This document shows positions 1 to 64,000 of a stretch of 64,000 nt of DNA, piece after piece. How positions within the stretch are numbered: the stretch's first letter is position 1; every line of letters begins with the position of its first letter. The position numbers and the translations under genes were made by a program. Source of the DNA: Chloranthus sessilifolius (taxonomy: Eukaryota > Streptophyta > Magnoliopsida > Chloranthales > Chloranthaceae). The stretch covers positions 92,106,765 to 92,170,764 of the forward strand of contig CM037588.1 in NCBI GenBank assembly GCA_021018995.1. The letters are read 5' to 3'. The notes under the pieces were generated by a model. The model searched no databases. It saw only the letters and a program-made list of their open reading frames with translations, and was not told the DNA's origin.

Positions 1-1677
1 GTAGGCTTCAATTCCGCATTAAAAGATAATTTGATTTTATTTGTTGTAGATTAAAAGATAATGTGTAGATAATACCGATATGTGAAAGATCCATATGCCC
101 ATAATTCATGTTTTTCAGGATTAAACAGGTTTTAATCTGAATTTACCCCCAATTTTTCATAAATAAACTTTCAATTGGTGTGATTATATTTATTCATTTC
201 CTTGGAAATGATTTATGTTGGGAAAATTATATATGCAAAATTTATGAAAATAGAGAAGTAAGAAAAATACTCTTTAAATTCACAATGTTTCGAAGGTTAA
301 TTAATTAATACATGGTACAACAATGCTATTTTACTATTAATGTTCACATCACCAAACTATACAATTTGGAGATAGTGTACGCTAATAAGGGTTTGTGAAG
401 GTTACATTCCATGACCTATGTGCATGTTTTAAGAAACCAAGCATACTGTCTTGTTGTAGCTATTTTGGATTCGGTAGGACTACGGCTGCGACTGTGACTG
501 GCCAGCTTAATGCCCTCAGCCGTGGCCTGTGACATCTGGTGCTGGTAGGAGTTCAGGCCTGAGGGGCCATATCTGGGCCTAAAATTCAAGCTCTATTAAT
601 GAACAGGTTGGCCTCTGGGCCTTTGCCTAGGTATAGCTGAATTTTTCACTCAGGTTTGGCCTGAATCCTGTTCATCCCTATGTGGCCTGGATTTTGGGTT
701 CAATGTTCCCATTAAGATAGAGACGGCTTATAATTAATTGAACGATATTTACACCATATTAATGTAAGAAGGAAACAGTTTTTGAGGCCTATTTGTTACA
801 AATATTACCTGAGGTGGAAGTAGCTATTAGGTTGGCGTTGTCATTTTGTCTTCTATTTGAGTTAGGTTTAGTGTGCAGTGAGGAGAGTTCAAAAGAGTTG
901 GTAGAACTGTTTTGTAGGATTGCAGATATCATCAATCTTTATGCGTTGAACTTCAAATAACTTAAGTGTTCGATCATGATGGGTTTTTTACAATGAACTT
1001 GGGCAGATTAAAAAAATTATAATGTTATTCAGTTATCCTTAAGAGTAGCAGTTGCTGAGGATTAAATTAATTAATTGAGAAGACACTTCAATTGAATCAC
1101 AAGTTTCGGATGGCTCTTTTTTGTTTTTGAGATCCTAATATTTGGTTGAATTGCTTAACCATGGACAGTAATTACAGTGACATCCGATACCTGCAAAATC
1201 TGGGTTCAAAACACCTGATCGTTCTTTGAAGGAGGTTTGCTTTGTGAGAAAAATGGTCCCATTGTTGAAGTGCTCAATGTTGAGATGGAGGCCATTGAGA
1301 AAGGATTATCCATAGCGAGAAATCATAACTTTGTGGGATGTGATGCCAGATGAAGGTGTGAAACTCATCGATAAGGGGGACGGTTTGTCAGAGATGGATT
1401 GAGTCATGCTTATGGTAGCCTCCCCGGGTTGTTCTTTCTTTCTTTGTGGGCAATCCCTGTTTTAGGATGGCGGTTCTTTGGGAATGGGAAGAATTTACAT
1501 GCCGCCAAAATGAGAGTATATTCCGAGTTTACTCTGAAAATTAGTAGCCTTTTTCTTCCCTTTCTTGGTGTTGGAGCTGATTGTTGTATTTTTTTGCTTT
1601 AGGAGTTTGTACTTTGTACCTGCTTACTGCGGCTGTGTTGACGCATCATGCCCGGTTTGCCTGATGGTGTATGTATG
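1..1677. other. Unassigned left flank, possible LINE relic
   Basis: No gene is seen with confidence. Around 1230-1355 the + strand reads VEMEAIEKGLSIARNHNF, which resembles the RNase H domain at the end of plant LINE ORF2 proteins (acidic residue followed by an EAIxxGLxxA helix). The following 300 bases, rich in T and TG, could be the LINE 3' region. Reading frames are short and interrupted, so this is only a suggestion. The rest (1-1200) is AT-rich non-coding DNA with no repeat partner inside the window. Confidence 0.3.
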
Positions 1678-1837
1678 TGTTGGTATGTGTACTTGTATGA
1701 GTGTGCGCATATATTGGTGTGTTCCTTGCATTTCGGGTATACTGGTCATCATATTATTGTTTGTTATGAATATAAAGGCTTGGGTAACTCTAACCTAACT
1801 AAGCCTTCTCCTTGTTCTCTATCTCTCATACTCCTCT
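1678..1837 (+). repeat. Copia-1 5' LTR, first part
   Basis: Aligns with the start of the 3' LTR at 22586 (TTGGTRTGTGTACTT, then ATATAAAGGCTTG). The LTR resumes at 5511 after the nested elements and ends at 5631, three bases before the primer binding site. Confidence 0.7.
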
Positions 1838-2668
1838 TGATGCGGGAAAAATCGCACGCTAACCCTAAAATAGCGTAAATCCCACAAGATAGGGGTTAGG
1901 GTTCTCGCTCTTCAATTAAAACAAAAAATAAAAGGGAAAATAGGGGTAGAAGAAGAAGATCCAAAGAATCGCTCCAAGGAAGAAAGTTGGCCTCACACCA
2001 AACCGCAAGCGGGAGAAAAATTACTCTTCTATCGAAAACTCATCTCAAGTTCTCTAGAATTCGCACAATGCAAAACTCATACTTTTCATTCATCATCAAT
2101 ACTAATTCTCATAAGAGATTATAATGTGTATTTATAAAGAAAAAAAAACCCTAAGAATACTACTTAAAATAGAACTCCTAATCAATCATTAAAACTTTTT
2201 AATCTAACGGTCACAATTACTTTCACTATTAATCCCTTTTTTTATTACGTGATCACTTGTGAAGGGTCAAATGATATTCGATTAACGTAAAATTAGTCTT
2301 GTTTGAAAGCTTATCGAAGTAGCCTTCCAACAAAATAAGAATCACACAATTCCGATACATATTGGTAGACTTATGACCACTTTTATGATGGTTGCATAAA
2401 AAGTGACGGGATTAACAGTCACATATCACATATATGTGTTTGACCCCTAAATAATTCAAATAAGGAAACTAGTCTTAAAACAAGTTACTTATTAAAAGAA
2501 TCCTAATAAGAAAGGAAACTAAACCTAGATAAAATATTGCCAAAATTAATGTGCACATAGGTTTTTAACGGGCCTTTTTAAAAAATCCATTTGTGGGTCC
2601 ACTTTCTCTTTTGACGTCTCCTCTTTATCCGACCATGATTCAAACAAGCGAATCTAAAGTTCGCATCA
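1838..2668 (-). repeat. NA1 left LTR (3' LTR)
   Basis: Begins TGATGCGGGAAAA, ends GTTCGCATCA. It carries a minus-strand TATA box (plus-strand TATTTATAAA at 2129-2138) and, at 2305-2328, an inverted repeat GAAAGC...CTTCC that also occurs in family B LTRs. Confidence 0.85.
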
Positions 2669-3721
2669 ATCCCCTCTACTTTGAAAAAGTTCGACCTCGA
2701 ACTTTGGTTGGCATGGATTTTCACGGTCACGATCACAGACAATATATAGGGAGCCTAGTTCGGAAGCGGCTTGAACAAGTAAACAAGATTCCACTCGGGC
2801 TGGATCTGTTTGATCTTCGACTCACCAATGGGAATGGACGTCAACATGCAACCAATACGATCTTGGGACCTGTGGGTCGTGGGTGCGATAGTCTTTATTC
2901 CAAACAATTGTGCTTCAACAATCTCGGGCTCGAGAGGACTGATTGCGGCAAATTGCTCTTCAACGGTCTCGGTCTCTTCAACAGTGTCGGGATTAGCATA
3001 GATATTTGATCATAAGAGGTTCTCATCAACCAGTACCGACTCTTCGACTGATTTTGGGGCTATCAAGGGTTCAGGTAGAAAATCGATAACAATTTTAGGT
3101 GAGATGAGGTCTGCTAGGGTAACGACGATGACGGACTTGTTTTTTTGAACGGGCTTTGGGTTGTAAGTTGTTACGGGGGCTGCAATTAGCATAGATTTTA
3201 CACCGTTAATAGATTCCGTAATGGGTGTAGATTTCACAACGGTTATGGGATGAGAAATTGTTATGGGATTACAACAGACGGTTAGGGTTGGGTTAACGGA
3301 CACGGGTTTTGAAAGCTTAAATCTCAAAGCTTCATGTCTCACGGATATGATTTCTTCTTGTAGTTTGCGGACAAAATCCTCAAGAAATTCTTAAACAAGA
3401 CTCTTGTTTAATGCCTCCGCTATCTGATATGTATTTGTTAACTCACGTCTAATCTCAAGAGTAAATGTTCGATCATATAAAGCTGGCCAATATTGAGGTG
3501 TTAAACTCAAATACCTCAGACTCTGTGATCTAGTTTTCACTGCTTCCCATGCTTGCCTAATCTTACTAATCGTCTAATATAAATCAAGGAGCTTTCGCCG
3601 ATCCACGAACGATCCCATTCTAGCCATCATGAATCCATTCAACTCGTGTGAGGCTTCGATAAACTGTTCTTTACTCATGGACTACACGTGCCGAGTGTTG
3701 AACTTGGCTTTGATACCAATT

Positions 3722-4536
3722 TGATGCGGGAAAATCGCACGCTAACCCTAAAATAGCGTAAGTCCCACAAGTGGGGTTAGGGTTCTCACTTTTCAATTAA
3801 AACAAAAAAATAAAAGGGAAAATAGGGGTAGAAGAAGATCCAAGAAAGAAAGTTGGCCTCACACCAAACCGCAAGCGGGAGAAGAATCACACTTCTATCG
3901 AAAACTCATCTCAAGTTCTCTAGAATTCGCACAAAGCAAAACTCATAATTTTCATTCATCATCAATACTAATTCTAATAAGAGATTACAATGTGTATTTA
4001 TAAAGAAAAAAAAAACCTTAGGAATACTACTTAAAATAAAACTCCTAATCAATCATTAAAACTTTCTAATCTAACAGTCACAATTACTTTCACTATTAAT
4101 CCCGTTTTTTTATTACGCGACCACTTTTGAAGGGTCAAATGATGTCCGATTGACGTGAAATTAGTCTTGTTTGAAAGCTTATCGAAGTAGCTTTCCAACA
4201 AGACAAGAATCACACAATTCCGATACATATTGGTAGACTTATGACCACTTTTCTAATGGTTGCGCAGAAAGTGACAGGATTAACAGTCACATATCACATA
4301 TATGTGTCTGACCCCTAAATAATTCAAATAAGGAAATTAGTCCTAAAACAAGTCACTTATTAAAAGAATCATAATAAGAAAAGAAGCTAAACCTAGATAA
4401 AATATTGCCTAAATTAATGTGCACACGGGTCTTTAACGGGCCTTTTTGAAAAACCCATTTGTGGATCCACTTTCTCTTTTGACGCCTCCTCTTTATCCGA
4501 CCATGATTCAAACAAGCGAATTTAAAGTTCGTGTCA
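3722..4536 (-). repeat. NA1 right LTR (5' LTR)
   Basis: Partner of 1838-2668. The minus-strand TATA box is at 3995-4004 in plus coordinates. The inverted repeat at 4164-4204 has 16-bp arms (GTCTTGTTTGAAAGCT and AGCTTTCCAACAAGAC) around a 9-base loop and lies about 160 bp upstream of the TATA box. Confidence 0.85.
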
Positions 4537-4540
4537 CCTC

Positions 4541-5510
4541 TGATGGGGACATCCGATTCAAGCACCCGCCCATAACATATCGGAGGTGAAGAAGAAACGT
4601 AACTTATCGAAAGAAGAGTAACTTTTAATTGATACGAAATTGATCATATTTGAAAGCTTATCGAAGTAGCTTTCCAACGAGCCAAAATTTGAGCAATTCC
4701 GACAAGTATTGAAAAAGTTATGGTCAATTTTCGGAGGCTGCACATAAAGTGACGAATTTCAAGAATCCTAATTGAATTAGGATTAATTTCTTTTATTATT
4801 TTATTTTAGAAAGTAAGAGTTGTTTCTTTTATTAGAAATAAGATTAGTTTCCTTATTGTTTAGGACTTTATTGTTTTAGAAGAATTAGGATATTTCTTTT
4901 ATTTGAATTAGGAATTAGAGTTATACTAAGATTTCTAATTTTATGCATTGGTTAGCCTATTTAAAGGCTTGTAAACACTTTTATTATTACTTTTTGGTTA
5001 ATGAAAATTGCTTATGCAAAATTGAGAGTTTTAACTTTCGTGAGGGCGTGATTATCTCAAAACGGAGAGCGATTCTTCGATTCCCACTTGCGGTTTGGTG
5101 TGAGGCCAACTCTTCTTCCATCTCTATTTTCTTTAGATCTACGGTTTGCGTAAGTAGCGTAATCCTAATTATTTTATTGATCTCATAAAAGCCCTAAATC
5201 AATATTTTGTTCATCATTAATTTTATTAGCCTTTTATTTTCGTTTGGTATCGAGAGAACCCGCTTGCGAGTTCGTTCGACGCCCTAAAACTATCCGAGAT
5301 CTAGCCGTTCATAAGAACCCTAGTCTTCTAGATCCGCGATAGGGAACGTACACGAAAGTAACGCTATTTTGGACCGAAATTAAATCACCTAATTGAATTT
5401 CTAGGATTTTCGTGGTAATTTGTTATGAGAAATTAGTATTATTTTTTTTATTAAATTAATTTTAATCCTAATCTCAGCCCTAACATTGCATTTAGTAAGT
5501 TCCCGCATCA
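4541..5510 (+). repeat. Solo LTR of family B inside the Copia-1 5' LTR
   Basis: Reverse-complement match to the LTRs of element B at 36788-37890 and 40009-41121. It starts TGATGGGGACATCC and ends AGTTCCCGCATCA. No internal sequence or partner LTR is attached, so it is a solo LTR left by recombination. The flanks (TCCTC / ACCTT) allow only a degraded target duplication. NA1 lies against its left edge. Confidence 0.8.
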
Positions 5511-5631
5511 ACCTTTCTTCTCCAATCTTCTATCTGATATCTCTAACCCTAAGCCTAAAACTACTAACCGAACCCTAAAACTACCAACCTAAAACACTAT
5601 TTGCCTAATCCTAAACCTCTCCTTTCTTTTA

Positions 5632-6424
5632 TTTGGTATCAAATCAGGACCCGATGAGCTCATCTGTAGTCGTCAGTCGCCACTCGCCGCGTCATGAGCT
5701 CTATTGACGACAACATGAAGGCATGATGACGTCAACAGGTCAAAATGTTTGATCGCCATTTGACCTGAAAAAATCAATCCATTCAAATCAGTTTTGCATT
5801 TACGCCATCTTTTTCCCTTGGAGCAAGTGGCTCTAACGTCGTTTTGGCCATCTTCAATTTTACCGCCAGATTCGCTAACTTTGCATATGCTGGCATCTGA
5901 GGAGTATTCTGACCATGATTGAGGTATGATCATGTTCTGAAAATGGATTTGGGACCTAACTTTGTGCTTTTGGAGTATTGGACGAGATATGATGAATCTC
6001 GTGACTCAATATTCAGTTCACATCTTCTTTAAGCTTCGGCTGACTTTTTGGTTTCTTTCATGTATTTTTACGTTCAATCTATATTGAGATTGTTCGGACA
6101 TATGAACACCATCGGTATGGTTGCTGCACTATATTGAGATTGTTCCACCATATGGGTATATGTGATGGGTTACCTTTTGACGAATTTCATCATATTTGTC
6201 ATTAGCGAATCTTAGTTTTGTTGAGTGGTGGGCTACCCAATCTGAGTTCTGTTTGTGAATGTTAACTGTTTTGGTTGAATATCATGTCAGTTGAATTGTC
6301 AGATTTTTATTTTTTTATGCTGATCAAAATTGTTTCAGAATGGTTGTAAAATTTTTGCATTGAATTTGTGCTTTTGCTCTCTTGGTTTGAGGACTTGTTT
6401 GCTTAGTGACTGCTTGTTGCAGAT
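5632..6424 (+). other. Copia-1 leader and 5' internal region
   Basis: This stretch follows the Met-type primer binding site at 5634 and precedes the protease-like region. No frame longer than about 90 codons and no convincing gag motif was seen. It is probably decayed leader and gag, or foreign sequence. Confidence 0.4.
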
Positions 6425-6591
6425 TTGATGGCTTCAATTTCGGGCATATCTGGTTCTGAGTTCAATACTATGCCCCTTGATTTACTTTTTGCCTCAATTT
6501 TGACTGTCACTTCTACATCGTCATTATACTGGGTGATTGACCAAATGACTAGAGATTCTCAAGGCTATTCTTCTTATTCTCCTCCATCATT

Positions 6592-6803
6592 TATTTTTAT
6601 TTTTATCGGTAATAGAAACTATATTGAAAACAGCAAGACACTGAAAGACCAATACAACAACGACTACACCAACCAAAACAGAAACAAAAGAGAAAGAAAG
6701 AAAAAAACATCCAACAACACACCACAATCGTAGGCGGCCCAACTTAACCCGGATCCCAAATATAGAGTTGTGACTAACACCAATCCCACCTCTAGCCACC
6801 CAA
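6592..6803 (-). mobile_element. Truncated retroposon (LINE or SINE tail) with 16-bp TSD
   Basis: Flanked by an exact 16-bp duplication, ATTCTCCTCCATCATT, at 6576-6591 and 6804-6819. The insert starts on the + strand with TATTTTTATTTTTATCGG, which is an A-rich tail read backwards, so the copy is in minus orientation. The body is T-rich on the element strand with GTTTT/CTTTT runs, as in plant L1 3' ends, and its end ACCGATAAAAA resembles the tail at 54651-54675. It interrupts the copia protease region. Confidence 0.75.
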
Positions 6804-7403
6804 ATTCTCCTCCATCATTATCTTCTCAAGTTTGGTTGACTGATGGTTCCTCAACTCCTGTTATAGGCATCGGGACCACCTCGATATTATCTTCCCTCTC
6901 TCTGTCTCATGTCCTTCATGTTCCCCATTTACCTACTAGTTTGTTGTTTGTTAGTATTCTTTCAAGCTTTTAAACTACTCCATTACTTTTTATCCCTCCT
7001 ATTGTCTTGTTCTAGATCTAACTACAAGAGAATTGTTGGTAAGGGCATTAAAACATGACTATACTATGTGGATGTTGAAATACTTGTTCTTCTGCTTCTA
7101 GTATTGTCATGACTCCATTGATCTTCTATCCTGCTTTCATTTTCGCTAGTCTGGGTAAACTTTCACCATGGCATGCCAAATTAAGACATTTTAAAATGGT
7201 TCGCATATCTTCCAAGTTTCAATGTGAGATTTGTGCGTTTCTAAACAAGTCAGAAATGTTTATCCTTTCCGTGGGCGCAGGTGCAACTACCCTTTTGAGT
7301 TGGTTCATTCTGATGCTTGGGGTCCATCTCCTTTCTCTTGAGGGATTGCGCTATTGTGTTGTTTTTATCGATGACTGCACCGGTGTTTCAGTATGGTACA
7401 TCC

Positions 7404-7428
7404 GGGGGGGGGGGGGGGGGGGGGGGGG
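7404..7428 (+). repeat. Poly-G run, 25 bases
   Basis: Uninterrupted G25 inside the decayed copia integrase region. Homopolymer G runs of this length are unusual in plant DNA and are a likely spot for sequencing or assembly length error. Confidence 0.9.
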
Positions 7429-8810
7429 TTTACTTCTCATTCTGTTACTCGATATCTTAAAGATCATAGGATTGTGCATTAATTTTCATGTACCTATACC
7501 TAAACTCCTCCACAAAATGGAGTTGCTGAACACAAATATAAGCATCTTATTGGAGTTACTCAGTCATTATTGAGGGGCATGGATGTGCCTAACACCTACT
7601 GGTCAATGACCTTACTCACTCCCTGTTTTTCGATTTATCGCACTTGCTTTTTCTAGGACCTTCTTCACCCTAATAAGCATAAATTTGATGATTGGTCAAT
7701 TAAATGCATGTTGGTTGGCTACTTGAGGGTGTCTAAGGGATATCGTTTCTATGATCCCAAAGCACGTCGAATTTTTTACTTGATGGACATAACCTTTTTT
7801 ATCATGTACCTTATTTCTCTCCTCATTGCTAGGAGTCCACTGTTAGGCCTGCAACTATTATTCCTACTCTTCTCGACCAAATCCTCCTCATCACCTTCTA
7901 TTGGTTTTATTCAACCTCCTTTACCACAACCTAATCATACTCCCTTATCTGCTAGGCCTCCTTTACAACAGCAAAGCAGTATCATACAAATGTTCATAGA
8001 CATGAGCTTGTGACATCCTTTATCAGGCCTCATCCTTAGTTCTCTATGAATGTAGGTCCGGTTGAGAGTTCTACCCCCTTGCATCATCTAACTAATTTGG
8101 TTGCAGATTTTCCCACTACTCTTGCTCCCTTACTAGCTGTTACTTTAGATCTTGATTTATTATTGCTCTTTGCAAGGGGGTTCATTCTTGTGTTACCCTT
8201 TATCCTCTTGCTAAGTATGTGGGGTACCAAACTGCGTCCTTGTCTTACAGGGCTTTTCTCTCTGAGATTGATGTTGTTACTACCCCTTGTTTTGTCTATG
8301 ATGCGCCTTCCCATCCTGCATGGAAGGCCTCTATAGTGGATGAGATGAATGCCTTTGAGAGTAATGACACACGGAAATGGTCTCTCTTCCTCTTAGCAGG
8401 ATAAATGGGTTTTTGCTGTTAAACGTAATCCAAATGGCAGTGTTGCTTGATGTAAGGCATGTCTCGTTGCTTGGGGATAACTCAGACTTATGAGATTAAT
8501 TATGATGCCACTTCTTCCCTTGTGGCTAAGTTGACTTCTGTGCCTGTCCTCTCTGCCATTGCGGCCAATAAAAAATTAGCCCCTTTATCAGTTGGATGAA
8601 AAATGCATTTCTTAATGGTGAGCTTACGGAGGAGATTTATATGGATCCTCCATCTTGCTTTCTGCTTCAGGGGAAGATTGGGAAAGAAGTGCAGCTTTAG
8701 AAAGTTCATATATTGTTTGATGCAGTCGCCCCATGCCTAGTTTCAGCGTTTTAGGGGAGTGGTCATCTGTATGAGATTTCAAAGATGCCGCTCAGAGCAC
8801 ACAATCTTCT

Positions 8811-8875
8811 TTTTATTGATGGAAAAGCTGGGATTAAACCCACGATCTTGAGTTTGCAATAATGTCAGCTTTAGA
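8811..8875 (-). repeat. tRNA-like SINE relic
   Basis: The minus strand reads GTGGGTTTAATCCCAGC, close to a pol III B box (GGTTCRANNCC), followed by a short spacer and an A-rich end. It resembles the element at 33757-33845 (shared AGCTGGGATTRAACC on the + strand). It sits inside copia RT sequence. Boundaries are approximate. Confidence 0.5.
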
Positions 8876-9235
8876 TCATACTATCTTCTATCAATCTGGT
8901 CTTGCTGGCCACACGGCCTTCCTGGTTTATGTTGTTGATATTGTGCTTACATGTGTTGATTCATCCAATCGTATTTTTGAAGTGAAAAACTTAGGCAGCC
9001 TAAATACTTTCTTAGCTTCGAGGTTGCTAGATCGAAGTTATATATTTTTCTTTCTCAAAAGAAATATCTTCAGATTTGCTGAGAGATACTGGTATGCTTG
9101 GATGTAAGTCTGCTTCCTCTCCTATGGATTCTAAGCATTCTCTTCATGAGAGAGTGAGGGGGAGTTATTATTTGACCCTTGGATCAACGTCATGTGGGGT
9201 GATTGATTTATTTTACCCTTCCAAGACTGGAAGTT

Positions 9236-11798
9236 TGTAACAGCCCGGATTTTCGAACCCGGAAGTGCCATCAGGACCGCCCATAAGGCGATCTCCGAAC
9301 GAACTTACGAACATTTGGTACATCCACACACAAAGAGGAAACAAAGCACATATTTTAACTAAGCAAATAGAGTCATCGTAAGGAATTAAATCTCCAATTT
9401 GATATAATGACAACGTTCGTATCATAACAAAAGATGGTTCTAATCCCATACAAATCATATGGACAAAAGAACCGAACGGAACCACTAGTGATGAATAACT
9501 ATCACCAAAACATGGTTCGCAAAATAATACAGTACTACATAATTACATAAGTTCTAACAAAAATTGGCTAGACGTACCAAGCCTTACAATCAAATCTCAA
9601 AATAAGTACAGCTCTGCCCACTAGAAAAACTCGTCAGGAGGGGGCTCAGTCTCCTCCTCTGGTATGTACTCAGGGTCCTCAGGATCTATGTCCTCAGTAC
9701 CCGCATCTACACTTGTACCTGTGACATATAGTCGAGGGGTGAACTAACATCTAAGTTCAATAGGAAAACATAACTAACATGCATATTTTCACATCACACA
9801 TATATCTCATGACATAATTCAAAACACGCTTTTCTTGCTTAGAATCACAATTTAAAAGTTTTTAAATTGACACGAAATGAATATCTTATGCATATTTCAA
9901 AACACACTTATCATGGTTGTTAAAACTTGTTCTTATAACACAGAAATTTAAATCAATTACTTAAATACAATCTCGAGCATATAGCATCGAGAGCCACACA
10001 TATACCGATGGGAACCCAAACCATCGTCGTTCAATGAACAATTTACACAATGCCCTAAGCCCCTTCGAACGAGGTGACTTGTGCCGAATGAAGTATTACC
10101 GCAGAATGATAATCAAAAAACGGATATCCCGCCGTACCGGAGCACATAGGTTCGTTCCGCATGAATTCTTAAATCAAAGTGCGAAATTTAACTTATAATT
10201 TATCACCGTGAATTGTGGTAGTTTATACTAGGTTTGAAGTTTTAATATTCAATGCTCACAAACACACATAGCTGATTCTTTCTGATGTCACATACACACA
10301 AAATTGATTTCACACACACAACAAACACATAATCTTTCGGAGTGCACATACACACACACACCTTTCACATTTAAAACCGTAAAAGAATTTCATGCTCATC
10401 ATTGACAAAATTCATATTTCACACACTTTCATCACATCACAAAATTCATGATAGTTGTAATCAAATGCACGTGTTACTGAATTTTCCCTACTTCAATGCA
10501 AAGCCAAAACGAATGCTTCTTATTCCGAGCTAGCTCTCCTAGCATATACTCACGCTCACACCTAAAACACGCAAATTTACTTCCCGTAAGTCATAAATGA
10601 CAAGAAACAGGAAGACTAAAAGTCCCACACAGTTCTCCTTCCGAAAAACTGAAAAAATTCTGAATATGTCCAAATCGATCGATTGATTCCCAAACCGATC
10701 GATTGTTTTCCAAAATCAATCAATCGAAATATATTTCGATCGGTCGGTTTCATCAGAAAACCAACACATTTCCCATGTTACAATCCGATCGATCAGTTCC
10801 CAAATCGATCGATCGGTTTCCAGATCGATCGATCGGTTTCCAGATCGATCGATCGGTTTCCAGATCGATCGATCGGTTTCCAGATCGATCGATCGGTTTC
10901 CAGATCGATCGATCGAATTCCATTTCGATCGATCGGTTCCTTCAGATAACCACACACTTCTGATGCCCTAATCCGATCGATCGGTTCGCAAATCAATCGA
11001 TCGAATTCCATTTCAATCGATCGGTTTCTTCACAAACCCCTCCAACATGCTCACTGTTTTCTCAAATCGATCGATTAGTGTTCAAACCAATCAATCGATT
11101 TCACAAATCGATCGATCGAATTTCATTTCAATCGATCGGTTTCTCCAAAAACTTTCATACTTTTACTTTGGCAAAATCGATCGATCGGATACTTATTTCG
11201 ATCGATCGGTTTTGTCAAATTTCTCACATACACGGGTTTCAACTTCCCAAACTTATTTTTCTTCAAATTTAACTTCTTTTCTTCTAATTTTTCACCCACA
11301 TCGTACATAAAGTCTACTATAACTAAAAATCATAATTTTACATAAGTTTCCTCACCTTTAATTGATCGATTCCTCGATCCACGAGCTCACGTCCAAGTGA
11401 GGGTTTCAGAGTTGAAATATTTGAGATTCTCTTCGAACCTCCATCCCTGAACTCCACGCACAGTTCCAATCTTGCACCCACACACTAATTTATGGTTCTC
11501 CTTTCTTTTTTCTCTTCTCAATAAATTTTCACCAATCAAAGCAAGAGAAATGAATTCTCTTATCCAATTGGCTTTTATACTTAAAAGCATAGTGTTAGCG
11601 TTTTAAGCTGATACTCCGTACTTCGGTGATTGTTACCTCATCAAATGGTTCTTACACTTCCTAAGTCTTTCTTTTTCACTCAAGATTCATTCCAACTCAT
11701 CAGATCACTTTAATATTTTAATATTCTCTGGTGCGTGACCAGTCGGGCACGCACACCAAGACTGATTGTTCAAAAGTTGAAATTTTCGGGACTTCACA
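9236..11798 (-). repeat. Gypsy-1 left LTR (3' LTR), 2563 bp
   Basis: Matches 19141-21585. It holds AC-rich stretches (10260-10370) and a cluster of CGATCGATCG-type palindromes at 10676-11212. It is about 118 bp longer than its partner, mainly because of a 20-bp tandem array at 10804-10916. A minus-strand TATA-like site (GTATAAAAGCC) lies near 11575 and another candidate near 10225. Confidence 0.9.
10676..11212. repeat. CCGATCGATCGG palindrome cluster (Gypsy-1 left LTR)
   Basis: More than a dozen 12-bp palindromes or near-palindromes of the type CCGATCGATCGG or TCGATCGATCGA. Most are separated by 8-base spacers of varying sequence (TTCCCAAA, ATTCCATT, TTCGCAAA), giving a 20-bp centre-to-centre period. 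Five tandem 20-bp units (ATCGATCGATCGGTTTCCAG) occupy 10804-10903. Reading frames across this tract (SIDRS-type peptides) are a by-product and not genes. Confidence 0.9.
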
Positions 11799-12163
11799 TT
11801 CTCCCCTCGGGAATTTTCATCCTCGAAAATGAACCTAAGGAACTCAGTCGCAAAACGCGACCCAAAAGCTTATGTCAACGAATCTATTCACACATAGTAA
11901 AGACAATATCCACACAGTTAACCACACACATTGCAGACATGTCCATACAAATCTAATCATACACATTGAAGACATCCACTCCCTGCATGAAAACGCATCT
12001 GCAATTGCATATAATCAAAATAAAACTCCCATTCATAGGCAAAAATGAACATTCCCATAAAAAAATTTTAAAATTTACAAACTATCCACATCTAAAATAT
12101 ATACCATCCAAAAGTGGTAACAATGCCATGATAGTTTAAAATTTTACATATCATTTTCCCGAA

Positions 12164-13530
12164 TTAATTACATATAATTCCAAAAATCAAAAAAACATAC
12201 TTTGAATATAAAAAATAATACTCCTGCAATCTCTGCTCAATCTGCCGTATCACCCTGTTGCTCATCCTCCTCGTCATGTGGCTGCTCAGCCTCATCGTCA
12301 TGTCCGCCAGTGCCAGAACCAGAAGCCTCAGGAATATAGGCACGTGCCGCTGCCGATAGTCTGATGGGTACATGAAGCACATAGTCTCAGCGATCAACGC
12401 CTCATGGTAGTCAAGGCGTCGGCTCAACTGACGATTGTTCTCAGCCATGAGGGCGAGAACGTCATCAATAGTAGCAGTAGATGCACACTGAGGTGGTGGG
12501 GGCACACGTATCGGAGCACGCCGCTGAGGTGGAGCTGCAGCTGCTGGCTGATCCTGAACTGGTACGTCATGTGTAGGCTGCTCTTGGTCTTGAGGAGCAT
12601 CGAGTGCAGCACCATGTATAGGTGGTACTTGTTCTTTGGTGCGGAGACTCTTCTTCAATTGATTATAAGTTTTGTTTCAAACCTTGAGAGAGTATAGCTT
12701 CACGTTATCAGTTAGTCTCAGCTCATCATTAGGAATAATATACTTCTCACCTCCCGAATAATCCTCAATCATACTGGATATGAGGTGAGCGTATGGAATC
12801 TCATCTACCGGTTTCGCTCCCCCTCCATCATCTTTCCTCTTGAATATTTCATCCCCTCAAATACAACCCTTGGGGCACTAAACCACTAGCTCATATATGC
12901 TGAAAATAAAGCCTGATGTACTTCCTCGACCCTCTTGGTCTTATGTCTCATAGGGTAAAGGTTGCATTTGAAAATGACTAGGCAAATCAACCCTCTTGAT
13001 TGCCATGCCCGAACCTTACCTGCCTTGGGTCATTCTTTCTATAACAATGTGAAAATTCATTGGCTCTTTGTTTTGCTCCCGCAAATCGATTTTGTTACCA
13101 TAATCGACGTAGCACTCGAGTGTGTTGCTAGCATGGTCATGAGTGAACTCATATACTCTTCCATCTATTTTGGTACAAACGGTGTTTGGTTTATCACCGA
13201 CGTACATATTTTGGTAAAACAGTTTTACCAAACGGGGATAATAATAGTCGTGAAGTGGGTTGAGCAAATTTTCTAACCCGACCTTTATAAGGTAATCACG
13301 GGCCTAATGGGTTATACCCTGTACACCACGCTCTTGAGAAAGCGTCGGATCAATGATATACTCCGTCTCAAAACCCTTTGCTGCCCACCACGCATTAGGA
13401 CATTCTCATGGTGGTGGTGGTGGTGGCTGTGAAGAGGGTGGTGGTTTGGGTGGTGGCTGCGAAAACCCGGTCGTGTGGTGGGTTGCTTCGACTTCGAAGG
13501 TTTCGAAGATTGCCTTGTCTTAGGTGACAT
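12164..13530 (-). mobile_element. Gypsy-1 extra ORF region (plant transposon protein-like), decayed
   Basis: Lies between the chromodomain end of pol and the 3' LTR, on the pol strand. It begins MSPKTRQSSKPSK (basic) at 13530 and contains RLVKLFYQNM and KIDGRVYEF, then a C-terminal part with NRQLSRRLDYHEALI. The same blocks, in the same order, occur in the Gypsy-2 extra ORF (RLVRLFYQYL, KVDGRVLRF, NRRMDFQDAML). The family resembles the plant domain annotated as putative plant transposon protein (Transposase_32); this is recalled, not searched. It is broken. Confidence 0.65.
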
Positions 13531-13770
13531 ACTAGATTTCTAAAAAGAAACTAAAAACTAGGGCTTAAAAATGCAGATTTGAATTTGAGTTCAAAAGCTC
13601 AAGGAAGTTAGGGTTTTACCTTTCAAAGAGATTTGGACTCAATCTCTTGAAAAATCCATGCTTGATCATGGTTGAAAATCTACCCCTCTATCTCCAAGAA
13701 CAAACATAAGGAAACCCCAAGGAAAAACCCAAAAATTTCTAAAATTTTCGAATCAAGAAAACTCGATTCC

Positions 13771-13780
13771 CTTATATATC
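13771..13780 (-). promoter_or_regulatory. TATA box for the Gypsy-1 extra ORF (inferred)
   Basis: The minus strand reads GATATATAAG about 240 bp upstream of the extra ORF start (13530) and directly downstream of the palindrome cluster 13788-14085. The order palindromes, TATA, ORF suggests an internal promoter separate from the LTR. Confidence 0.5.
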
Positions 13781-13787
13781 GCACAAA

Positions 13788-14085
13788 TCAATCAATCAAT
13801 TTTCAAAATCGATCGATCGATTTTCACTTAAACTAAGCCGGTTGAAAATTTCGTTTTCAATCGATCAGTTTCAATTTCGATCAATCGATTTTCATAAATT
13901 TTTGTCAGTTCATATTTTGCTCTCTGTTTTTGTGATTTCGATTGATCAGTGTGCATTTCAATCGATCGGTTTCAAAATCGATCGATTTGTTTTAATTTCG
14001 ATCGATCGGTTTTCACAGACAAAGCCTGTGTCTCATTTCTGTCAAATCGATCGATCGATTTAGGTTTCAATCGGTTGGTTTTGAC
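13788..14085. repeat. CGATCGATCG palindrome cluster (Gypsy-1 internal)
   Basis: About ten near-palindromes of the same class as in the Gypsy-1 LTRs. Between 13938 and 14010 four successive sites keep an exact 20-bp period with unrelated 8-base spacers (TGTGCATT, TTTCAAAA, TTTTAATT). The cluster sits between the end of pol and the TATA box of the extra ORF. Confidence 0.9.
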
Positions 14086-14216
14086 AGAAAACTTCAAAAT
14101 TTGAGTTTCTCTCCCAATTGATTGCAACTTCTCAACTTTTGAATATATTGTTCTTTATAGCTCCAACAAGCTACTATATACATATCAAATCATCAAGTTT
14201 GTAGCTTGATGAAATT

Positions 14217-17200
14217 TACGATTTCCAAAACTTTTCACTCTCATTGAAACAATTGAGGGTATTGATCTCGGCTTCGCGCTCCCAAGTGGCCTCTTCCGCT
14301 GAATGATTCTGCCACTTAACAAGCACTAACGGAATACGTTTTGTGTCCAATACATGTTCCTTTCGATCGAGTATCTCACGGTCAGATCTTCATAAATCTT
14401 GATTGGTTGATCACCAAAAATGTGTAGGGTCCTTCACGTACTTCCTTAACATCGATACGTGAAACACATTGTGTGCCCGATCAAGTTGTGGGGGTAAAGC
14501 AATTCTGTATGCTACTTCACCATCTCGTCCCAAAATTTCAAAAGGCCCTATGTAGCGTGGGCTTAGCTTTCTTTTCTTTCCAAAGCGCATCACACCTTTC
14601 ATAGGTGAGATCTTGATAAACACATGATCGCCAACTTGAAAATCGATGCTTGTCCTCTTTATATCGGCATAACTTTTCTATCTACTCTGAGCTGTCTTGA
14701 TCCTTTCACGAATCAGACGAACGACTTTGGCATTGCTCTCAATGACTTTCGGACCCAATATAAGTTTTTCTCTGGTTTCTTCGCAATTAATCAGTGATCT
14801 ACATCGCCGTCCATACAATGCTTCATAAGGTGCCATACCAATACTTGTATGAAAACTGTTATTGTATGCAAACTCGATCAATGGTAAATGCTGATCCCAT
14901 GATCCCTGAAAATCAAGCATACACACTCTGAGCATATCTTCAAAGCATATCTTCAATGATTTGATTCACCCGCCCTGTTTGTCCATCCGTTTGTGGGTGA
15001 AATGCCGAACTGAAATCTAATCGCGTGCCCATTCCTTCTTGAAACTTTTTCCAAAACTTTGAAGCATATAACGGGTCACGATCTGAAACAATATTGGCTG
15101 GAATACCATGCAATTGGACTATCTCCTTCATATACATCTCTGCTAGCCTTCCTGCCGTATACATCGTGTTATATGGCAAGAAGTGAGCTGACTTGGTTAG
15201 TCGATCAACGACCACCCAAATGGCATTGTGCTGCTTTGCTGTCCATGGTAATCCCAATATGAATTCCATAGAAATTGACTCCCATTTCCACTCTGGTATT
15301 GGCAGAGGTTGCAATAAACCTGCCGGATGTCTGTGATCCACCTTCACTTGCTGACATACTAAACACTTTGAAACGTATTCAGCAACATCTTGTTTCAAAC
15401 CTCTCCACCAATAATTCTTCTTCAGATCCTGGTACATCTTGGTACCACCAGGATGAATAACATACTTAGACTTGTGGGCTTCGTTTAAGATAGTTTGCCT
15501 AAGGTTGACATCGATCGGTATACATAAACGTCCCTAAATAATAGCGATCCATCCTCCTTGATGGAGAAATCTGGTCTACTGCCATAAATCACACCTTGTC
15601 TAATCCTTACTAACTCTGCATCTTTCATCTGTAACGCATAAATGTGATCGAAGATCGTCGGTCGGATCGTGATGTTAGCCAACAAGGCTCCTGAAGCTTG
15701 TACCTCGATCTTTGTGTCATATAGAGAAAGATCTTCTAGCAGTTTTCATCTATGAATCCCTATGATAAGGCTAGACAGTAGAGCCGAACTCTTCCGACTC
15801 AAGGCATCTGCTACAACATTAGCCTTGCCTGGATGATACTGTATGGAACAATCGTAGTCCTTGAGAAATTCCATTCATCTTCGTTGCCTCATATTTAGTT
15901 CTTTATACGTAAACAGGTATCTGAGGCTCTTATGGTATGTGAAGATCTCAAACGTTTCTCCATACAAGTAGTGGTCGTATATCTTCAATGCAAAAATAAC
16001 TGCTGCCAATTCCAAATCATGCGCTGGATAATTCTTCTCGTGGTCCTTAAGCTGTCTCGACCCATATGCAATAACCTTCTTATTCTGATTGAGCACACAG
16101 CCTAAGCCACTGTGTGAAGCATCACTATATACAACAAACCCTCCTCTACCTGAAGGAATAACAAACATTGGTGTTGAAGTTAGTCTTTTCTTGAGTTCTT
16201 GAAAACTCTTTTCACACTCTTCAGCCCACTCAAACTTCACATCTGTTCTTGTCTGTCTCGTGAGCGGTCCTGAAATCTTTGAAGAACTGTCTGTAATACC
16301 TAGCCAGACCGAGGAAACTATGAATCTCAGTCACAGTCTTTGGTTGTTCCCATTCCACTACTGCCTCGATCTTTGCTGGATCCACTGTAACACCTTTTGA
16401 GACTACATGTCCTAAGAAGCTCACCTTCTCTAACCAAAACTCACACTTACTGAGTTTTGCATACAACTGATGTTCACGCAGTGTCTGTAGAGCAATCCTT
16501 AGATGTTGTTCATGCTCCTTCGTTTTCGAGTAGATGAGGATGTCATCTACGAACACAACTATACAAGTATTGAGATGTGGTTTAAACACCCGATTCATTA
16601 GATCCATGAATGACACTGGTGCATTGGTCAATCCAAACGGCATCACCAAGAACTCGTAATGCCCATATTTGATTTTGAATGCCGTCTTCTATAAATCTTC
16701 TACTTTAACTCGCAACTGATGGTATCCAGATCTCAAGTCAATCTTGGAAAAGAATCTTGCACCTTGTCACTGATCAACCAAGTCATCTATTTTGGGCAAA
16801 GGGTATCGATTCTTGATGGTTAACTTATTCAACTGACGATAGTCGATGCACAATCTCATCGACCCGTCCTTCACAAATAAGACCGGTGCTCCCCAAGGAG
16901 ACACACTGGGTCTTATGAATCCTTTATCTAGGAGTTCCTGCAGTTGTTCCTTTAACTCTTTCAACTCAGCCGGAGCTATCTGATAGGGAGTTTTAGAAAC
17001 TGGCTCCGTGTCTGGTGCTAAGTCAATGGCGAACTCCACTTCTCTCTCTAGTGGCATTCCTGGTAACTCATCTGGAAACACGTCCTCAAACTTGCAAGCG
17101 ATCGGAATATCGGTTATGATGTTTTTTCTCTTCCTTTTGCTCTTGTAGACAAGCAAGGTATCCACTACATCCGTTCTTCATCAAGCATTTTGCTCGGATC

Positions 17201-18956
17201 GCGGATATAAACGGTATGATGGTTGATCGTATACCAAAGAATCTGAAGGATCTACCTCCATTGGGGTGAAATGTGACTATCTTTCTTCGGCAATCAACAC
17301 TCGCATTATGAGCGGATAACCAATCCATGCCAAGGATTACGTCGAAACCTTGCATATCGAACAGAACCAGGTCAACTGCTGCCTCATGATCTGTATAATC
17401 CCTGATCGCGACAACTACTGACCTACACACCGTATCGGTGCTCACGGAGTTTCCCGTCAGAAGTGATACCGCCAAGATAAACTCTAATGGCTTGGGAACA
17501 ACTTTCATCTTCCGTGCAAATTGAGGTGTTACACATGAGTGGGTAGACCTTGCGTCTATCGACACTCGAGCCTCATAGCTATAATAGTCACCATCCTTGT
17601 ACATTTGTAAGGTACCTTAGATGTATACAAACTATCAAGTAGTTCCAAACTAGCAATGAAAAAGGCTATTTACTATCATGCACCTTCTTCATCTAAAATT
17701 TAATAGAATAGATTGACAACATATATAAAGTCATACCTTGGATCACGTCGTTGGTATGCTGAGCGTCCTGAGCGGTGACTGCATACGCACGACCCTGAAT
17801 CGTAGGCCTCATGGTCCTTATAAGCCTCGGCGTAACAGCTGATGTCGTCCTCTCTTTTCTCAGCTCTGGGCAATCCTTGATCATATGACCCATCTTTCCG
17901 CACTTAAAGCATCTGCCCGTGCCTCGTCTACAATCTGAGGTCTTGTGAGCTTTGCCACATCGAGCACACGTCTCAGTCGGAGTGGATGATGCTGCCCTAG
18001 AGAAACCATGGGTAACTGATATTTCGGTAGTGGTAGCAGGGCCCTCGTAACGAAAAGGTCTCCTAGATGTAGGCATAGGTGGTCTAGAGTAGTTTGTCTG
18101 AGCAGGTTGTCTTGGGACTAATGCTACGAATTGAGGCCTTTTGTTCATCGGCTTGTAGTTGCTTAATCTGCCTTGCCCTTGTTCTGCTGGTCCCGTCTCT
18201 TATATATATCATCGATATCCTTCTCGGCTACCAGCGCCTTTCCCATAACCGCTCCATAGGTCGCCAACTCCATTACGGAGATCCTATCACGAATGATCGG
18301 CCTTAAGCCGCTTTCAAATTTGTTGGCCTTCATTATTTCCGTGGCCACATATTGAGGAGAAAACCTTGACAGCCTCGTGAACTCCGTACCATATTCCCGT
18401 ACGGTCATCACTCCTTGCTCCAATGTCAAAAACTTTGCTGCCATCTGGTTCCTTACTTGCTTTGGGAAATACTCCTTGTTGAACACCTCAACAAACTCTT
18501 CCCAAGTCCACAATCCGTCTGGATTGTCTTGTTCTCTCATCCTTAAAACTGACTTCCACCACGGATCGGCTTCTCCCTCCAATTGAAATGTGGCCCAACT
18601 TACTTTCTCCTCTTCTATACAAGGGAATCTCTGGAGGTGCTTCTCAATTTGATTGAGCCATTTTTCCGCCTCAAGCAGATCCGTCTGCCTATAGAAACTA
18701 GGAGGTCTCAATCTCCTAAACTCAACAAAAGCTGATGGTGTCTGTGGAATCGGAGCTGTAGGTGACTGACATTATTCGTAGCCATCAATGTCGTCTGTTG
18801 AGCCATGGCATTAGCCACAGCTTCCATGGCTTGCGCCATTCTCTGCCTGTCCTCTCTCTCTTGATCTCTTTCTTCACCTGTTTCTTGATTTCTTTCTTCC
18901 GGAACTTCTCTATCACCCAATGGAACTCTATTGGAACTCGTGGGAATATCATCCAC
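14217..18956 (-). mobile_element. Gypsy-1 gag-pol region, decayed
   Basis: Reads right to left: gag with retrotransposon-gag core (WATFQLEGEADPWWKS) and CCHC knuckle; aspartic protease region; RT with [16 protein letters not shown] and [10 protein letters not shown]; RNase H with [10 protein letters not shown]; integrase with zinc region (CLVCQQVK), VVVDRLTKSAHFLP, VSDRDPLY and [10 protein letters not shown]3-like end SPRYIGPFEILGR; and a chromodomain-like tail. The order PR-RT-RH-INT is that of Ty3/gypsy. The integrase wording (LPLIEFAYNNS, YEALYGRRCRSL) fits the Tekay/Del lineage. It is broken and no single long frame spans it. Confidence 0.9.
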
Positions 18957-19140
18957 ATGTCTCTAGTTCTGTCCACGACCGCCTCTCGGTCGTCATCTAC
19001 CTCTAGTGGACATGGCGTTCTGCAATGTGAAACCAAAAGTTTCATTAGCGGAAGGTCCCTATATTCTGACAAAATCTTAAACATATAAATCACATCTAAG
19101 GTTTGCCAGAAATCTCTAAAGCATATATTTTGATACCAAC

Positions 19141-21585
19141 TGTAACGGCTCGGATTTCCGAACCCGGAAACCATTGTCGTCAGGACCACCCATAAGGCGA
19201 TCCCCGAACGAACTTACGAACATTTGGTACATCTACACACAAAACGGAAACAAAGCACATAGTTTAACTAAGCAAATAGAGTCATCGTAAGGAATTAAAT
19301 ATCCAATTTGATATAATGACAACATTCGTATCATAACAAAAGACAGTTCTAATCCCATACAAATCACATGGACAAACGAACCGAACCGAACCACCAGTGA
19401 TGAATAACTGTCACCAAAACATGGTTCGCAAAATAATACAGTACTACATAATTACATAAGTTCTAACAAAAATTGGCTAGACGTACCAAGCCTTACAATC
19501 AAATCTCAAAATAAGTACAGCTCTGCCCACTAGAAAAACTCATCAGGAGGGGGCTCAGTCTCCTCCTCTGGTATGTACTCAGGGTCCTCAGGATCTATGT
19601 CCTCAGTACCCGCATCTACACCTGTACCTGTGACGTATAGTCGAGGGGTGAACTAACATCTAAGTTCAATAGGGAAACATAACTAACATGCATATTTTCA
19701 CGTCACACATATATCTCATGACATAATTCAAAACACGCTTTTCTTGCTTAGAATCACAATTTAAAAGTTTTTAAATTGACACGAAATGAATATCTTATGC
19801 ATATTTCAAAACACACTTATCATGGTTGTTAAAACTTGTTCTTGTAACACAGAAACTTAAATCAATTACTTAAATACAATCTCGAGCATATATAGCATCG
19901 AGAGCCACACATATACCGATGGGAACCCAAACCATCGTCGTTCAATGAACAATTTACACAATGCCCTAAGCCCCTTCGAACGAGGTGACTTGTGCCGAAT
20001 GAAGTATTACCGCAGAATGATAATCAAAGAACGGATATCCCGCCGTACCGGAGCACATAGGTTCGTTCCGCATTAATTCTTAAATCAAAGTGCGAAATTT
20101 AACTTATAGTTTATCACTGTGAATTGTGGTAGTTTATACTAGGTTTGAAGTTTTAATATTCAACGCTCACAAACACACATAGCTGATTCTTTCTGATGTC
20201 ACATACACACAAAATTGATTTCACACACACAACACATAATCTTTCGGAGTGCACATACACACACACACCTTTCACATTTAAAACCGTAAAAGAATTTCAT
20301 GCTCATCATTGACAAAATTCATATTTCACACACACTTTCATCACATCACAAAATTCATGATAGTTGTAATCAAATGCACGTGTTACTGAATTTTCCCTAC
20401 TTCAATGCAAAGCCAAAACGAATGCTTCTTATTCCGAGCTAGCTCTCCTAGCATATACTCACGCTCACACCTAAAACACGCAAATTTACTTCCCGTAAGA
20501 CATAAATGACAAGAAACAGGAAGACTAAAAGTCCCACACAGTTCTCCTTCCGAAAAACTGAAAAAATTCTGAATATGTCCAAATCGACCGATCGATTCCC
20601 AAACTGATCGATCGGTTTCCAAAATCGATCGATCGAAATATATTTCGATCGGTCGGTTTCATAAAAAAACCAACACATTTCCCATGTCACAATCCGATCG
20701 ATCGGTTTCTAGATTGATTGATCGAATTCCATTTCAATCGATCGGTTCCTTCAGATAACCACACACTTCTGATGCCCTAATCCGATTGATCGGTTCCCAA
20801 ATCGATCCATCGAATTTCAAATCGATCGATCAAATTCCATTTCGATCGATCGATTTCTTCAGAAACCCTCCAACATGCTCACTATTTTCTTAAATCGGTC
20901 GATAGTGTTCAAACCGATCGATCGGTTTCTCCAGAAATTTTCATACTTTTGCTCTGGCAAAATCGATCGATCGGATACTTGTTTCGATCGATCGGTTTTG
21001 TCAGATTTCTCACATACACGGGTTTCAACTTCCTAAACTTATTTTTCTTCATATTTGACTTCTTTTCTTCTAATTTTTTACCCATATCGTACATAGAGTC
21101 TACTATAACTAAAAATCACAATTTCACATAAGTTTCCTCACCTTTAATTGATCGATTCCTCGATCCACGAGCTCACGTCCAAGTGAGGGTTTCAGAGTTG
21201 AAATTTTTGGGTTTCTATTCGAACCTCCATCCCCGAACTCCACGCACAGCTCCAATCTTGCACCCACACACACTAATTTATGGTTCTCCTTTCTTTTCTC
21301 TCTTCTTAATAAATTTTCACCAACCAAAGCAAGAGAAATGAATTCACTTATCCAATTGGCTTTTATACTTAAAAGCGTAGTGTTAGGGTGTTAAGCCGAT
21401 ACAGTGTACTTCGGTGTATGTTACCTCATCAAATGGTTCTTACACTTCCTAATTATTTCTTATCACTTAAGATTCATTCAAACTCATCAGATCACTTTAA
21501 TATTTTTATATTCTCTGGTGCGTGACTGGTCGAGCCCGCTCACCGAGACGGATTGTTCAAAAGTCGAAATTTTTGGGACTTCACA
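19141..21585 (-). repeat. Gypsy-1 right LTR (5' LTR), 2445 bp
   Basis: Begins TGTAACGGCTCGG and ends GGGACTTCACA, followed by AAGTC. The Met-type primer site lies just left of 19141. It contains the shorter version of the palindrome cluster (20583-20998). Confidence 0.9.
20583..20998. repeat. CCGATCGATCGG palindrome cluster (Gypsy-1 right LTR)
   Basis: Counterpart of 10676-11212 with the same flanking words (TATATTTCGATCGGTCGG, CTTCAGATAACCACACACTT). The five-unit 20-bp array of the left LTR is represented here by one site near 20693-20728. Confidence 0.9.
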
Positions 21586-21701
21586 AAGTCACTTTTACTT
21601 TTAGTCTCGTTAGCTAGTTTATGCACGTCCCTCATGCGCTTCATTTAGCCGCAGTCATCACATTCTGAGATACTTGAAATTCATCCCATGTGGTATTATG
21701 C

Positions 21702-21927
21702 ATAGTTTTAAAACACGGAGAGTCAATGAGTTAACTCGCCCGAGTTACTTGACTCGCTGGGATTTCGAGTTGAGTCTGAGTCAAGTCAAGATCTCAGTAG
21801 GATGATGTAATCAGGGTTCATAAACTGCCCTTATATATACAATATTTTCATCAGATAAGGTTTTAGGATCCCTATTTTTTTTAAAAGCAATAAACTACTC
21901 ATTTTAACACCATATCTTTCCATCTTT

Positions 21928-21984
<57 letters not shown>

Positions 21985-22077
21985 TAAATTATCGAGTGAT
22001 AGCGAGTCAAGTTTATCCGAGTGTTCGAGTTAATTCGACTCAACTGACTTTCGAGTCGAGTCACGTTTTAGAACCAT
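21702..22077. mobile_element. MITE, MULE-like, in Copia-1
   Basis: Inserted in copia RNase H sequence with direct repeat GGTATTATGC / GGTATTATGT at 21692-21701 and 22078-22087 (9-10 bp, typical of Mutator-like elements). Terminal inverted repeats are ATAGTTTTAAAAC and ATGGTTCTAAAAC, with further inverted similarity inward (GAGTT/GACTCG words). A (TA)n run occupies about 21933-21980. No coding sequence. Without it the copia frame reads across. Confidence 0.8.
21933..21980. repeat. (TA)n microsatellite
   Basis: About 24 TA dinucleotides inside the MITE at 21702-22077. Length is likely to vary between individuals. Confidence 0.95.
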
Positions 22078-22082
22078 GGTAT

Positions 22083-22585
22083 TATGTATCATTCTCATGG
22101 TTGCTTTCATATGTCTGGATACACCGATGCTGATTGGGTAGGCTCGACTACTGACTGTTCGATTCCTGAGTATTGTGTTTCTTGGAGGCAATCTTCTTTC
22201 ACGAAGGAGTAAAAAACAACCTGTTATCTCCATGTCTAGTGTTGAGGCTGAGTATCATGTGATTGCTCTTGGAGCATGTGAGTTATTATGGCTTCACTCT
22301 CTCATTTCTGAGCTTAATTTTTCATTATTTATTTCCATGCTTATTCATTGTGATAACAAATCAGCTGAAAAGATTGCATCTGATTCAGTGTTCCACATAT
22401 GAAGCATTTAAAAGTTGAGATTCACTTTGTCAAAGAAAAAGTTAGGATCAAACATGGAACTTGTTGATATATCCTCCTCAAAGCTAGCTGACATATATTC
22501 ACCAAGGTTGTTGGGCCGACTCTTCTTCATGACATCTCTGTCAAACTGGGTATGCATGATTTTTATGCTCCAGATTGTGGGAGAG
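22083..22585 (+). mobile_element. Copia-1 RNase H end and polypurine tract
   Basis: Reads SGYTDADWVGS, then LLSRRSKKQPVISMSSVEAEYH, the canonical copia RNase H. The late conserved words (IHCDNKSA, LKVEIHFVKEK) follow, then the purine tract GTGGGAGAG before the 3' LTR. It continues the copia RT broken off at 9235, which supports the nested reading. Broken. Confidence 0.8.
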
Positions 22586-22863
22586 TATTGGTGTGTGTAC
22601 TTTGTATGGGTTTGCATAGAAAGTATGTTCCTTTTTTCCTCGTATTAGGGATATACTCGTCATTTGAATATTATTGGTTATTGATATAAAGGCTTGTGGG
22701 TAAACTCTAACCTAACTAGGCCCTCTCATTTGTTCTCTATCTCTCTTACTCCTCTCTTCTCCTATATGCTATCTCTAACCCTAAACCTAAAATCACTAAC
22801 CTAACCCTAAAGCTACCAACCTAAAACACTATTTACTTAACTCCATACCTCTTTTTCCTTCTA
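22586..22863 (+). repeat. Copia-1 3' LTR
   Basis: About 278 bp, aligned with 1678-1837 plus 5511-5631. Contains TATAAAGGCTTG and a CTAACCCTAA-rich end. Confidence 0.7.
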
Positions 22864-23097
22864 CTGCCCTCCTTTATGAGGCTTGTACTCCTTTTTCTTT
22901 TTTTTTTTTTTTTTGGTTGGAGGGGGGGTTGTCCTCGGCCCTTGTGTGGCTGATTTAAAAAGAAACAAGTGCTTGATTCAATGTTCTTCTTGGGAATGGT
23001 TAAAAAAAATGAGGTACAACAGATCAAGGGGCACAATGAGAAGCTAGAAGCTAAGCCGAGAAAAGAAGCAAAAGCAAAAAAAAAAAAAAAAAAAAAT
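22864..23097. other. Flank with poly-T and poly-A runs
   Basis: No gene. A T run near 22893-22912 and an A run at 23076-23096. The last five bases (AAAAT) repeat at 31912-31916 and are taken as the target duplication of Gypsy-2, tentatively because the sequence is simple. Confidence 0.4.
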
Positions 23098-25379
23098 TGT
23101 ATGAAAAAGTCAATGCAATGGCTAAACAATAGAGTGGGAAACCTATAGACACTAAATCTGCTCCCATTCGTGCAAGATCTTAGTGGCTGACCAGGCGCAC
23201 AGGAAGAGGCTGACAAGAACCATGAGCAGAGTCCTCAATAACAGTATCAACAACGACTGTGAAAATCTGACTCAAATATCCTCTGGTACGAAATCAAAAT
23301 CTTTGAGTTCGGGGTCCTGAACAACTTCGGTACTTGTGACACATGGTGTCGGGGTGAGCTAAAAATTCCACGAGCTCAGTAGGACAATCACAATATAAAT
23401 TTCATCTTATTCACTCAAAACATAGTTTTCAATGATCAATTCGATTTTAGTCTCTCAGAATTCGAAAATCAGGAAGTCTTATTATCATATTCAAGATTTA
23501 GTTCCATACTATTGTCTAGTCAATTTACCTCATGTTTCATATGGATGTAGAGTTAACGAGAGTTCCATTCCATGTTAAATGCAACTTATTATTTTCATGC
23601 ATGACTTAAATCATAACTTAAAAGTCTCTAACACAAATATAGCGCTCGAGCCAGTGGCAGCCGATGGGAATCCTACCTATCGTCGTTCAAGAATAGTTTT
23701 TCAGTATGCCCAAGCTCCTGCATTGTGAGGAATACTTGGGCGGTTCAGAGGCCGTCGTTACGGTTCAATAGGTGCGGAAGCACAGTTCAGCATGTGCCGA
23801 AGCACGGTTCAATATGTGTTGAAGCACGGTTCAGTAGGTGTCGTTGCACATGATTCATTCAGATCAACTCTTCAAATCACATGCAAGTTCTGAAACATAG
23901 TACTGTGTTCATCCTTCATAGCTAATTCAGAATTCAAATTCAAATCTCCATTTTTCAATGAGAGTAATGTTCGGTGAGTTTCAGATGTTCAATGGATTGA
24001 ACTTGTTCAATACTTGTTCAATATTCGATGGGTTTCAATGCTCAATGAGAGTTCCATGCATTTCTATGTCCAATGAGAGTTCAATATTCTATTTGTTCCA
24101 TATGTTCGATGTATGTTCAATAATTTTTAAATTCCCAAATCATAGTACAACAACCAATGTTTTCAACGTTCTAATTCTAGCAATAATGGGGCCATTTTCT
24201 AACTTGATAATCACTAAATGATTATGAATTGAAGGATAACATGTAGGAGTACATTGTAATTCCCCTACCTCGGGTTCTAGCGTCGCAAGAAGGAAATGAG
24301 ATGATCCTTATTGATGGCGACCGATTCCCTTTTCTATATCAGACACACAAGTGATTCATCAAATATCAATTAAAATTTCAAATGATTCTAAGTACTTAAT
24401 ATTACCTCAAGAAATAGGGTTACAACACACAAGTCTGACCTAACTCGCTTGAGCAACAAGTGGTGTTCGCTCGAGCGACTTACTCTAGAACGAATTCCGC
24501 GCACCTCTTAGCATCTCGCTTAAGCGACAACCAAAACTCGCTCGAGCGAATTTTGGCCGTAAGTTTGACCCTATTTTTGAAGTGTCCTAGCTCGAGCGAA
24601 AAGTGAACTCGCTCGAGCAATCCTAGGCGAGTACGAAAATAAACCCTTTTCTAGTCCAAAATCGAAGTCCTGAATTAGATATAAAAATCCGACAATTATT
24701 AACTAAAATCTGGAATTTAAAAGTAGAGTCCGTAATAAGGAACGATGATATCTACCTTTTTGAGGAGTAGGGTGGATCTACGATAATCGATGTTTGAGGA
24801 GATTAGTATTCAAACTCTTGTCCATCCGATGTTCCTATCTTCTCCCTCCTTGATCTAAATGGCGGAAGGGATCAAGTGCTCCTTGTGGGAGAATGCTCAT
24901 AAAGTTTTAAGGTAGGTTGAAGAGATCGGTTGAGGAAGGAGAGTGGTGACGCTAGGGCTTCCTAAAAGAAAAAGAGAAGGTTTTCTTACGGTTCTTTTCT
25001 TAAAGAGAATTCTCGAAGAGATTATGATTAGGTTTCTCCGTAGTACACCTTTCTATCACCTAACGGAGATGATCCAGTGTTAGGTTGACACGCCAAAGAA
25101 GGGTGTATAGGTGTCTTACTTCTAGGTCCAAAATAAAAGTTTTATATTCACATACCAAGGTTTGATCCATAGACCTCATCTATAACTCAAGCCTTCAACC
25201 AGTAGGCTATCTCATAACTTGTGTTAACTAATGACGAAAATAAATATAAAACCTTGAAAACCAAACGTGTATTCTTTAGTTAACACGTTTTTGAAAGATT
25301 AAGGCGTTCGACGTATACGTTATTAACCCCAAATACGGGATCTAGGTATATTACTGATACGGAAATCTTGGTCGTTACA
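23098..25379 (-). repeat. Gypsy-2 left LTR (3' LTR)
   Basis: The right edge is clear (GTCGTTACA followed by TTCTCCCCTC, the reverse of a purine tract). The left edge at 23098 rests on TG plus the AAAAT repeat. It shares short words with the Gypsy-1 LTR (CCGATGGGAA, CGTCGTTCAA, TGACACATGGTGTCGGGGTGA). The piece from 24870 to 25379 matches 31402-31911. Confidence 0.65.
24434..24628. repeat. TCGCTCGAGCGA palindrome cluster (Gypsy-2 LTR)
   Basis: Six sites of the class TCGCTCGAGCGA, including the symmetrical variant TCGCTTAAGCGA at 24516-24527. A pair TCGCTTAAGCGA / TCGCTCGAGCGA is spaced 22 bp around CAACCAAAAC. The stretch GGCCGTAAGTTTGACC then TATTTTTGAAG between sites is also present in the family C LTR at 41155-41345. 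Confidence 0.9.
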
Positions 25380-25867
25380 TTCTCCCCTCATTGAATTTTC
25401 GTCCTCGATAATTTGCGTACTTAATAATTCGAGGATCGATTCAGATTTTGTATTTGTGTACACTCGTTAATTAAAAGTGGTTCCAAGGGTCACATCTAAT
25501 GGGTCCATGGTTCGGCTTAGGTAAAGATATCTAGATCGTTACATTCTCCCGTCCTTTTAAAATTTTCGTCCTCGAAAATTTGTCACATGATTATTGGCAA
25601 TTTCTATCCTTCGATGTAAAGTACTGTAATAGAAGATTGATACCATTAACAAAAGTATATTGATACGATCAAATGATTAATTAAAAGTATATTGATACCA
25701 TTTACCAAAAACCATTAATGAGAGTGTACTGATACCATTAAAAAAATTTAGTACATTGATACGATTAGCAACGAGCGTCGGGAGACCGTCACAACCAAAA
25801 AGTTAAACTAAGAAAAAGAACCTAATGACCAATACCCCTTACTAGTCTGCCTCCTCGTCGGTCTAGT

Positions 25868-26942
25868 TTACCTCCTCCTCGATGCTGGGTCTGAGTTGTG
25901 AACTAGATGAACCGGTGGCATTAGCGTAGCCCTCGTGATGCGTGCGGCGAAATTGGTCGGAAACATGTTTCTCATCATTTCCATGAGCATTGCATCCTGG
26001 AAATCCATCCGACGGTTGAATTCTGCCCGGGTGACCCAATCATCATGAGGGGGCGTTGCAGGCTGGAACGGAGGTTGTTTGGGTGGGGGCACCTGTGGTT
26101 GGGCAACAGGTTCATGTTGGGCATAGGCGGCTATGCTAAACTCCATTCATCCATACCATAAGTTCTAACATTGTCAGTTCGCTTCTCTTCGTCAGATGAC
26201 ACAACATAATCATTAAATTCGTATCATACTCATTGATGAGACGAGAAATCAAACGAGCGAATGACATTGAGGTTAGGGGCTTCCTTTTTGACGAAGGTGG
26301 AAGCATAGCATCATGGGCATAAATTAATCCCTCACACAAAACTGTAGGAGCATTGAACCAACCCCTAAAGATGGAGAAAAGGGCTTGTAAAAGTACGCCC
26401 ACACGCTCCTCTTCGTGTCTGACAGGATACAAGTTTTTCTTGAAGATGATGTCCAACAGCCACATACGGGCTGGCAATTGGGCTCTCCTTATTGATTGAC
26501 CTGATCCCTGCTCCCCACAGCCCATTTCGGCAACAATGTTTGGGAATGGTGTCGGTTCGGAGACCCGTGCTTGTAGACCCGAATCCTCCCTGAAAATTGT
26601 AAGGCACCCCATGGCTGTCGCCACATTCCCAACATCAAAACGGAGCACCCGACCATCGACCTTTGTATAGAGGGTAGTACCATGAAGTTCAAGGTACTGG
26701 TAGAAAAGTCTAACTAAACGCTGATAATAGTGCCAGTGGAATGGGGTGAGTAGAGCCATCAATTGGGCTTGAATGAGATAGTTCAACGCCCACCGAGTAG
26801 ATTCTTCATCTATGAAGTAATCCCGATGAAATGACCACTCGAGTTCGAATGTCTTCCCGCTCCACCATGGATCGGGTTTTTCTTTTGTGGATGGAGGTTC
26901 GGTCCGTGTACGTTTCGAGGACGTTGCCTTTTTCGGTGCCAT
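25868..26942 (-). mobile_element. Gypsy-2 extra ORF region (plant transposon protein-like), decayed
   Basis: Same strand as pol and downstream of it. The start at 26942 is MAPKKATSSKRTRTEP (basic, nuclear-localisation-like), followed by a domain with RLVRLFYQYL, KVDGRVLRFD, LPARMWLLDIIFKKNLYP and LLQALFSIFRGWFNAPT. The C-terminal block has EFNRRMDFQDAMLMEMMRN. It matches the Gypsy-1 extra ORF in order and wording and resembles the plant domain known as putative plant transposon protein (Transposase_32), recalled and not searched. The role in the element is unknown. Broken. Confidence 0.7.
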
Positions 26943-27150
26943 AGCGAATCAAAGTACTTTCAAATTAACTTGTAAAGTGTTACCTTTGGCGTGAAGGAAA
27001 ACATGCGGAGAGGCGCGCAAGAGAAAGAAGAAGGCACCGAAAACGGACAATACTGCGTAAACTGACGAGTTTTCACTAGAGGAGATGATAGCTGAAATGT
27101 TTTTATCCACAAAATTCGCGTGAGAGAATGAATGGGAAGGGTCCCTCAGG

Positions 27151-27160
27151 ATATTTAATC
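27151..27160 (-). promoter_or_regulatory. TATA-like site for the Gypsy-2 extra ORF (inferred)
   Basis: The minus strand reads GATTAAATAT about 210 bp upstream of the extra ORF start and right beside the palindrome cluster. It is weaker than the Gypsy-1 counterpart but in the same relative place. Confidence 0.35.
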
Positions 27161-27167
27161 TGCCAGG

Positions 27168-27418
27168 GTCGCTCAAGCCGAAACTGGTTGTCGCTCAAGC
27201 GAATTACTAAAATGCAAAGGGCCACTTGCCTTGTCGCTCGAGCGGTAACCAAATATCGCTCGAGCGAAAATCACAGAAAGTCTTTAGAGGGAAATTGGGG
27301 GACTTCGCTCAAGCAGTAACCAAATATCACTCGAGTGAAAAATCACAGAAGGTTTGGAAGGGAAAATCGAGGAATGTCGCTCGAGCGGAGACCAAAGCTC
27401 GCTCGAGCGAGAATGTTT
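27168..27418. repeat. TCGCTCGAGCGA palindrome cluster (Gypsy-2 internal)
   Basis: Four pairs of palindromes, each pair 22 bp centre to centre with a 10-base spacer (AAACTGGTTG, TAACCAAATA twice, AGACCAAAGC). One member, TCACTCGAGTGA (27327-27338), is changed in both arms yet still a perfect palindrome. Same class as in this element's LTR. Confidence 0.9.
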
Positions 27419-27429
27419 AGAAAGTTTTC

Positions 27430-27840
27430 TAAAGGAAAATCTGGCTGTTGATCGTTCTATAAACTAATGCCAATTTCCATCACAAATTTTTTTCCTGTTA
27501 ATGGGATCGCCTTTGGTAGAGTTATTACATGGAAGTGCTAGTGTGGGTCAATCAACTTGACCCGTTTTTGTAGTTTACTCACTTTTGTATTACTTCTTCT
27601 TACTAAAGCATTTATGTTAATGAACTTCCCAATGGTACATAAGCAAAGTATTTCAGGCCTTTGTATCGAATATAGCGAAGACAAATTTTAGATATTTGTA
27701 ATCGATCATGTCATCTTGGGGAAAAACAATAATATTTCATGGCTACAGATATGGATTATTGAAAAGAACAAGACACTTTATTTGACACGAATAGTTGAAA
27801 CTTTTGTCAAATTTTCATTCCTGAAAATTTGTGTACCTTA
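27430..27840. other. Gypsy-2 spacer between palindromes and pol
   Basis: AT-rich, no gene seen. The chromodomain-like end of pol lies just to the right (about 27.84-28.0 kb). Confidence 0.5.
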
Positions 27841-30800
27841 TTCGAAGAGATGCGAATATTTTTCACAAAACTCAGCCTTAGCCTCCTTGGATGAATGATT
27901 CTGCCACCTCACAAGTACGAGCGGAATCCGTATAGTACACAAGACTTGTTCTTTACGATCTAGAATCTGCACTGGCTCCTCGATGACGGTCATTCCTTTG
28001 TGGATCTCAATAGGTTAATAGTCCAAGATATGGGTCGGGTCTTTTATGTATTTCCGTAACATAGATACGTGCAAGACATTGTGCATGCTGGAAAGCTGAG
28101 GTGGCAAGGCAACCCGGTAAGCAACCTCACCAACCCTACCCAAAATCTCGAAGGGTCCAACGTATCGTGGACTCAGTGTTCCACACTTCCCGAATCGCAT
28201 CACTCCTTTAGTCCGTGAGATTTTGATGAAGACCTTGTCTCCTTTCTGTAAGCGAATATTCACATGCCTCTATGAGTATGAAAATTTTAAGGCGAACTAG
28301 ACATAGAACAATCATTCATCAGTTTACCTGGAACTCAATATTTGTTCGTTCTAGGTCCACGTAACTCTTCTGTTGACTTTGTGCAATCTTTAGTCTTTCT
28401 CGAATCACTTTAATGGCTTTTGTTGCGCTCTCAACAAGTTCTGGGCCTAACAAGATTCTTTCTCCCGCCCCTTCCCAATTAAGTGGAGATTTGCACCTCC
28501 GACCATGGTGCGCCTCAAAAGGAGCTATTCCAATGCTTGCGTGGTAGCTATTGTTGTAGGCAAATTTGATCAACGGTAGATGTTTATCCTAATATCCCTG
28601 AAAATCTAACATACAAGCCCAAAGCCTATATTCAATAACTTGATTTATCCTTTCAGTCTGACCATCAGACTAAGGATGAAAAGTAGAGCTGAAATCCAAC
28701 CTTGAACCCATGCCTTCTTGAAAACTTTTCCAACATTTTGACGTGAATAATCGGTCTCTATCTAAGACGATGCTAATGGGAATGCCATGAAGTTTGATGA
28801 TCTCTCTGATGTACAAGTCAATCAGTTGGTCGGCGGTGTACGTAGTACGATAAGGTAGAAAGTGTGCGATTTTGTCAAATGGTCGATGACCACCCAAGTG
28901 ACATTATATCCTTAAACCGACGATGAAGTCCATTGAAATATTCTCCCACTTCCACTCAGGAATGGGTAATGGTTGTAACAAGCTAGATGGATTTTTATGA
29001 TCGATCTTAACTTGTTGGTAGACTATGCATTTTGAAATGTATTCGGCTATCTCCCTTTTCAAAACTCTCCACCAAAAGCTTCTCTTAAGGTCTTGATACA
29101 TTTTTGTACACCTTGAGTGGATGGTATATATTAACTTGTGCCCTTCATCAAGAATTTGACGCCGAATCTGAACGTCGGATGGTACACAAAGTCGCCCTCT
29201 GAAAAGTAAAAGCACCATCCACTCGTAGAGAGAAATCAGGTTTGTCCCCCTGGGCTACATTTATTTTGATAGCCAATCATCGGACTCTTGGAGTTCGCTG
29301 ATTCGATTAAAGATTGTTGGTCGGATAGTGAGGTTAGCCACTAAGGCCCCTGAGGCTTTCACACTAAAGTTTGCATCAGATAAGGAAATATCTTTAAATA
29401 GCTGCCATCAATGTATTCTCATAATAAGGTTAGACAACTGCACAGTTGACTTCCTACTTAGTGCGTTGACTACTACGTTTGCTTTTCCAGGGTGATATTG
29501 GATTGAATAGTCATAGTCTTTAAGAAACTCTATCCACCTCCTTTGTTTCATGTTCAAATCTTTTTGAGTGAAGAGGTGCTTTAAACTTTTGTGGTCGGCG
29601 AGGATCTCAAATGTCTCTCTGTAGAGATACTGCCTCCAAATTTTCAAGGCAAAGATAACTGCTTCTAATTCCAAGTCGTGAGTCGGATAGTTCTTTTCAC
29701 GATCCTTAAGTTGACGTGAACCGTATGCAATGACCTTTTCATGTTGGTTCAGTACACAACCCAACCCACTGTGCGATGCATCGCTGAACACTACAAACCC
29801 CCATTGCCTGAAGGTATAGCTAGAACTGGTGCGGAGGTCAATTTCTTCTTAAGCTCTTGGAGCTCTTTTCACACGCATTATCCCATTCAAACTTTGCATT
29901 CTTCCTTGTAAGCTGTGTGAGTGGTCTTGCAAGCTTGGAAAAACCCTCAACTAATCTTCTATAATAATGGGCTAGGCCCAGAAAATTGCGAACCTCCGTT
30001 ACTGTCTTTGGTTGTTCCCATTTCACAACGACTTCAATGTTAGCAGGATCAATGCCTACACCCGCTTCATAGATGACATGCCCTAAGAAACTGACCTATT
30101 CGTGCAAAAAGTCGCACTTAGCTTTACATAAAGCTGATGGGTACGAAGAGTTTGAAGTGCAATGCGTAAATGTTACTCATGGTCTTCCCTCGTCTTTGAA
30201 TAGATGAGGATGTCATCTACGAAGACAACTGCAAATTGGTTCAGGCATGGTTTGAACACTCAGTTCATCAAGTTCATGAACGATGCTAGTGCGTTTATTA
30301 GACCGGAAGGCATCACCAGAAATTCATAGTAACCATACCTGGTGCGAAAACGGTTTTCGAAATGTCTTCGACCTTAATCTTCAACTGATGATAGCCAGAC
30401 CTTAAGTCTATCTTCGAGAAGAATTTCGCTCCTTGGAGTTGATCGAAGAGGTCATCAATGCGAGGGAGTGGATAGCGGTTCTTGATCGTCAACTTGTTAA
30501 GTTGACGATAATCAATGCATAGCCTCATCGAATCATCTTTCTTTCTGATGAATAGGATGGAGGCTCCCCAAGGGGAAACACTGGGTCTGATGAACCCCTT
30601 ATCCAATAGCTTTTGCAATTGCTCCTTAAGTTCTTTCAGTTCAGCCGGTGCCATACGGTATGGAGCTTTAGATATAGGTTGTGTGCATAGAGCTAAATCG
30701 ATTGAGAATTCGACTTCCCTATCTAGCGGTAATCCAGGTAGGTCTTTTGGAAATACGTCAGGGAATTCGCATGCAATAGGAATGTCTGCGATATTGGCCT

Positions 30801-31401
30801 TTTCTTCGTGTTGGTCTTGCATAAATTCTAGGTATCCATGACACCCTTTCTTCAATAACCATTGAGCTCGAATAGCCGAGATGAATAGTGCGGTGCTTGA
30901 TTTAACACCATAGAATCTGAACGACATACTCTTAGAGGGATGGAAAGTAACTATTTTTCGTAGGCAGTCAACGCTCGCATGATAGGTGGATAGCCAATCC
31001 ATGCCAAGGATTACATTGAATCCTTGTATGTCCAAGATAATCAGATCGACCGTTGTTTCATGATCTTCAATAGGAACGATGACCGATCGACAAATGGTGT
31101 CTGTAATTACTGAGTTTCCCATAGGGACTGAAACAGAGAAGATGAAATCTAAAGGCTCTGGTGTAATACTCAATTCGGTCGCAAATTGAGAGGCCACAAA
31201 AGAGTGCGTAGAGCTGGGGTCTATCAATGCACATGCCTTGTGCTGACAAATGTCACTACTCTGATACATGTGTAAGGTACCTAGGGTTCATATAATTAAA
31301 TATATTAACTCTATACTACATGTTATATTGTTCATGCAATTTCATAATCAAATGATTATCAAGAATATTCATTAGCTTGAAGGAAAATCAATTACTTTAA
31401 C

Positions 31402-31911
31402 CAGTGCTCCTTGTGGGAGAATGCTCAAAAAGTTTTAAGGTGGGTTGAAGACATCGGTTGAGGAAGGAGAGTGGTGACGGCTAGGGTTTTCTAAAAGAAA
31501 AAGAGAAGGTTTTCTTATGGTTCTTTTCTTAAAGAGAATTCTCGAAGAGATTATGTGATTAGGTTTCTCTGTAGTACACCTTTCTATTACCTAACGGAGA
31601 TGATCTAGTGTTAGGTTGACATGCCAAAGAAGGGTGTATAGGTGTCTTACTTCTAGGTCCAAAATAAAAGTCTTATATTCACGTACCAAGGTTTGATCCG
31701 TAGTCCACTCGTCTATAACTCAAGCCATACCTGTAGTCTGTCTCATAACTTGTGTTAACTAACCACGAAAATAAATATAGAACTTTGAAGACCAAATGTG
31801 TATGCTTTTAGTTAACATGTTTCTGAAAGATTAAGGCGTTCGACGTATATGTTACTAACCCCAAATACGGAATCTAGGTATATTACTGAGACGGAAATCT
31901 GGGTCGTTACA
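31402..31911 (-). repeat. Gypsy-2 right LTR, partial
   Basis: Matches 24870-25379 (CTCCTTGTGGGAGAATGCTC, AAGGCGTTCGACGTATAYGTTA) and ends GGTCGTTACA. Only the first part of the LTR in element orientation is represented. Confidence 0.85.
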
Positions 31912-32741
31912 AAAATGCCCCACCAATTCTTCCTTGTTATTGAATTTACCCTCTACAGGGAGATCTACTGCGTTTTTTTTCCACTGGCATAGATGTTAGA
32001 ATTCTACCCTACTCCTCCCATGCGGACATGTTGATTCTTTGAGGGGCCACACAACCCCCCTTCACGGTCCATGGCTGGTCTACCAATGGCCTCCTCCAAT
32101 ATTTGTAGAAAGATTTGACTATAAAATGACCTTTATTTCCCTGTGTCTAAACTCTTATGTCTAGGCCACTCCTTTTAAATTCCAGCCGATCAATTCCCCC
32201 ATTAAACATGCAAACTCCTATAACTTGTCTTCTCTTACATTCATTTTCAATTGAATATTCCACCCACTCCCTTGCTCCCCTCATCCCATTGTTCTTTTCT
32301 GTTGCGGGGTATGCCTTTACTACTACTGAGTTGAACAATATTATTTGTGGGAGAGAGTTTCCTTGTATGAATAAAGAAATGGGTTAATCTTGTATAAATG
32401 GTTCATCAAAACATGCAAACTCTATGTTAAGTACTTGAAATTTGGTGGTTTTTTCTCTCTCCGCTTACTTGTTGTGGTACCTTCTTTTTCCTTTTTGTTT
32501 GTTTGTTTTTTTGTTTTTTTTAAATCTTCGACTGTGGGAGATTTTTGCATTGGATCTATATATAGAAATAGGTATCCATGTCCAAATGCTTATTATTATT
32601 TGACTTTTCTCTAAGAACAACTACGATGTTTAATAGTTATTTGTTTTGTGATATTTAGAATGCATCTTGAGGCTATCGTTGTCACGGATGACCTTTTTCT
32701 GTCCTGAAACATTCCTCTAACTTGCATTGTATTTAATGCAG
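31912..32741. other. Intronic flank upstream of the first PPR exon seen
   Basis: No coding exon or repeat was recognised. The acceptor TTTAATGCAG ends it at 32741. T-rich stretch 32490-32522. Confidence 0.5.
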
Positions 32742-32836
32742 GAGATATGCGCCGTGCTAATGGCCTTCTTGCGCGTTATCGGGCTGTGCTTCTGGAAGGG
32801 GGCTCCTCAATATTACTGTACAATTTATTAATGAAG
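32742..32836 (+). CDS. PPR gene exon A
   Basis: Acceptor TTTAATGCAG, donor AAG|GTTGTG. It starts with the last two bases of a glycine codon and encodes [12 protein letters not shown]...LLYNLLMK (31 residues). It begins the first clear PPR helix. Confidence 0.85.
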
Positions 32837-35800
32837 GTTGTGTTTACTTCGTTTTCCATAACTTATTGAACTGCGTTTTGTTCTATGGCTGGTTTCTTTA
32901 TCACCTGCTGTCAATAGCTAGGGCATTGCTACATGTTTTTACAGTTAATATATTTGGGTCAATATCTTTTTTTTTTCCTCGACTACATGGAGCATAAAAA
33001 TGTTTACTTTTTTTAATTGTCAAAGAAACTGTAATAGTGAAGTGAAGGGGTTTGAAACTAAGACCTCATGATTTTTAAGTTTTATAGTTAACCAAGTGTT
33101 CATAAGCATTCCTTTTAGTGCATATAAATGTTGCAAAAAATGAAGCTTGGCTTACAGTTTTGTAATATTTTTCTTTCAGGGATACACAAATACTGATTGT
33201 CCACTTGATGCTTTAACTGTATATGATGAAATATTACGTCAGGGGTTGCAGCCTGACAGGCTCACCTATAATACACTGATTTTTGCATTCACTAAATCTG
33301 GGAAAATGGATGCTGCTATGCGATTGTTTGCAGAAATGAAGGTCTCATGCAAGTCTTCAAAAGGCCAGTTTAGAGCCATTTATTTATCATGCTTCTTAAG
33401 TACAGAAACCATGTTCCGATTTACTTGAATAATTTCCATCTTTCTTGCAGGAATCCGCACAGACGGTTAACTGTTGTGAGCTTTCTCCGGATGCTTCCAC
33501 TTACACTGTGCTACTTAAGGTCCGTTACAGGAATTATGTACATAAATGACTCCATAAATTTGACCATTTTTGTCATAGGGATTAAATAAACCTGTGTTAT
33601 AAATCTTTCCTTTTGTAATGCGACTGAAGCATGCTTGCATATTAACATACTTATGAGGAATCTGTTAAGCGGAACTATTTGTTTGTTGAGAAGATGCAAA
33701 GAATATTATATATTGCAGGTAACATTCTTTGGTCATTTGATCAAGAATTTTCATCATTTTTTTATGGGTAAGCTGGGATTGAACCTGCGACCTCAAGGTT
33801 GCAATATTGTCAACCCTTCCATTAGGCTACAGGCCCAATCCTCGAGAACTTTAGTCATCGCCATTATCATCTACATCATGTTATCCCATCTATTTGGGTC
33901 AGCTTTGCAAGTTCTATTTATCCACCATCTCCGTTTAGGGCAAGGGTTCTTTGAGTTGAATATGGTAAAGCATCTCACATTTTCTCTCTCCATTACCACT
34001 CACCAAGAATGTAAGGTTACGAATCCTAGGACTCCTACATCCATCATGCTTTCTCTTTGAAATCGTACTTTCAATCCACTCATTGCAGCTTATTTTCCTA
34101 TTTTAGTATCTTCTCAATGGAAGTTGGCCTCAGGATTTATTAGACATTTGTAACATTTTCCCAAATCCAACTGGTGAGCATATACTGGATTTTTAAATTG
34201 ATAAAACTGCTTTAATTATCCTTGGAGTGGTAATGATTTCATTTATGTATCTCTAGTTGAAATTCCAATTGCACATCCATTAGGTCTTGATCTTGCTATT
34301 GTAGAGCCATGAGCAGTAAGGAGTATTTTAGTGGCAATGAACCCTTATGACATCCAACATTCCTTGCGGTACTTGATAAGATCATCATCATTGTCACCAC
34401 CACCACCACCAATGACCCTTGAGCTTTGGGAGTCCTATGTCGTTACTCATTTCTCTTTGGACTTGAGCCTTGAGCTTTTGGAGTCCTATTCCTTTATTAA
34501 TTTCCCTTTAGTCCTTCACGTTACATTTTACTACTTTAAGTCTTTATCAGTCTTCGCCTTCTCCTACCTTCTCGTGCTTGTATTGTAGCCCACATAAATG
34601 GGTTTTTTCAGATCTCCAATAGACTTGCCGAAACCATCTCAAACAACATTCCTTTATTTTATCTTAGGACTCATCATAAGGATTTGATGCTAATCCTCCT
34701 CCTTTCTCACCTGGACTTGTGATCGACATAGGTGGAGTCAATTCTCTTACTTTGATATGTTTCCTGAATAAAGGTAAATAAACTCAAAACTTCTTGAGTT
34801 GGTCTAAAGAAGCCTTAACAAGGTCATTTTCTCACTAATAAGTTGCTGATGTTGGATGGCTGACTATCTGTTATATATGATAGAGCAATTCCGAACAGGA
34901 CCACTGTTGAAAGCTTTTGCTGCAATGAGAAAAAATGCAGGGGAGAGAGGATATCACTATCTTGGTCCATAAATCACCCTATAGATGCCTATTTGAGCAC
35001 CATTAGTCCTTGTTTGATTGCATGTATTGGCAAAACGTGTTTTCAGGTCAATACACATTTCGCCTGTATTGGTACTACGCGCATCAGCCCATTGTTTGAT
35101 GACGTAGAAAGCTAAACGTGTATTGGCCTGAAACACGTTTTCACTTCGTTTGCTAGCACAAGCTTGTAGTAGCCCAACCTATGTATCACATAAAAATTAA
35201 GGTGTGTTGTAGGTGTAGTTGCATTTGATCTGAAACTGATCAATGGTTCGAATTCCATTAAAATTTACAAGTGCTTAATTTTTTATTAAACATCGTGTTA
35301 GACGTTATTGTCGATACAAAATTCATTGCCGCCAAGTACGACTTTTATTTTTTTACCAAAAGAAAAAAAAACACCCTATGCCTATGACTGTTCATCAAGT
35401 AGTCCAAGCCATTAATCATTGAACATTAAAAAGAGGTTTCCACACACTCCAATTATTGTCTTAAATGGGTGCTAGCGAAGTGGCTTTACATAGGTGATCT
35501 GCTCTCCAGATAGCTTATACGGGTGCTTCTCAATAGCATTGCCATGTATGACCGTCATTAGTCAGTCCCTACCAAATGTCTTATGCTTTTCTAGCACTAA
35601 ATTGTATTAAAAGCAAACTTTCACTTATTTTCAGGAGCTTTAACATCTGTGAAACCAGCTGTTGATATGTTTTGACCGCTGATTTATTTTCCATAAAACC
35701 TTCTCCAGCTTAAAAGCTAAGCATGAATTAAAATAAGAAAGCGACTAACCTTCAAGAGCTTTCTGCAGCCTGGTATTTCTTCCCCAACCATTAAAAAGCT

Positions 35801-38800
35801 TCTCTATCTACCAATTCAAAAAAAAAAAAATGAAAAAATCTTCTATATCTTCCCTGCAAAACAAATCTATTTGTTTCTTTTTTTTTTTATATAGTAAAAA
35901 ACCTATTTGTTTAATTTCACCTCTTCGACTCAGTGAGCATCATCAATGGCATCAATGGCTTATGATTCATCAAAATCACCAGTTCTGCTTCTTGAATGCC
36001 TCATAAGTTCAAGAAGCAAAGAGCTCTCCTTTGCCTTCCCTATCTCTTTAGATCCACAGATCCTCCAAGCTTAAGAGACAAAACCCTAATCTAGAAACCC
36101 AACAAACTTCTAATATTCATGATTGACTCGGGACAACGACCCTAAAACACGTGAATGATAATGAAATGAAAATGTGTTGAAATTAAATTGATTAATTGAA
36201 ACATAAATTTCAAAATATCGCGATACCTTGGGGTTTCATAGATTTCCGCTTGAGTGATAAGATTAGATTCGGCTAAGGTCCAATCCAATGCGCGAGATCC
36301 GTTAGCTTCGCGGAAGGGGCGATCCTAGAGATAGAATTCTAGCATCTTCTAGATTAGGGCGTCCGCTCAAAGTTCCAAAGTGGAATCACTAGATCTTGCT
36401 AGGGCTTGTTGAATCGGATTGATCCAACAATTCAGATGAAAGCTAGGGTTTGCGATTTCATAATATTCAACTAGAAATTGGATGCAATAAGTTTAAGGGG
36501 ATCAGAAAGAAAGCAACAAATAGATAAATAGAGAGAGAAATATAGGCACGACTAGAAAATAATAGGCATCACACCCTTGGCCTCGCACCAAGCCATCCCA
36601 AAAAAGAAGAATCACTCTCCTTGCAAGCTCATCTCAAGCTTAAAGCAAATAGTCTTTTTTCATTAATCATCAACTGCCTCCAAAAGGCTTACAAAAGATG
36701 TTTTATAGTAAGCATAAACAAACAAAGCTCTAAAACTGAAAAATTACCAAACTATCCTAAACTGATTACATTCGACTAAAAAGAAACTGATACGGGAACT
36801 TACTAAATGCAATGCTAGGGCTGAGATTAATATCAAAATCAATTCAAGCAATTAAAATAACAATTTCTCATGACAAATTACCATAAAAATATTCTAGAAG
36901 TTCGATTGGATAATTTAATTACGACCCAAAATAGCATTACTTTTTGTGTACGTTCCCCTATCGGATCTAGAAGACTTAGGTTCTTATGAACGGCTAGATC
37001 TCCTATAGTTTTAGGGCATCGAACTCGCAAGCGAGTTTTCTTGATACCATACAAAAATAAAAGACTAATAATGATTTAATGAAGAACGGGTAATTTGATT
37101 TTAGATTTTTTTTTAATGGAATAAATAGGCTAGATTTGGGATTTAATTGAGAAATAATTAAATAGGGTTACGCTACTTACGCAAGTCGTAAATCTAAAGA
37201 AGATAGAGATGGAAGAAGAGTTGGCATCGCACCAAACCGCACTCGGGATCGAAGAATCGCTCTTCGTTTTGAGAAAGTCCCACCCTCACGAAAGTTTAAA
37301 ACTCTCAAGTTTGCAAAAGCAATTTTTTTAATTCACTAATAATTAAATTCTATCACTAATGACCTTTATATAGGCTTTTACAATGCATAAAATTAGAAAT
37401 CATAGTGTAACTTTAATTCCTAGTTCAAATAAAAGAAATATCCTAATTCTTCTAAAACAATAAAATATAGTCTTAAAATAATAAAGAAACTAATCCTTTC
37501 TCTAATAAAAAAATAAATCCTATTTTCTAAAATAAAATAATAAAAGAGACTAATCTTAATTCAATTAGGAGTCATGAAATTCGTTACTTTCTGTGCAGCT
37601 TCTGAAAGCTGGCCATAAATTCTTCAATACTTGTCGGAATTGCTCATTTTTTAGCTCGTTGGAAAGCTACTTTGATAAGATTTCAAATATGACACATTTC
37701 GCATCAGTCTGACTTTGTTTGACACTTCATAAAGGCCAAACATAAAAGTGAGGGGATTAAAAGTTGAAGACCCTCTGATCAGAGAAATTTTGGCAATAAA
37801 TTTTGGATTTTCTTCTTTTTGATCACTTTGACGTTCTTCTTTCGCCTCCGATATGTTATGGGCGGTTGCTTGAATCGAATGTTCCCGTCAACTCTCCCCG
37901 GGTTAGAAGGATTCATCCTCGTTGAATACCAGTTGTGATAGAGGTCCAAGAGATCCGGATCAATCTGCTAAATCTCTTCCCTTGTTATCCACGTATTCTC
38001 TTAATCGACTTTGTTCTTCCACTTGACCAAATACTTTTGAAGTCCCCCCTTGATTGGTGGACATAATCTGATCTTCCATCACATCTTCAATGATCTCACG
38101 AAATTGCCGAGTAGGTGGAGGTAATGGCGTGGGTCGGGGAATAATTGGGGCATTGGATATAGAAGGCTCAAAGGGGTTGGTAGGGAAGGTTGAGTGGCCA
38201 TGGAATGGAACAAGATCTCCCACGTTGAAAGTCGCGCTAATCCCCAAATCTGGTGGAAGATCTAAGATGTAAGCGTTAGAACCGGCACGCTTCAAGATCT
38301 TATAGGGTCCAACACTTCGAGCGTGTAACTTCTTTGCACTTCCTTGCGGGAATCACTCGGGCCTATTCCAAGCTATCACAAAATCACCCTCTTGAAATTC
38401 TTTGAACCGTCTATGAGAATATGCAGAAAACTTGTATTTTTCATTGTTCGCATTAATTCTTTTCTTAATCTCAGCATGCAACTCATGAATGCGTTGTGCA
38501 AATGTAGATGCAGACTCCTATGACCTTTGATGAGTAGACATTGGGAGTAAATCTATGGGCGTACTAGAATTCGGCTTACCCTTCCACTGGATGAGGTATG
38601 CCTAATGTTTCTCAGATTGCATTCTTCTTACAGTCCAAGTGTTGTTAATTTTCGGTTTACCTTTCCACTTAAGTAGATACTCTCGATATGCTTGATATGT
38701 CTTTACCTTAGTAACAAAACATGGATCTCCCAAAACTTTTCCATCTAACCTCGTCACATATTGTTCAGGCATGTACTTGGAAATCAATGAGTAGATAGGA

Positions 38801-41800
38801 TTGGTCTCAAGTGGATGGGCATCAAGGAATGAGTCTGAATGTTTTGTTGTTGGGCCTAAAAAAGGTGTATGTGCATGTACCGACTCTATATGCTCATGTG
38901 TAAGTGACACTACTAACACTAACAACCCATGTGTGAGTTACTTGATTGACTCGTGTGTACTTAGTTCGATCAACTTCAAAGACTCAAGTGCACTCAACTC
39001 TACCAACAATAAGGACTCGTGCACAACTGATTCTACGAACACTAACAAATCGCGAGTATGTGACTTGGTCGAATCGCGCGTGGGTGATTCGGTTGACTCA
39101 CGTGTGGGCGACTTAACATCACTAGTTACAAGGGAAATAAAATTCCCTTTAGCACAATCTGGACTTTCTTCAGCTTCTTCTATCCCCTTTTCACTCAGCA
39201 CGGTACTAGGGTCTTACACAATTTCTTCCACTTTCCTATTTTTCGGCTCCTTAGGACTCTCTCTTTTAGTCAATAAATTCAAAGTGAGAAATTTTGTGGG
39301 GCATTGATAGGCAAAATATCCGAACCCTTGACACTTAAGGCAATCAGGACACTTATCCGTCTTGGTTTTCAAACTCTAAAGAAGGTGACAGTGTGTTAAA
39401 GGAACATACTTTTCAATAAGTCTCACCTTCATGTCCTCCCATGTGGAGATAAGTTCAATCCGAAGAGATTCAATGCGACGTTCTATATGAGTCCAAAAAC
39501 TTTTTGCATTACCCTCCAACTTTATTTTCACTAGCCTAATTTTGTACTCATTTGGTACGCCATACCAATCAAAACACTCCTCTACACTAGACAACTACTC
39601 CACGAAGGTTTTGAGATTCATCCATCCTGCAAAATTTGCAAAATTTGGAACCTCATCCCGAATGGACTTTAGAAACTTCTCCGCATGATCGTAGTTGGGT
39701 TCATAATGATGAGGGCATCCCCTAACTCTATTTCCATCCAAACCCTGGAGGTTCGACTATGGATTTTTAAAGCCTCATGCTGAGTTTGCATTTGGGCTTG
39801 TAGATCGGCTTGATTTGCCGTCAACTTAGATGCAAGTTCCTTATTCAGGGGTTCTATCTTAAGGGAATCCATGACTATGCAAGACAAAACTTATATGATG
39901 CAAGACAAAACTATATGATACAAAACAAAGCAATAATAAAAAAAATAAATTCTAAAACCTATATGAACACTGAAACCCTAAAACTAAATTGATGCTTTGA
40001 TACCAACTTGATGCGGGAACTTACTAAATGCAATGCTAGGGCTGAGATTATTATCAAAATTAATTCAAACAATTAAAGTAACAATTTCTCATGACAAATT
40101 ACCATAGAAATATTTTAGAAATTCGATTAGATAATTTAATTACAACCCAAAATAGCGTTACTTTTCGTGTACGAGTTCCCTATCGGATCTAGAATACTAG
40201 GGTTCTTATGAATGACTAGTTTTCCAATAGTTTTAGGGCGTCAAACGAACTCGTAAGTGGGTTTTCTCGATACCGTACAAACAGAAAAGGCTAATAATGA
40301 TTTAATAAAGAACGGGTAATTTGATTTTGGATTTTTTTTTTGTTATGGAATAAATAGGCTAGATTTGGGATTTAATTGAGAAATAACTAATTAGGGTTAC
40401 GCTACTTACGCAAATCGTGGATCTAAAGAAGATATAAATGGAATAAGAGTTGACCTCGCACCAAACCGCATGCAGGATCGAAGAATCGCTCTTCGTTTTG
40501 AGAGAATCACACCCTCACGAAAGTTTAGAACTCTCATGTTTGCAAAAGCAATTTTTTTAATTCACCAGTAATTAAATTCTAGCACTAATGGCCCTTATAT
40601 AGGCTTTTACAATGCATAAAATTAGAAATCCTAGTGTAACTCTAATTCCTAGTTCAAATAAAAGAAATATCCTAATTCTTCTAAAACAATAAAATATAGT
40701 CCTAAAACAATAAGGAAACTAATCATATTTCTAATAAAAGAAGCAAATCCTATTTTCTAAAATAAAATAATAAAAGAGACTAATCCTAATTCAATGAGGA
40801 ATTTTGAAATTCGTTACTTTCTGTGCAGTTTCCGAAAACTGACCATAAATTCTTCAATACTTGTCGGAATTGCTCGTTTTTTGGCTCGATGGAAAGCTAC
40901 TTCGATAAGCTTTCAAATATGACCAATTTCGCATCAATTCGACTTTGTTTGACACTTCAAAATAGGCCAAACATAAAAGTGATGGGATTGAAAGTTGAAG
41001 ACCATTTGATCAGAGAATTTTTGGCAATAAATTTTGTATTTTCTTCTTTATGATCACTTTGATATTCTTCTTTCGCCTCCGATATGTTTTTGGTGGTTGC
41101 TTGAATCGGATGGCCCCATCAAAACCTAGGAAAATAGACTAAAACGTCAAAGCTCGACGTTGACTTGCTCGAGTGACAACCGATGCTCGCTTGAGCGGCT
41201 TGTTCCAAAGAAATCTTCTGCTCATTTCGATGCCTCGCTTGAGCGATAACGAAACTCGCTCGCGCGAGTTTTGACCGAAAGTTTGGCGTTATTTCTGAAG
41301 CTTTCTCGCTCGAGCGAGAAGTGGGGTTGCTTGAGCGAGTTTGAATAGTGTGTTCTCCTTTTGGCCTGATTCTGGTTCCCTCTTCATTTCTTCCTATGCC
41401 GGTACCCGCGATATGGCCCAAAGCCTATGTCCGTAGTGTCGGCATCCCCGTCAATGATATAATACAAGGTCATCTGCTTGGGAAGGAGGAGGTTCTCTCT
41501 TTCTTGATGTCCTTTTTCAAAGAGAGAACAATGAGGATAAGGGAGCTGTTGGGTCATTTATGAGGAAGTTGACGCCGATGCTTCGTGAAATGCGTAGGCA
41601 GATTTGCTTATGAGGGTATCGCTTCGTATCCATTCTTAACAACGTGTAGTGATTGTCGTACGATACACGTAGGGTCAAACAACCTAACCTGTTCGACTTG
41701 TGTAATGGCTCCCCGAAACGTGTCTTCAAGGGGAAATGTGAGCAATCAAAATTGGTATTGTACAATGAAAATGAAAATGCACCACTATGTAACCCATACA

Positions 41801-42910
41801 ATTCAAAATTGGTATTGTACCTGTGTTGACACTTCAATTTTGGAGTAAAAGCCAGTCCCAAGTTGGGAAGATAAATTCTCATCTCTTTTTGAATGGTTGT
41901 AAGCAACTGTGATCAACTTGTTAAAGCGATCAAGGAAGAGCGCTGTAGGTATATAATAAGTACTTTGTAAGAAATTGTGGTCTACTTATTAAAGTGATCA
42001 AGAGCATTGTAGGTATATAATAAGTATTTGTCTCGTTAACTCCAAATGGAAACATGAGCCCACATTTACTAGATCCCAGTAGATATTCTTATTTGCAGGA
42101 AGGGACTTAACCTCTTACTTCACGGAAAAATTCTGGCGGTTAACTTTTGAAACATTCTTGAATATTTTTTCTTGAAAGAATAGGATATGAGGCATAAGGA
42201 CCTTAATTACCAGACACATTAAGAAGCTGATGTGTGAGAGCGATCTTATGTAAAAAAAGCTACAATAGGAGTTGAAGCATGTAGAATCCTCTGGAGTGGC
42301 ATCCGAAGTAGAAGATTTGTGCATCATATGTAAGACAGGAGACTCTGGGTTTTCGCCCAAGTCTTGTGTGGTTTACTGATAGATGATCCGATCGGGAGTC
42401 GAGGAAAAAATTCTGGTGGTTAACTTTCGAAATATTCTTGAATATTTTTTCTTGAAAGAACAGGATATGAGGCATGAGGACCTTAATTACTAGACACGTT
42501 AAGAAGCCGGTGTGTGAGAGCGACCATATGTAAAAAAAGCTACAATAGGAGTTGAAGCATGTAGAATCCTCTGGAGTGGCATCCGAAGTAGAAGATTCGT
42601 GCATCATATATAAGACAGGAGACTCTGGGTTTTGGCTCAAGTCTTGTGCGGTTCATTGATGGAAGATTCGATTGGGAGTCGAATGATCATCTCAATGCTT
42701 TCAGAAAATGAATTTGTAAGACCAAAATTCTTCCAAGATTGGTCTGGGAATCTTTTTGAGAGAGTACCTACAATGTCAATACAAAAGCTAATCTTGAACT
42801 GGCCAAATTCATAGGTTCTACAGCCTTAGGTTCCCTAGTTGAGATAGAAGCAAGTACTATTAGTAAGAATGTGGCTTCTAATGTAATTTTGGGTCACTGT
42901 CATTGTATAC

Positions 42911-42970
<60 letters not shown>

Positions 42971-45900
42971 TTTTTTTTTTTCAATAGTTACTAAAGAAGA
43001 AGGGATATGTTTGTATTTGTATTTATCAAAATAGATTTATGTGTACATTTTATTTTCTTTTGTGATGTGTTTGCAAGGGTAAGTTCGTTATTTAGAGAGA
43101 GAAGCGAATGACCTAGTTAGAGTTAGAGTTAGAATCCTTACTAACCTTTTTATTACCTAAAGACAAGAATACCTTTATAAATATTACTCCTAACATGTCG
43201 TAGTTATACACACACATGTATATCCCAATACTCCTCAAGCTAGTGCATAGATATCAATCATTCCTAGCTTGACCATAATATCTTGAAGTAGGGAAGAGCC
43301 AACTGCCTTATTGAGAATATCTCTAACTACCTAGAAGATAAAACTTTGGGTGTATCTATGATTCAAGCTTTTCATGGAGGAAGTGCACATCAACCTCAAT
43401 ATGCTTGGTTCTTTCATGAAGCACCGAGTCAGATGTAATGCCAATGACAATCTGATTGTCACAGTGAAGAGGCATAAAAAAAGGAGGAAATCCCAATTCA
43501 GTGGGAAGTGATCTAAGCCATAGAAGTTCATGTCCCATGGGCCATAGATCTATGCTCGGATTCAACACTAGATTGAAATGCTACATCTTGGTTTTTACTT
43601 CTCCACACTACAAGATTACCTCTAAGGAAAGCACAGTATCCTGTGGTGAATTTATGAACTGAGCAACAATAAATGGAGCAAATGTAAGGTCTGCCCGAGT
43701 ATTGGTAAAATATATATGACGCCGAACAAGACGCATATACTTAGGTGGATCTGAAGGAGGCTCTCCAATATCAGTGTGAAGAAGATGTTTAGGATCCATG
43801 GGAGACTTGGAAGATCTACATCCAAGCATACTAGTGTCCGGCAACAAATCAAGACATATTTCCTTTGTGGGAAGGAAATCCCTTGAGGTGAATGAGCAAT
43901 ATACCAAGATAGAATATGAGGTGACCAAGTCTATTACATTGAATGCTAGACTTAATCCCGCCATTGCACGAGCTTTAAAGGCATTGTTATAATATCATCT
44001 ACATACGACAATAAGATAGTCCTTAGGCCTCCTGATTCAATATGAATAAAGCATGCGTGCTTTGAGTGGCATTGGGTGAAATCCATAGTAAAAACAATAA
44101 CATTAAACCTGTGGAACCAAGCTGTAGGAGACTGCTTTAGCCCGTAAATTGATTTGCGAAGGCGACAAACCTTCCTAGAATACTTCCCTAAAGACGAAAG
44201 CCAGGTGGGGCTCCATATAGACCCCCTCACTTAAATGCCCATGAAGGAGTTAATTTTTGTAAGTTAGGGTCTATAAATGTTATAATTTGACAGAGAAGGA
44301 GAAGAGAAGAAGAAGAGAAGAGATGGATGGATAATTAGGGTGTGCGTTAGATTCCCTCACACCCTTTGTTATTATTTATATTTTACTTACAAAAGGATCC
44401 TGATGGGGATGCCGACACCAAGGACTTAGGTTTTGGGCCATACAAGGTGTACCCACGGAAGAAGAAGCAACGGAGGAGCCATGGAGTGCCATCATCTACC
44501 GAGGAAAGGCCTTGAAGAGCACCAAAGAGGAGGGTCACTGCCTAGGTTCACTCGAGCGGACATCATTCTCTCTCGAGCGAGAATGCTTCAAAAACACGGG
44601 AAAACTCTCGGCCTATTGTCACTCGAGCGAGGGAGCATAAAAAATCAAGGCCAAAACTTTCGATCAAAGCTCGCTCGAGCGATCCCTGGTTGTCGCTCGA
44701 GTGACCCCTTGTAAAGATTCCCACTCGAGCAGGAACCAAATTTGCTTGAGCGAGTCGAGTGACAGGAGTTTTCCTTTTTTATCCTTATTTCTATTTTCTT
44801 TTTGTGTCCAATGTAAGTTAGCTTTTAGGGTAACATAGTACTTTTCTATTTTAGGGTATTCCCATTTGTAATTACTATAAAGGATATCTTGTACACCATT
44901 TTTGGAAATTGGTTGATTTTAATGAAAAGTACATTGCATTTTGGGCTTGAGAGGAGCTTTGAAGAGTGAGTCTTCTTCCCCATGTGGGTTTGGTGTGAGG
45001 CCAAGGGTGAGATGCTCATGTTATCTTTGATCTTCTCTTTACTTCTTGTTCTTGTCTAATTTTCTCATTTTTTCCCCAATCTCTTGCATCCAATTTTCCC
45101 CATTTTAATTGATTGTTCAAATTCCCAAACCCTAGATCTAGAACAACCTTGATGCCCATCCTTGTGGATCGAATCCGATTTTAGCCCGTCGATCAATGAC
45201 CGTTGTTGGGCTTGAACTTGTTCGTTTTGTGCCGTTAATCGCTTCAATTCAAAAGCCCTAGCGAGGAGCTACCGATTCCACCACGAACTACGATCGAATG
45301 CTCCGACCTAGACGAAGCTAGAGTTCTGTCGCTAGGATCGCCTCTTCTGCATATCCTAACGGATCTCGCACGTCGGATTGGACCCTACGTGAATCAAGCA
45401 TGGTCACCTAAGCTTTAATTTTTAATTAATTGTTCAATTAATTAGTTGAACTTTGATAAATTTGCATATCGTGGGATTCACAAAATTTAGGGTTGTTATC
45501 CCGCATCAGTTTTGGTATTAGAGGTTCTAGGTTAGGGCATATTTGCATGTCATTTCAATTTTATTGCATTTTATTTCATTTATGTTCATTAGTGTACACG
45601 TCTATTGTTTGACAAAAGTCCTTACTCATTTTGGATCACATGTGTATGTCATTTCGATGTCGTTTGATTTTATTACATTTGTGTGTTCATTTGTATGCAC
45701 TTCTTGTGTTTGTTAAAATTACTCATTGTGTAGTCACATTTGTGTGAACATCTTGTGTTTGTTAAAATTACTCACGTGATGTGTAGTTCACATTTGTGTG
45801 TTCACCTTGTGTTTGTTAAACTTACTCAATTACTTTTGGTTCATAGTTACTTGTTCATCGTAGCTTCCTTGTTTAGTGTGTTATGATCACTATGGGTACG

Positions 45901-48900
45901 AGTGAGATTGCTGATGTTCTTAGGAGCATCTTATAAACAAAAAATTTGCGTAGAATATAAATCTAACACAAATCAATCATAACAAATTTCCCCTCGCTAG
46001 GAGAGGGTTTTATTAAAATGGCGGACCTTACACTTCCGGGTATCGCAGTCGATTCCTCGTTAATTACATCAAAATTTAATACCTCTGATTAAAAGCTACT
46101 AAAAAATAATAACGTAATTACATCTCTGAAATAAACAAAACTAAGATTCTAATTCTAAGTTCTTCATCGACATCTTCAATCCGTCATGAGATAGATGGAT
46201 AGCAGACTATCTTCATCGGAGATTTGAGGAAAATGAAATAGGGGACGACGGATGGGAGAACCCCTCTAAAAGCCAGGTCCATTTGATCGAAAAGCACGAG
46301 TCATTACTGGAGCAAGAAACTCGTGGACGAGTCTTAAAACGAATTCTTGTTCTCTGGTCTCAAAGATGACTTCGAATACCAAATCTATTTTTCGAGCAAC
46401 TGATTGTCAGAAGAATTATCACTTTCAGTGATAGAGTGTCTAATCATGAGTTAGATATCATCAAATTTCTTAAAATTTGATGATCATAGATGATTTTATA
46501 ATGATTTTACCGTTGGATTTGATCAATATCTTAAGATTTGGTCAATGCATAGTAAATCCACCATTGGATCTCGTTACGATCTCACATTATGATCATTTGA
46601 CTAAAAGTCAATGAATCCACCATTGGATTTGATCAAAATCACAAGATCTGATCAATATGTAATAAATCTACCGTTGGATCTCATTACGATCTCACATTAT
46701 GATCGTTCGACTAAAAGTCAATGATTCCACCGTTGGATTTGACCATAATCACAAGATCTGATCAATATGTAATAAATCCACCGTTGGATCTCATTACGAT
46801 CTCACATTATGATCGTTTGACTAAAAGTCAATGATTCTACCATTGGATTTGACCATAATCACAAGATCTGGTTAATATACAATAAATCTACCGTTGGATC
46901 TTATTATGATCTCACATTATGATCATTTGACTAAAAGTCAATGAATCCACCATTGGATTTGATCAAAATCACAATATCTGATCAATATGTAATAAATCCA
47001 CCGTTGGATCTCATTACGATCTCACATTATGATCGTTCGACTAAAAGTCAATGATTCCACCGTTGAATTTGACCATAATCACAAGATCTGATCAATATGT
47101 AATAAATCCACCGTTGGATCTCATTACGATCTCACATTATGATCGTTTGACTAAAAGTCAATGATTCTACCATTGGATTTGATCATAATCACAAGATCTG
47201 GTCAATGTACAATAAATCTACCGTTGGATCTTATTATGATCTCTCATTATGATCGTTTGACTAAAAGTCAATAATTCCATCGTTGGATTTGACCAAATTC
47301 ATAAGATCTAGTCAAAATGCAATAAATCCACCGTTGGATCTCATTATGATCTCACATTATGATCGTTTGACTAAAAGTCAACGAGTCCACTGTGAAAGAA
47401 TTTCCGATCTCGAGGTTAAGGTCCAAACCCTCATTTGAGGGAGTGATGATCCGAACCGCGAGGGAAACTCTAATTATCATAGGTGAATATTTTGGGTATT
47501 ATAGTCCGAAATCATTCTTCGGGTTCGTGATTGCAACCCGTATGAGCATTGAATTTGTGGTTGCAATCCGAGTGTACTAGGAGTTATGCCCAGGGTCGTA
47601 CCCACGTGGCTTAACTATTTCTAAGTACGCAATAGATTGGGCACGAGTCATAACGCGTAATCCCAAATTGTAACCATAAATCCCACTTAGGAGGAGCCGT
47701 AGCTCTTTTCCTAAGCGTATCTCCTTTAGGTAAGGGTCGTAGCCCTTATCCTAAAAGTCTTAATCTTAACTTACTCCTCCCGTCCACTTTAAAAGAAAAT
47801 AAAAAAGAAGAAGAAAAGAATAGTCAGAATCTCGGAGATCACCTTAAAGTCTTTTTAGAAGAGTCGGAGATATTTTCGGCAGAGCTTTCGTCTTAGAATT
47901 TTCGGATCCCTTGCAATGAGGACGGGTCTGCTATTTATAGATTTGTGGTAGCGGTTATAGAAGTTATGATCTTACGGTTCCGTAAGGTTTTTTCATGAAA
48001 TGAACGGTTGAGAGAGCTGCGTAAGTTTTCGTCTTCACGTGGATTGAGAAGATTCTTCTCACGTATGTCATTCTTTTCTCATAACCGCCTAGGTGACTAC
48101 GTATATTTTCTAGCCACCTAGGTGGATAAGTATTTTTCTATCCACCTAAGGTGGATAAGTATTTTTTCTAGCCACCTAGGTGGATAAATATTTTTATATC
48201 CACCTAGGGTGGATAAGTATTTTTCTAGTCACCTAGGTGACTACGTATATTTTCTAGCCACCTAGGTGAATAAGTATTTTTCTATCCACCTAAGGTGGAT
48301 AAGTATTTTTTCTAGCCACCTAGGGGACTACGTATATTTTCTAGCCACCTAGGTGGATAAATATTTTTCTATCCACCTAGGGTGGATAAGTATTTTTCTA
48401 GTCACCTAGGTGACTACGTATATTTTCTAGCCACCTAGGTGGATGAGTATATTTTCTATCCACCTAGGGTGAATGAGTATATTTCTATCCACCTAGGGTG
48501 GATAAGTATATTTCTCTATCTACCTAGGATGGATAAGTATATTTCTATCCACTTAGGGTGGATAAGTATTTTTTCTATCGACCTAGGGTGGATAAGTATA
48601 TTTCTCTATTCACCTAGGGTGGATTAGTATATTTCTATCCACCTAAGGTGGATAAGTATTTTTTTTATCCACCTAGGGTGGATAAGTATATTTCTATCCA
48701 CCTAGGGTGGATAAGTATTTTTTTCTATCCACCTAGGGTGGATAAGTATATTTCTATCCACCTAGGTGGATAAGTATATTTCTATCCATCTAGGGTGGAT
48801 AAGTATTTTTCTAGCTACCTAGGTGACTACGCATATTTTCTAGCCACCTAGGTGGATAAGTATTTTTCTATCCACATAGGGTGGATGAGTATATTTCTAT

Positions 48901-51809
48901 CAACCTAGGGTGGATAAGTATTTTTTCTATCCACCTAGGGTGGATAAGTATATTTCTAGCCACCTAGGTGACTATGTATATTTTCTAGCCACCTAGGTGG
49001 ATAAGTATTTTTCTATCCACCTAGGGTGGATAAGTATATTTCTATCCCCCTAAGGTGGAAAGTATATTTCTTCTCTGATACCATTTTTACCGAAAAAAAT
49101 AAGAGAGGTAAAACCTCTTCTTGTGAGATTGCTAAGAGATTTCCTAGAGAAATCTCTCTCGATTTGGGTTTGTTTTGGTTGCTAAATGCATGCACAGAGC
49201 TTATTACAATTTATTTTTAATATAATAAAATTAGTAATTAAAAGAAAATTTCGGCAATTACAATCAAGGCCCCTGCACATAATTTTATTAGTTTTTCTTT
49301 TTAAACCCCCCTAGGGATGAGTGAACCCTAGGGGAAATGGTTCCACATGGCATTTGGTTGCCACCTGGCAGCCCAAAAGGGCACCGTCGTAGGGGTCAAT
49401 CCCTACGACTATATTGTAGGAACCCTCTTTCCTATATATGTATAATTTCATGAGGTCTGCTAAAGGGAACAAGCACATTTACCTAAATCCAATCATTCTC
49501 TCCCTCACTCTCTCCCTCTTGTGGCTTATGCTCTCTTATTACTTACTCCTATATTTTTTATGTTATTTGAGCCATCATTCATATAGAAGTTTGATCATCC
49601 ATAGTACTACTCTTATGAGTATGAGCAATTGTCTTTTCTTTTACTTGCTGATAGAGATAATAATGAGTTCAGTCATTTGTGAGTTGGTATTAATAACAAT
49701 GTTATATTTTTCTCATCTTCCACAATTTTAGCAAGAGAACTTTTGCTTGCAGGGCTTTGGGAATGCCAAAGACCTGCTTTCAGTTCAGGAGATTGTGGTA
49801 GAAATGAAGTCTTTGCCTCATCTATTTATCGATCGAATTGCTTATACAACTATAGTTGACGCACTGCTAAATTGTGGCTCCACTAGAGGTATGCTAATTT
49901 TCTATGCTATATATCTCTCTTATCATCTTTGATGTCCTTGTCAAAAATTTTGTACTTGAATGATCCTACAATGGCTCCACTGGACCCAGCATATATCCTA
50001 TGATATGATATGTGCTAGTGTTTGTGTTACACTCCTATGTCGGTCCCAGTCCGAATGAAAAGGAGTAGGGTAAGTGTCAGATAGACATTTGGCTGTAAAA
50101 ACCCTTGATTTGGCATGTTATCCTTGGTATTTAATAAATGCACATGAGCATATCTGGAATGATCACCAATAAATGCAATAAATATATACCTATTAAAAAT
50201 TGTAATAAATATATTTTTCCCTCTTTGGTTGTTATGTTATTCTTATCACATTTATCACTATGGGTTAGTTCAATATACTTGATTTCCTTTCTATATGAAG
50301 ATATAGTTATTAGAGATTTTAGTCTAGTACAAATACTACACTTATCACAATTCACATCATCCTGGTAGGAATTAAATCTAAGTTGTCATACATCTCAGAA
50401 ATTAGCATGACCTAATCTATCATGTTGTGGATAAGAAGACTCAACTGAGTACAAAGGAGAGCTTTGCATTCATTTAAACATCCCTGAAAGTCATAGGCTT
50501 TTCCAACAAATACATTGTTCTAGGAGAGTATAAGCTTGTCTAATTCAAACACTAATTTAAAGTCATGCTTCACTCGTAAGGTGATCGATACAAAATTTTC
50601 TTCAATATCGGGCACGTGAAGAACATTAAGTGCGATGGTCTAGAAGGAGTTGAAGTAATGGAGATGGGTTTAGGTCTTTAGATTTTGGTTAGGGTTTGAG
50701 TAAAGTAGTTGAGGTTGTGGTTATGAGAGGTAGATTAGGATTAGAGAAGAGAGATTATAGTGAATGGCGTAATGAGCAATTAGTTCTCATGAGTCTTTAT
50801 ATTAAGAGACTTAATATTTGCACACTAAATAATAGTTAACACACACCAGCGCAGATAGCTTAAGTACACTCATAAAATTATCACTCCCCCTCAAGCTGAA
50901 GCATGTATATCATGCATGCCCAACTTGACCATAATATCCTGTAGAACCTTGTGGCCCAAAGGCTTAGTGAAGACATCTATGAGTTGTTGGGAAGAAGCAA
51001 CATCAATAAGTTTCAAGGAGTGATCCCACACTTTTTCTCTTACAAAATGAATATTCATCTCTATGTGTTTCATCCGCTCATGTAACTGACGCGGGACAAA
51101 CCCTAAACTATGTGGATGAAAATGAAATGCCATTTGCCGAAATTAAATTAAATTATTTAAGCAATAAATCACACAAACGATCGCAATACCTTAGGTTCCA
51201 TGATTTTTCGTTGGGATGATCGCGTTTGGTTCGGGTAGAGTCGAATCTGTGTGCTAGATCCCTTAGAACTCTAGCCGCTTCCAGATTAGGGCGTCGCTCT
51301 TCAATCAAGATGGGATTGCTGGTTTTCTCAGAGTGTTTTGATGCGGAATGGTTTAATAGCTCAAGTGAGATCTAGGGTTATTGAATCGGGTCGATTCAAC
51401 GGTTTAGATGAAAGCTAGGGTTTATAATTTTTGGGGTATTTGAAAGTTTAATGGCTGAATTTAGGGTTTATGGGAACAAAAATAAAGCAGAGAAAGATAA
51501 ATCAAAAGAGATAGAAGACAATAGATTGTGGGCTTCATAACTTTGGCTTCACACCAAACCCTTCTCAGGAAGAAGATTCACTCTTCGTAGTTGCTCTTCT
51601 CAAAGAGAAAGTATAAGCTCTTTTCATTCGTAAAAAATAAATTTCATTGTTTTTTTTAATGACCTTATATAGGAGGTCTCTAAAACAAAATAAAACCCTA
51701 AAACAAATAATAAAAAAGGACACGTATGCCACTCAAAATGATTTCCATATTTTGGCGGAGCTCTCTTTCGTGAAAATTCGATTGATTGATCCTAAGGTCG
51801 ATCGATCGA

Positions 51810-51860
<51 letters not shown>

Positions 51861-54800
51861 CATGTGTGAGTCTCGGGTCACTAATCAATTGATTGACAAT
51901 AGTACTTGATCGATTGACAATGGTACTCGATCGATCAACAATGCTACTCGATTGATCGATTTTATTTATATATATGAAACAAAATGTCGCCGAAATTTAA
52001 ATCTCGTTGCCCGCAGTTGATCGATCGAAGCCTAGGATCGATCTATCGATTGTGCATTCCTTCGTGTCTTCCTTTATGCTCGGTTCTGGTTGCTTTTACG
52101 CCCGGTTTGGTTTTCGTCCCGTTTCTTCCGCCGTCGGTGCACTCGATATGGTCCATAGCATATGTCCTCGATGTCGGCATCCCGGTCAACTCTCCAGGAC
52201 CGAAAACGCTTCATCATCGATGAAGCAGAGTCGTGATATCGATAGAGCATGTCGGGGTCTAGGCTACGCACCTCATCTTCATTTATCCACGCGTTCTGGT
52301 TTGCCAAATATTTTTGAAATCCTTCACCATGGGTGGACACTACGACATCATCCGATATCCCTTCGATTACATCTTTCCACTGCCTGCTTGGGGAAGGAAG
52401 GGGTAGGGGCTGCAAGGGTGGGGTGGGTGTGTGGATTAGGGTTGTTTAGAAAGGGTTGCAAAGAGGTAGGGTTGAGCTCAGAGAAGGGACTAGGTCCTCT
52501 ACCTTGAACGTTGAGTTGATCCCTGTAACCAGAGGAAGATAAAAAACGTATGCATTAGGACCACTCCTTGCCAAAATTCTAAAACGCCCAGCGCCGCGGG
52601 CTTGGAGGTTTTTGGCGACTCTCGATGGGGAATCATTTCGGCCTAATCCGAACCATGACATGATCACCAATTTGGAATTCCTTGAAATGCTTCTGTGCAT
52701 CCGCCGATACATTGTATTGTTCGTTGCTTGAATTAATTTTTTGTTTAATTTCGGCATGCAAACTGTGTATATGTTGTGCAAATGCATCTGCGGACTTGGA
52801 CACTCGATGTGATGCAGACATGGGTATTAAATCAAGCAGTGTTCTAGGCCGATTACCATGTACAACCTCAAACGGACTCATGCCTATGGATCTATTGATA
52901 TAATTATTGTACGCGAACTTGGCTATTGACAATGTAGATTCCCAAGTCCTAATATGATCACCAACAAGACAACGAAGGAGATTACCTAAGCTTCTATTGG
53001 TGACTTCCGTTTGGCCATCAGTTTGAGGGTGATAGGCCAATGAGAACTATAGTATGGTACCCATCATGTGCCACAAGGTTTTTCAAAAATAACTAGTGAA
53101 CTTTGCATCCCTATCTGACACGATGGTTTTAGGTTACCCATGGAGACACACAACCTTCTCGAAAAATAACTTTGCGATATGAGTCGCATTGGAGGCTTTA
53201 GACCAGGGTATGAAGTGGGCCATCTTAGAAAAGCAGTCCACTACCACAAAAATGGAATCGTGCTTTCGCTAAGTCTTGGGGAGTCCGATCACGAAGTTCA
53301 TGGAGATGTCTTATCACGGGGTATGGCACGGGAAATGGGGTGTACAAACCAGTATTTTGTCTACTTTGTTTAGCCACTTAACAGGTACGACATTGTTTCA
53401 CAACCCGAGAGACATCTCTCATATGGCTAGGCCAGTAAAACCTATCCTTAACGACCACAATGGTTTTGTTGCACCCGAAATGTTCGACAATCTCTCTAAC
53501 ATGTAACTCCCAAATGAGGAAGTCACGCAATGAAGTGCGAGGGATGCAGAAGCGATTGCCTTTGAACAAATACCCGTCTTGCAAGGTATACTTGGAGTTA
53601 GTGTTGGTCGGATTATCAAGGAGAGCAACATATTCCACTCTAAAATCTAGGCATTCCGGATAATCTTATTTCAACTGCTCAAATCCAACGACCTCGGTGT
53701 TCATAGTGTGCAAAGTCGCTACCGGAAGACTAAGCGCATCAGCTGCTTTGTTCTCAACACTGGCCTTATGCTTCAACATGAATGCGAATCCTTGATGGTA
53801 TTCGACCCATATCGCATGCCTTGGGTTCAACTTCTTTTGGGAAGCAAAGAAGCGTAAGGCTTCATGATCAGAAAACAACACAAATTCTTGCGGGCTAAGG
53901 TAATATTTCCAATACCAAAGAGATCTGATGACCGCATAAAATTCCTTATTGTAGGTGGAGTATTTTTGCTTTGTCTCGTTAAGCTTTTCACTAAAGTAGG
54001 TCACAAGGTGGTCCTCTTGGCTAAGCACTCCACCTATACCTACACCTGATGCATCACATGCTACTTCGAAAACTTTAGAAAAGTCTAGTAGACGCATGAC
54101 GGGTGCACTAGTCATCTTATCCTTATTCTTGACAAAGGCTTTCGTCGCGGCTTTGCTCCAATGGAACTCTCCTTTTTTCATGCAATCAGTGATGGAAGTC
54201 AAAATGGTGCTAAAATTTTGAATGAAGCGATGATAGAATGTAGCTAAACCAGACTTTGTCTTATGTGCAATCTGGTTGGAAAGAAATGATGCTGTTTTGT
54301 AGGATGTGGAAGCCTATCACCTTTGTAATTAGGAGTGCTAGGTATTGGGTTTTGAGTAGGGTTATGCTATACAGAGATTCTATGGGTGAGTGCGGATGAG
54401 GGGAGAGTTGGTTGATGCTTGGGATGATTTATTCTTGGTGTGAAGGTGCTGCTTTTGGCCCTGTGGGTTTCATGGTCTGCTAGGGTGTATCCCTAAGGGG
54501 CTGGGTTTTTTGTTTTCTTTTTGGGCTTAGGTGTTTGCTTTTTGTTCTAGTTTTTGTTTTTTTGGTTTTATCTTTTCCGGCCTGTGTTTTAGTTTCTCGC
54601 TACCTATTTGTACTTTCTTCCGTTTTTGCTGTTTTCAACATATTGCCAATAACCGATCCAAAGAAAAAAAGAAGCATCAGCAAATTTCGGTGTTAACTTG
54701 AGAAGTGGAAGTCCTTGGAATAAATCAGGAAGTAAAAGAACTCAACATCTGTATAACTTAGTGTTAATGAATTTGGAATAGAATCTTAGTTTTAATATAT

Positions 54801-57525
54801 AGAGAATATACTTAGTGACAAAGTAATAAAAATTTAGAATACTTACACTCCACTTACTGCGAATTGAACGACACTGATTATGTGTGGTCTTAGACTCTTC
54901 GTTCGAAATTGTAATTTTAGTAGTGGTTGTTGGTGGAAGGAGCAAGAGGAGGTTTGGATGTAGGAGTGGGCCTCACATAGAAGATTTCTGATATGAAGGT
55001 CATGATGCTCCATGAAATATTTATGGTCCAAATGCGGTAAAAGTTTTATCAATCATGAAGCTGAAAACTGTATAGGCTATTCCTCATCTGAATGAGCTGC
55101 CTCTTTCCAAATTTCTGTTGACATGAAGCAAATATATTGGCAACAGCAGCTTTATTAATGAGGCGAAGACAAACCTTGATATAAAATCTTCAGAAGCAAG
55201 TTGAAAACTGCTGTTCTTTTGAATTTTTTTAATTAATTAATGAATTTTTTTTTTTAAACAAACAATATTTAAATACCCAGTTAAGTGGGTTCCAGATGCA
55301 AGTCTAAACTTCAATAAGCATCAATTCAGTTGATCATTGACTCCGCTGATTCTTTAAAAATCAGTACTTTTCATTAACTCAGAATGAACTCGGAGATAGT
55401 CCAATTTCCGAATCGGGTTCTAGTTTTCAAGCATCATCTACACAATGCACCTTCATTTTATTGAAATAAAACAATTTAGGGTAGCGTTTTAGCGTAGAAT
55501 TACTAATGCACCATGTTATACTTCAAACTCTATTTATTTGTATCTTTCAAGGCTGCCATATCTGATGTAGACATTTTTCTTTCCTTTCTTCTTTTTCACA
55601 TACATCCATTTTACATAACTCTGTTTAATTCAATTTTAACTGGTGATATTGAATGGTGTTTCTTCCAATTTTCTCTATTTTTGGTAGATGCTCTTTGTGT
55701 CTTTGGGGAGATACTGAAACGGGCTGGTGAAAATCCAGTCCTCCGGCCAAAACCTCACCTATATCTTGCTATGATGAGGGCATTTGCTGTTAAAGGAGAT
55801 TTTAATATGGTAAAAAGCCTGCGTGTACGCATGTTGCCAGATACTGTAGGTCTCATCTCTCCAGCATCTCAAGTAGAAGCTGATGAGCTTGTCATGGAGG
55901 CAGCAATAAACAATGGTCAGGTAGTAGTCTTCTCATCATTTTAAGATGGGAACCTTTGTTTGCTCCTACAGGTTTACTGAAAGCGCTATGTCCAAAACCC
56001 AGTGTAACCCATTGACTTCTTGCAATCAGACGATGGAGATCATTTTCACCCCATTCCTCCACAACGGATCTTGAGATCATGAGCGTACCATCAAACAGTT
56101 AGTTTATTATTTCATGTGGCATAGGTCCCCAAAAAGACCCTAAAATTACATGGCACACATCACACCCGAACATGAGTTTAGGGCCAGTTTTTGGGATCTG
56201 TGTCACGTGTAATGAAAAACTGACCGTCTGATGGTAAAATCATGATCTCAAGATCCGTTGTGGGGAATATTGTGGTGAAAAACGATCTCCACCATCTGAT
56301 TCCAAGCAGTCAATGGGTTTCACTGGGTTTCTGGTGTAGGTGCGAATAGAGGTACCCTTTTAAGATTTGTTGCAAATAAAACAGATTGCCATTTTGTTTA
56401 TTTAATAATGCCAAAACTGTCTTAGCTTATTGACTCTACTGTACTTGTTTCTTTAAGGCTGTAGTTGTGTTTCTTGATGCATTAAATTCTTAGTATATTT
56501 TTTTTATGCAATGTTGAGTATGAATGACGTACCCTTGATACTGTGTCCAGGCGATATCTTGTTTGAAAGATTCCAGGTTACTAAATCCTGGAAAATAATG
56601 CTGGTAGCTATTATATCCGCAATGATACTGGGATAGTGGGGTAATTAGGGGTTGGCTTCTTCCTTTATATGATGGACTATAGAGGAATTTGGTGAGAATA
56701 TAGTTGACGACCTCAAGTCATAATAGTTCTTGCCTTTTCTATTTGATGCCAAGAATGTGAATTTTTCCAGACCTCCTGAGCGATTGTGATCAAGGTGGTT
56801 AAAATGCCTACGCGATGGACCCTGTATCACATAGGCTATTGCCCATTAACCCCTATCCCTTAATAATTTGGATGATGTATGCATTTCTTACTTTTTCAAA
56901 TTTAAGCATGGTTAAATAACTAGACTGTTCATTTGATTACTAAGTATCAAACATACACAACAAAAACCATAATAATATGAACATGAATAACTAAACTTTA
57001 ATGACTAAGCATAAAGTATGTATCACAAAGTACATCCATAACCATTAAAAACATATTAAAGAAATCCCTCATGAATATATTATAGCAATAATGCTAGTAC
57101 TCACTTGAATACCCTAAGCTTGCCACCAAGAAATAATGTTGGCTAGGTTCTTGGTTAATTTATATGCCAAGAGTAATACCAAATGCAAGGGGCAACATGA
57201 CCTATTGAGTACATATTAATCGACATTAAAGGTACTTAGCTAAATGATTTGGATGCCAGAAACTTTAAGCAAAATATACACTCTTGAGTTTTTATGTGCG
57301 TGACTTGATTTCTAGGAACTTACTAAGCACTGATGCTTTCATGCGTTGTAGTAATTGCTGCATGTATGATTATAGTACGCTATAGAATAGAAATCTGTTG
57401 CAAATTTAATATTTTAGATATTCTGCTTGGGTTGATTGCTGTGACAGGTCGTTGTCGCCAAAGAGGTCCTTTCAAATATTATCACAAGGCATAAAGGAAT
57501 ATCATGGACAAGTAGAGGAAGCATG
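32742..57525 (+). CDS. PPR protein gene, At5g10690-like, six internal exons
   Basis: Exons: 32742-32836, 33180-33341, 33451-33519, 49753-49888, 55688-55920 and 57448-57525. All introns are GT-AG and the phases fit, giving 257 codons without a stop. The protein reads [20 protein letters not shown], then about five PPR-like motifs ([70 protein letters not shown]). This order and wording match, from memory, Arabidopsis At5g10690 (CBSPPR1), a PPR protein with a C-terminal CBS domain. PPR proteins usually bind organellar RNA; the role of this one is not known to me. The 5' exons and the CBS part were not found in the window. Introns of 16.2 and 5.8 kb are filled with transposons. The coding part looks intact and under constraint. 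Confidence 0.85.
33180..33341 (+). CDS. PPR gene exon B
   Basis: Acceptor TTCTTTCAG, donor AAG|GTCTCA, 54 codons in phase 0: [35 protein letters not shown] and onwards to FAEMK. It completes one PPR motif (ending LQPD) and opens the next. Confidence 0.9.
33451..33519 (+). CDS. PPR gene exon C (short)
   Basis: Acceptor TTTCTTGCAG, donor AAG|GTCCGT, 23 codons in phase 0: [20 protein letters not shown] then LLK. This small exon is easy to miss. Its ends fit exon B (FAEMK) and exon D (GFGNAKD) exactly as in the related Arabidopsis protein. Confidence 0.85.
33757..33845 (-). repeat. tRNA-derived SINE relic
   Basis: The minus strand reads TAGCCTAATGG (A box type) and, about 45 bases later, GGTTCAATCCC (good B box), then an A-rich end. 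This is the pol III promoter layout of a tRNA-headed SINE. It lies in the large PPR intron. Confidence 0.6.
34640..34990 (-). mobile_element. Possible LINE RT fragment
   Basis: On the minus strand near 34915-34965 one frame reads [17 protein letters not shown], similar to the (G)DPLSPxLFxLxxExLS motif of plant L1 reverse transcriptases. Frames are interrupted and the match is short, so the call is weak. Confidence 0.3.
35004..35155. mobile_element. Small hairpin MITE
   Basis: Inverted arms 35032-35060 (AAAACGTGTTTTCAGGTCAA...) and 35114-35141 (TTGGCCTGAAACACGTTTT) pair over about 28 bp. The outer words TCCTTGTTTGAT / CATTGTTTGAT resemble termini of small plant MITEs. Ends and target duplication are not resolved. 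Confidence 0.6.
36788..37890 (-). repeat. Element B left LTR (3' LTR)
   Basis: Pairs with 40009-41121. The inverted repeat block GGAAAGCTAC...TTTC is at 37661-37684. Confidence 0.9.
40009..41121 (-). repeat. Element B right LTR (5' LTR)
   Basis: Follows the reversed primer site TTGATACCAAC. Minus-strand TATA (CCTATATAAG) at 40594-40603. Inverted repeat GGAAAGCTACTTCGATAAGC at 40891-40910, in opposite orientation to the same block in NA1. Confidence 0.9.
41155..41345. repeat. TCGCTCGAGCGA palindrome cluster (C1 LTR)
   Basis: Sites include TTGCTCGAGTGA, TCGCTTGAGCGG and TCGCTCGAGCGA. Pairs are spaced 21-22 bp around CAACCGATGC and TAACGAAAC. Collinear with the Gypsy-2 LTR cluster, including the spacer TTTTGACCGAAAGTTTGGCG then TTATTTCTGAAG. 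Confidence 0.9.
41459..42120. other. Intronic sequence, unassigned
   Basis: No gene or known repeat recognised. A short repeat of AATTGGTATTGTAC occurs at about 41749 and 41807. Short frames only. Confidence 0.4.
42121..42682. repeat. 280-bp tandem duplication
   Basis: Two head-to-tail copies, 42121-42402 and 42403-42682, with a constant offset of 280 bp and about 90% or more identity by eye (shared words TTCTTGAAAGAA, GGAGTTGAAGCATGTAGAAT, CTCTGGAGTGGCATCCGAAG). Open frames on both strands are the same in both copies, but no protein family was recognised. Confidence 0.9.
42908..42969. repeat. (AAT)n microsatellite
   Basis: About 20 ATA/AAT units followed by a T run. Confidence 0.95.
42985..44250 (-). 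mobile_element. Copia 3' fragment with LTR
   Basis: The right-to-left order is RT end ([24 protein letters not shown]), the RT-RNase H linker with [19 protein letters not shown], the RNase H end ([20 protein letters not shown]), purine tract (CTTGAGGAG) near 43230, and LTR to about 42985. Upstream pol and the other LTR are not present. Broken. Confidence 0.7.
44251..44400. other. Purine-rich flank
   Basis: A GAAGAGA-rich stretch then TTATTTATATTTTAC. It resembles copia LTR sequence (compare 58930-59060) but could not be assigned. Confidence 0.3.
44401..45933 (+). mobile_element. Family C element, 5' LTR and leader only (C4)
   Basis: LTR 44401-45508 (TGATGGGGATGCCGACAC ... TATCCCGCATCA), a reverse-complement match to C1-C3. 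It is followed at once by a Met-type primer site (TTTTGGTATTAGAGG) and about 400 bp of leader with GTGTGTTCA repeats and a short start-like frame ([13 protein letters not shown]) before unrelated sequence. TATA (ACTATAAAGG) at 44874-44883. Broken. Confidence 0.8.
44535..44755. repeat. TCGCTCGAGCGA palindrome cluster (C4 LTR)
   Basis: About eight sites. A pair TCGCTCGAGCGA / TCGCTCGAGTGA is 22 bp apart (read on the element's reverse: spacer CAACCAGGGA). The inter-site block with GATCAAAGC and CTTCAAAAACACGGG is the reverse of the Gypsy-2/C1 block. The cluster ends about 120 bp upstream of the TATA box. Confidence 0.85.
46480..47395. repeat. 110-bp tandem repeat, about 8 copies
   Basis: The word CTCACATTAT recurs at 46581, 46691, 46801, 46911, 47021, 47131 and 47351 (CTCTCATTAT at 47241), an exact 110-bp period. 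Each unit has two CCACCGTTGGAT words, forming the imperfect palindrome AATCCACCGTTGGATT, so the unit is itself a diverged dimer. Confidence 0.95.
47931..47940 (-). promoter_or_regulatory. TATA box (minus strand)
   Basis: CTATAAATAG on the minus strand, followed by a GC-richer stretch, in a region with no ORF. The CCACCTAGGTGG array lies 145-1135 bp upstream of it. Confidence 0.55.
48085..49075. repeat. CCACCTAGGTGG palindromic minisatellite, about 30 copies
   Basis: The units alternate a perfect 12-bp palindrome (CCACCTAGGTGG) or its 13-bp form (CCACCTAGGGTGG) with AT-rich spacers such as ATAAGTATTTTTCTAT. The period is about 28-32 bp. Peptide-like frames across it are not genes. Confidence 0.95.
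49441..49752. other. Intron C-D, last part
   Basis: T- and CT-rich, no gene. Ends in the acceptor TGCTTGCAG of exon D. Confidence 0.5.
49753..49888 (+). CDS. PPR gene exon D
   Basis: Acceptor TGCTTGCAG, donor GAG|GTATGC. 45 codons plus one base: [20 protein letters not shown] ... [17 protein letters not shown]. It is separated from exon C by a 16.2-kb intron full of LTR elements. Confidence 0.85.
50130..51086 (-). mobile_element. Copia fragments with LTR
   Basis: 51086-50890 is a copia RNase H end ([27 protein letters not shown]-like [13 protein letters not shown]) followed by a purine tract (TTGAGGGGGAGT) and an LTR-like stretch to about 50650. Left of that, 50640-50130 reads as copia protease and GAG-pre-integrase type sequence ([23 protein letters not shown]). 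The order suggests two copia copies, one inserted in or beside the other. Both broken. Confidence 0.6.
51087..52188 (-). repeat. C2 3' LTR
   Basis: Aligned with C1, C3 and C4 at both ends. Minus-strand TATA (CCTATATAAGG) at 51663-51673. Contains (TA)n and a CGATCGATCG-class cluster upstream of the TATA box. Confidence 0.9.
51783..52050. repeat. CGATCGATCG palindrome cluster with (TA)n (C2 LTR)
   Basis: Sites include TCGATCGATCGA (51798-51809), then (TA)n at 51812-51858, then four near-palindromes at a 21-bp period with spacers CAATAGTAC, CAATGGTAC and CAATGCTAC, then a pair around AGCCTAGG near 52020-52050. Same class as Gypsy-1, though the LTR family is different. Confidence 0.9.
54290..54675 (+). 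mobile_element. LINE 3' end (L1-type), truncated
   Basis: T- and G-rich 3' region (GGGGCTGGGTTTTTTG, repeated GTTTTTG words) ending ATTGCCAATAACCGATCCAAAG and an A-rich tail at 54658-54675, typical of plant L1 3' untranslated ends. The 5' edge is unclear, at the end of C2. Confidence 0.5.
54680..55687. other. Intron D-E, last part
   Basis: No gene or clear repeat. Ends in the acceptor TTTTTGGTAG of exon E. Confidence 0.5.
55688..55920 (+). CDS. PPR gene exon E
   Basis: Acceptor TTTTTGGTAG, donor CAG|GTAGTA. Two bases complete a codon (GAT, D), then 77 codons: [20 protein letters not shown] ... [16 protein letters not shown] ... [16 protein letters not shown]. Confidence 0.9.
55948..56357. 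mobile_element. Foldback MITE, MULE-like, in the PPR intron, 9-bp TSD
   Basis: An exact 9-bp duplication TTTTAAGAT at 55939-55947 and 56358-56366. Arms of about 150 bp are inverted: left GGGAACCTTTGTTTGCTCCTACA against right end GGTGCGAATAGAGGTACCC. ACAACGGATCTTGAGATCAT appears in both arms. 410 bp, no coding sequence. It starts 27 bp after exon E. Confidence 0.9.
56367..57447. other. Intron E-F, remainder
   Basis: AT-rich, no gene or repeat recognised. Ends in the acceptor CTGTGACAG. Confidence 0.5.
57448..57525 (+). CDS. PPR gene exon F
   Basis: Acceptor CTGTGACAG, donor ATG|GTATGT, 26 codons: [20 protein letters not shown] then TSRGSM. It corresponds to the linker before the CBS part in the Arabidopsis relative. 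The next exon was not found up to 64000. Confidence 0.8.
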
Positions 57526-58784
57526 GTATGTGATTAATTTCCTTGTTCTTTAATTGAGGTTAAAAAAATGCAAAAAGAACCCCATTACTTGTAATAAGCT
57601 TTAAATTCAGTACATTCTATCAGTTAGATTATATAACAAATATATCTTCAATTTTTATAATTAAATACAATAAATAGATCATTGATCATGATAAGCTTGC
57701 CATCTATTATACGTTTTGAGTATGCAAAATTTTCCACAAGAAGGCTCCATATGAAAGAAGAGCATTTGAAAATTTTAGACCAAAAAATATGCATTTAAAA
57801 TTTTAAAGTCCTCCTAGGATCAAAATTTCTATAACTCTGCAAAATGGGAAACTAAGGATCTTCTATGTTCCCATAGTGCATTATTTTTCTCTTCCTTCAG
57901 ATCAGTTTTCTGAGAAAATCTGGGCTGTCAATCATTCTTTGCCCATTTTTTTTTAATGTAAATCAATCAAATTGTAGTTGTGCTTCTTATGCACTTGACC
58001 TCGTTTGATTTGGTTTAGTAGATTGTGAATTATTTCCATTCCTATGAAACGAGGTTATGTGTACCCCTCAGGAATCTGTTGGGAAGGCAATGTACAATGC
58101 TTCCATTTGCATGTATACGCGGATCTCTAGTTGTGTTGATGATCAATAGGCTATCTACAGTGTATGCAGGTTGTTTGACAGAATTTGATTCTCGGTGCTG
58201 TTGGTTGATGTCATTTATCTGCGCGGATATCGTTTCTGCCCGTGAATATCCAAGTTACGTCGCTGTATTGGTTTTTAAAGTTTTTATTTTTTATTTTTGG
58301 TGTATAATGACAAGAAAGTCCAGTGCTGGTATATGAGCTGGGCGTAGCCAGTATTGGCAACAATCATAGTCTTGTTTGAAGCAGTGTTGTATGCGCTTTG
58401 TAGTTGTATAGCTCGTCTTGTTGGCTGATTTGGGTACTTGAGATTGACTGCAATTGTGTGGTCGTTGGCCTGTTTTTGTTGGTGAAGGATTATCATCAGC
58501 ATGTGTTCCTTTACTATGGGAGTCAAAGAAGGATGCATGTAGCATTGACACCCTTGGTAATGAAGATGATGTGTTATTGCCTCTGGTCCCTATTTGGTTG
58601 AGACATGTATTGTTGGATCCTCTCATGTTTCCATGTCTTCAGGCTCCATGGATCATTGATTCTGGAGCTACTGATTATATCTCAGGTATGTCCTTTTTTC
58701 CTTCTATCTCTTCACTAACAAATCAATGTAATATTCCTATTTGGTACCAAAGGGGACTCAATGAAGAATACTTGTGCTTCTGTA
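57526..58784 (+). other. Intron after exon F with a copia protease scrap
   Basis: Begins with the donor GTATGT. At about 58640-58720 the + strand reads APWIIDSGATDYISG, the copia protease active-site motif. Upstream of it there is only decayed sequence. No CBS-coding exon was found. Confidence 0.55.
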
Positions 58785-60450
58785 GCATGTGATGTGGTCA
58801 CACTTGAGGGGCATCGTGTACACGTTTGGTGGGCTGGAGTAGGCACGTAAGCACGACGCAGGCTTTGTTGGTTGGTTATGTGGGTACTTTTGGGCACTAA
58901 GTGTTGGTGTGGCTAGAATCGCGTAGAGGAGTTAATTAGGGTTAGGTAGGAAGTGGAGGAGAAGAAGAAAGAGAGGTAGGAACTTAGGGTTTAGTATTAT
59001 GATACTCTTCCCACTGCATTAAGAGTATATATATAATCTTACAAGTGGCATGTAAAATGGTGCCAGAAACAACAACAAAAATGTAAGTAATTCTACTTAC
59101 ACATTACACTCCAGCATTTACTACTCACACCCATAAAATATATGGACATCTCTACACTACCCCTCAAGTTGGGGCATATATATCAATCATGCCCAACTTG
59201 CTAGTGATATCATAAAACCAATTTCCACTCACAGCCTTAGTCAGAACATCAACTAATTGATTTTCTGATCTGACTTGAGGAATACATACTTCTTTGGATT
59301 CAACCTTTTCACGAACAAGGTTACAATCCACCTCTATATGTTTGGTCCTCTCATGATATACCGGATTTTGAGCAATATGGTGGGTGGCCTCATTATCTCC
59401 ATACAAAATCATAGGAAGTTTGACCGCAACTCCCAATTCCGCAAGGATGTGTCTCATCTACATTCCTTTTCTAGTGCGTTGAGACATAGTTCTGTATTCT
59501 CCTTTAGCACATGAGTTAGAGACCACATGTTTTTTGGATTTTCAAGTGACTAAATTTCCACCTAGTAAAGTGCAATAGCCTGTGGTAGATCTCCTATCAT
59601 CAAGAGAACCTGCCCAGTCAGCGTCAGTAAAAATCTCAACATCAAGGTGACCACGGTCTTTATAGAGAAGTCCTTTTTCTAGACTCAAAATCCGATAGAC
59701 CACATCAAGATGGATACTCCTTGGAGAGTGCATGTACTGGCTAACAACACTAACAACATATGCTATATTTGGACGTGTCATAGTGAGATAGGTGAGTTTA
59801 CCCACAATTTGCTGACACATGCGAGCATTCTTGAGTGGCTCTCCTTCACTACCTCTGAGTCTATGATTCTGCTCAATGGATGTAGTTGTTGGCTGGCATC
59901 CCATCATTCCAGTATCCCTGAGCACATCCAAGGTATACTTCCTTTGTGACAGAGCAATACCTTTTTCGGATCTGACAACTTTAATTCCAAGAAGTACTTT
60001 AATGGACCTAAGTCTTTGATCTCAAAGACTTTACTCAAATATCCTTTCAACTAAAGTATCTCATCACTGTCACCGCTTGTGACAATGATATCATCAACGT
60101 ATACTAATGCCATTGTACGGCACACTCCTCTCTTTACAATAAAGTATGGTCATAGTGACTTCTGTGATACCCAATCCGCATGACTGCCTCACTGAATTTT
60201 TGAAACCAGGCTCTAGGAGACTACTTTAGCCCTTAAATCAATTTCTTTAACCTGCAGACTCTCCCAGGGTCCCCCTTTTTCATAAAATCAGGTGGAAATG
60301 CCATGTACACCTCCTCCTTTAAGTCACCAAGAAAGGCATTCTCCACGTCCAACTGATAAAGAAGCCAATTCTTACAAGATGCTAGAGATAACAGAACCCA
60401 AATAGTATTAGACTTAGCTACTAGGGACATCTCTAGGCCACATGTAGGCA
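58785..60450 (-). mobile_element. Copia element, 3' half with LTR, broken
   Basis: LTR about 58785-59156 (minus-strand start TGTAGAGATGTCC, TATA near 59025), purine tract (TTGAGGGGTAG), RNase H 59.16-59.46 kb ([34 protein letters not shown]) and 59.54-59.9 kb (GYCTLLGGNLVT, DADWAGSLDDRRSTTGY), RT 59.93-60.45 kb (NTIWVLLSLASCKNWLLYQ, DVENAFLGDLKEEVYM). Interrupted at 60451 by gypsy D. Confidence 0.8.
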
Positions 60451-61464
60451 TGTTGCCAAGCTACAGGGGCTTTGTCGTGGGCTATTAAGGATGGCGGTTG
60501 GGGGCCGTGATAGTTTGCCACGAGCGCCAAGGTTGGAGCCAACAGGGGGCGTTGTGGTGGCGTTGATGGTTGGGATGATGGCTTCGACTTGGATTGAGAT
60601 GGGGCATTGTAGTGGACGTGTGTTGAGCCGTAAGGGCCATATAACCTTCACAAGGTGGCTTGCATCAAAACTATGTCAAACGAGCAGGTTTTAGGTTCTC
60701 TCGCTACTTTTCCAGATTTGGTATTTTTTCCTTATATATCGTAGGGAAGCCCGGCACCTACGATTTGGTTGTACATGGCCAATGTCTAGCCCGAGTGACC
60801 CCAAAGTGGGGTGTGTGCGGGAATAACTTCTTTGGAGGATGTTACTAGTATCTCCTTATCTCTTTGGCGTGGGTCAAGGATGGTGCCGAAGGCAGCATTA
60901 CCCGTGTGGCTAAGGTAGAGGCTCCTGTTGGGACCGCCGTGCGGAAGCATGTGTCAACTTGGGTCAAGCATACATCTCAGGTGGGACACTATAACGTACT
61001 AGCCATAGTCAAGGGAACAAGCTAAATGTGTAAGTGAGCGAAAATCAAACAAGGTTGAGTTTGATTGCGTTAGTTTAGGCTGACGTAGCATTTTTTTTGC
61101 TAGCTGCCACATGTGGTGCGTGGTTCAAAGAGTGACCCATGACAGTTGGTATCAAAGCACGGTTACCAACGCTATGTGGGCTTGACAACTAACAAGGGAG
61201 CATCTATAATGGCTAAAGATGTGCCGATGGCTGTGACAACTTCTACACGCTCGAGATGCAACTGCCGGGGAAACCAAACAAGGCGACACGTGAGAGATGA
61301 GGAGTTGGAAACACATGTGGACCAAATCTCTAGCATGAGGCGACGTTTGGGTTAGAGGTGAAAGGTAATCGTGTTGGTCAATTGCGAGACTGCGAGAACA
61401 AAGTGGCTGCATACCACAAAGATGTTGAACAATTGTTTACTGAAGTGTGAGATACTAAGAGCAC
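60451..61464 (+). mobile_element. Gypsy D, 5' LTR and start of the internal region
   Basis: LTR 60451-61142 starts TGTTGCCAAGC and ends CCATGACA, followed at once by TTGGTATCAAAGCACGGTT, a Met-tRNA primer site. A gag-like start follows (DEELETHVDQISSMRRRLG). It is cut at 61465 by C3; the rest would lie beyond the window. Confidence 0.65.
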
Positions 61465-62377
61465 TGACGCGGGACGGGAACCCTAAAATGTGGAATATGA
61501 TTTTTTTATGCAATTTGGCCAAAATTAAATAAAATAATTCAAGTTTAATTGCAAAATTATCTTAAGATACCTTAGGGTTGCAGAATTTTGATGAATAGAT
61601 CACACGAGATCCAGGTAGGGTCCAGTCCGATGCGCAAGTACTTTTAGAGTCGAGGCGAGATCGGCCTAGAGATAGTACTCTAGTTTTTCCAGGATTAGGC
61701 GCTCGTCTTCGGTCCGATGTAGATTCACGGATTCCAAATTGGATTGTAAAAGGGAATTAGGGTTTGTAAAAGGTTTATGGCTTTTAGATCGATTTATGGT
61801 TTTGGAAAGGGTGTTAGCTTTTGTGGATTAGGGTTTCTGAAATCTAGGGTTTCAGAATCAAAGGAAGAATTTAGGTTATGATTTAGAGAAGCACGCAGAA
61901 ATTTAGATAGCAAATATGATAGAGAAAATAACAATGGCTTTTGGGAATCACTCCCTTGGCCTCACACCAAACCCATCTCAGGCGAAGAATATTCAAGCAT
62001 GAAAGCATTCAAAATATTCAATCAACTAATTAAAAAGTCTTTACAAGCCTCAATATATAGGCCACCAATAATTAAAATTCTAAATAAAGAGTTCTAATAG
62101 AAATAAAATACAAAAAAGGCAAGTTTTCGCCAAAAAAACTCAAAATCCGGAAAGCCCGTCATGACGTCCACGGACGTTCGTAGTGCCCCACGGACGTCCA
62201 TGACCTACGGGCAGATAGGGGGCAAAATCACGGACGTCCGTCATTGTTTCACGGACGTCCGTCACTATTCACGGACGCCCGTCACTGTTCATGTGAACAG
62301 TAACTTTTTTTTTTTTCTGAAGTTGAAATTCTGTTGCGGTTCAACTTCAATACTTTCGATCTTGGCGTTCCTCGTCA
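61465..62377 (-). repeat. C3 3' LTR
   Basis: Starts TGACGCGGGACGGGAACCC, ends GGCGTTCCTCGTCA. Minus-strand TATA (CTATATATTG) at 62051-62060. Confidence 0.85.
62160..62290. repeat. ACGGACGTCCGT palindrome cluster (C3 LTR)
   Basis: Five or six sites of ACGGACGTCCGT or one-step variants. The spacers are 8-9 bases (AGTGCCCC, CATTGTTTC, CACTATTC), giving a 20-21-bp period. It lies about 100-240 bp upstream of the TATA box. Confidence 0.9.
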
Positions 62378-64000
62378 ATCTCCTCCGCTCAAAATGTTTC
62401 ATCACCGATGAAACACGCATGTTGTACTCATCAAGGGTATCGGAACTTGCACAGTGGAACTCTTTGCAACTAGTCCAAACAATCTCGGCTCCTGGTGATG
62501 TGTGATCCTCATCTCGGTTGATTGTAGCGGGACGCACACGGTAAACCTCTCCTTGATGAACCTGATAACCCGGCTCGCCAACCCGCTTTATCAAATATTT
62601 TTGAAGTTGCTCATCAACTCTCCCAGACCTGAAGGAATTCATCCTCGATGAAGTGTGATCGCGATATCGGTCGAGATTACGAGAACTCAAGCGGCAAGCT
62701 CTTTCATCTTTGACCCATGTACTCGGTACTCGAAGTATCAACAGATAATTTGTAGTGATTGTTGCTTGAATTAATCTTGTGTTTAATTTCGGCATGCAAT
62801 GCAGAATGAGACTCAAAACTTGACTCACAACAAGACTCGGAATGTGAAGCGGAATGCAACTCGAGACTATGATGTGTATCTATGAACTCGATACTCTCAT
62901 GTGCATGCGACACTAATGACTCACATGTAACCGACTCAAGTGCTCTTGACTCTACTAACATCAACGATATAGGCACAATCGACTCTGTGGGCACTGTCAG
63001 CTCATGCGTGATTGAATCAAAGGACACTAATGGATCATGGACGCTCGGCTCGATCAACTTCAAAGATTCAAGTGCACACGACTCTACCACCAACAAGGAC
63101 TCGTGCACAACGGGTTCTACAGGCACCAACAAATCGTGCATATGTGACTCAGTAGATTCTTGTGTGGGTGACTTGGTTGACTCACTTGTGGGAGACTCAA
63201 CATCACTACTCACAAGGGAAATAGAAGTCGTTTCAACACAAACTAGACTTTTGTCAGCTTCTTCCATCTCCTCTTCACTTATCACAGTTCGAGGGTCATA
63301 CACTTCCTCTTCTACTTTCATATTTTTCAGCCCCTTAGAACTTTCGCTTTCAGTCAATAAATTCGAAGTGGAAAATTTTGTGGGGCATTGGTATGCAAAG
63401 TGTCCGAACCCTTGACACTTAAGACAATCAGGACACTTATTTGTCTTGGTTCTCAAACCCCTTAGAAGGTGACGGTGTGTCAAAGGGACATACTTTTCAA
63501 TAAGTGTCACCTTCATATCCTCCCATGTGGAGATGGGTTTAATCCGACGAAACTCAACACGGAGTTCTATATGAATTCAAAAAACTTCGGCATTACCCTT
63601 AAACTTTGTTGTCGCTAGTCCAATTTTGTACTCATCTGGTACACCATACCAATCAAAATACTCTATACTAGACAACCACTCTATGAAGGTTTTAGGGTTC
63701 GCCGTACCCTCAAAATTTGGAACCTCATCCCGAATTGATTCTAGAAACTTCTCGGAAGGGTCATACTCAAGTTCACGATGATGAAGGTATTCCCTAACTC
63801 TAGTCTCATCACTACTCGTGAGACTTTGCCAAGAATTTGGACGCGATCGCCTCATGGTGAACACGGCTTACTAACACGGGTGTTAAATGTCATGCAAACA
63901 TGAACCACAATGGATGAGTAATTTTGTCAAACACATGACGTGCACACATAAAAACTGAAGGAAGATGCAACGAAAATTAAAGTGACACACAATATGCCCT

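Follow-up and report, generated by a model that had tools for sequence, protein, structure and literature searches.

This locus raises the question of why several families of LTR retrotransposons carry clusters of short palindromes, and what these clusters may do. The window, that is, the whole stretch of DNA analysed, comprises 64,000 nt of Chloranthus sessilifolius (GCA_021018995.1, CM037588.1, positions 92,106,765 to 92,170,764, forward strand). It contains 55 perfect 12-bp palindromes with at least one G or C, against 16.2 (sd 4.0, maximum 28) in 200 dinucleotide-preserving shuffles. The density is thus well above chance; the first-pass annotation had proposed such a comparison for all LTRs of the genome. 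Two elements, Gypsy-1 and Gypsy-2, carry the following features.

9236..11798, minus strand: Gypsy-1 3' LTR, pairing with 19141-21585 (blastn self-match 92-94%; TG..CA ends, PPT and PBS by eye)
10660..11220, minus strand: Gypsy-1 3' LTR array, type AT (TCGATCGATCGA / CCGATCGATCGG), pitch mostly 20 bp (shuffles 0/1000; spacings)
12167..13530, minus strand: Gypsy-1 additional ORF (aORF) after pol, broken; its piece 13019-13303 weakly matches PF20167 (E 4e-4, 20.8 bits, cut-off 45)
13772..13778, minus strand: TATA box TATATAA, 9 bp 3' of the final Gypsy-1 aORF-array site
13780..14100, minus strand: Gypsy-1 array, type AT, upstream of the aORF and outside the LTR (shuffles 1/1000)
19141..21585, minus strand: Gypsy-1 5' LTR, pairing with 9236-11798
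20570..21000, minus strand: Gypsy-1 5' LTR array, type AT (shuffles, spacings)
22900..25379, minus strand: Gypsy-2 3' LTR, left end approximate; 24875-25379 pairs with 31403-31911
24440..24630, minus strand: Gypsy-2 LTR array, type CT (TCGCTCGAGCGA) (shuffles 0/1000)
26136..26942, minus strand: Gypsy-2 aORF, 268 aa, open; sharing 36% identity with the Gypsy-1 piece across 94 residues
27152..27158, minus strand: TATA-like box TTAAATA, 10 bp 3' of the final Gypsy-2 aORF-array site
27160..27420, minus strand: Gypsy-2 array, type CT, upstream of the aORF and outside the LTR (shuffles 0/1000; spacings)

The domains RVP_2, Retrotrans_gag, Ty3_capsid and integrase H2C2, with the integrase after the reverse transcriptase, indicate Ty3/gypsy elements. 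The Gypsy-2 LTR stretch 23130-23730 is homologous to the Gypsy-1 LTR, and a second open frame (25871-26146) follows the Gypsy-2 aORF. Two arrays, at 13780-14100 and 27160-27420, precede an aORF and are not in an LTR, which the first-pass annotation did not mention. In both Gypsy-1 LTRs the first TATA-like word lies about 445 bp past the final array site, TATATT also occurring inside the arrays; in the Gypsy-2 LTR the distance is about 803 bp, and one isolated site adjoins the distal TATATT. Further arrays are found in LTRs of the C family, together with one other palindromic repeat.

41145..41345, minus strand: C1 LTR array of type CT with a single perfect palindrome; its spacers are homologous to those of the Gypsy-2 LTR array
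44535..44760, plus strand: C4 LTR array of type CT with a single perfect palindrome; TATA at 44876
48085..49075, no strand assigned: 29-bp minisatellite with CCACCTAGGTGG, 34 units, arms CCACC/GGTGG, 2- or 3-base centre
51770..52055, minus strand: C2 LTR array, type AT; TATA at 51671
62160..62290, minus strand: C3 LTR array, type GA (ACGGACGTCCGT); TATA at 62059

Segments picked after viewing were also shuffled individually. None of 1000 shuffles matched the arrays at 10660-11220, 20570-21000, 24440-24630, 27160-27420 or 48085-49075, and 1/1000 matched the one at 13780-14095. The palindrome count of C3 was reached in 5/1000 shuffles and that of C2, which is marginal, in 41/1000, while the single perfect TCGCTCGAGCGA of C1 and of C4 was matched in 99/1000 and 65/1000, respectively. 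The remaining sites of C1, C2, C3 and C4 are imperfect palindromes. The TATA box said to lie 100-400 bp downstream in family C was found for C2, C3 and C4, C1 being cut off at 41122. C1 and C4 have common spacings of 21-22 and 48-52 bp. Once the palindromes had been masked, homology was still seen between the spacers of three arrays, those of the Gypsy-2 LTR, C1 and C4 (z 9.9, 6.3 and 4.4), so that these are not independent cases. The only Chromo match found was a weak one in C0 (E 0.0055, below cut-off); an assignment of the elements to the Tekay/CRM chromovirus clades is presumptive.

The array containing CCACCTAGGTGG had been counted as a fourth family of LTR sites. No LTR was identified around it, its unit is 29 bp long and the CGNNCG frame is absent from its units. 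It was rejected as part of the palindrome-array system and is regarded as a separate minisatellite.

The CpG palindromes share one frame, CG-NN-CG-N'N'-CG, in which the dinucleotide NN is exchangeable (AT, CT, GA) and defines the array type. The frame CGNNCGNNCG occurs 37 times in the 64 kb, every time within arrays, compared with 1.4 in 300 shuffles; 31 of the 37 occurrences are palindromic, compared with 0.11. To call the palindromes unrelated was thus too strong, since the CpG types represent a single frame and three LTR arrays are homologous. Because sites were chosen by similarity, their identity to each other is partly built in. A TA-centred version of the frame is present in some families, and some arrays in unselected genome blocks use other frames.

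We consider it reasonably probable (about 0.6) that the arrays serve LTR retrotransposons as promoter/enhancer modules, composed of sites for a dimeric protein. The rows of dyad-symmetric sites, mostly in the frame CGNN-CG-N'N'CG, would be occupied by a dimeric protein on one face of the DNA, with sites 20-22 bp apart (about two helical turns). The dinucleotide NN would define the family. In elements with an aORF, one site type stands before both the LTR promoter and the aORF promoter, where the final site often adjoins the TATA box. From this arrangement we infer protein binding, the dimer state, activation of transcription (or a block of silencing) and dependence on CpG methylation. The DNA-binding protein that would read the arrays may possibly be encoded by the elements.

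Palindromes could also be kept for an RNA or cruciform function, neighbouring copies forming hairpins that give rise to small RNAs and to silencing by the host, a process reported for Sireviruses of maize. Two arrays were folded as RNA, and both folded far more strongly than shuffles (z -6.5 and -5.1), but any palindrome array folds well, and folding strength therefore does not discriminate. Small RNAs concentrate on the palindrome clusters of Sirevirus LTRs, according to an account of Bousios 2016 in an excerpt of PMC10760457. Neither the common frame nor the 20-22 bp pitch nor a TATA box at 9 bp would follow from this explanation, and the arms do not co-vary within arrays (in permutation tests, p was 0.30, 0.34 and 1 for the window and 0.19 and 0.84 for the genome sets). 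Variants that stay symmetric, such as TCACTCGAGTGA and TCGCTTAAGCGA, are no more frequent than independent changes predict. Among these mostly decayed copies there is thus no sign of palindromy kept by compensating changes, and co-variation was dropped as proof of selection for palindromy. We regard a structural function as improbable.

The promoter/enhancer reading was set against aORF loci sampled from the genome: 40 Gypsy-2-like loci chosen from 147 matches, where a site has at most one mismatch to CGCTCGAGCG, and 20 Gypsy-1-like loci chosen from 150 matches. Arrays lie upstream of the aORF in 35/40 and 20/20 loci, respectively; these counts are not independent, since the loci are kin by descent. 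Among the Gypsy-2-like loci, at least three CT sites were found in 29/40 and two in 4/40, whereas L060 is of type CC, L063 is of type AT and 5/40 have no array. Loci with two sites are within reach of shuffles. All 20 Gypsy-1-like loci have at least four AT sites, the shuffled maximum being 1. Neighbouring sites are 20-22 bp apart in 86 of 186 CT and 102 of 184 AT spacings, where a uniform distribution predicts 5.7 and 5.6. A TATA box within 100 bp past the final site was seen in 19/20 AT loci (17 at 9 bp; 2.7 in mononucleotide shuffles) and in 16/34 CT loci (13 at 9 bp; 2.1 in mononucleotide shuffles), the strict TATA word being absent from this interval in the other 18/34. The TA-centred elements L008 and L013 have gaps of 9 and 8 bp, and L010 has no TATA adjoining the final site. 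The interval from the final site to the TATA box is often 9 bp in aORF promoters; in the Gypsy LTRs, at about 445 and 803 bp, it is neither short nor constant.

The type of the LTR array equals that of the aORF array in 8/8 elements with both found (Gypsy-1, Gypsy-2, L008, L010, L013, L027, L037 and L079), L037 being counted on two sites alone. A second array 1.95-3.05 kb past the aORF start was not found in three of the six elements probed (L048, L060 and L063). Masked spacers of the LTR and aORF arrays were compared in seven of the eight agreeing elements, L079 being left out. No similarity was seen in three (Gypsy-2, z 0.3; L027, 0.9; L037, -0.4) and weak similarity in four (L008, 2.0; L010, 2.8; L013, 3.6; Gypsy-1, 3.6/4.4). 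These comparisons bear on the idea that the arrays are ordinary minisatellites, in which slippage multiplied a chance palindrome and ancestry or recombination spread the copies. The four weak similarities would agree with it, as would the homologous arrays of the Gypsy-2 LTR, C1 and C4, the 20-bp tandem repeat within the Gypsy-1 3' LTR array (10786-10938, 7.7 copies, 93%) and the spacer identity of AT arrays (0.48-0.58 across the genome set; 0.33 when shuffled). However, in the CT, C2 and C3 arrays the sites are alike and the identity between neighbouring spacers is close to random (0.25-0.42, against 0.21-0.27). Frame and pitch also recur with different NN, and a single element has arrays at two positions whose spacers show no clear homology. 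We therefore hold a minisatellite origin to be quite improbable, and retain arrays of dimeric sites in promoters. The earlier suggestion of a common promoter architecture with a dimeric reader agrees with one type in two promoters, the 20-22 bp pitch and a TATA box often at 9 bp.

If a protein reads the sites, it may come from the host or from the element. Host transcription factors, for example bZIP or other dimeric proteins, could bind the arrays, different families using different factors. C-type elements, in which no aORF was noticed, bear the LTR types AT, CT and GA. Moreover, ACGGACGTCCGT, with 9483 exact copies genome-wide against 14 of the reversed word, includes GACGTC, the core of bZIP sites. 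Several NN types in a rigid frame would better fit one diversifying family of binders, and the site type tracks the aORF, though linkage alone could give that. We take host factors to be a possible source, with less than an even chance.

The element's own aORF protein could instead read the sites, as VANC does in VANDAL elements, with elements lacking an aORF exploiting it. The arrays directly before the aORF, of the LTR's type wherever both were seen, are consistent with this, and the two AT rows group as a single clade in the aORF tree (100/98). PMC2829016 reports linker copies for Sireviruses with an ENV-like ORF and none for those without. However, the four type labels together need 7 changes on the aORF tree, equally few being needed in 22/200 shuffles, and linkage would explain the match regardless. 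The aORF structure model is poor (mean pLDDT 40), Pfam-type profile searches recognised no DNA-binding domain, and a PDB sequence search gave one match only (E 0.54). The Gypsy-2 aORF had zero Pfam matches and no relatives at E 0.001 among 383 candidates of a public protein collection. PF20167, a putative plant transposon protein family, scored 20.8, 19.6 and 15.5 bits in three aORF members, which misses the gathering cut-off of 45. A scan of viral contigs found the CT pair in two contigs and the AT triple in none, the stretch around each match being inspected. Reading by the aORF protein is thus rather doubtful. In its full form, which we consider somewhat unlikely, the aORF would encode a dimeric, methylation-sensitive activator or anti-silencing factor, and NN would set the family that it reads in the LTR and in its own promoter. 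Families without the ORF would tap the factors of others, C1 and C4 through an acquired homologous U3 array and C2 through the same word. Such a system would be VANC-like, with a separate origin in LTR retrotransposons and maybe in principle common to Sireviruses.

The first-pass annotation knew of no named system of this kind, but two are on record. According to Bousios 2010 (PMC2829016), the repeated motifs (RMs) of Sireviruses (Ty1/copia) are family-specific palindromes of 10-20 bp. Their 8-32 copies lie in the LTR before the TATA box and mostly also before the ENV-like ORF, only where such an ORF is present; the motifs are termed Sirevirus-specific there. The arrays described here share this layout. 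They are likewise palindromic, family-specific and present in many copies, and cluster in LTRs upstream of a TATA box, at up to 400 bp in C2, C3 and C4 and at about 445 and 803 bp in the Gypsy LTRs. Extra copies before a 3' ORF correspond to those before 35/40 and 20/20 sampled aORFs. Among the motifs given there, the Usier RM GTCGGACGTCCGAC holds the C3 core CGGACGTCCG, and a Vitis RM, CGGTCGACCG, matches the CGNNCGNNCG frame. In contrast, the CGG-CCG core occurs in C3 alone among the window types and is missing from AT, CT and CC, and the hosts are Ty3/gypsy elements, not the Ty1/copia SIRE clade. A pitch of 20-22 bp and a TATA gap of 9 bp are observations added to the RM description.

VANC/VANDAL is a known tandem-motif system with an element-encoded reader. 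According to Hosaka 2017 (PMC5735166) and Sasaki 2023 (PMC10398659), the protein recognises short motifs that are specific to each family and stand in dense, rapidly evolving tandem arrays of noncoding parts, and VANDAL relatives use different motifs. As described there, VANDAL is a Mutator-like DNA transposon, unlike the LTR retrotransposons with gag-pol studied here, and its motif YAGTATTAY is non-palindromic with copies in the same orientation, unlike the palindromes of these arrays. Binding and demethylation were demonstrated for VANC, whereas for the present arrays they would be predictions. Extra ORFs of plant Gypsy elements include Grande gene23, which has a promoter of its own (PMC7264820), Retand TRP28 (PMC11963269) and a 5' aORF of sunflower Tekay (PMC11728184). 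In these papers, a nuclear or regulatory role is suspected and Retand has tandem repeats nearby (PMC11963269). The Grande and Retand ORFs are antisense and the sunflower Tekay ORF is 5', while those described here follow pol on its 3' side in sense orientation. The main texts of PMC7264820 and PMC11728184 lack the word stem palindrom-, which in PMC11963269 is confined to the reference list. The literature matches listed, in a search that left most subscription papers outside, held no description of such arrays in Gypsy elements. Palindromes at insertion targets (PMC6911290) offer no explanation, as what is described there is a slight preference for palindromes of 5-6 bases at insertion sites and no promoter arrays.

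Taken together, these results extend a promoter layout called Sirevirus-specific to the other LTR superfamily, and the layout gains a grammar of frame, pitch and TATA distance. The homology among the U3 arrays of Gypsy-2, C1 and C4 suggests exchange of promoter modules across lineages. A prediction follows for the extra ORFs of plant retrotransposons, which have long gone unexplained: they, or one family of host factors, would read the family-specific word.

The window (C5:92106765-92170764 of a 2.17-Gb host genome) contains two Ty3/gypsy elements, Gypsy-1 and Gypsy-2, both on the minus strand and presumably resembling Tekay-type chromoviruses (putative clade). Each carries an additional ORF (aORF) after the integrase and on the same strand. 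Their features are as follows:

9236-11798 and 19141-21585, minus strand, Gypsy-1 LTRs, identified by pairing
ending at 25379, minus strand, Gypsy-2 3' LTR (5' LTR mostly absent)
26136-26942, minus strand, Gypsy-2 aORF, open, 268 codons

The Gypsy-1 aORF has a broken reading frame. It shares 36% identity across 94 residues with that of Gypsy-2, and for one piece of it Pfam gives a weak hit of 20.8 bits (cut-off 45; E 4e-4) to PF20167, annotated as "putative plant transposon protein". The family C elements (C0-C4) have LTR sequence in common, and inspection of their pol-to-LTR interval revealed no aORF of this kind. Their pol apparently continues into the LTR, which we take to recall CRM elements. 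C0 (36785-41122), which is without a palindrome cluster, meets the array of C1 at 41122 and has apparently been inserted into that element.

The palindromes reported by the first-pass annotation exceed chance, with 55 observed in the window versus 16.2 in shuffles. The annotation had also described unrelated families with palindromes of different sequence. The palindromes do differ in the dinucleotide NN, which is AT in Gypsy-1 and C2, CT in Gypsy-2, C1 and C4, and GA in C3, but all three CpG types share the single frame CGNNCGNNCG, and the arrays of the Gypsy-2 LTR, C1 and C4 remain homologous when palindromes are masked (z 9.9, 6.3 and 4.4), in C1 over almost the entire array. The frame occurs 37 times in the 64 kb, always within arrays (shuffles: 1.4), and 31 of these occurrences are palindromic (shuffles: 0.11). 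Conservation of the NN positions ranges over 0.93-1.00 for the window's AT and CT sets, 0.80-1.00 for C3 (five sites) and 0.86-1.00 for the genome sets; in the last of these, position 12 is conserved too. CpG positions vary chiefly by C-to-T and G-to-A change, the pattern expected if the copies were methylated and decaying.

Other tandem repeats were also observed. A 29-bp minisatellite (48085-49075) has units with two- or three-base centres (CCACC-TA-GGTGG in 14/34, CCACC-TAR-GGTGG in 18/34, 2 undecided); a 330-bp (110-bp) tandem repeat of 2.7 (8.1) copies lies beside it at 46500-47390, and a TATAAATAG box 149 bp from it at 47939, minus strand.

In Gypsy-1 and Gypsy-2 alike, one site type per element occupies both the LTR and the region upstream of the aORF. 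Between these two places, masked spacers show no homology in Gypsy-2 (z 0.3) and weak similarity in Gypsy-1 (z 3.6 and 4.4). Two matches place the first Gypsy-2 array inside the LTR, namely an alignment of 23130-23730 to the LTR of Gypsy-1, with z up to 23.6, and the pairing of 24875-25379 to 31403-31911; given the homology of this array to C1 and C4, a U3 module therefore seems to have moved between lineages. The arrays in the two Gypsy-1 LTRs (10660-11220 and 20570-21000) differ in copy number and layout, and a 7.7-copy 20-bp repeat is confined to the 3' LTR; the arrays thus change rapidly, either once inserted or in the course of reverse transcription.

To sample the genome, 40 of at least 147 loci matching the Gypsy-2 aORF were fetched, picked for a start near residue 1 and a spread of identity, and the commonest 10-bp palindrome (at least 4 G/C, at most one mismatch) was scored in the 800 bp upstream. 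CGCTCGAGCG ranked first in 27/40, tied in 4 and came second in 2. At least three CGCTCGAGCG-like sites were present in 29 loci, against maxima of 1-3 in shuffles and 1-2 in ORF parts. Exactly two, which shuffles attain too, were found in L050, L051, L057 and L065, and at most one in the 800 bp scored in L046, L053, L055, L061 and L064. Loci L060 and L063 carried TCGCCCGGGCGA (type CC) and CGATCGATCG (type AT). At L044, a second array of TTGATGCATCAA, mostly in 34-bp steps, lies 5' of the CT sites, at roughly -748 to -505 relative to the start of the aORF. The Gypsy-1 aORF piece gave 150 matches; all 20 fetched had at least four AT sites (shuffled maximum 1), with ATCGATCGAT or CGATCGATCG first in 19 and TTCGATCGAA first with an equal count in L086.

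Twenty unselected 10-kb blocks at round-number positions (200 kb) yielded 13 arrays with at least 4 sites per 400 bp, in five blocks, versus none in one shuffle per block. Three of these blocks contain aORF relatives, and in all three one type precedes the aORF and occupies the LTR position, as judged from gene order rather than LTR pairing: CGATTAATCG in L008 and L013, and CGACCGGTCG in L010. The palindrome centre can therefore also be TA. L010 has an additional CAATCGATTG array at 3118-3267. Across the blocks, CGNNCGNNCG occurred 17 times (5 palindromic) versus 3.0 (0.23) in shuffles, and CGNNTANNCG 52 times (40 palindromic, almost all from two blocks) versus 8.5 (0.80). Around a C-like element in block L012, dense palindromic repeats of CGATACGTATCG type (3910-4090 and 6580-6840) follow a different frame, which makes the shared frame widespread without being universal. 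In a GC-rich viral contig (IMGVR_UViG_3300047497_000053), two TCGCTCGAGCGA words are lined up with a single TCGCTTAAGCGA near 3350-3400, in ~16-bp steps.

A second array was sought in six further elements, over the interval 1.95-3.05 kb past the beginning of the aORF. L027, L079 and L037, the last with just two sites, agreed in type, and L048, L060 and L063 had no array in that region. With Gypsy-1, Gypsy-2, L008, L010 and L013, the LTR and aORF types thus agree in 8/8 elements where both arrays were seen, with no disagreement; random dealing of types gives this in 24/40320 deals (our own arithmetic), a figure made less striking by kinship among the eight. In the ORF DNA tree, the two AT rows form one clade (100/98; 9/500 shuffles as low), the CT label needs 5 changes versus 7.5 shuffled (3/500 as low), "none" rows are scattered, and all labels jointly need 7 changes, equalled in 22/200 shuffles. 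Physical linkage alone would give such a pattern, which is therefore no proof of co-evolution.

The arrays are evenly pitched. Adjacent spacing was 20-22 bp in 86/186 cases at CT loci (mode 22; uniform expectation 5.7) and 102/184 at AT loci (mode 20; 5.6); additional peaks fall at 42-43 and 49-51. C3 spacings are 20, 40, 21 and 20; its word has 9483 exact copies genome-wide versus 14 for the reversed word, and nine neighbours 20-23 bp apart among the 50 places listed. Slippage as the generator of the arrays would account for part of the AT ones, but spacers near random identity in the CT, C2 and C3 arrays make it inadequate there, and we consider it improbable. A fixed position relative to the promoter was found in AT aORF promoters, where a TATA box lies within 100 bp past the last site in 19/20, 17 at exactly 9 bp (expected 2.7). 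It extended to CT promoters only in part (16/34, 13 at 9 bp; expected 2.1), several more having TTTAAATA-like words at the TATA place by eye. The gap is 9 and 10 bp in the window, 9 bp in L008 and 8 bp in L013; no TATA box was seen next to the last site in the L010 aORF promoter.

The best fit to the arrays, judged from sequence, is that a protein dimer would bind these evenly pitched palindromic sites close to TATA. A search of the arrays for co-variation of palindrome arms found none, which counts against dimer sites. Maintenance for nucleic-acid folding is improbable: RNA folding exceeded shuffles in the two arrays tried (z -6.5 and -5.1), but would leave pitch, frame and TATA distance unexplained. 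A host factor and the aORF protein are both tentative candidates for the reader; the predicted structure of the aORF protein has a pLDDT of 40, a further point against the dimer reading.

No named system had been thought to fit, but the two-place layout is described for Sireviruses (PMC2829016), where 77/79 linker copies lie 5' of the ENV-like gene, LTR copies lie 5' of TATA, and elements lacking that gene have zero linker copies. The motif is termed Sirevirus-specific in that paper (Bousios 2010), and the elements studied here, which share the layout, belong to another superfamily, Ty3/gypsy. An element-encoded protein can read tandem, family-specific motifs in VANC/VANDAL (PMC5735166). The Gypsy arrays are full members of neither system; by analogy, they may work like VANC/VANDAL.
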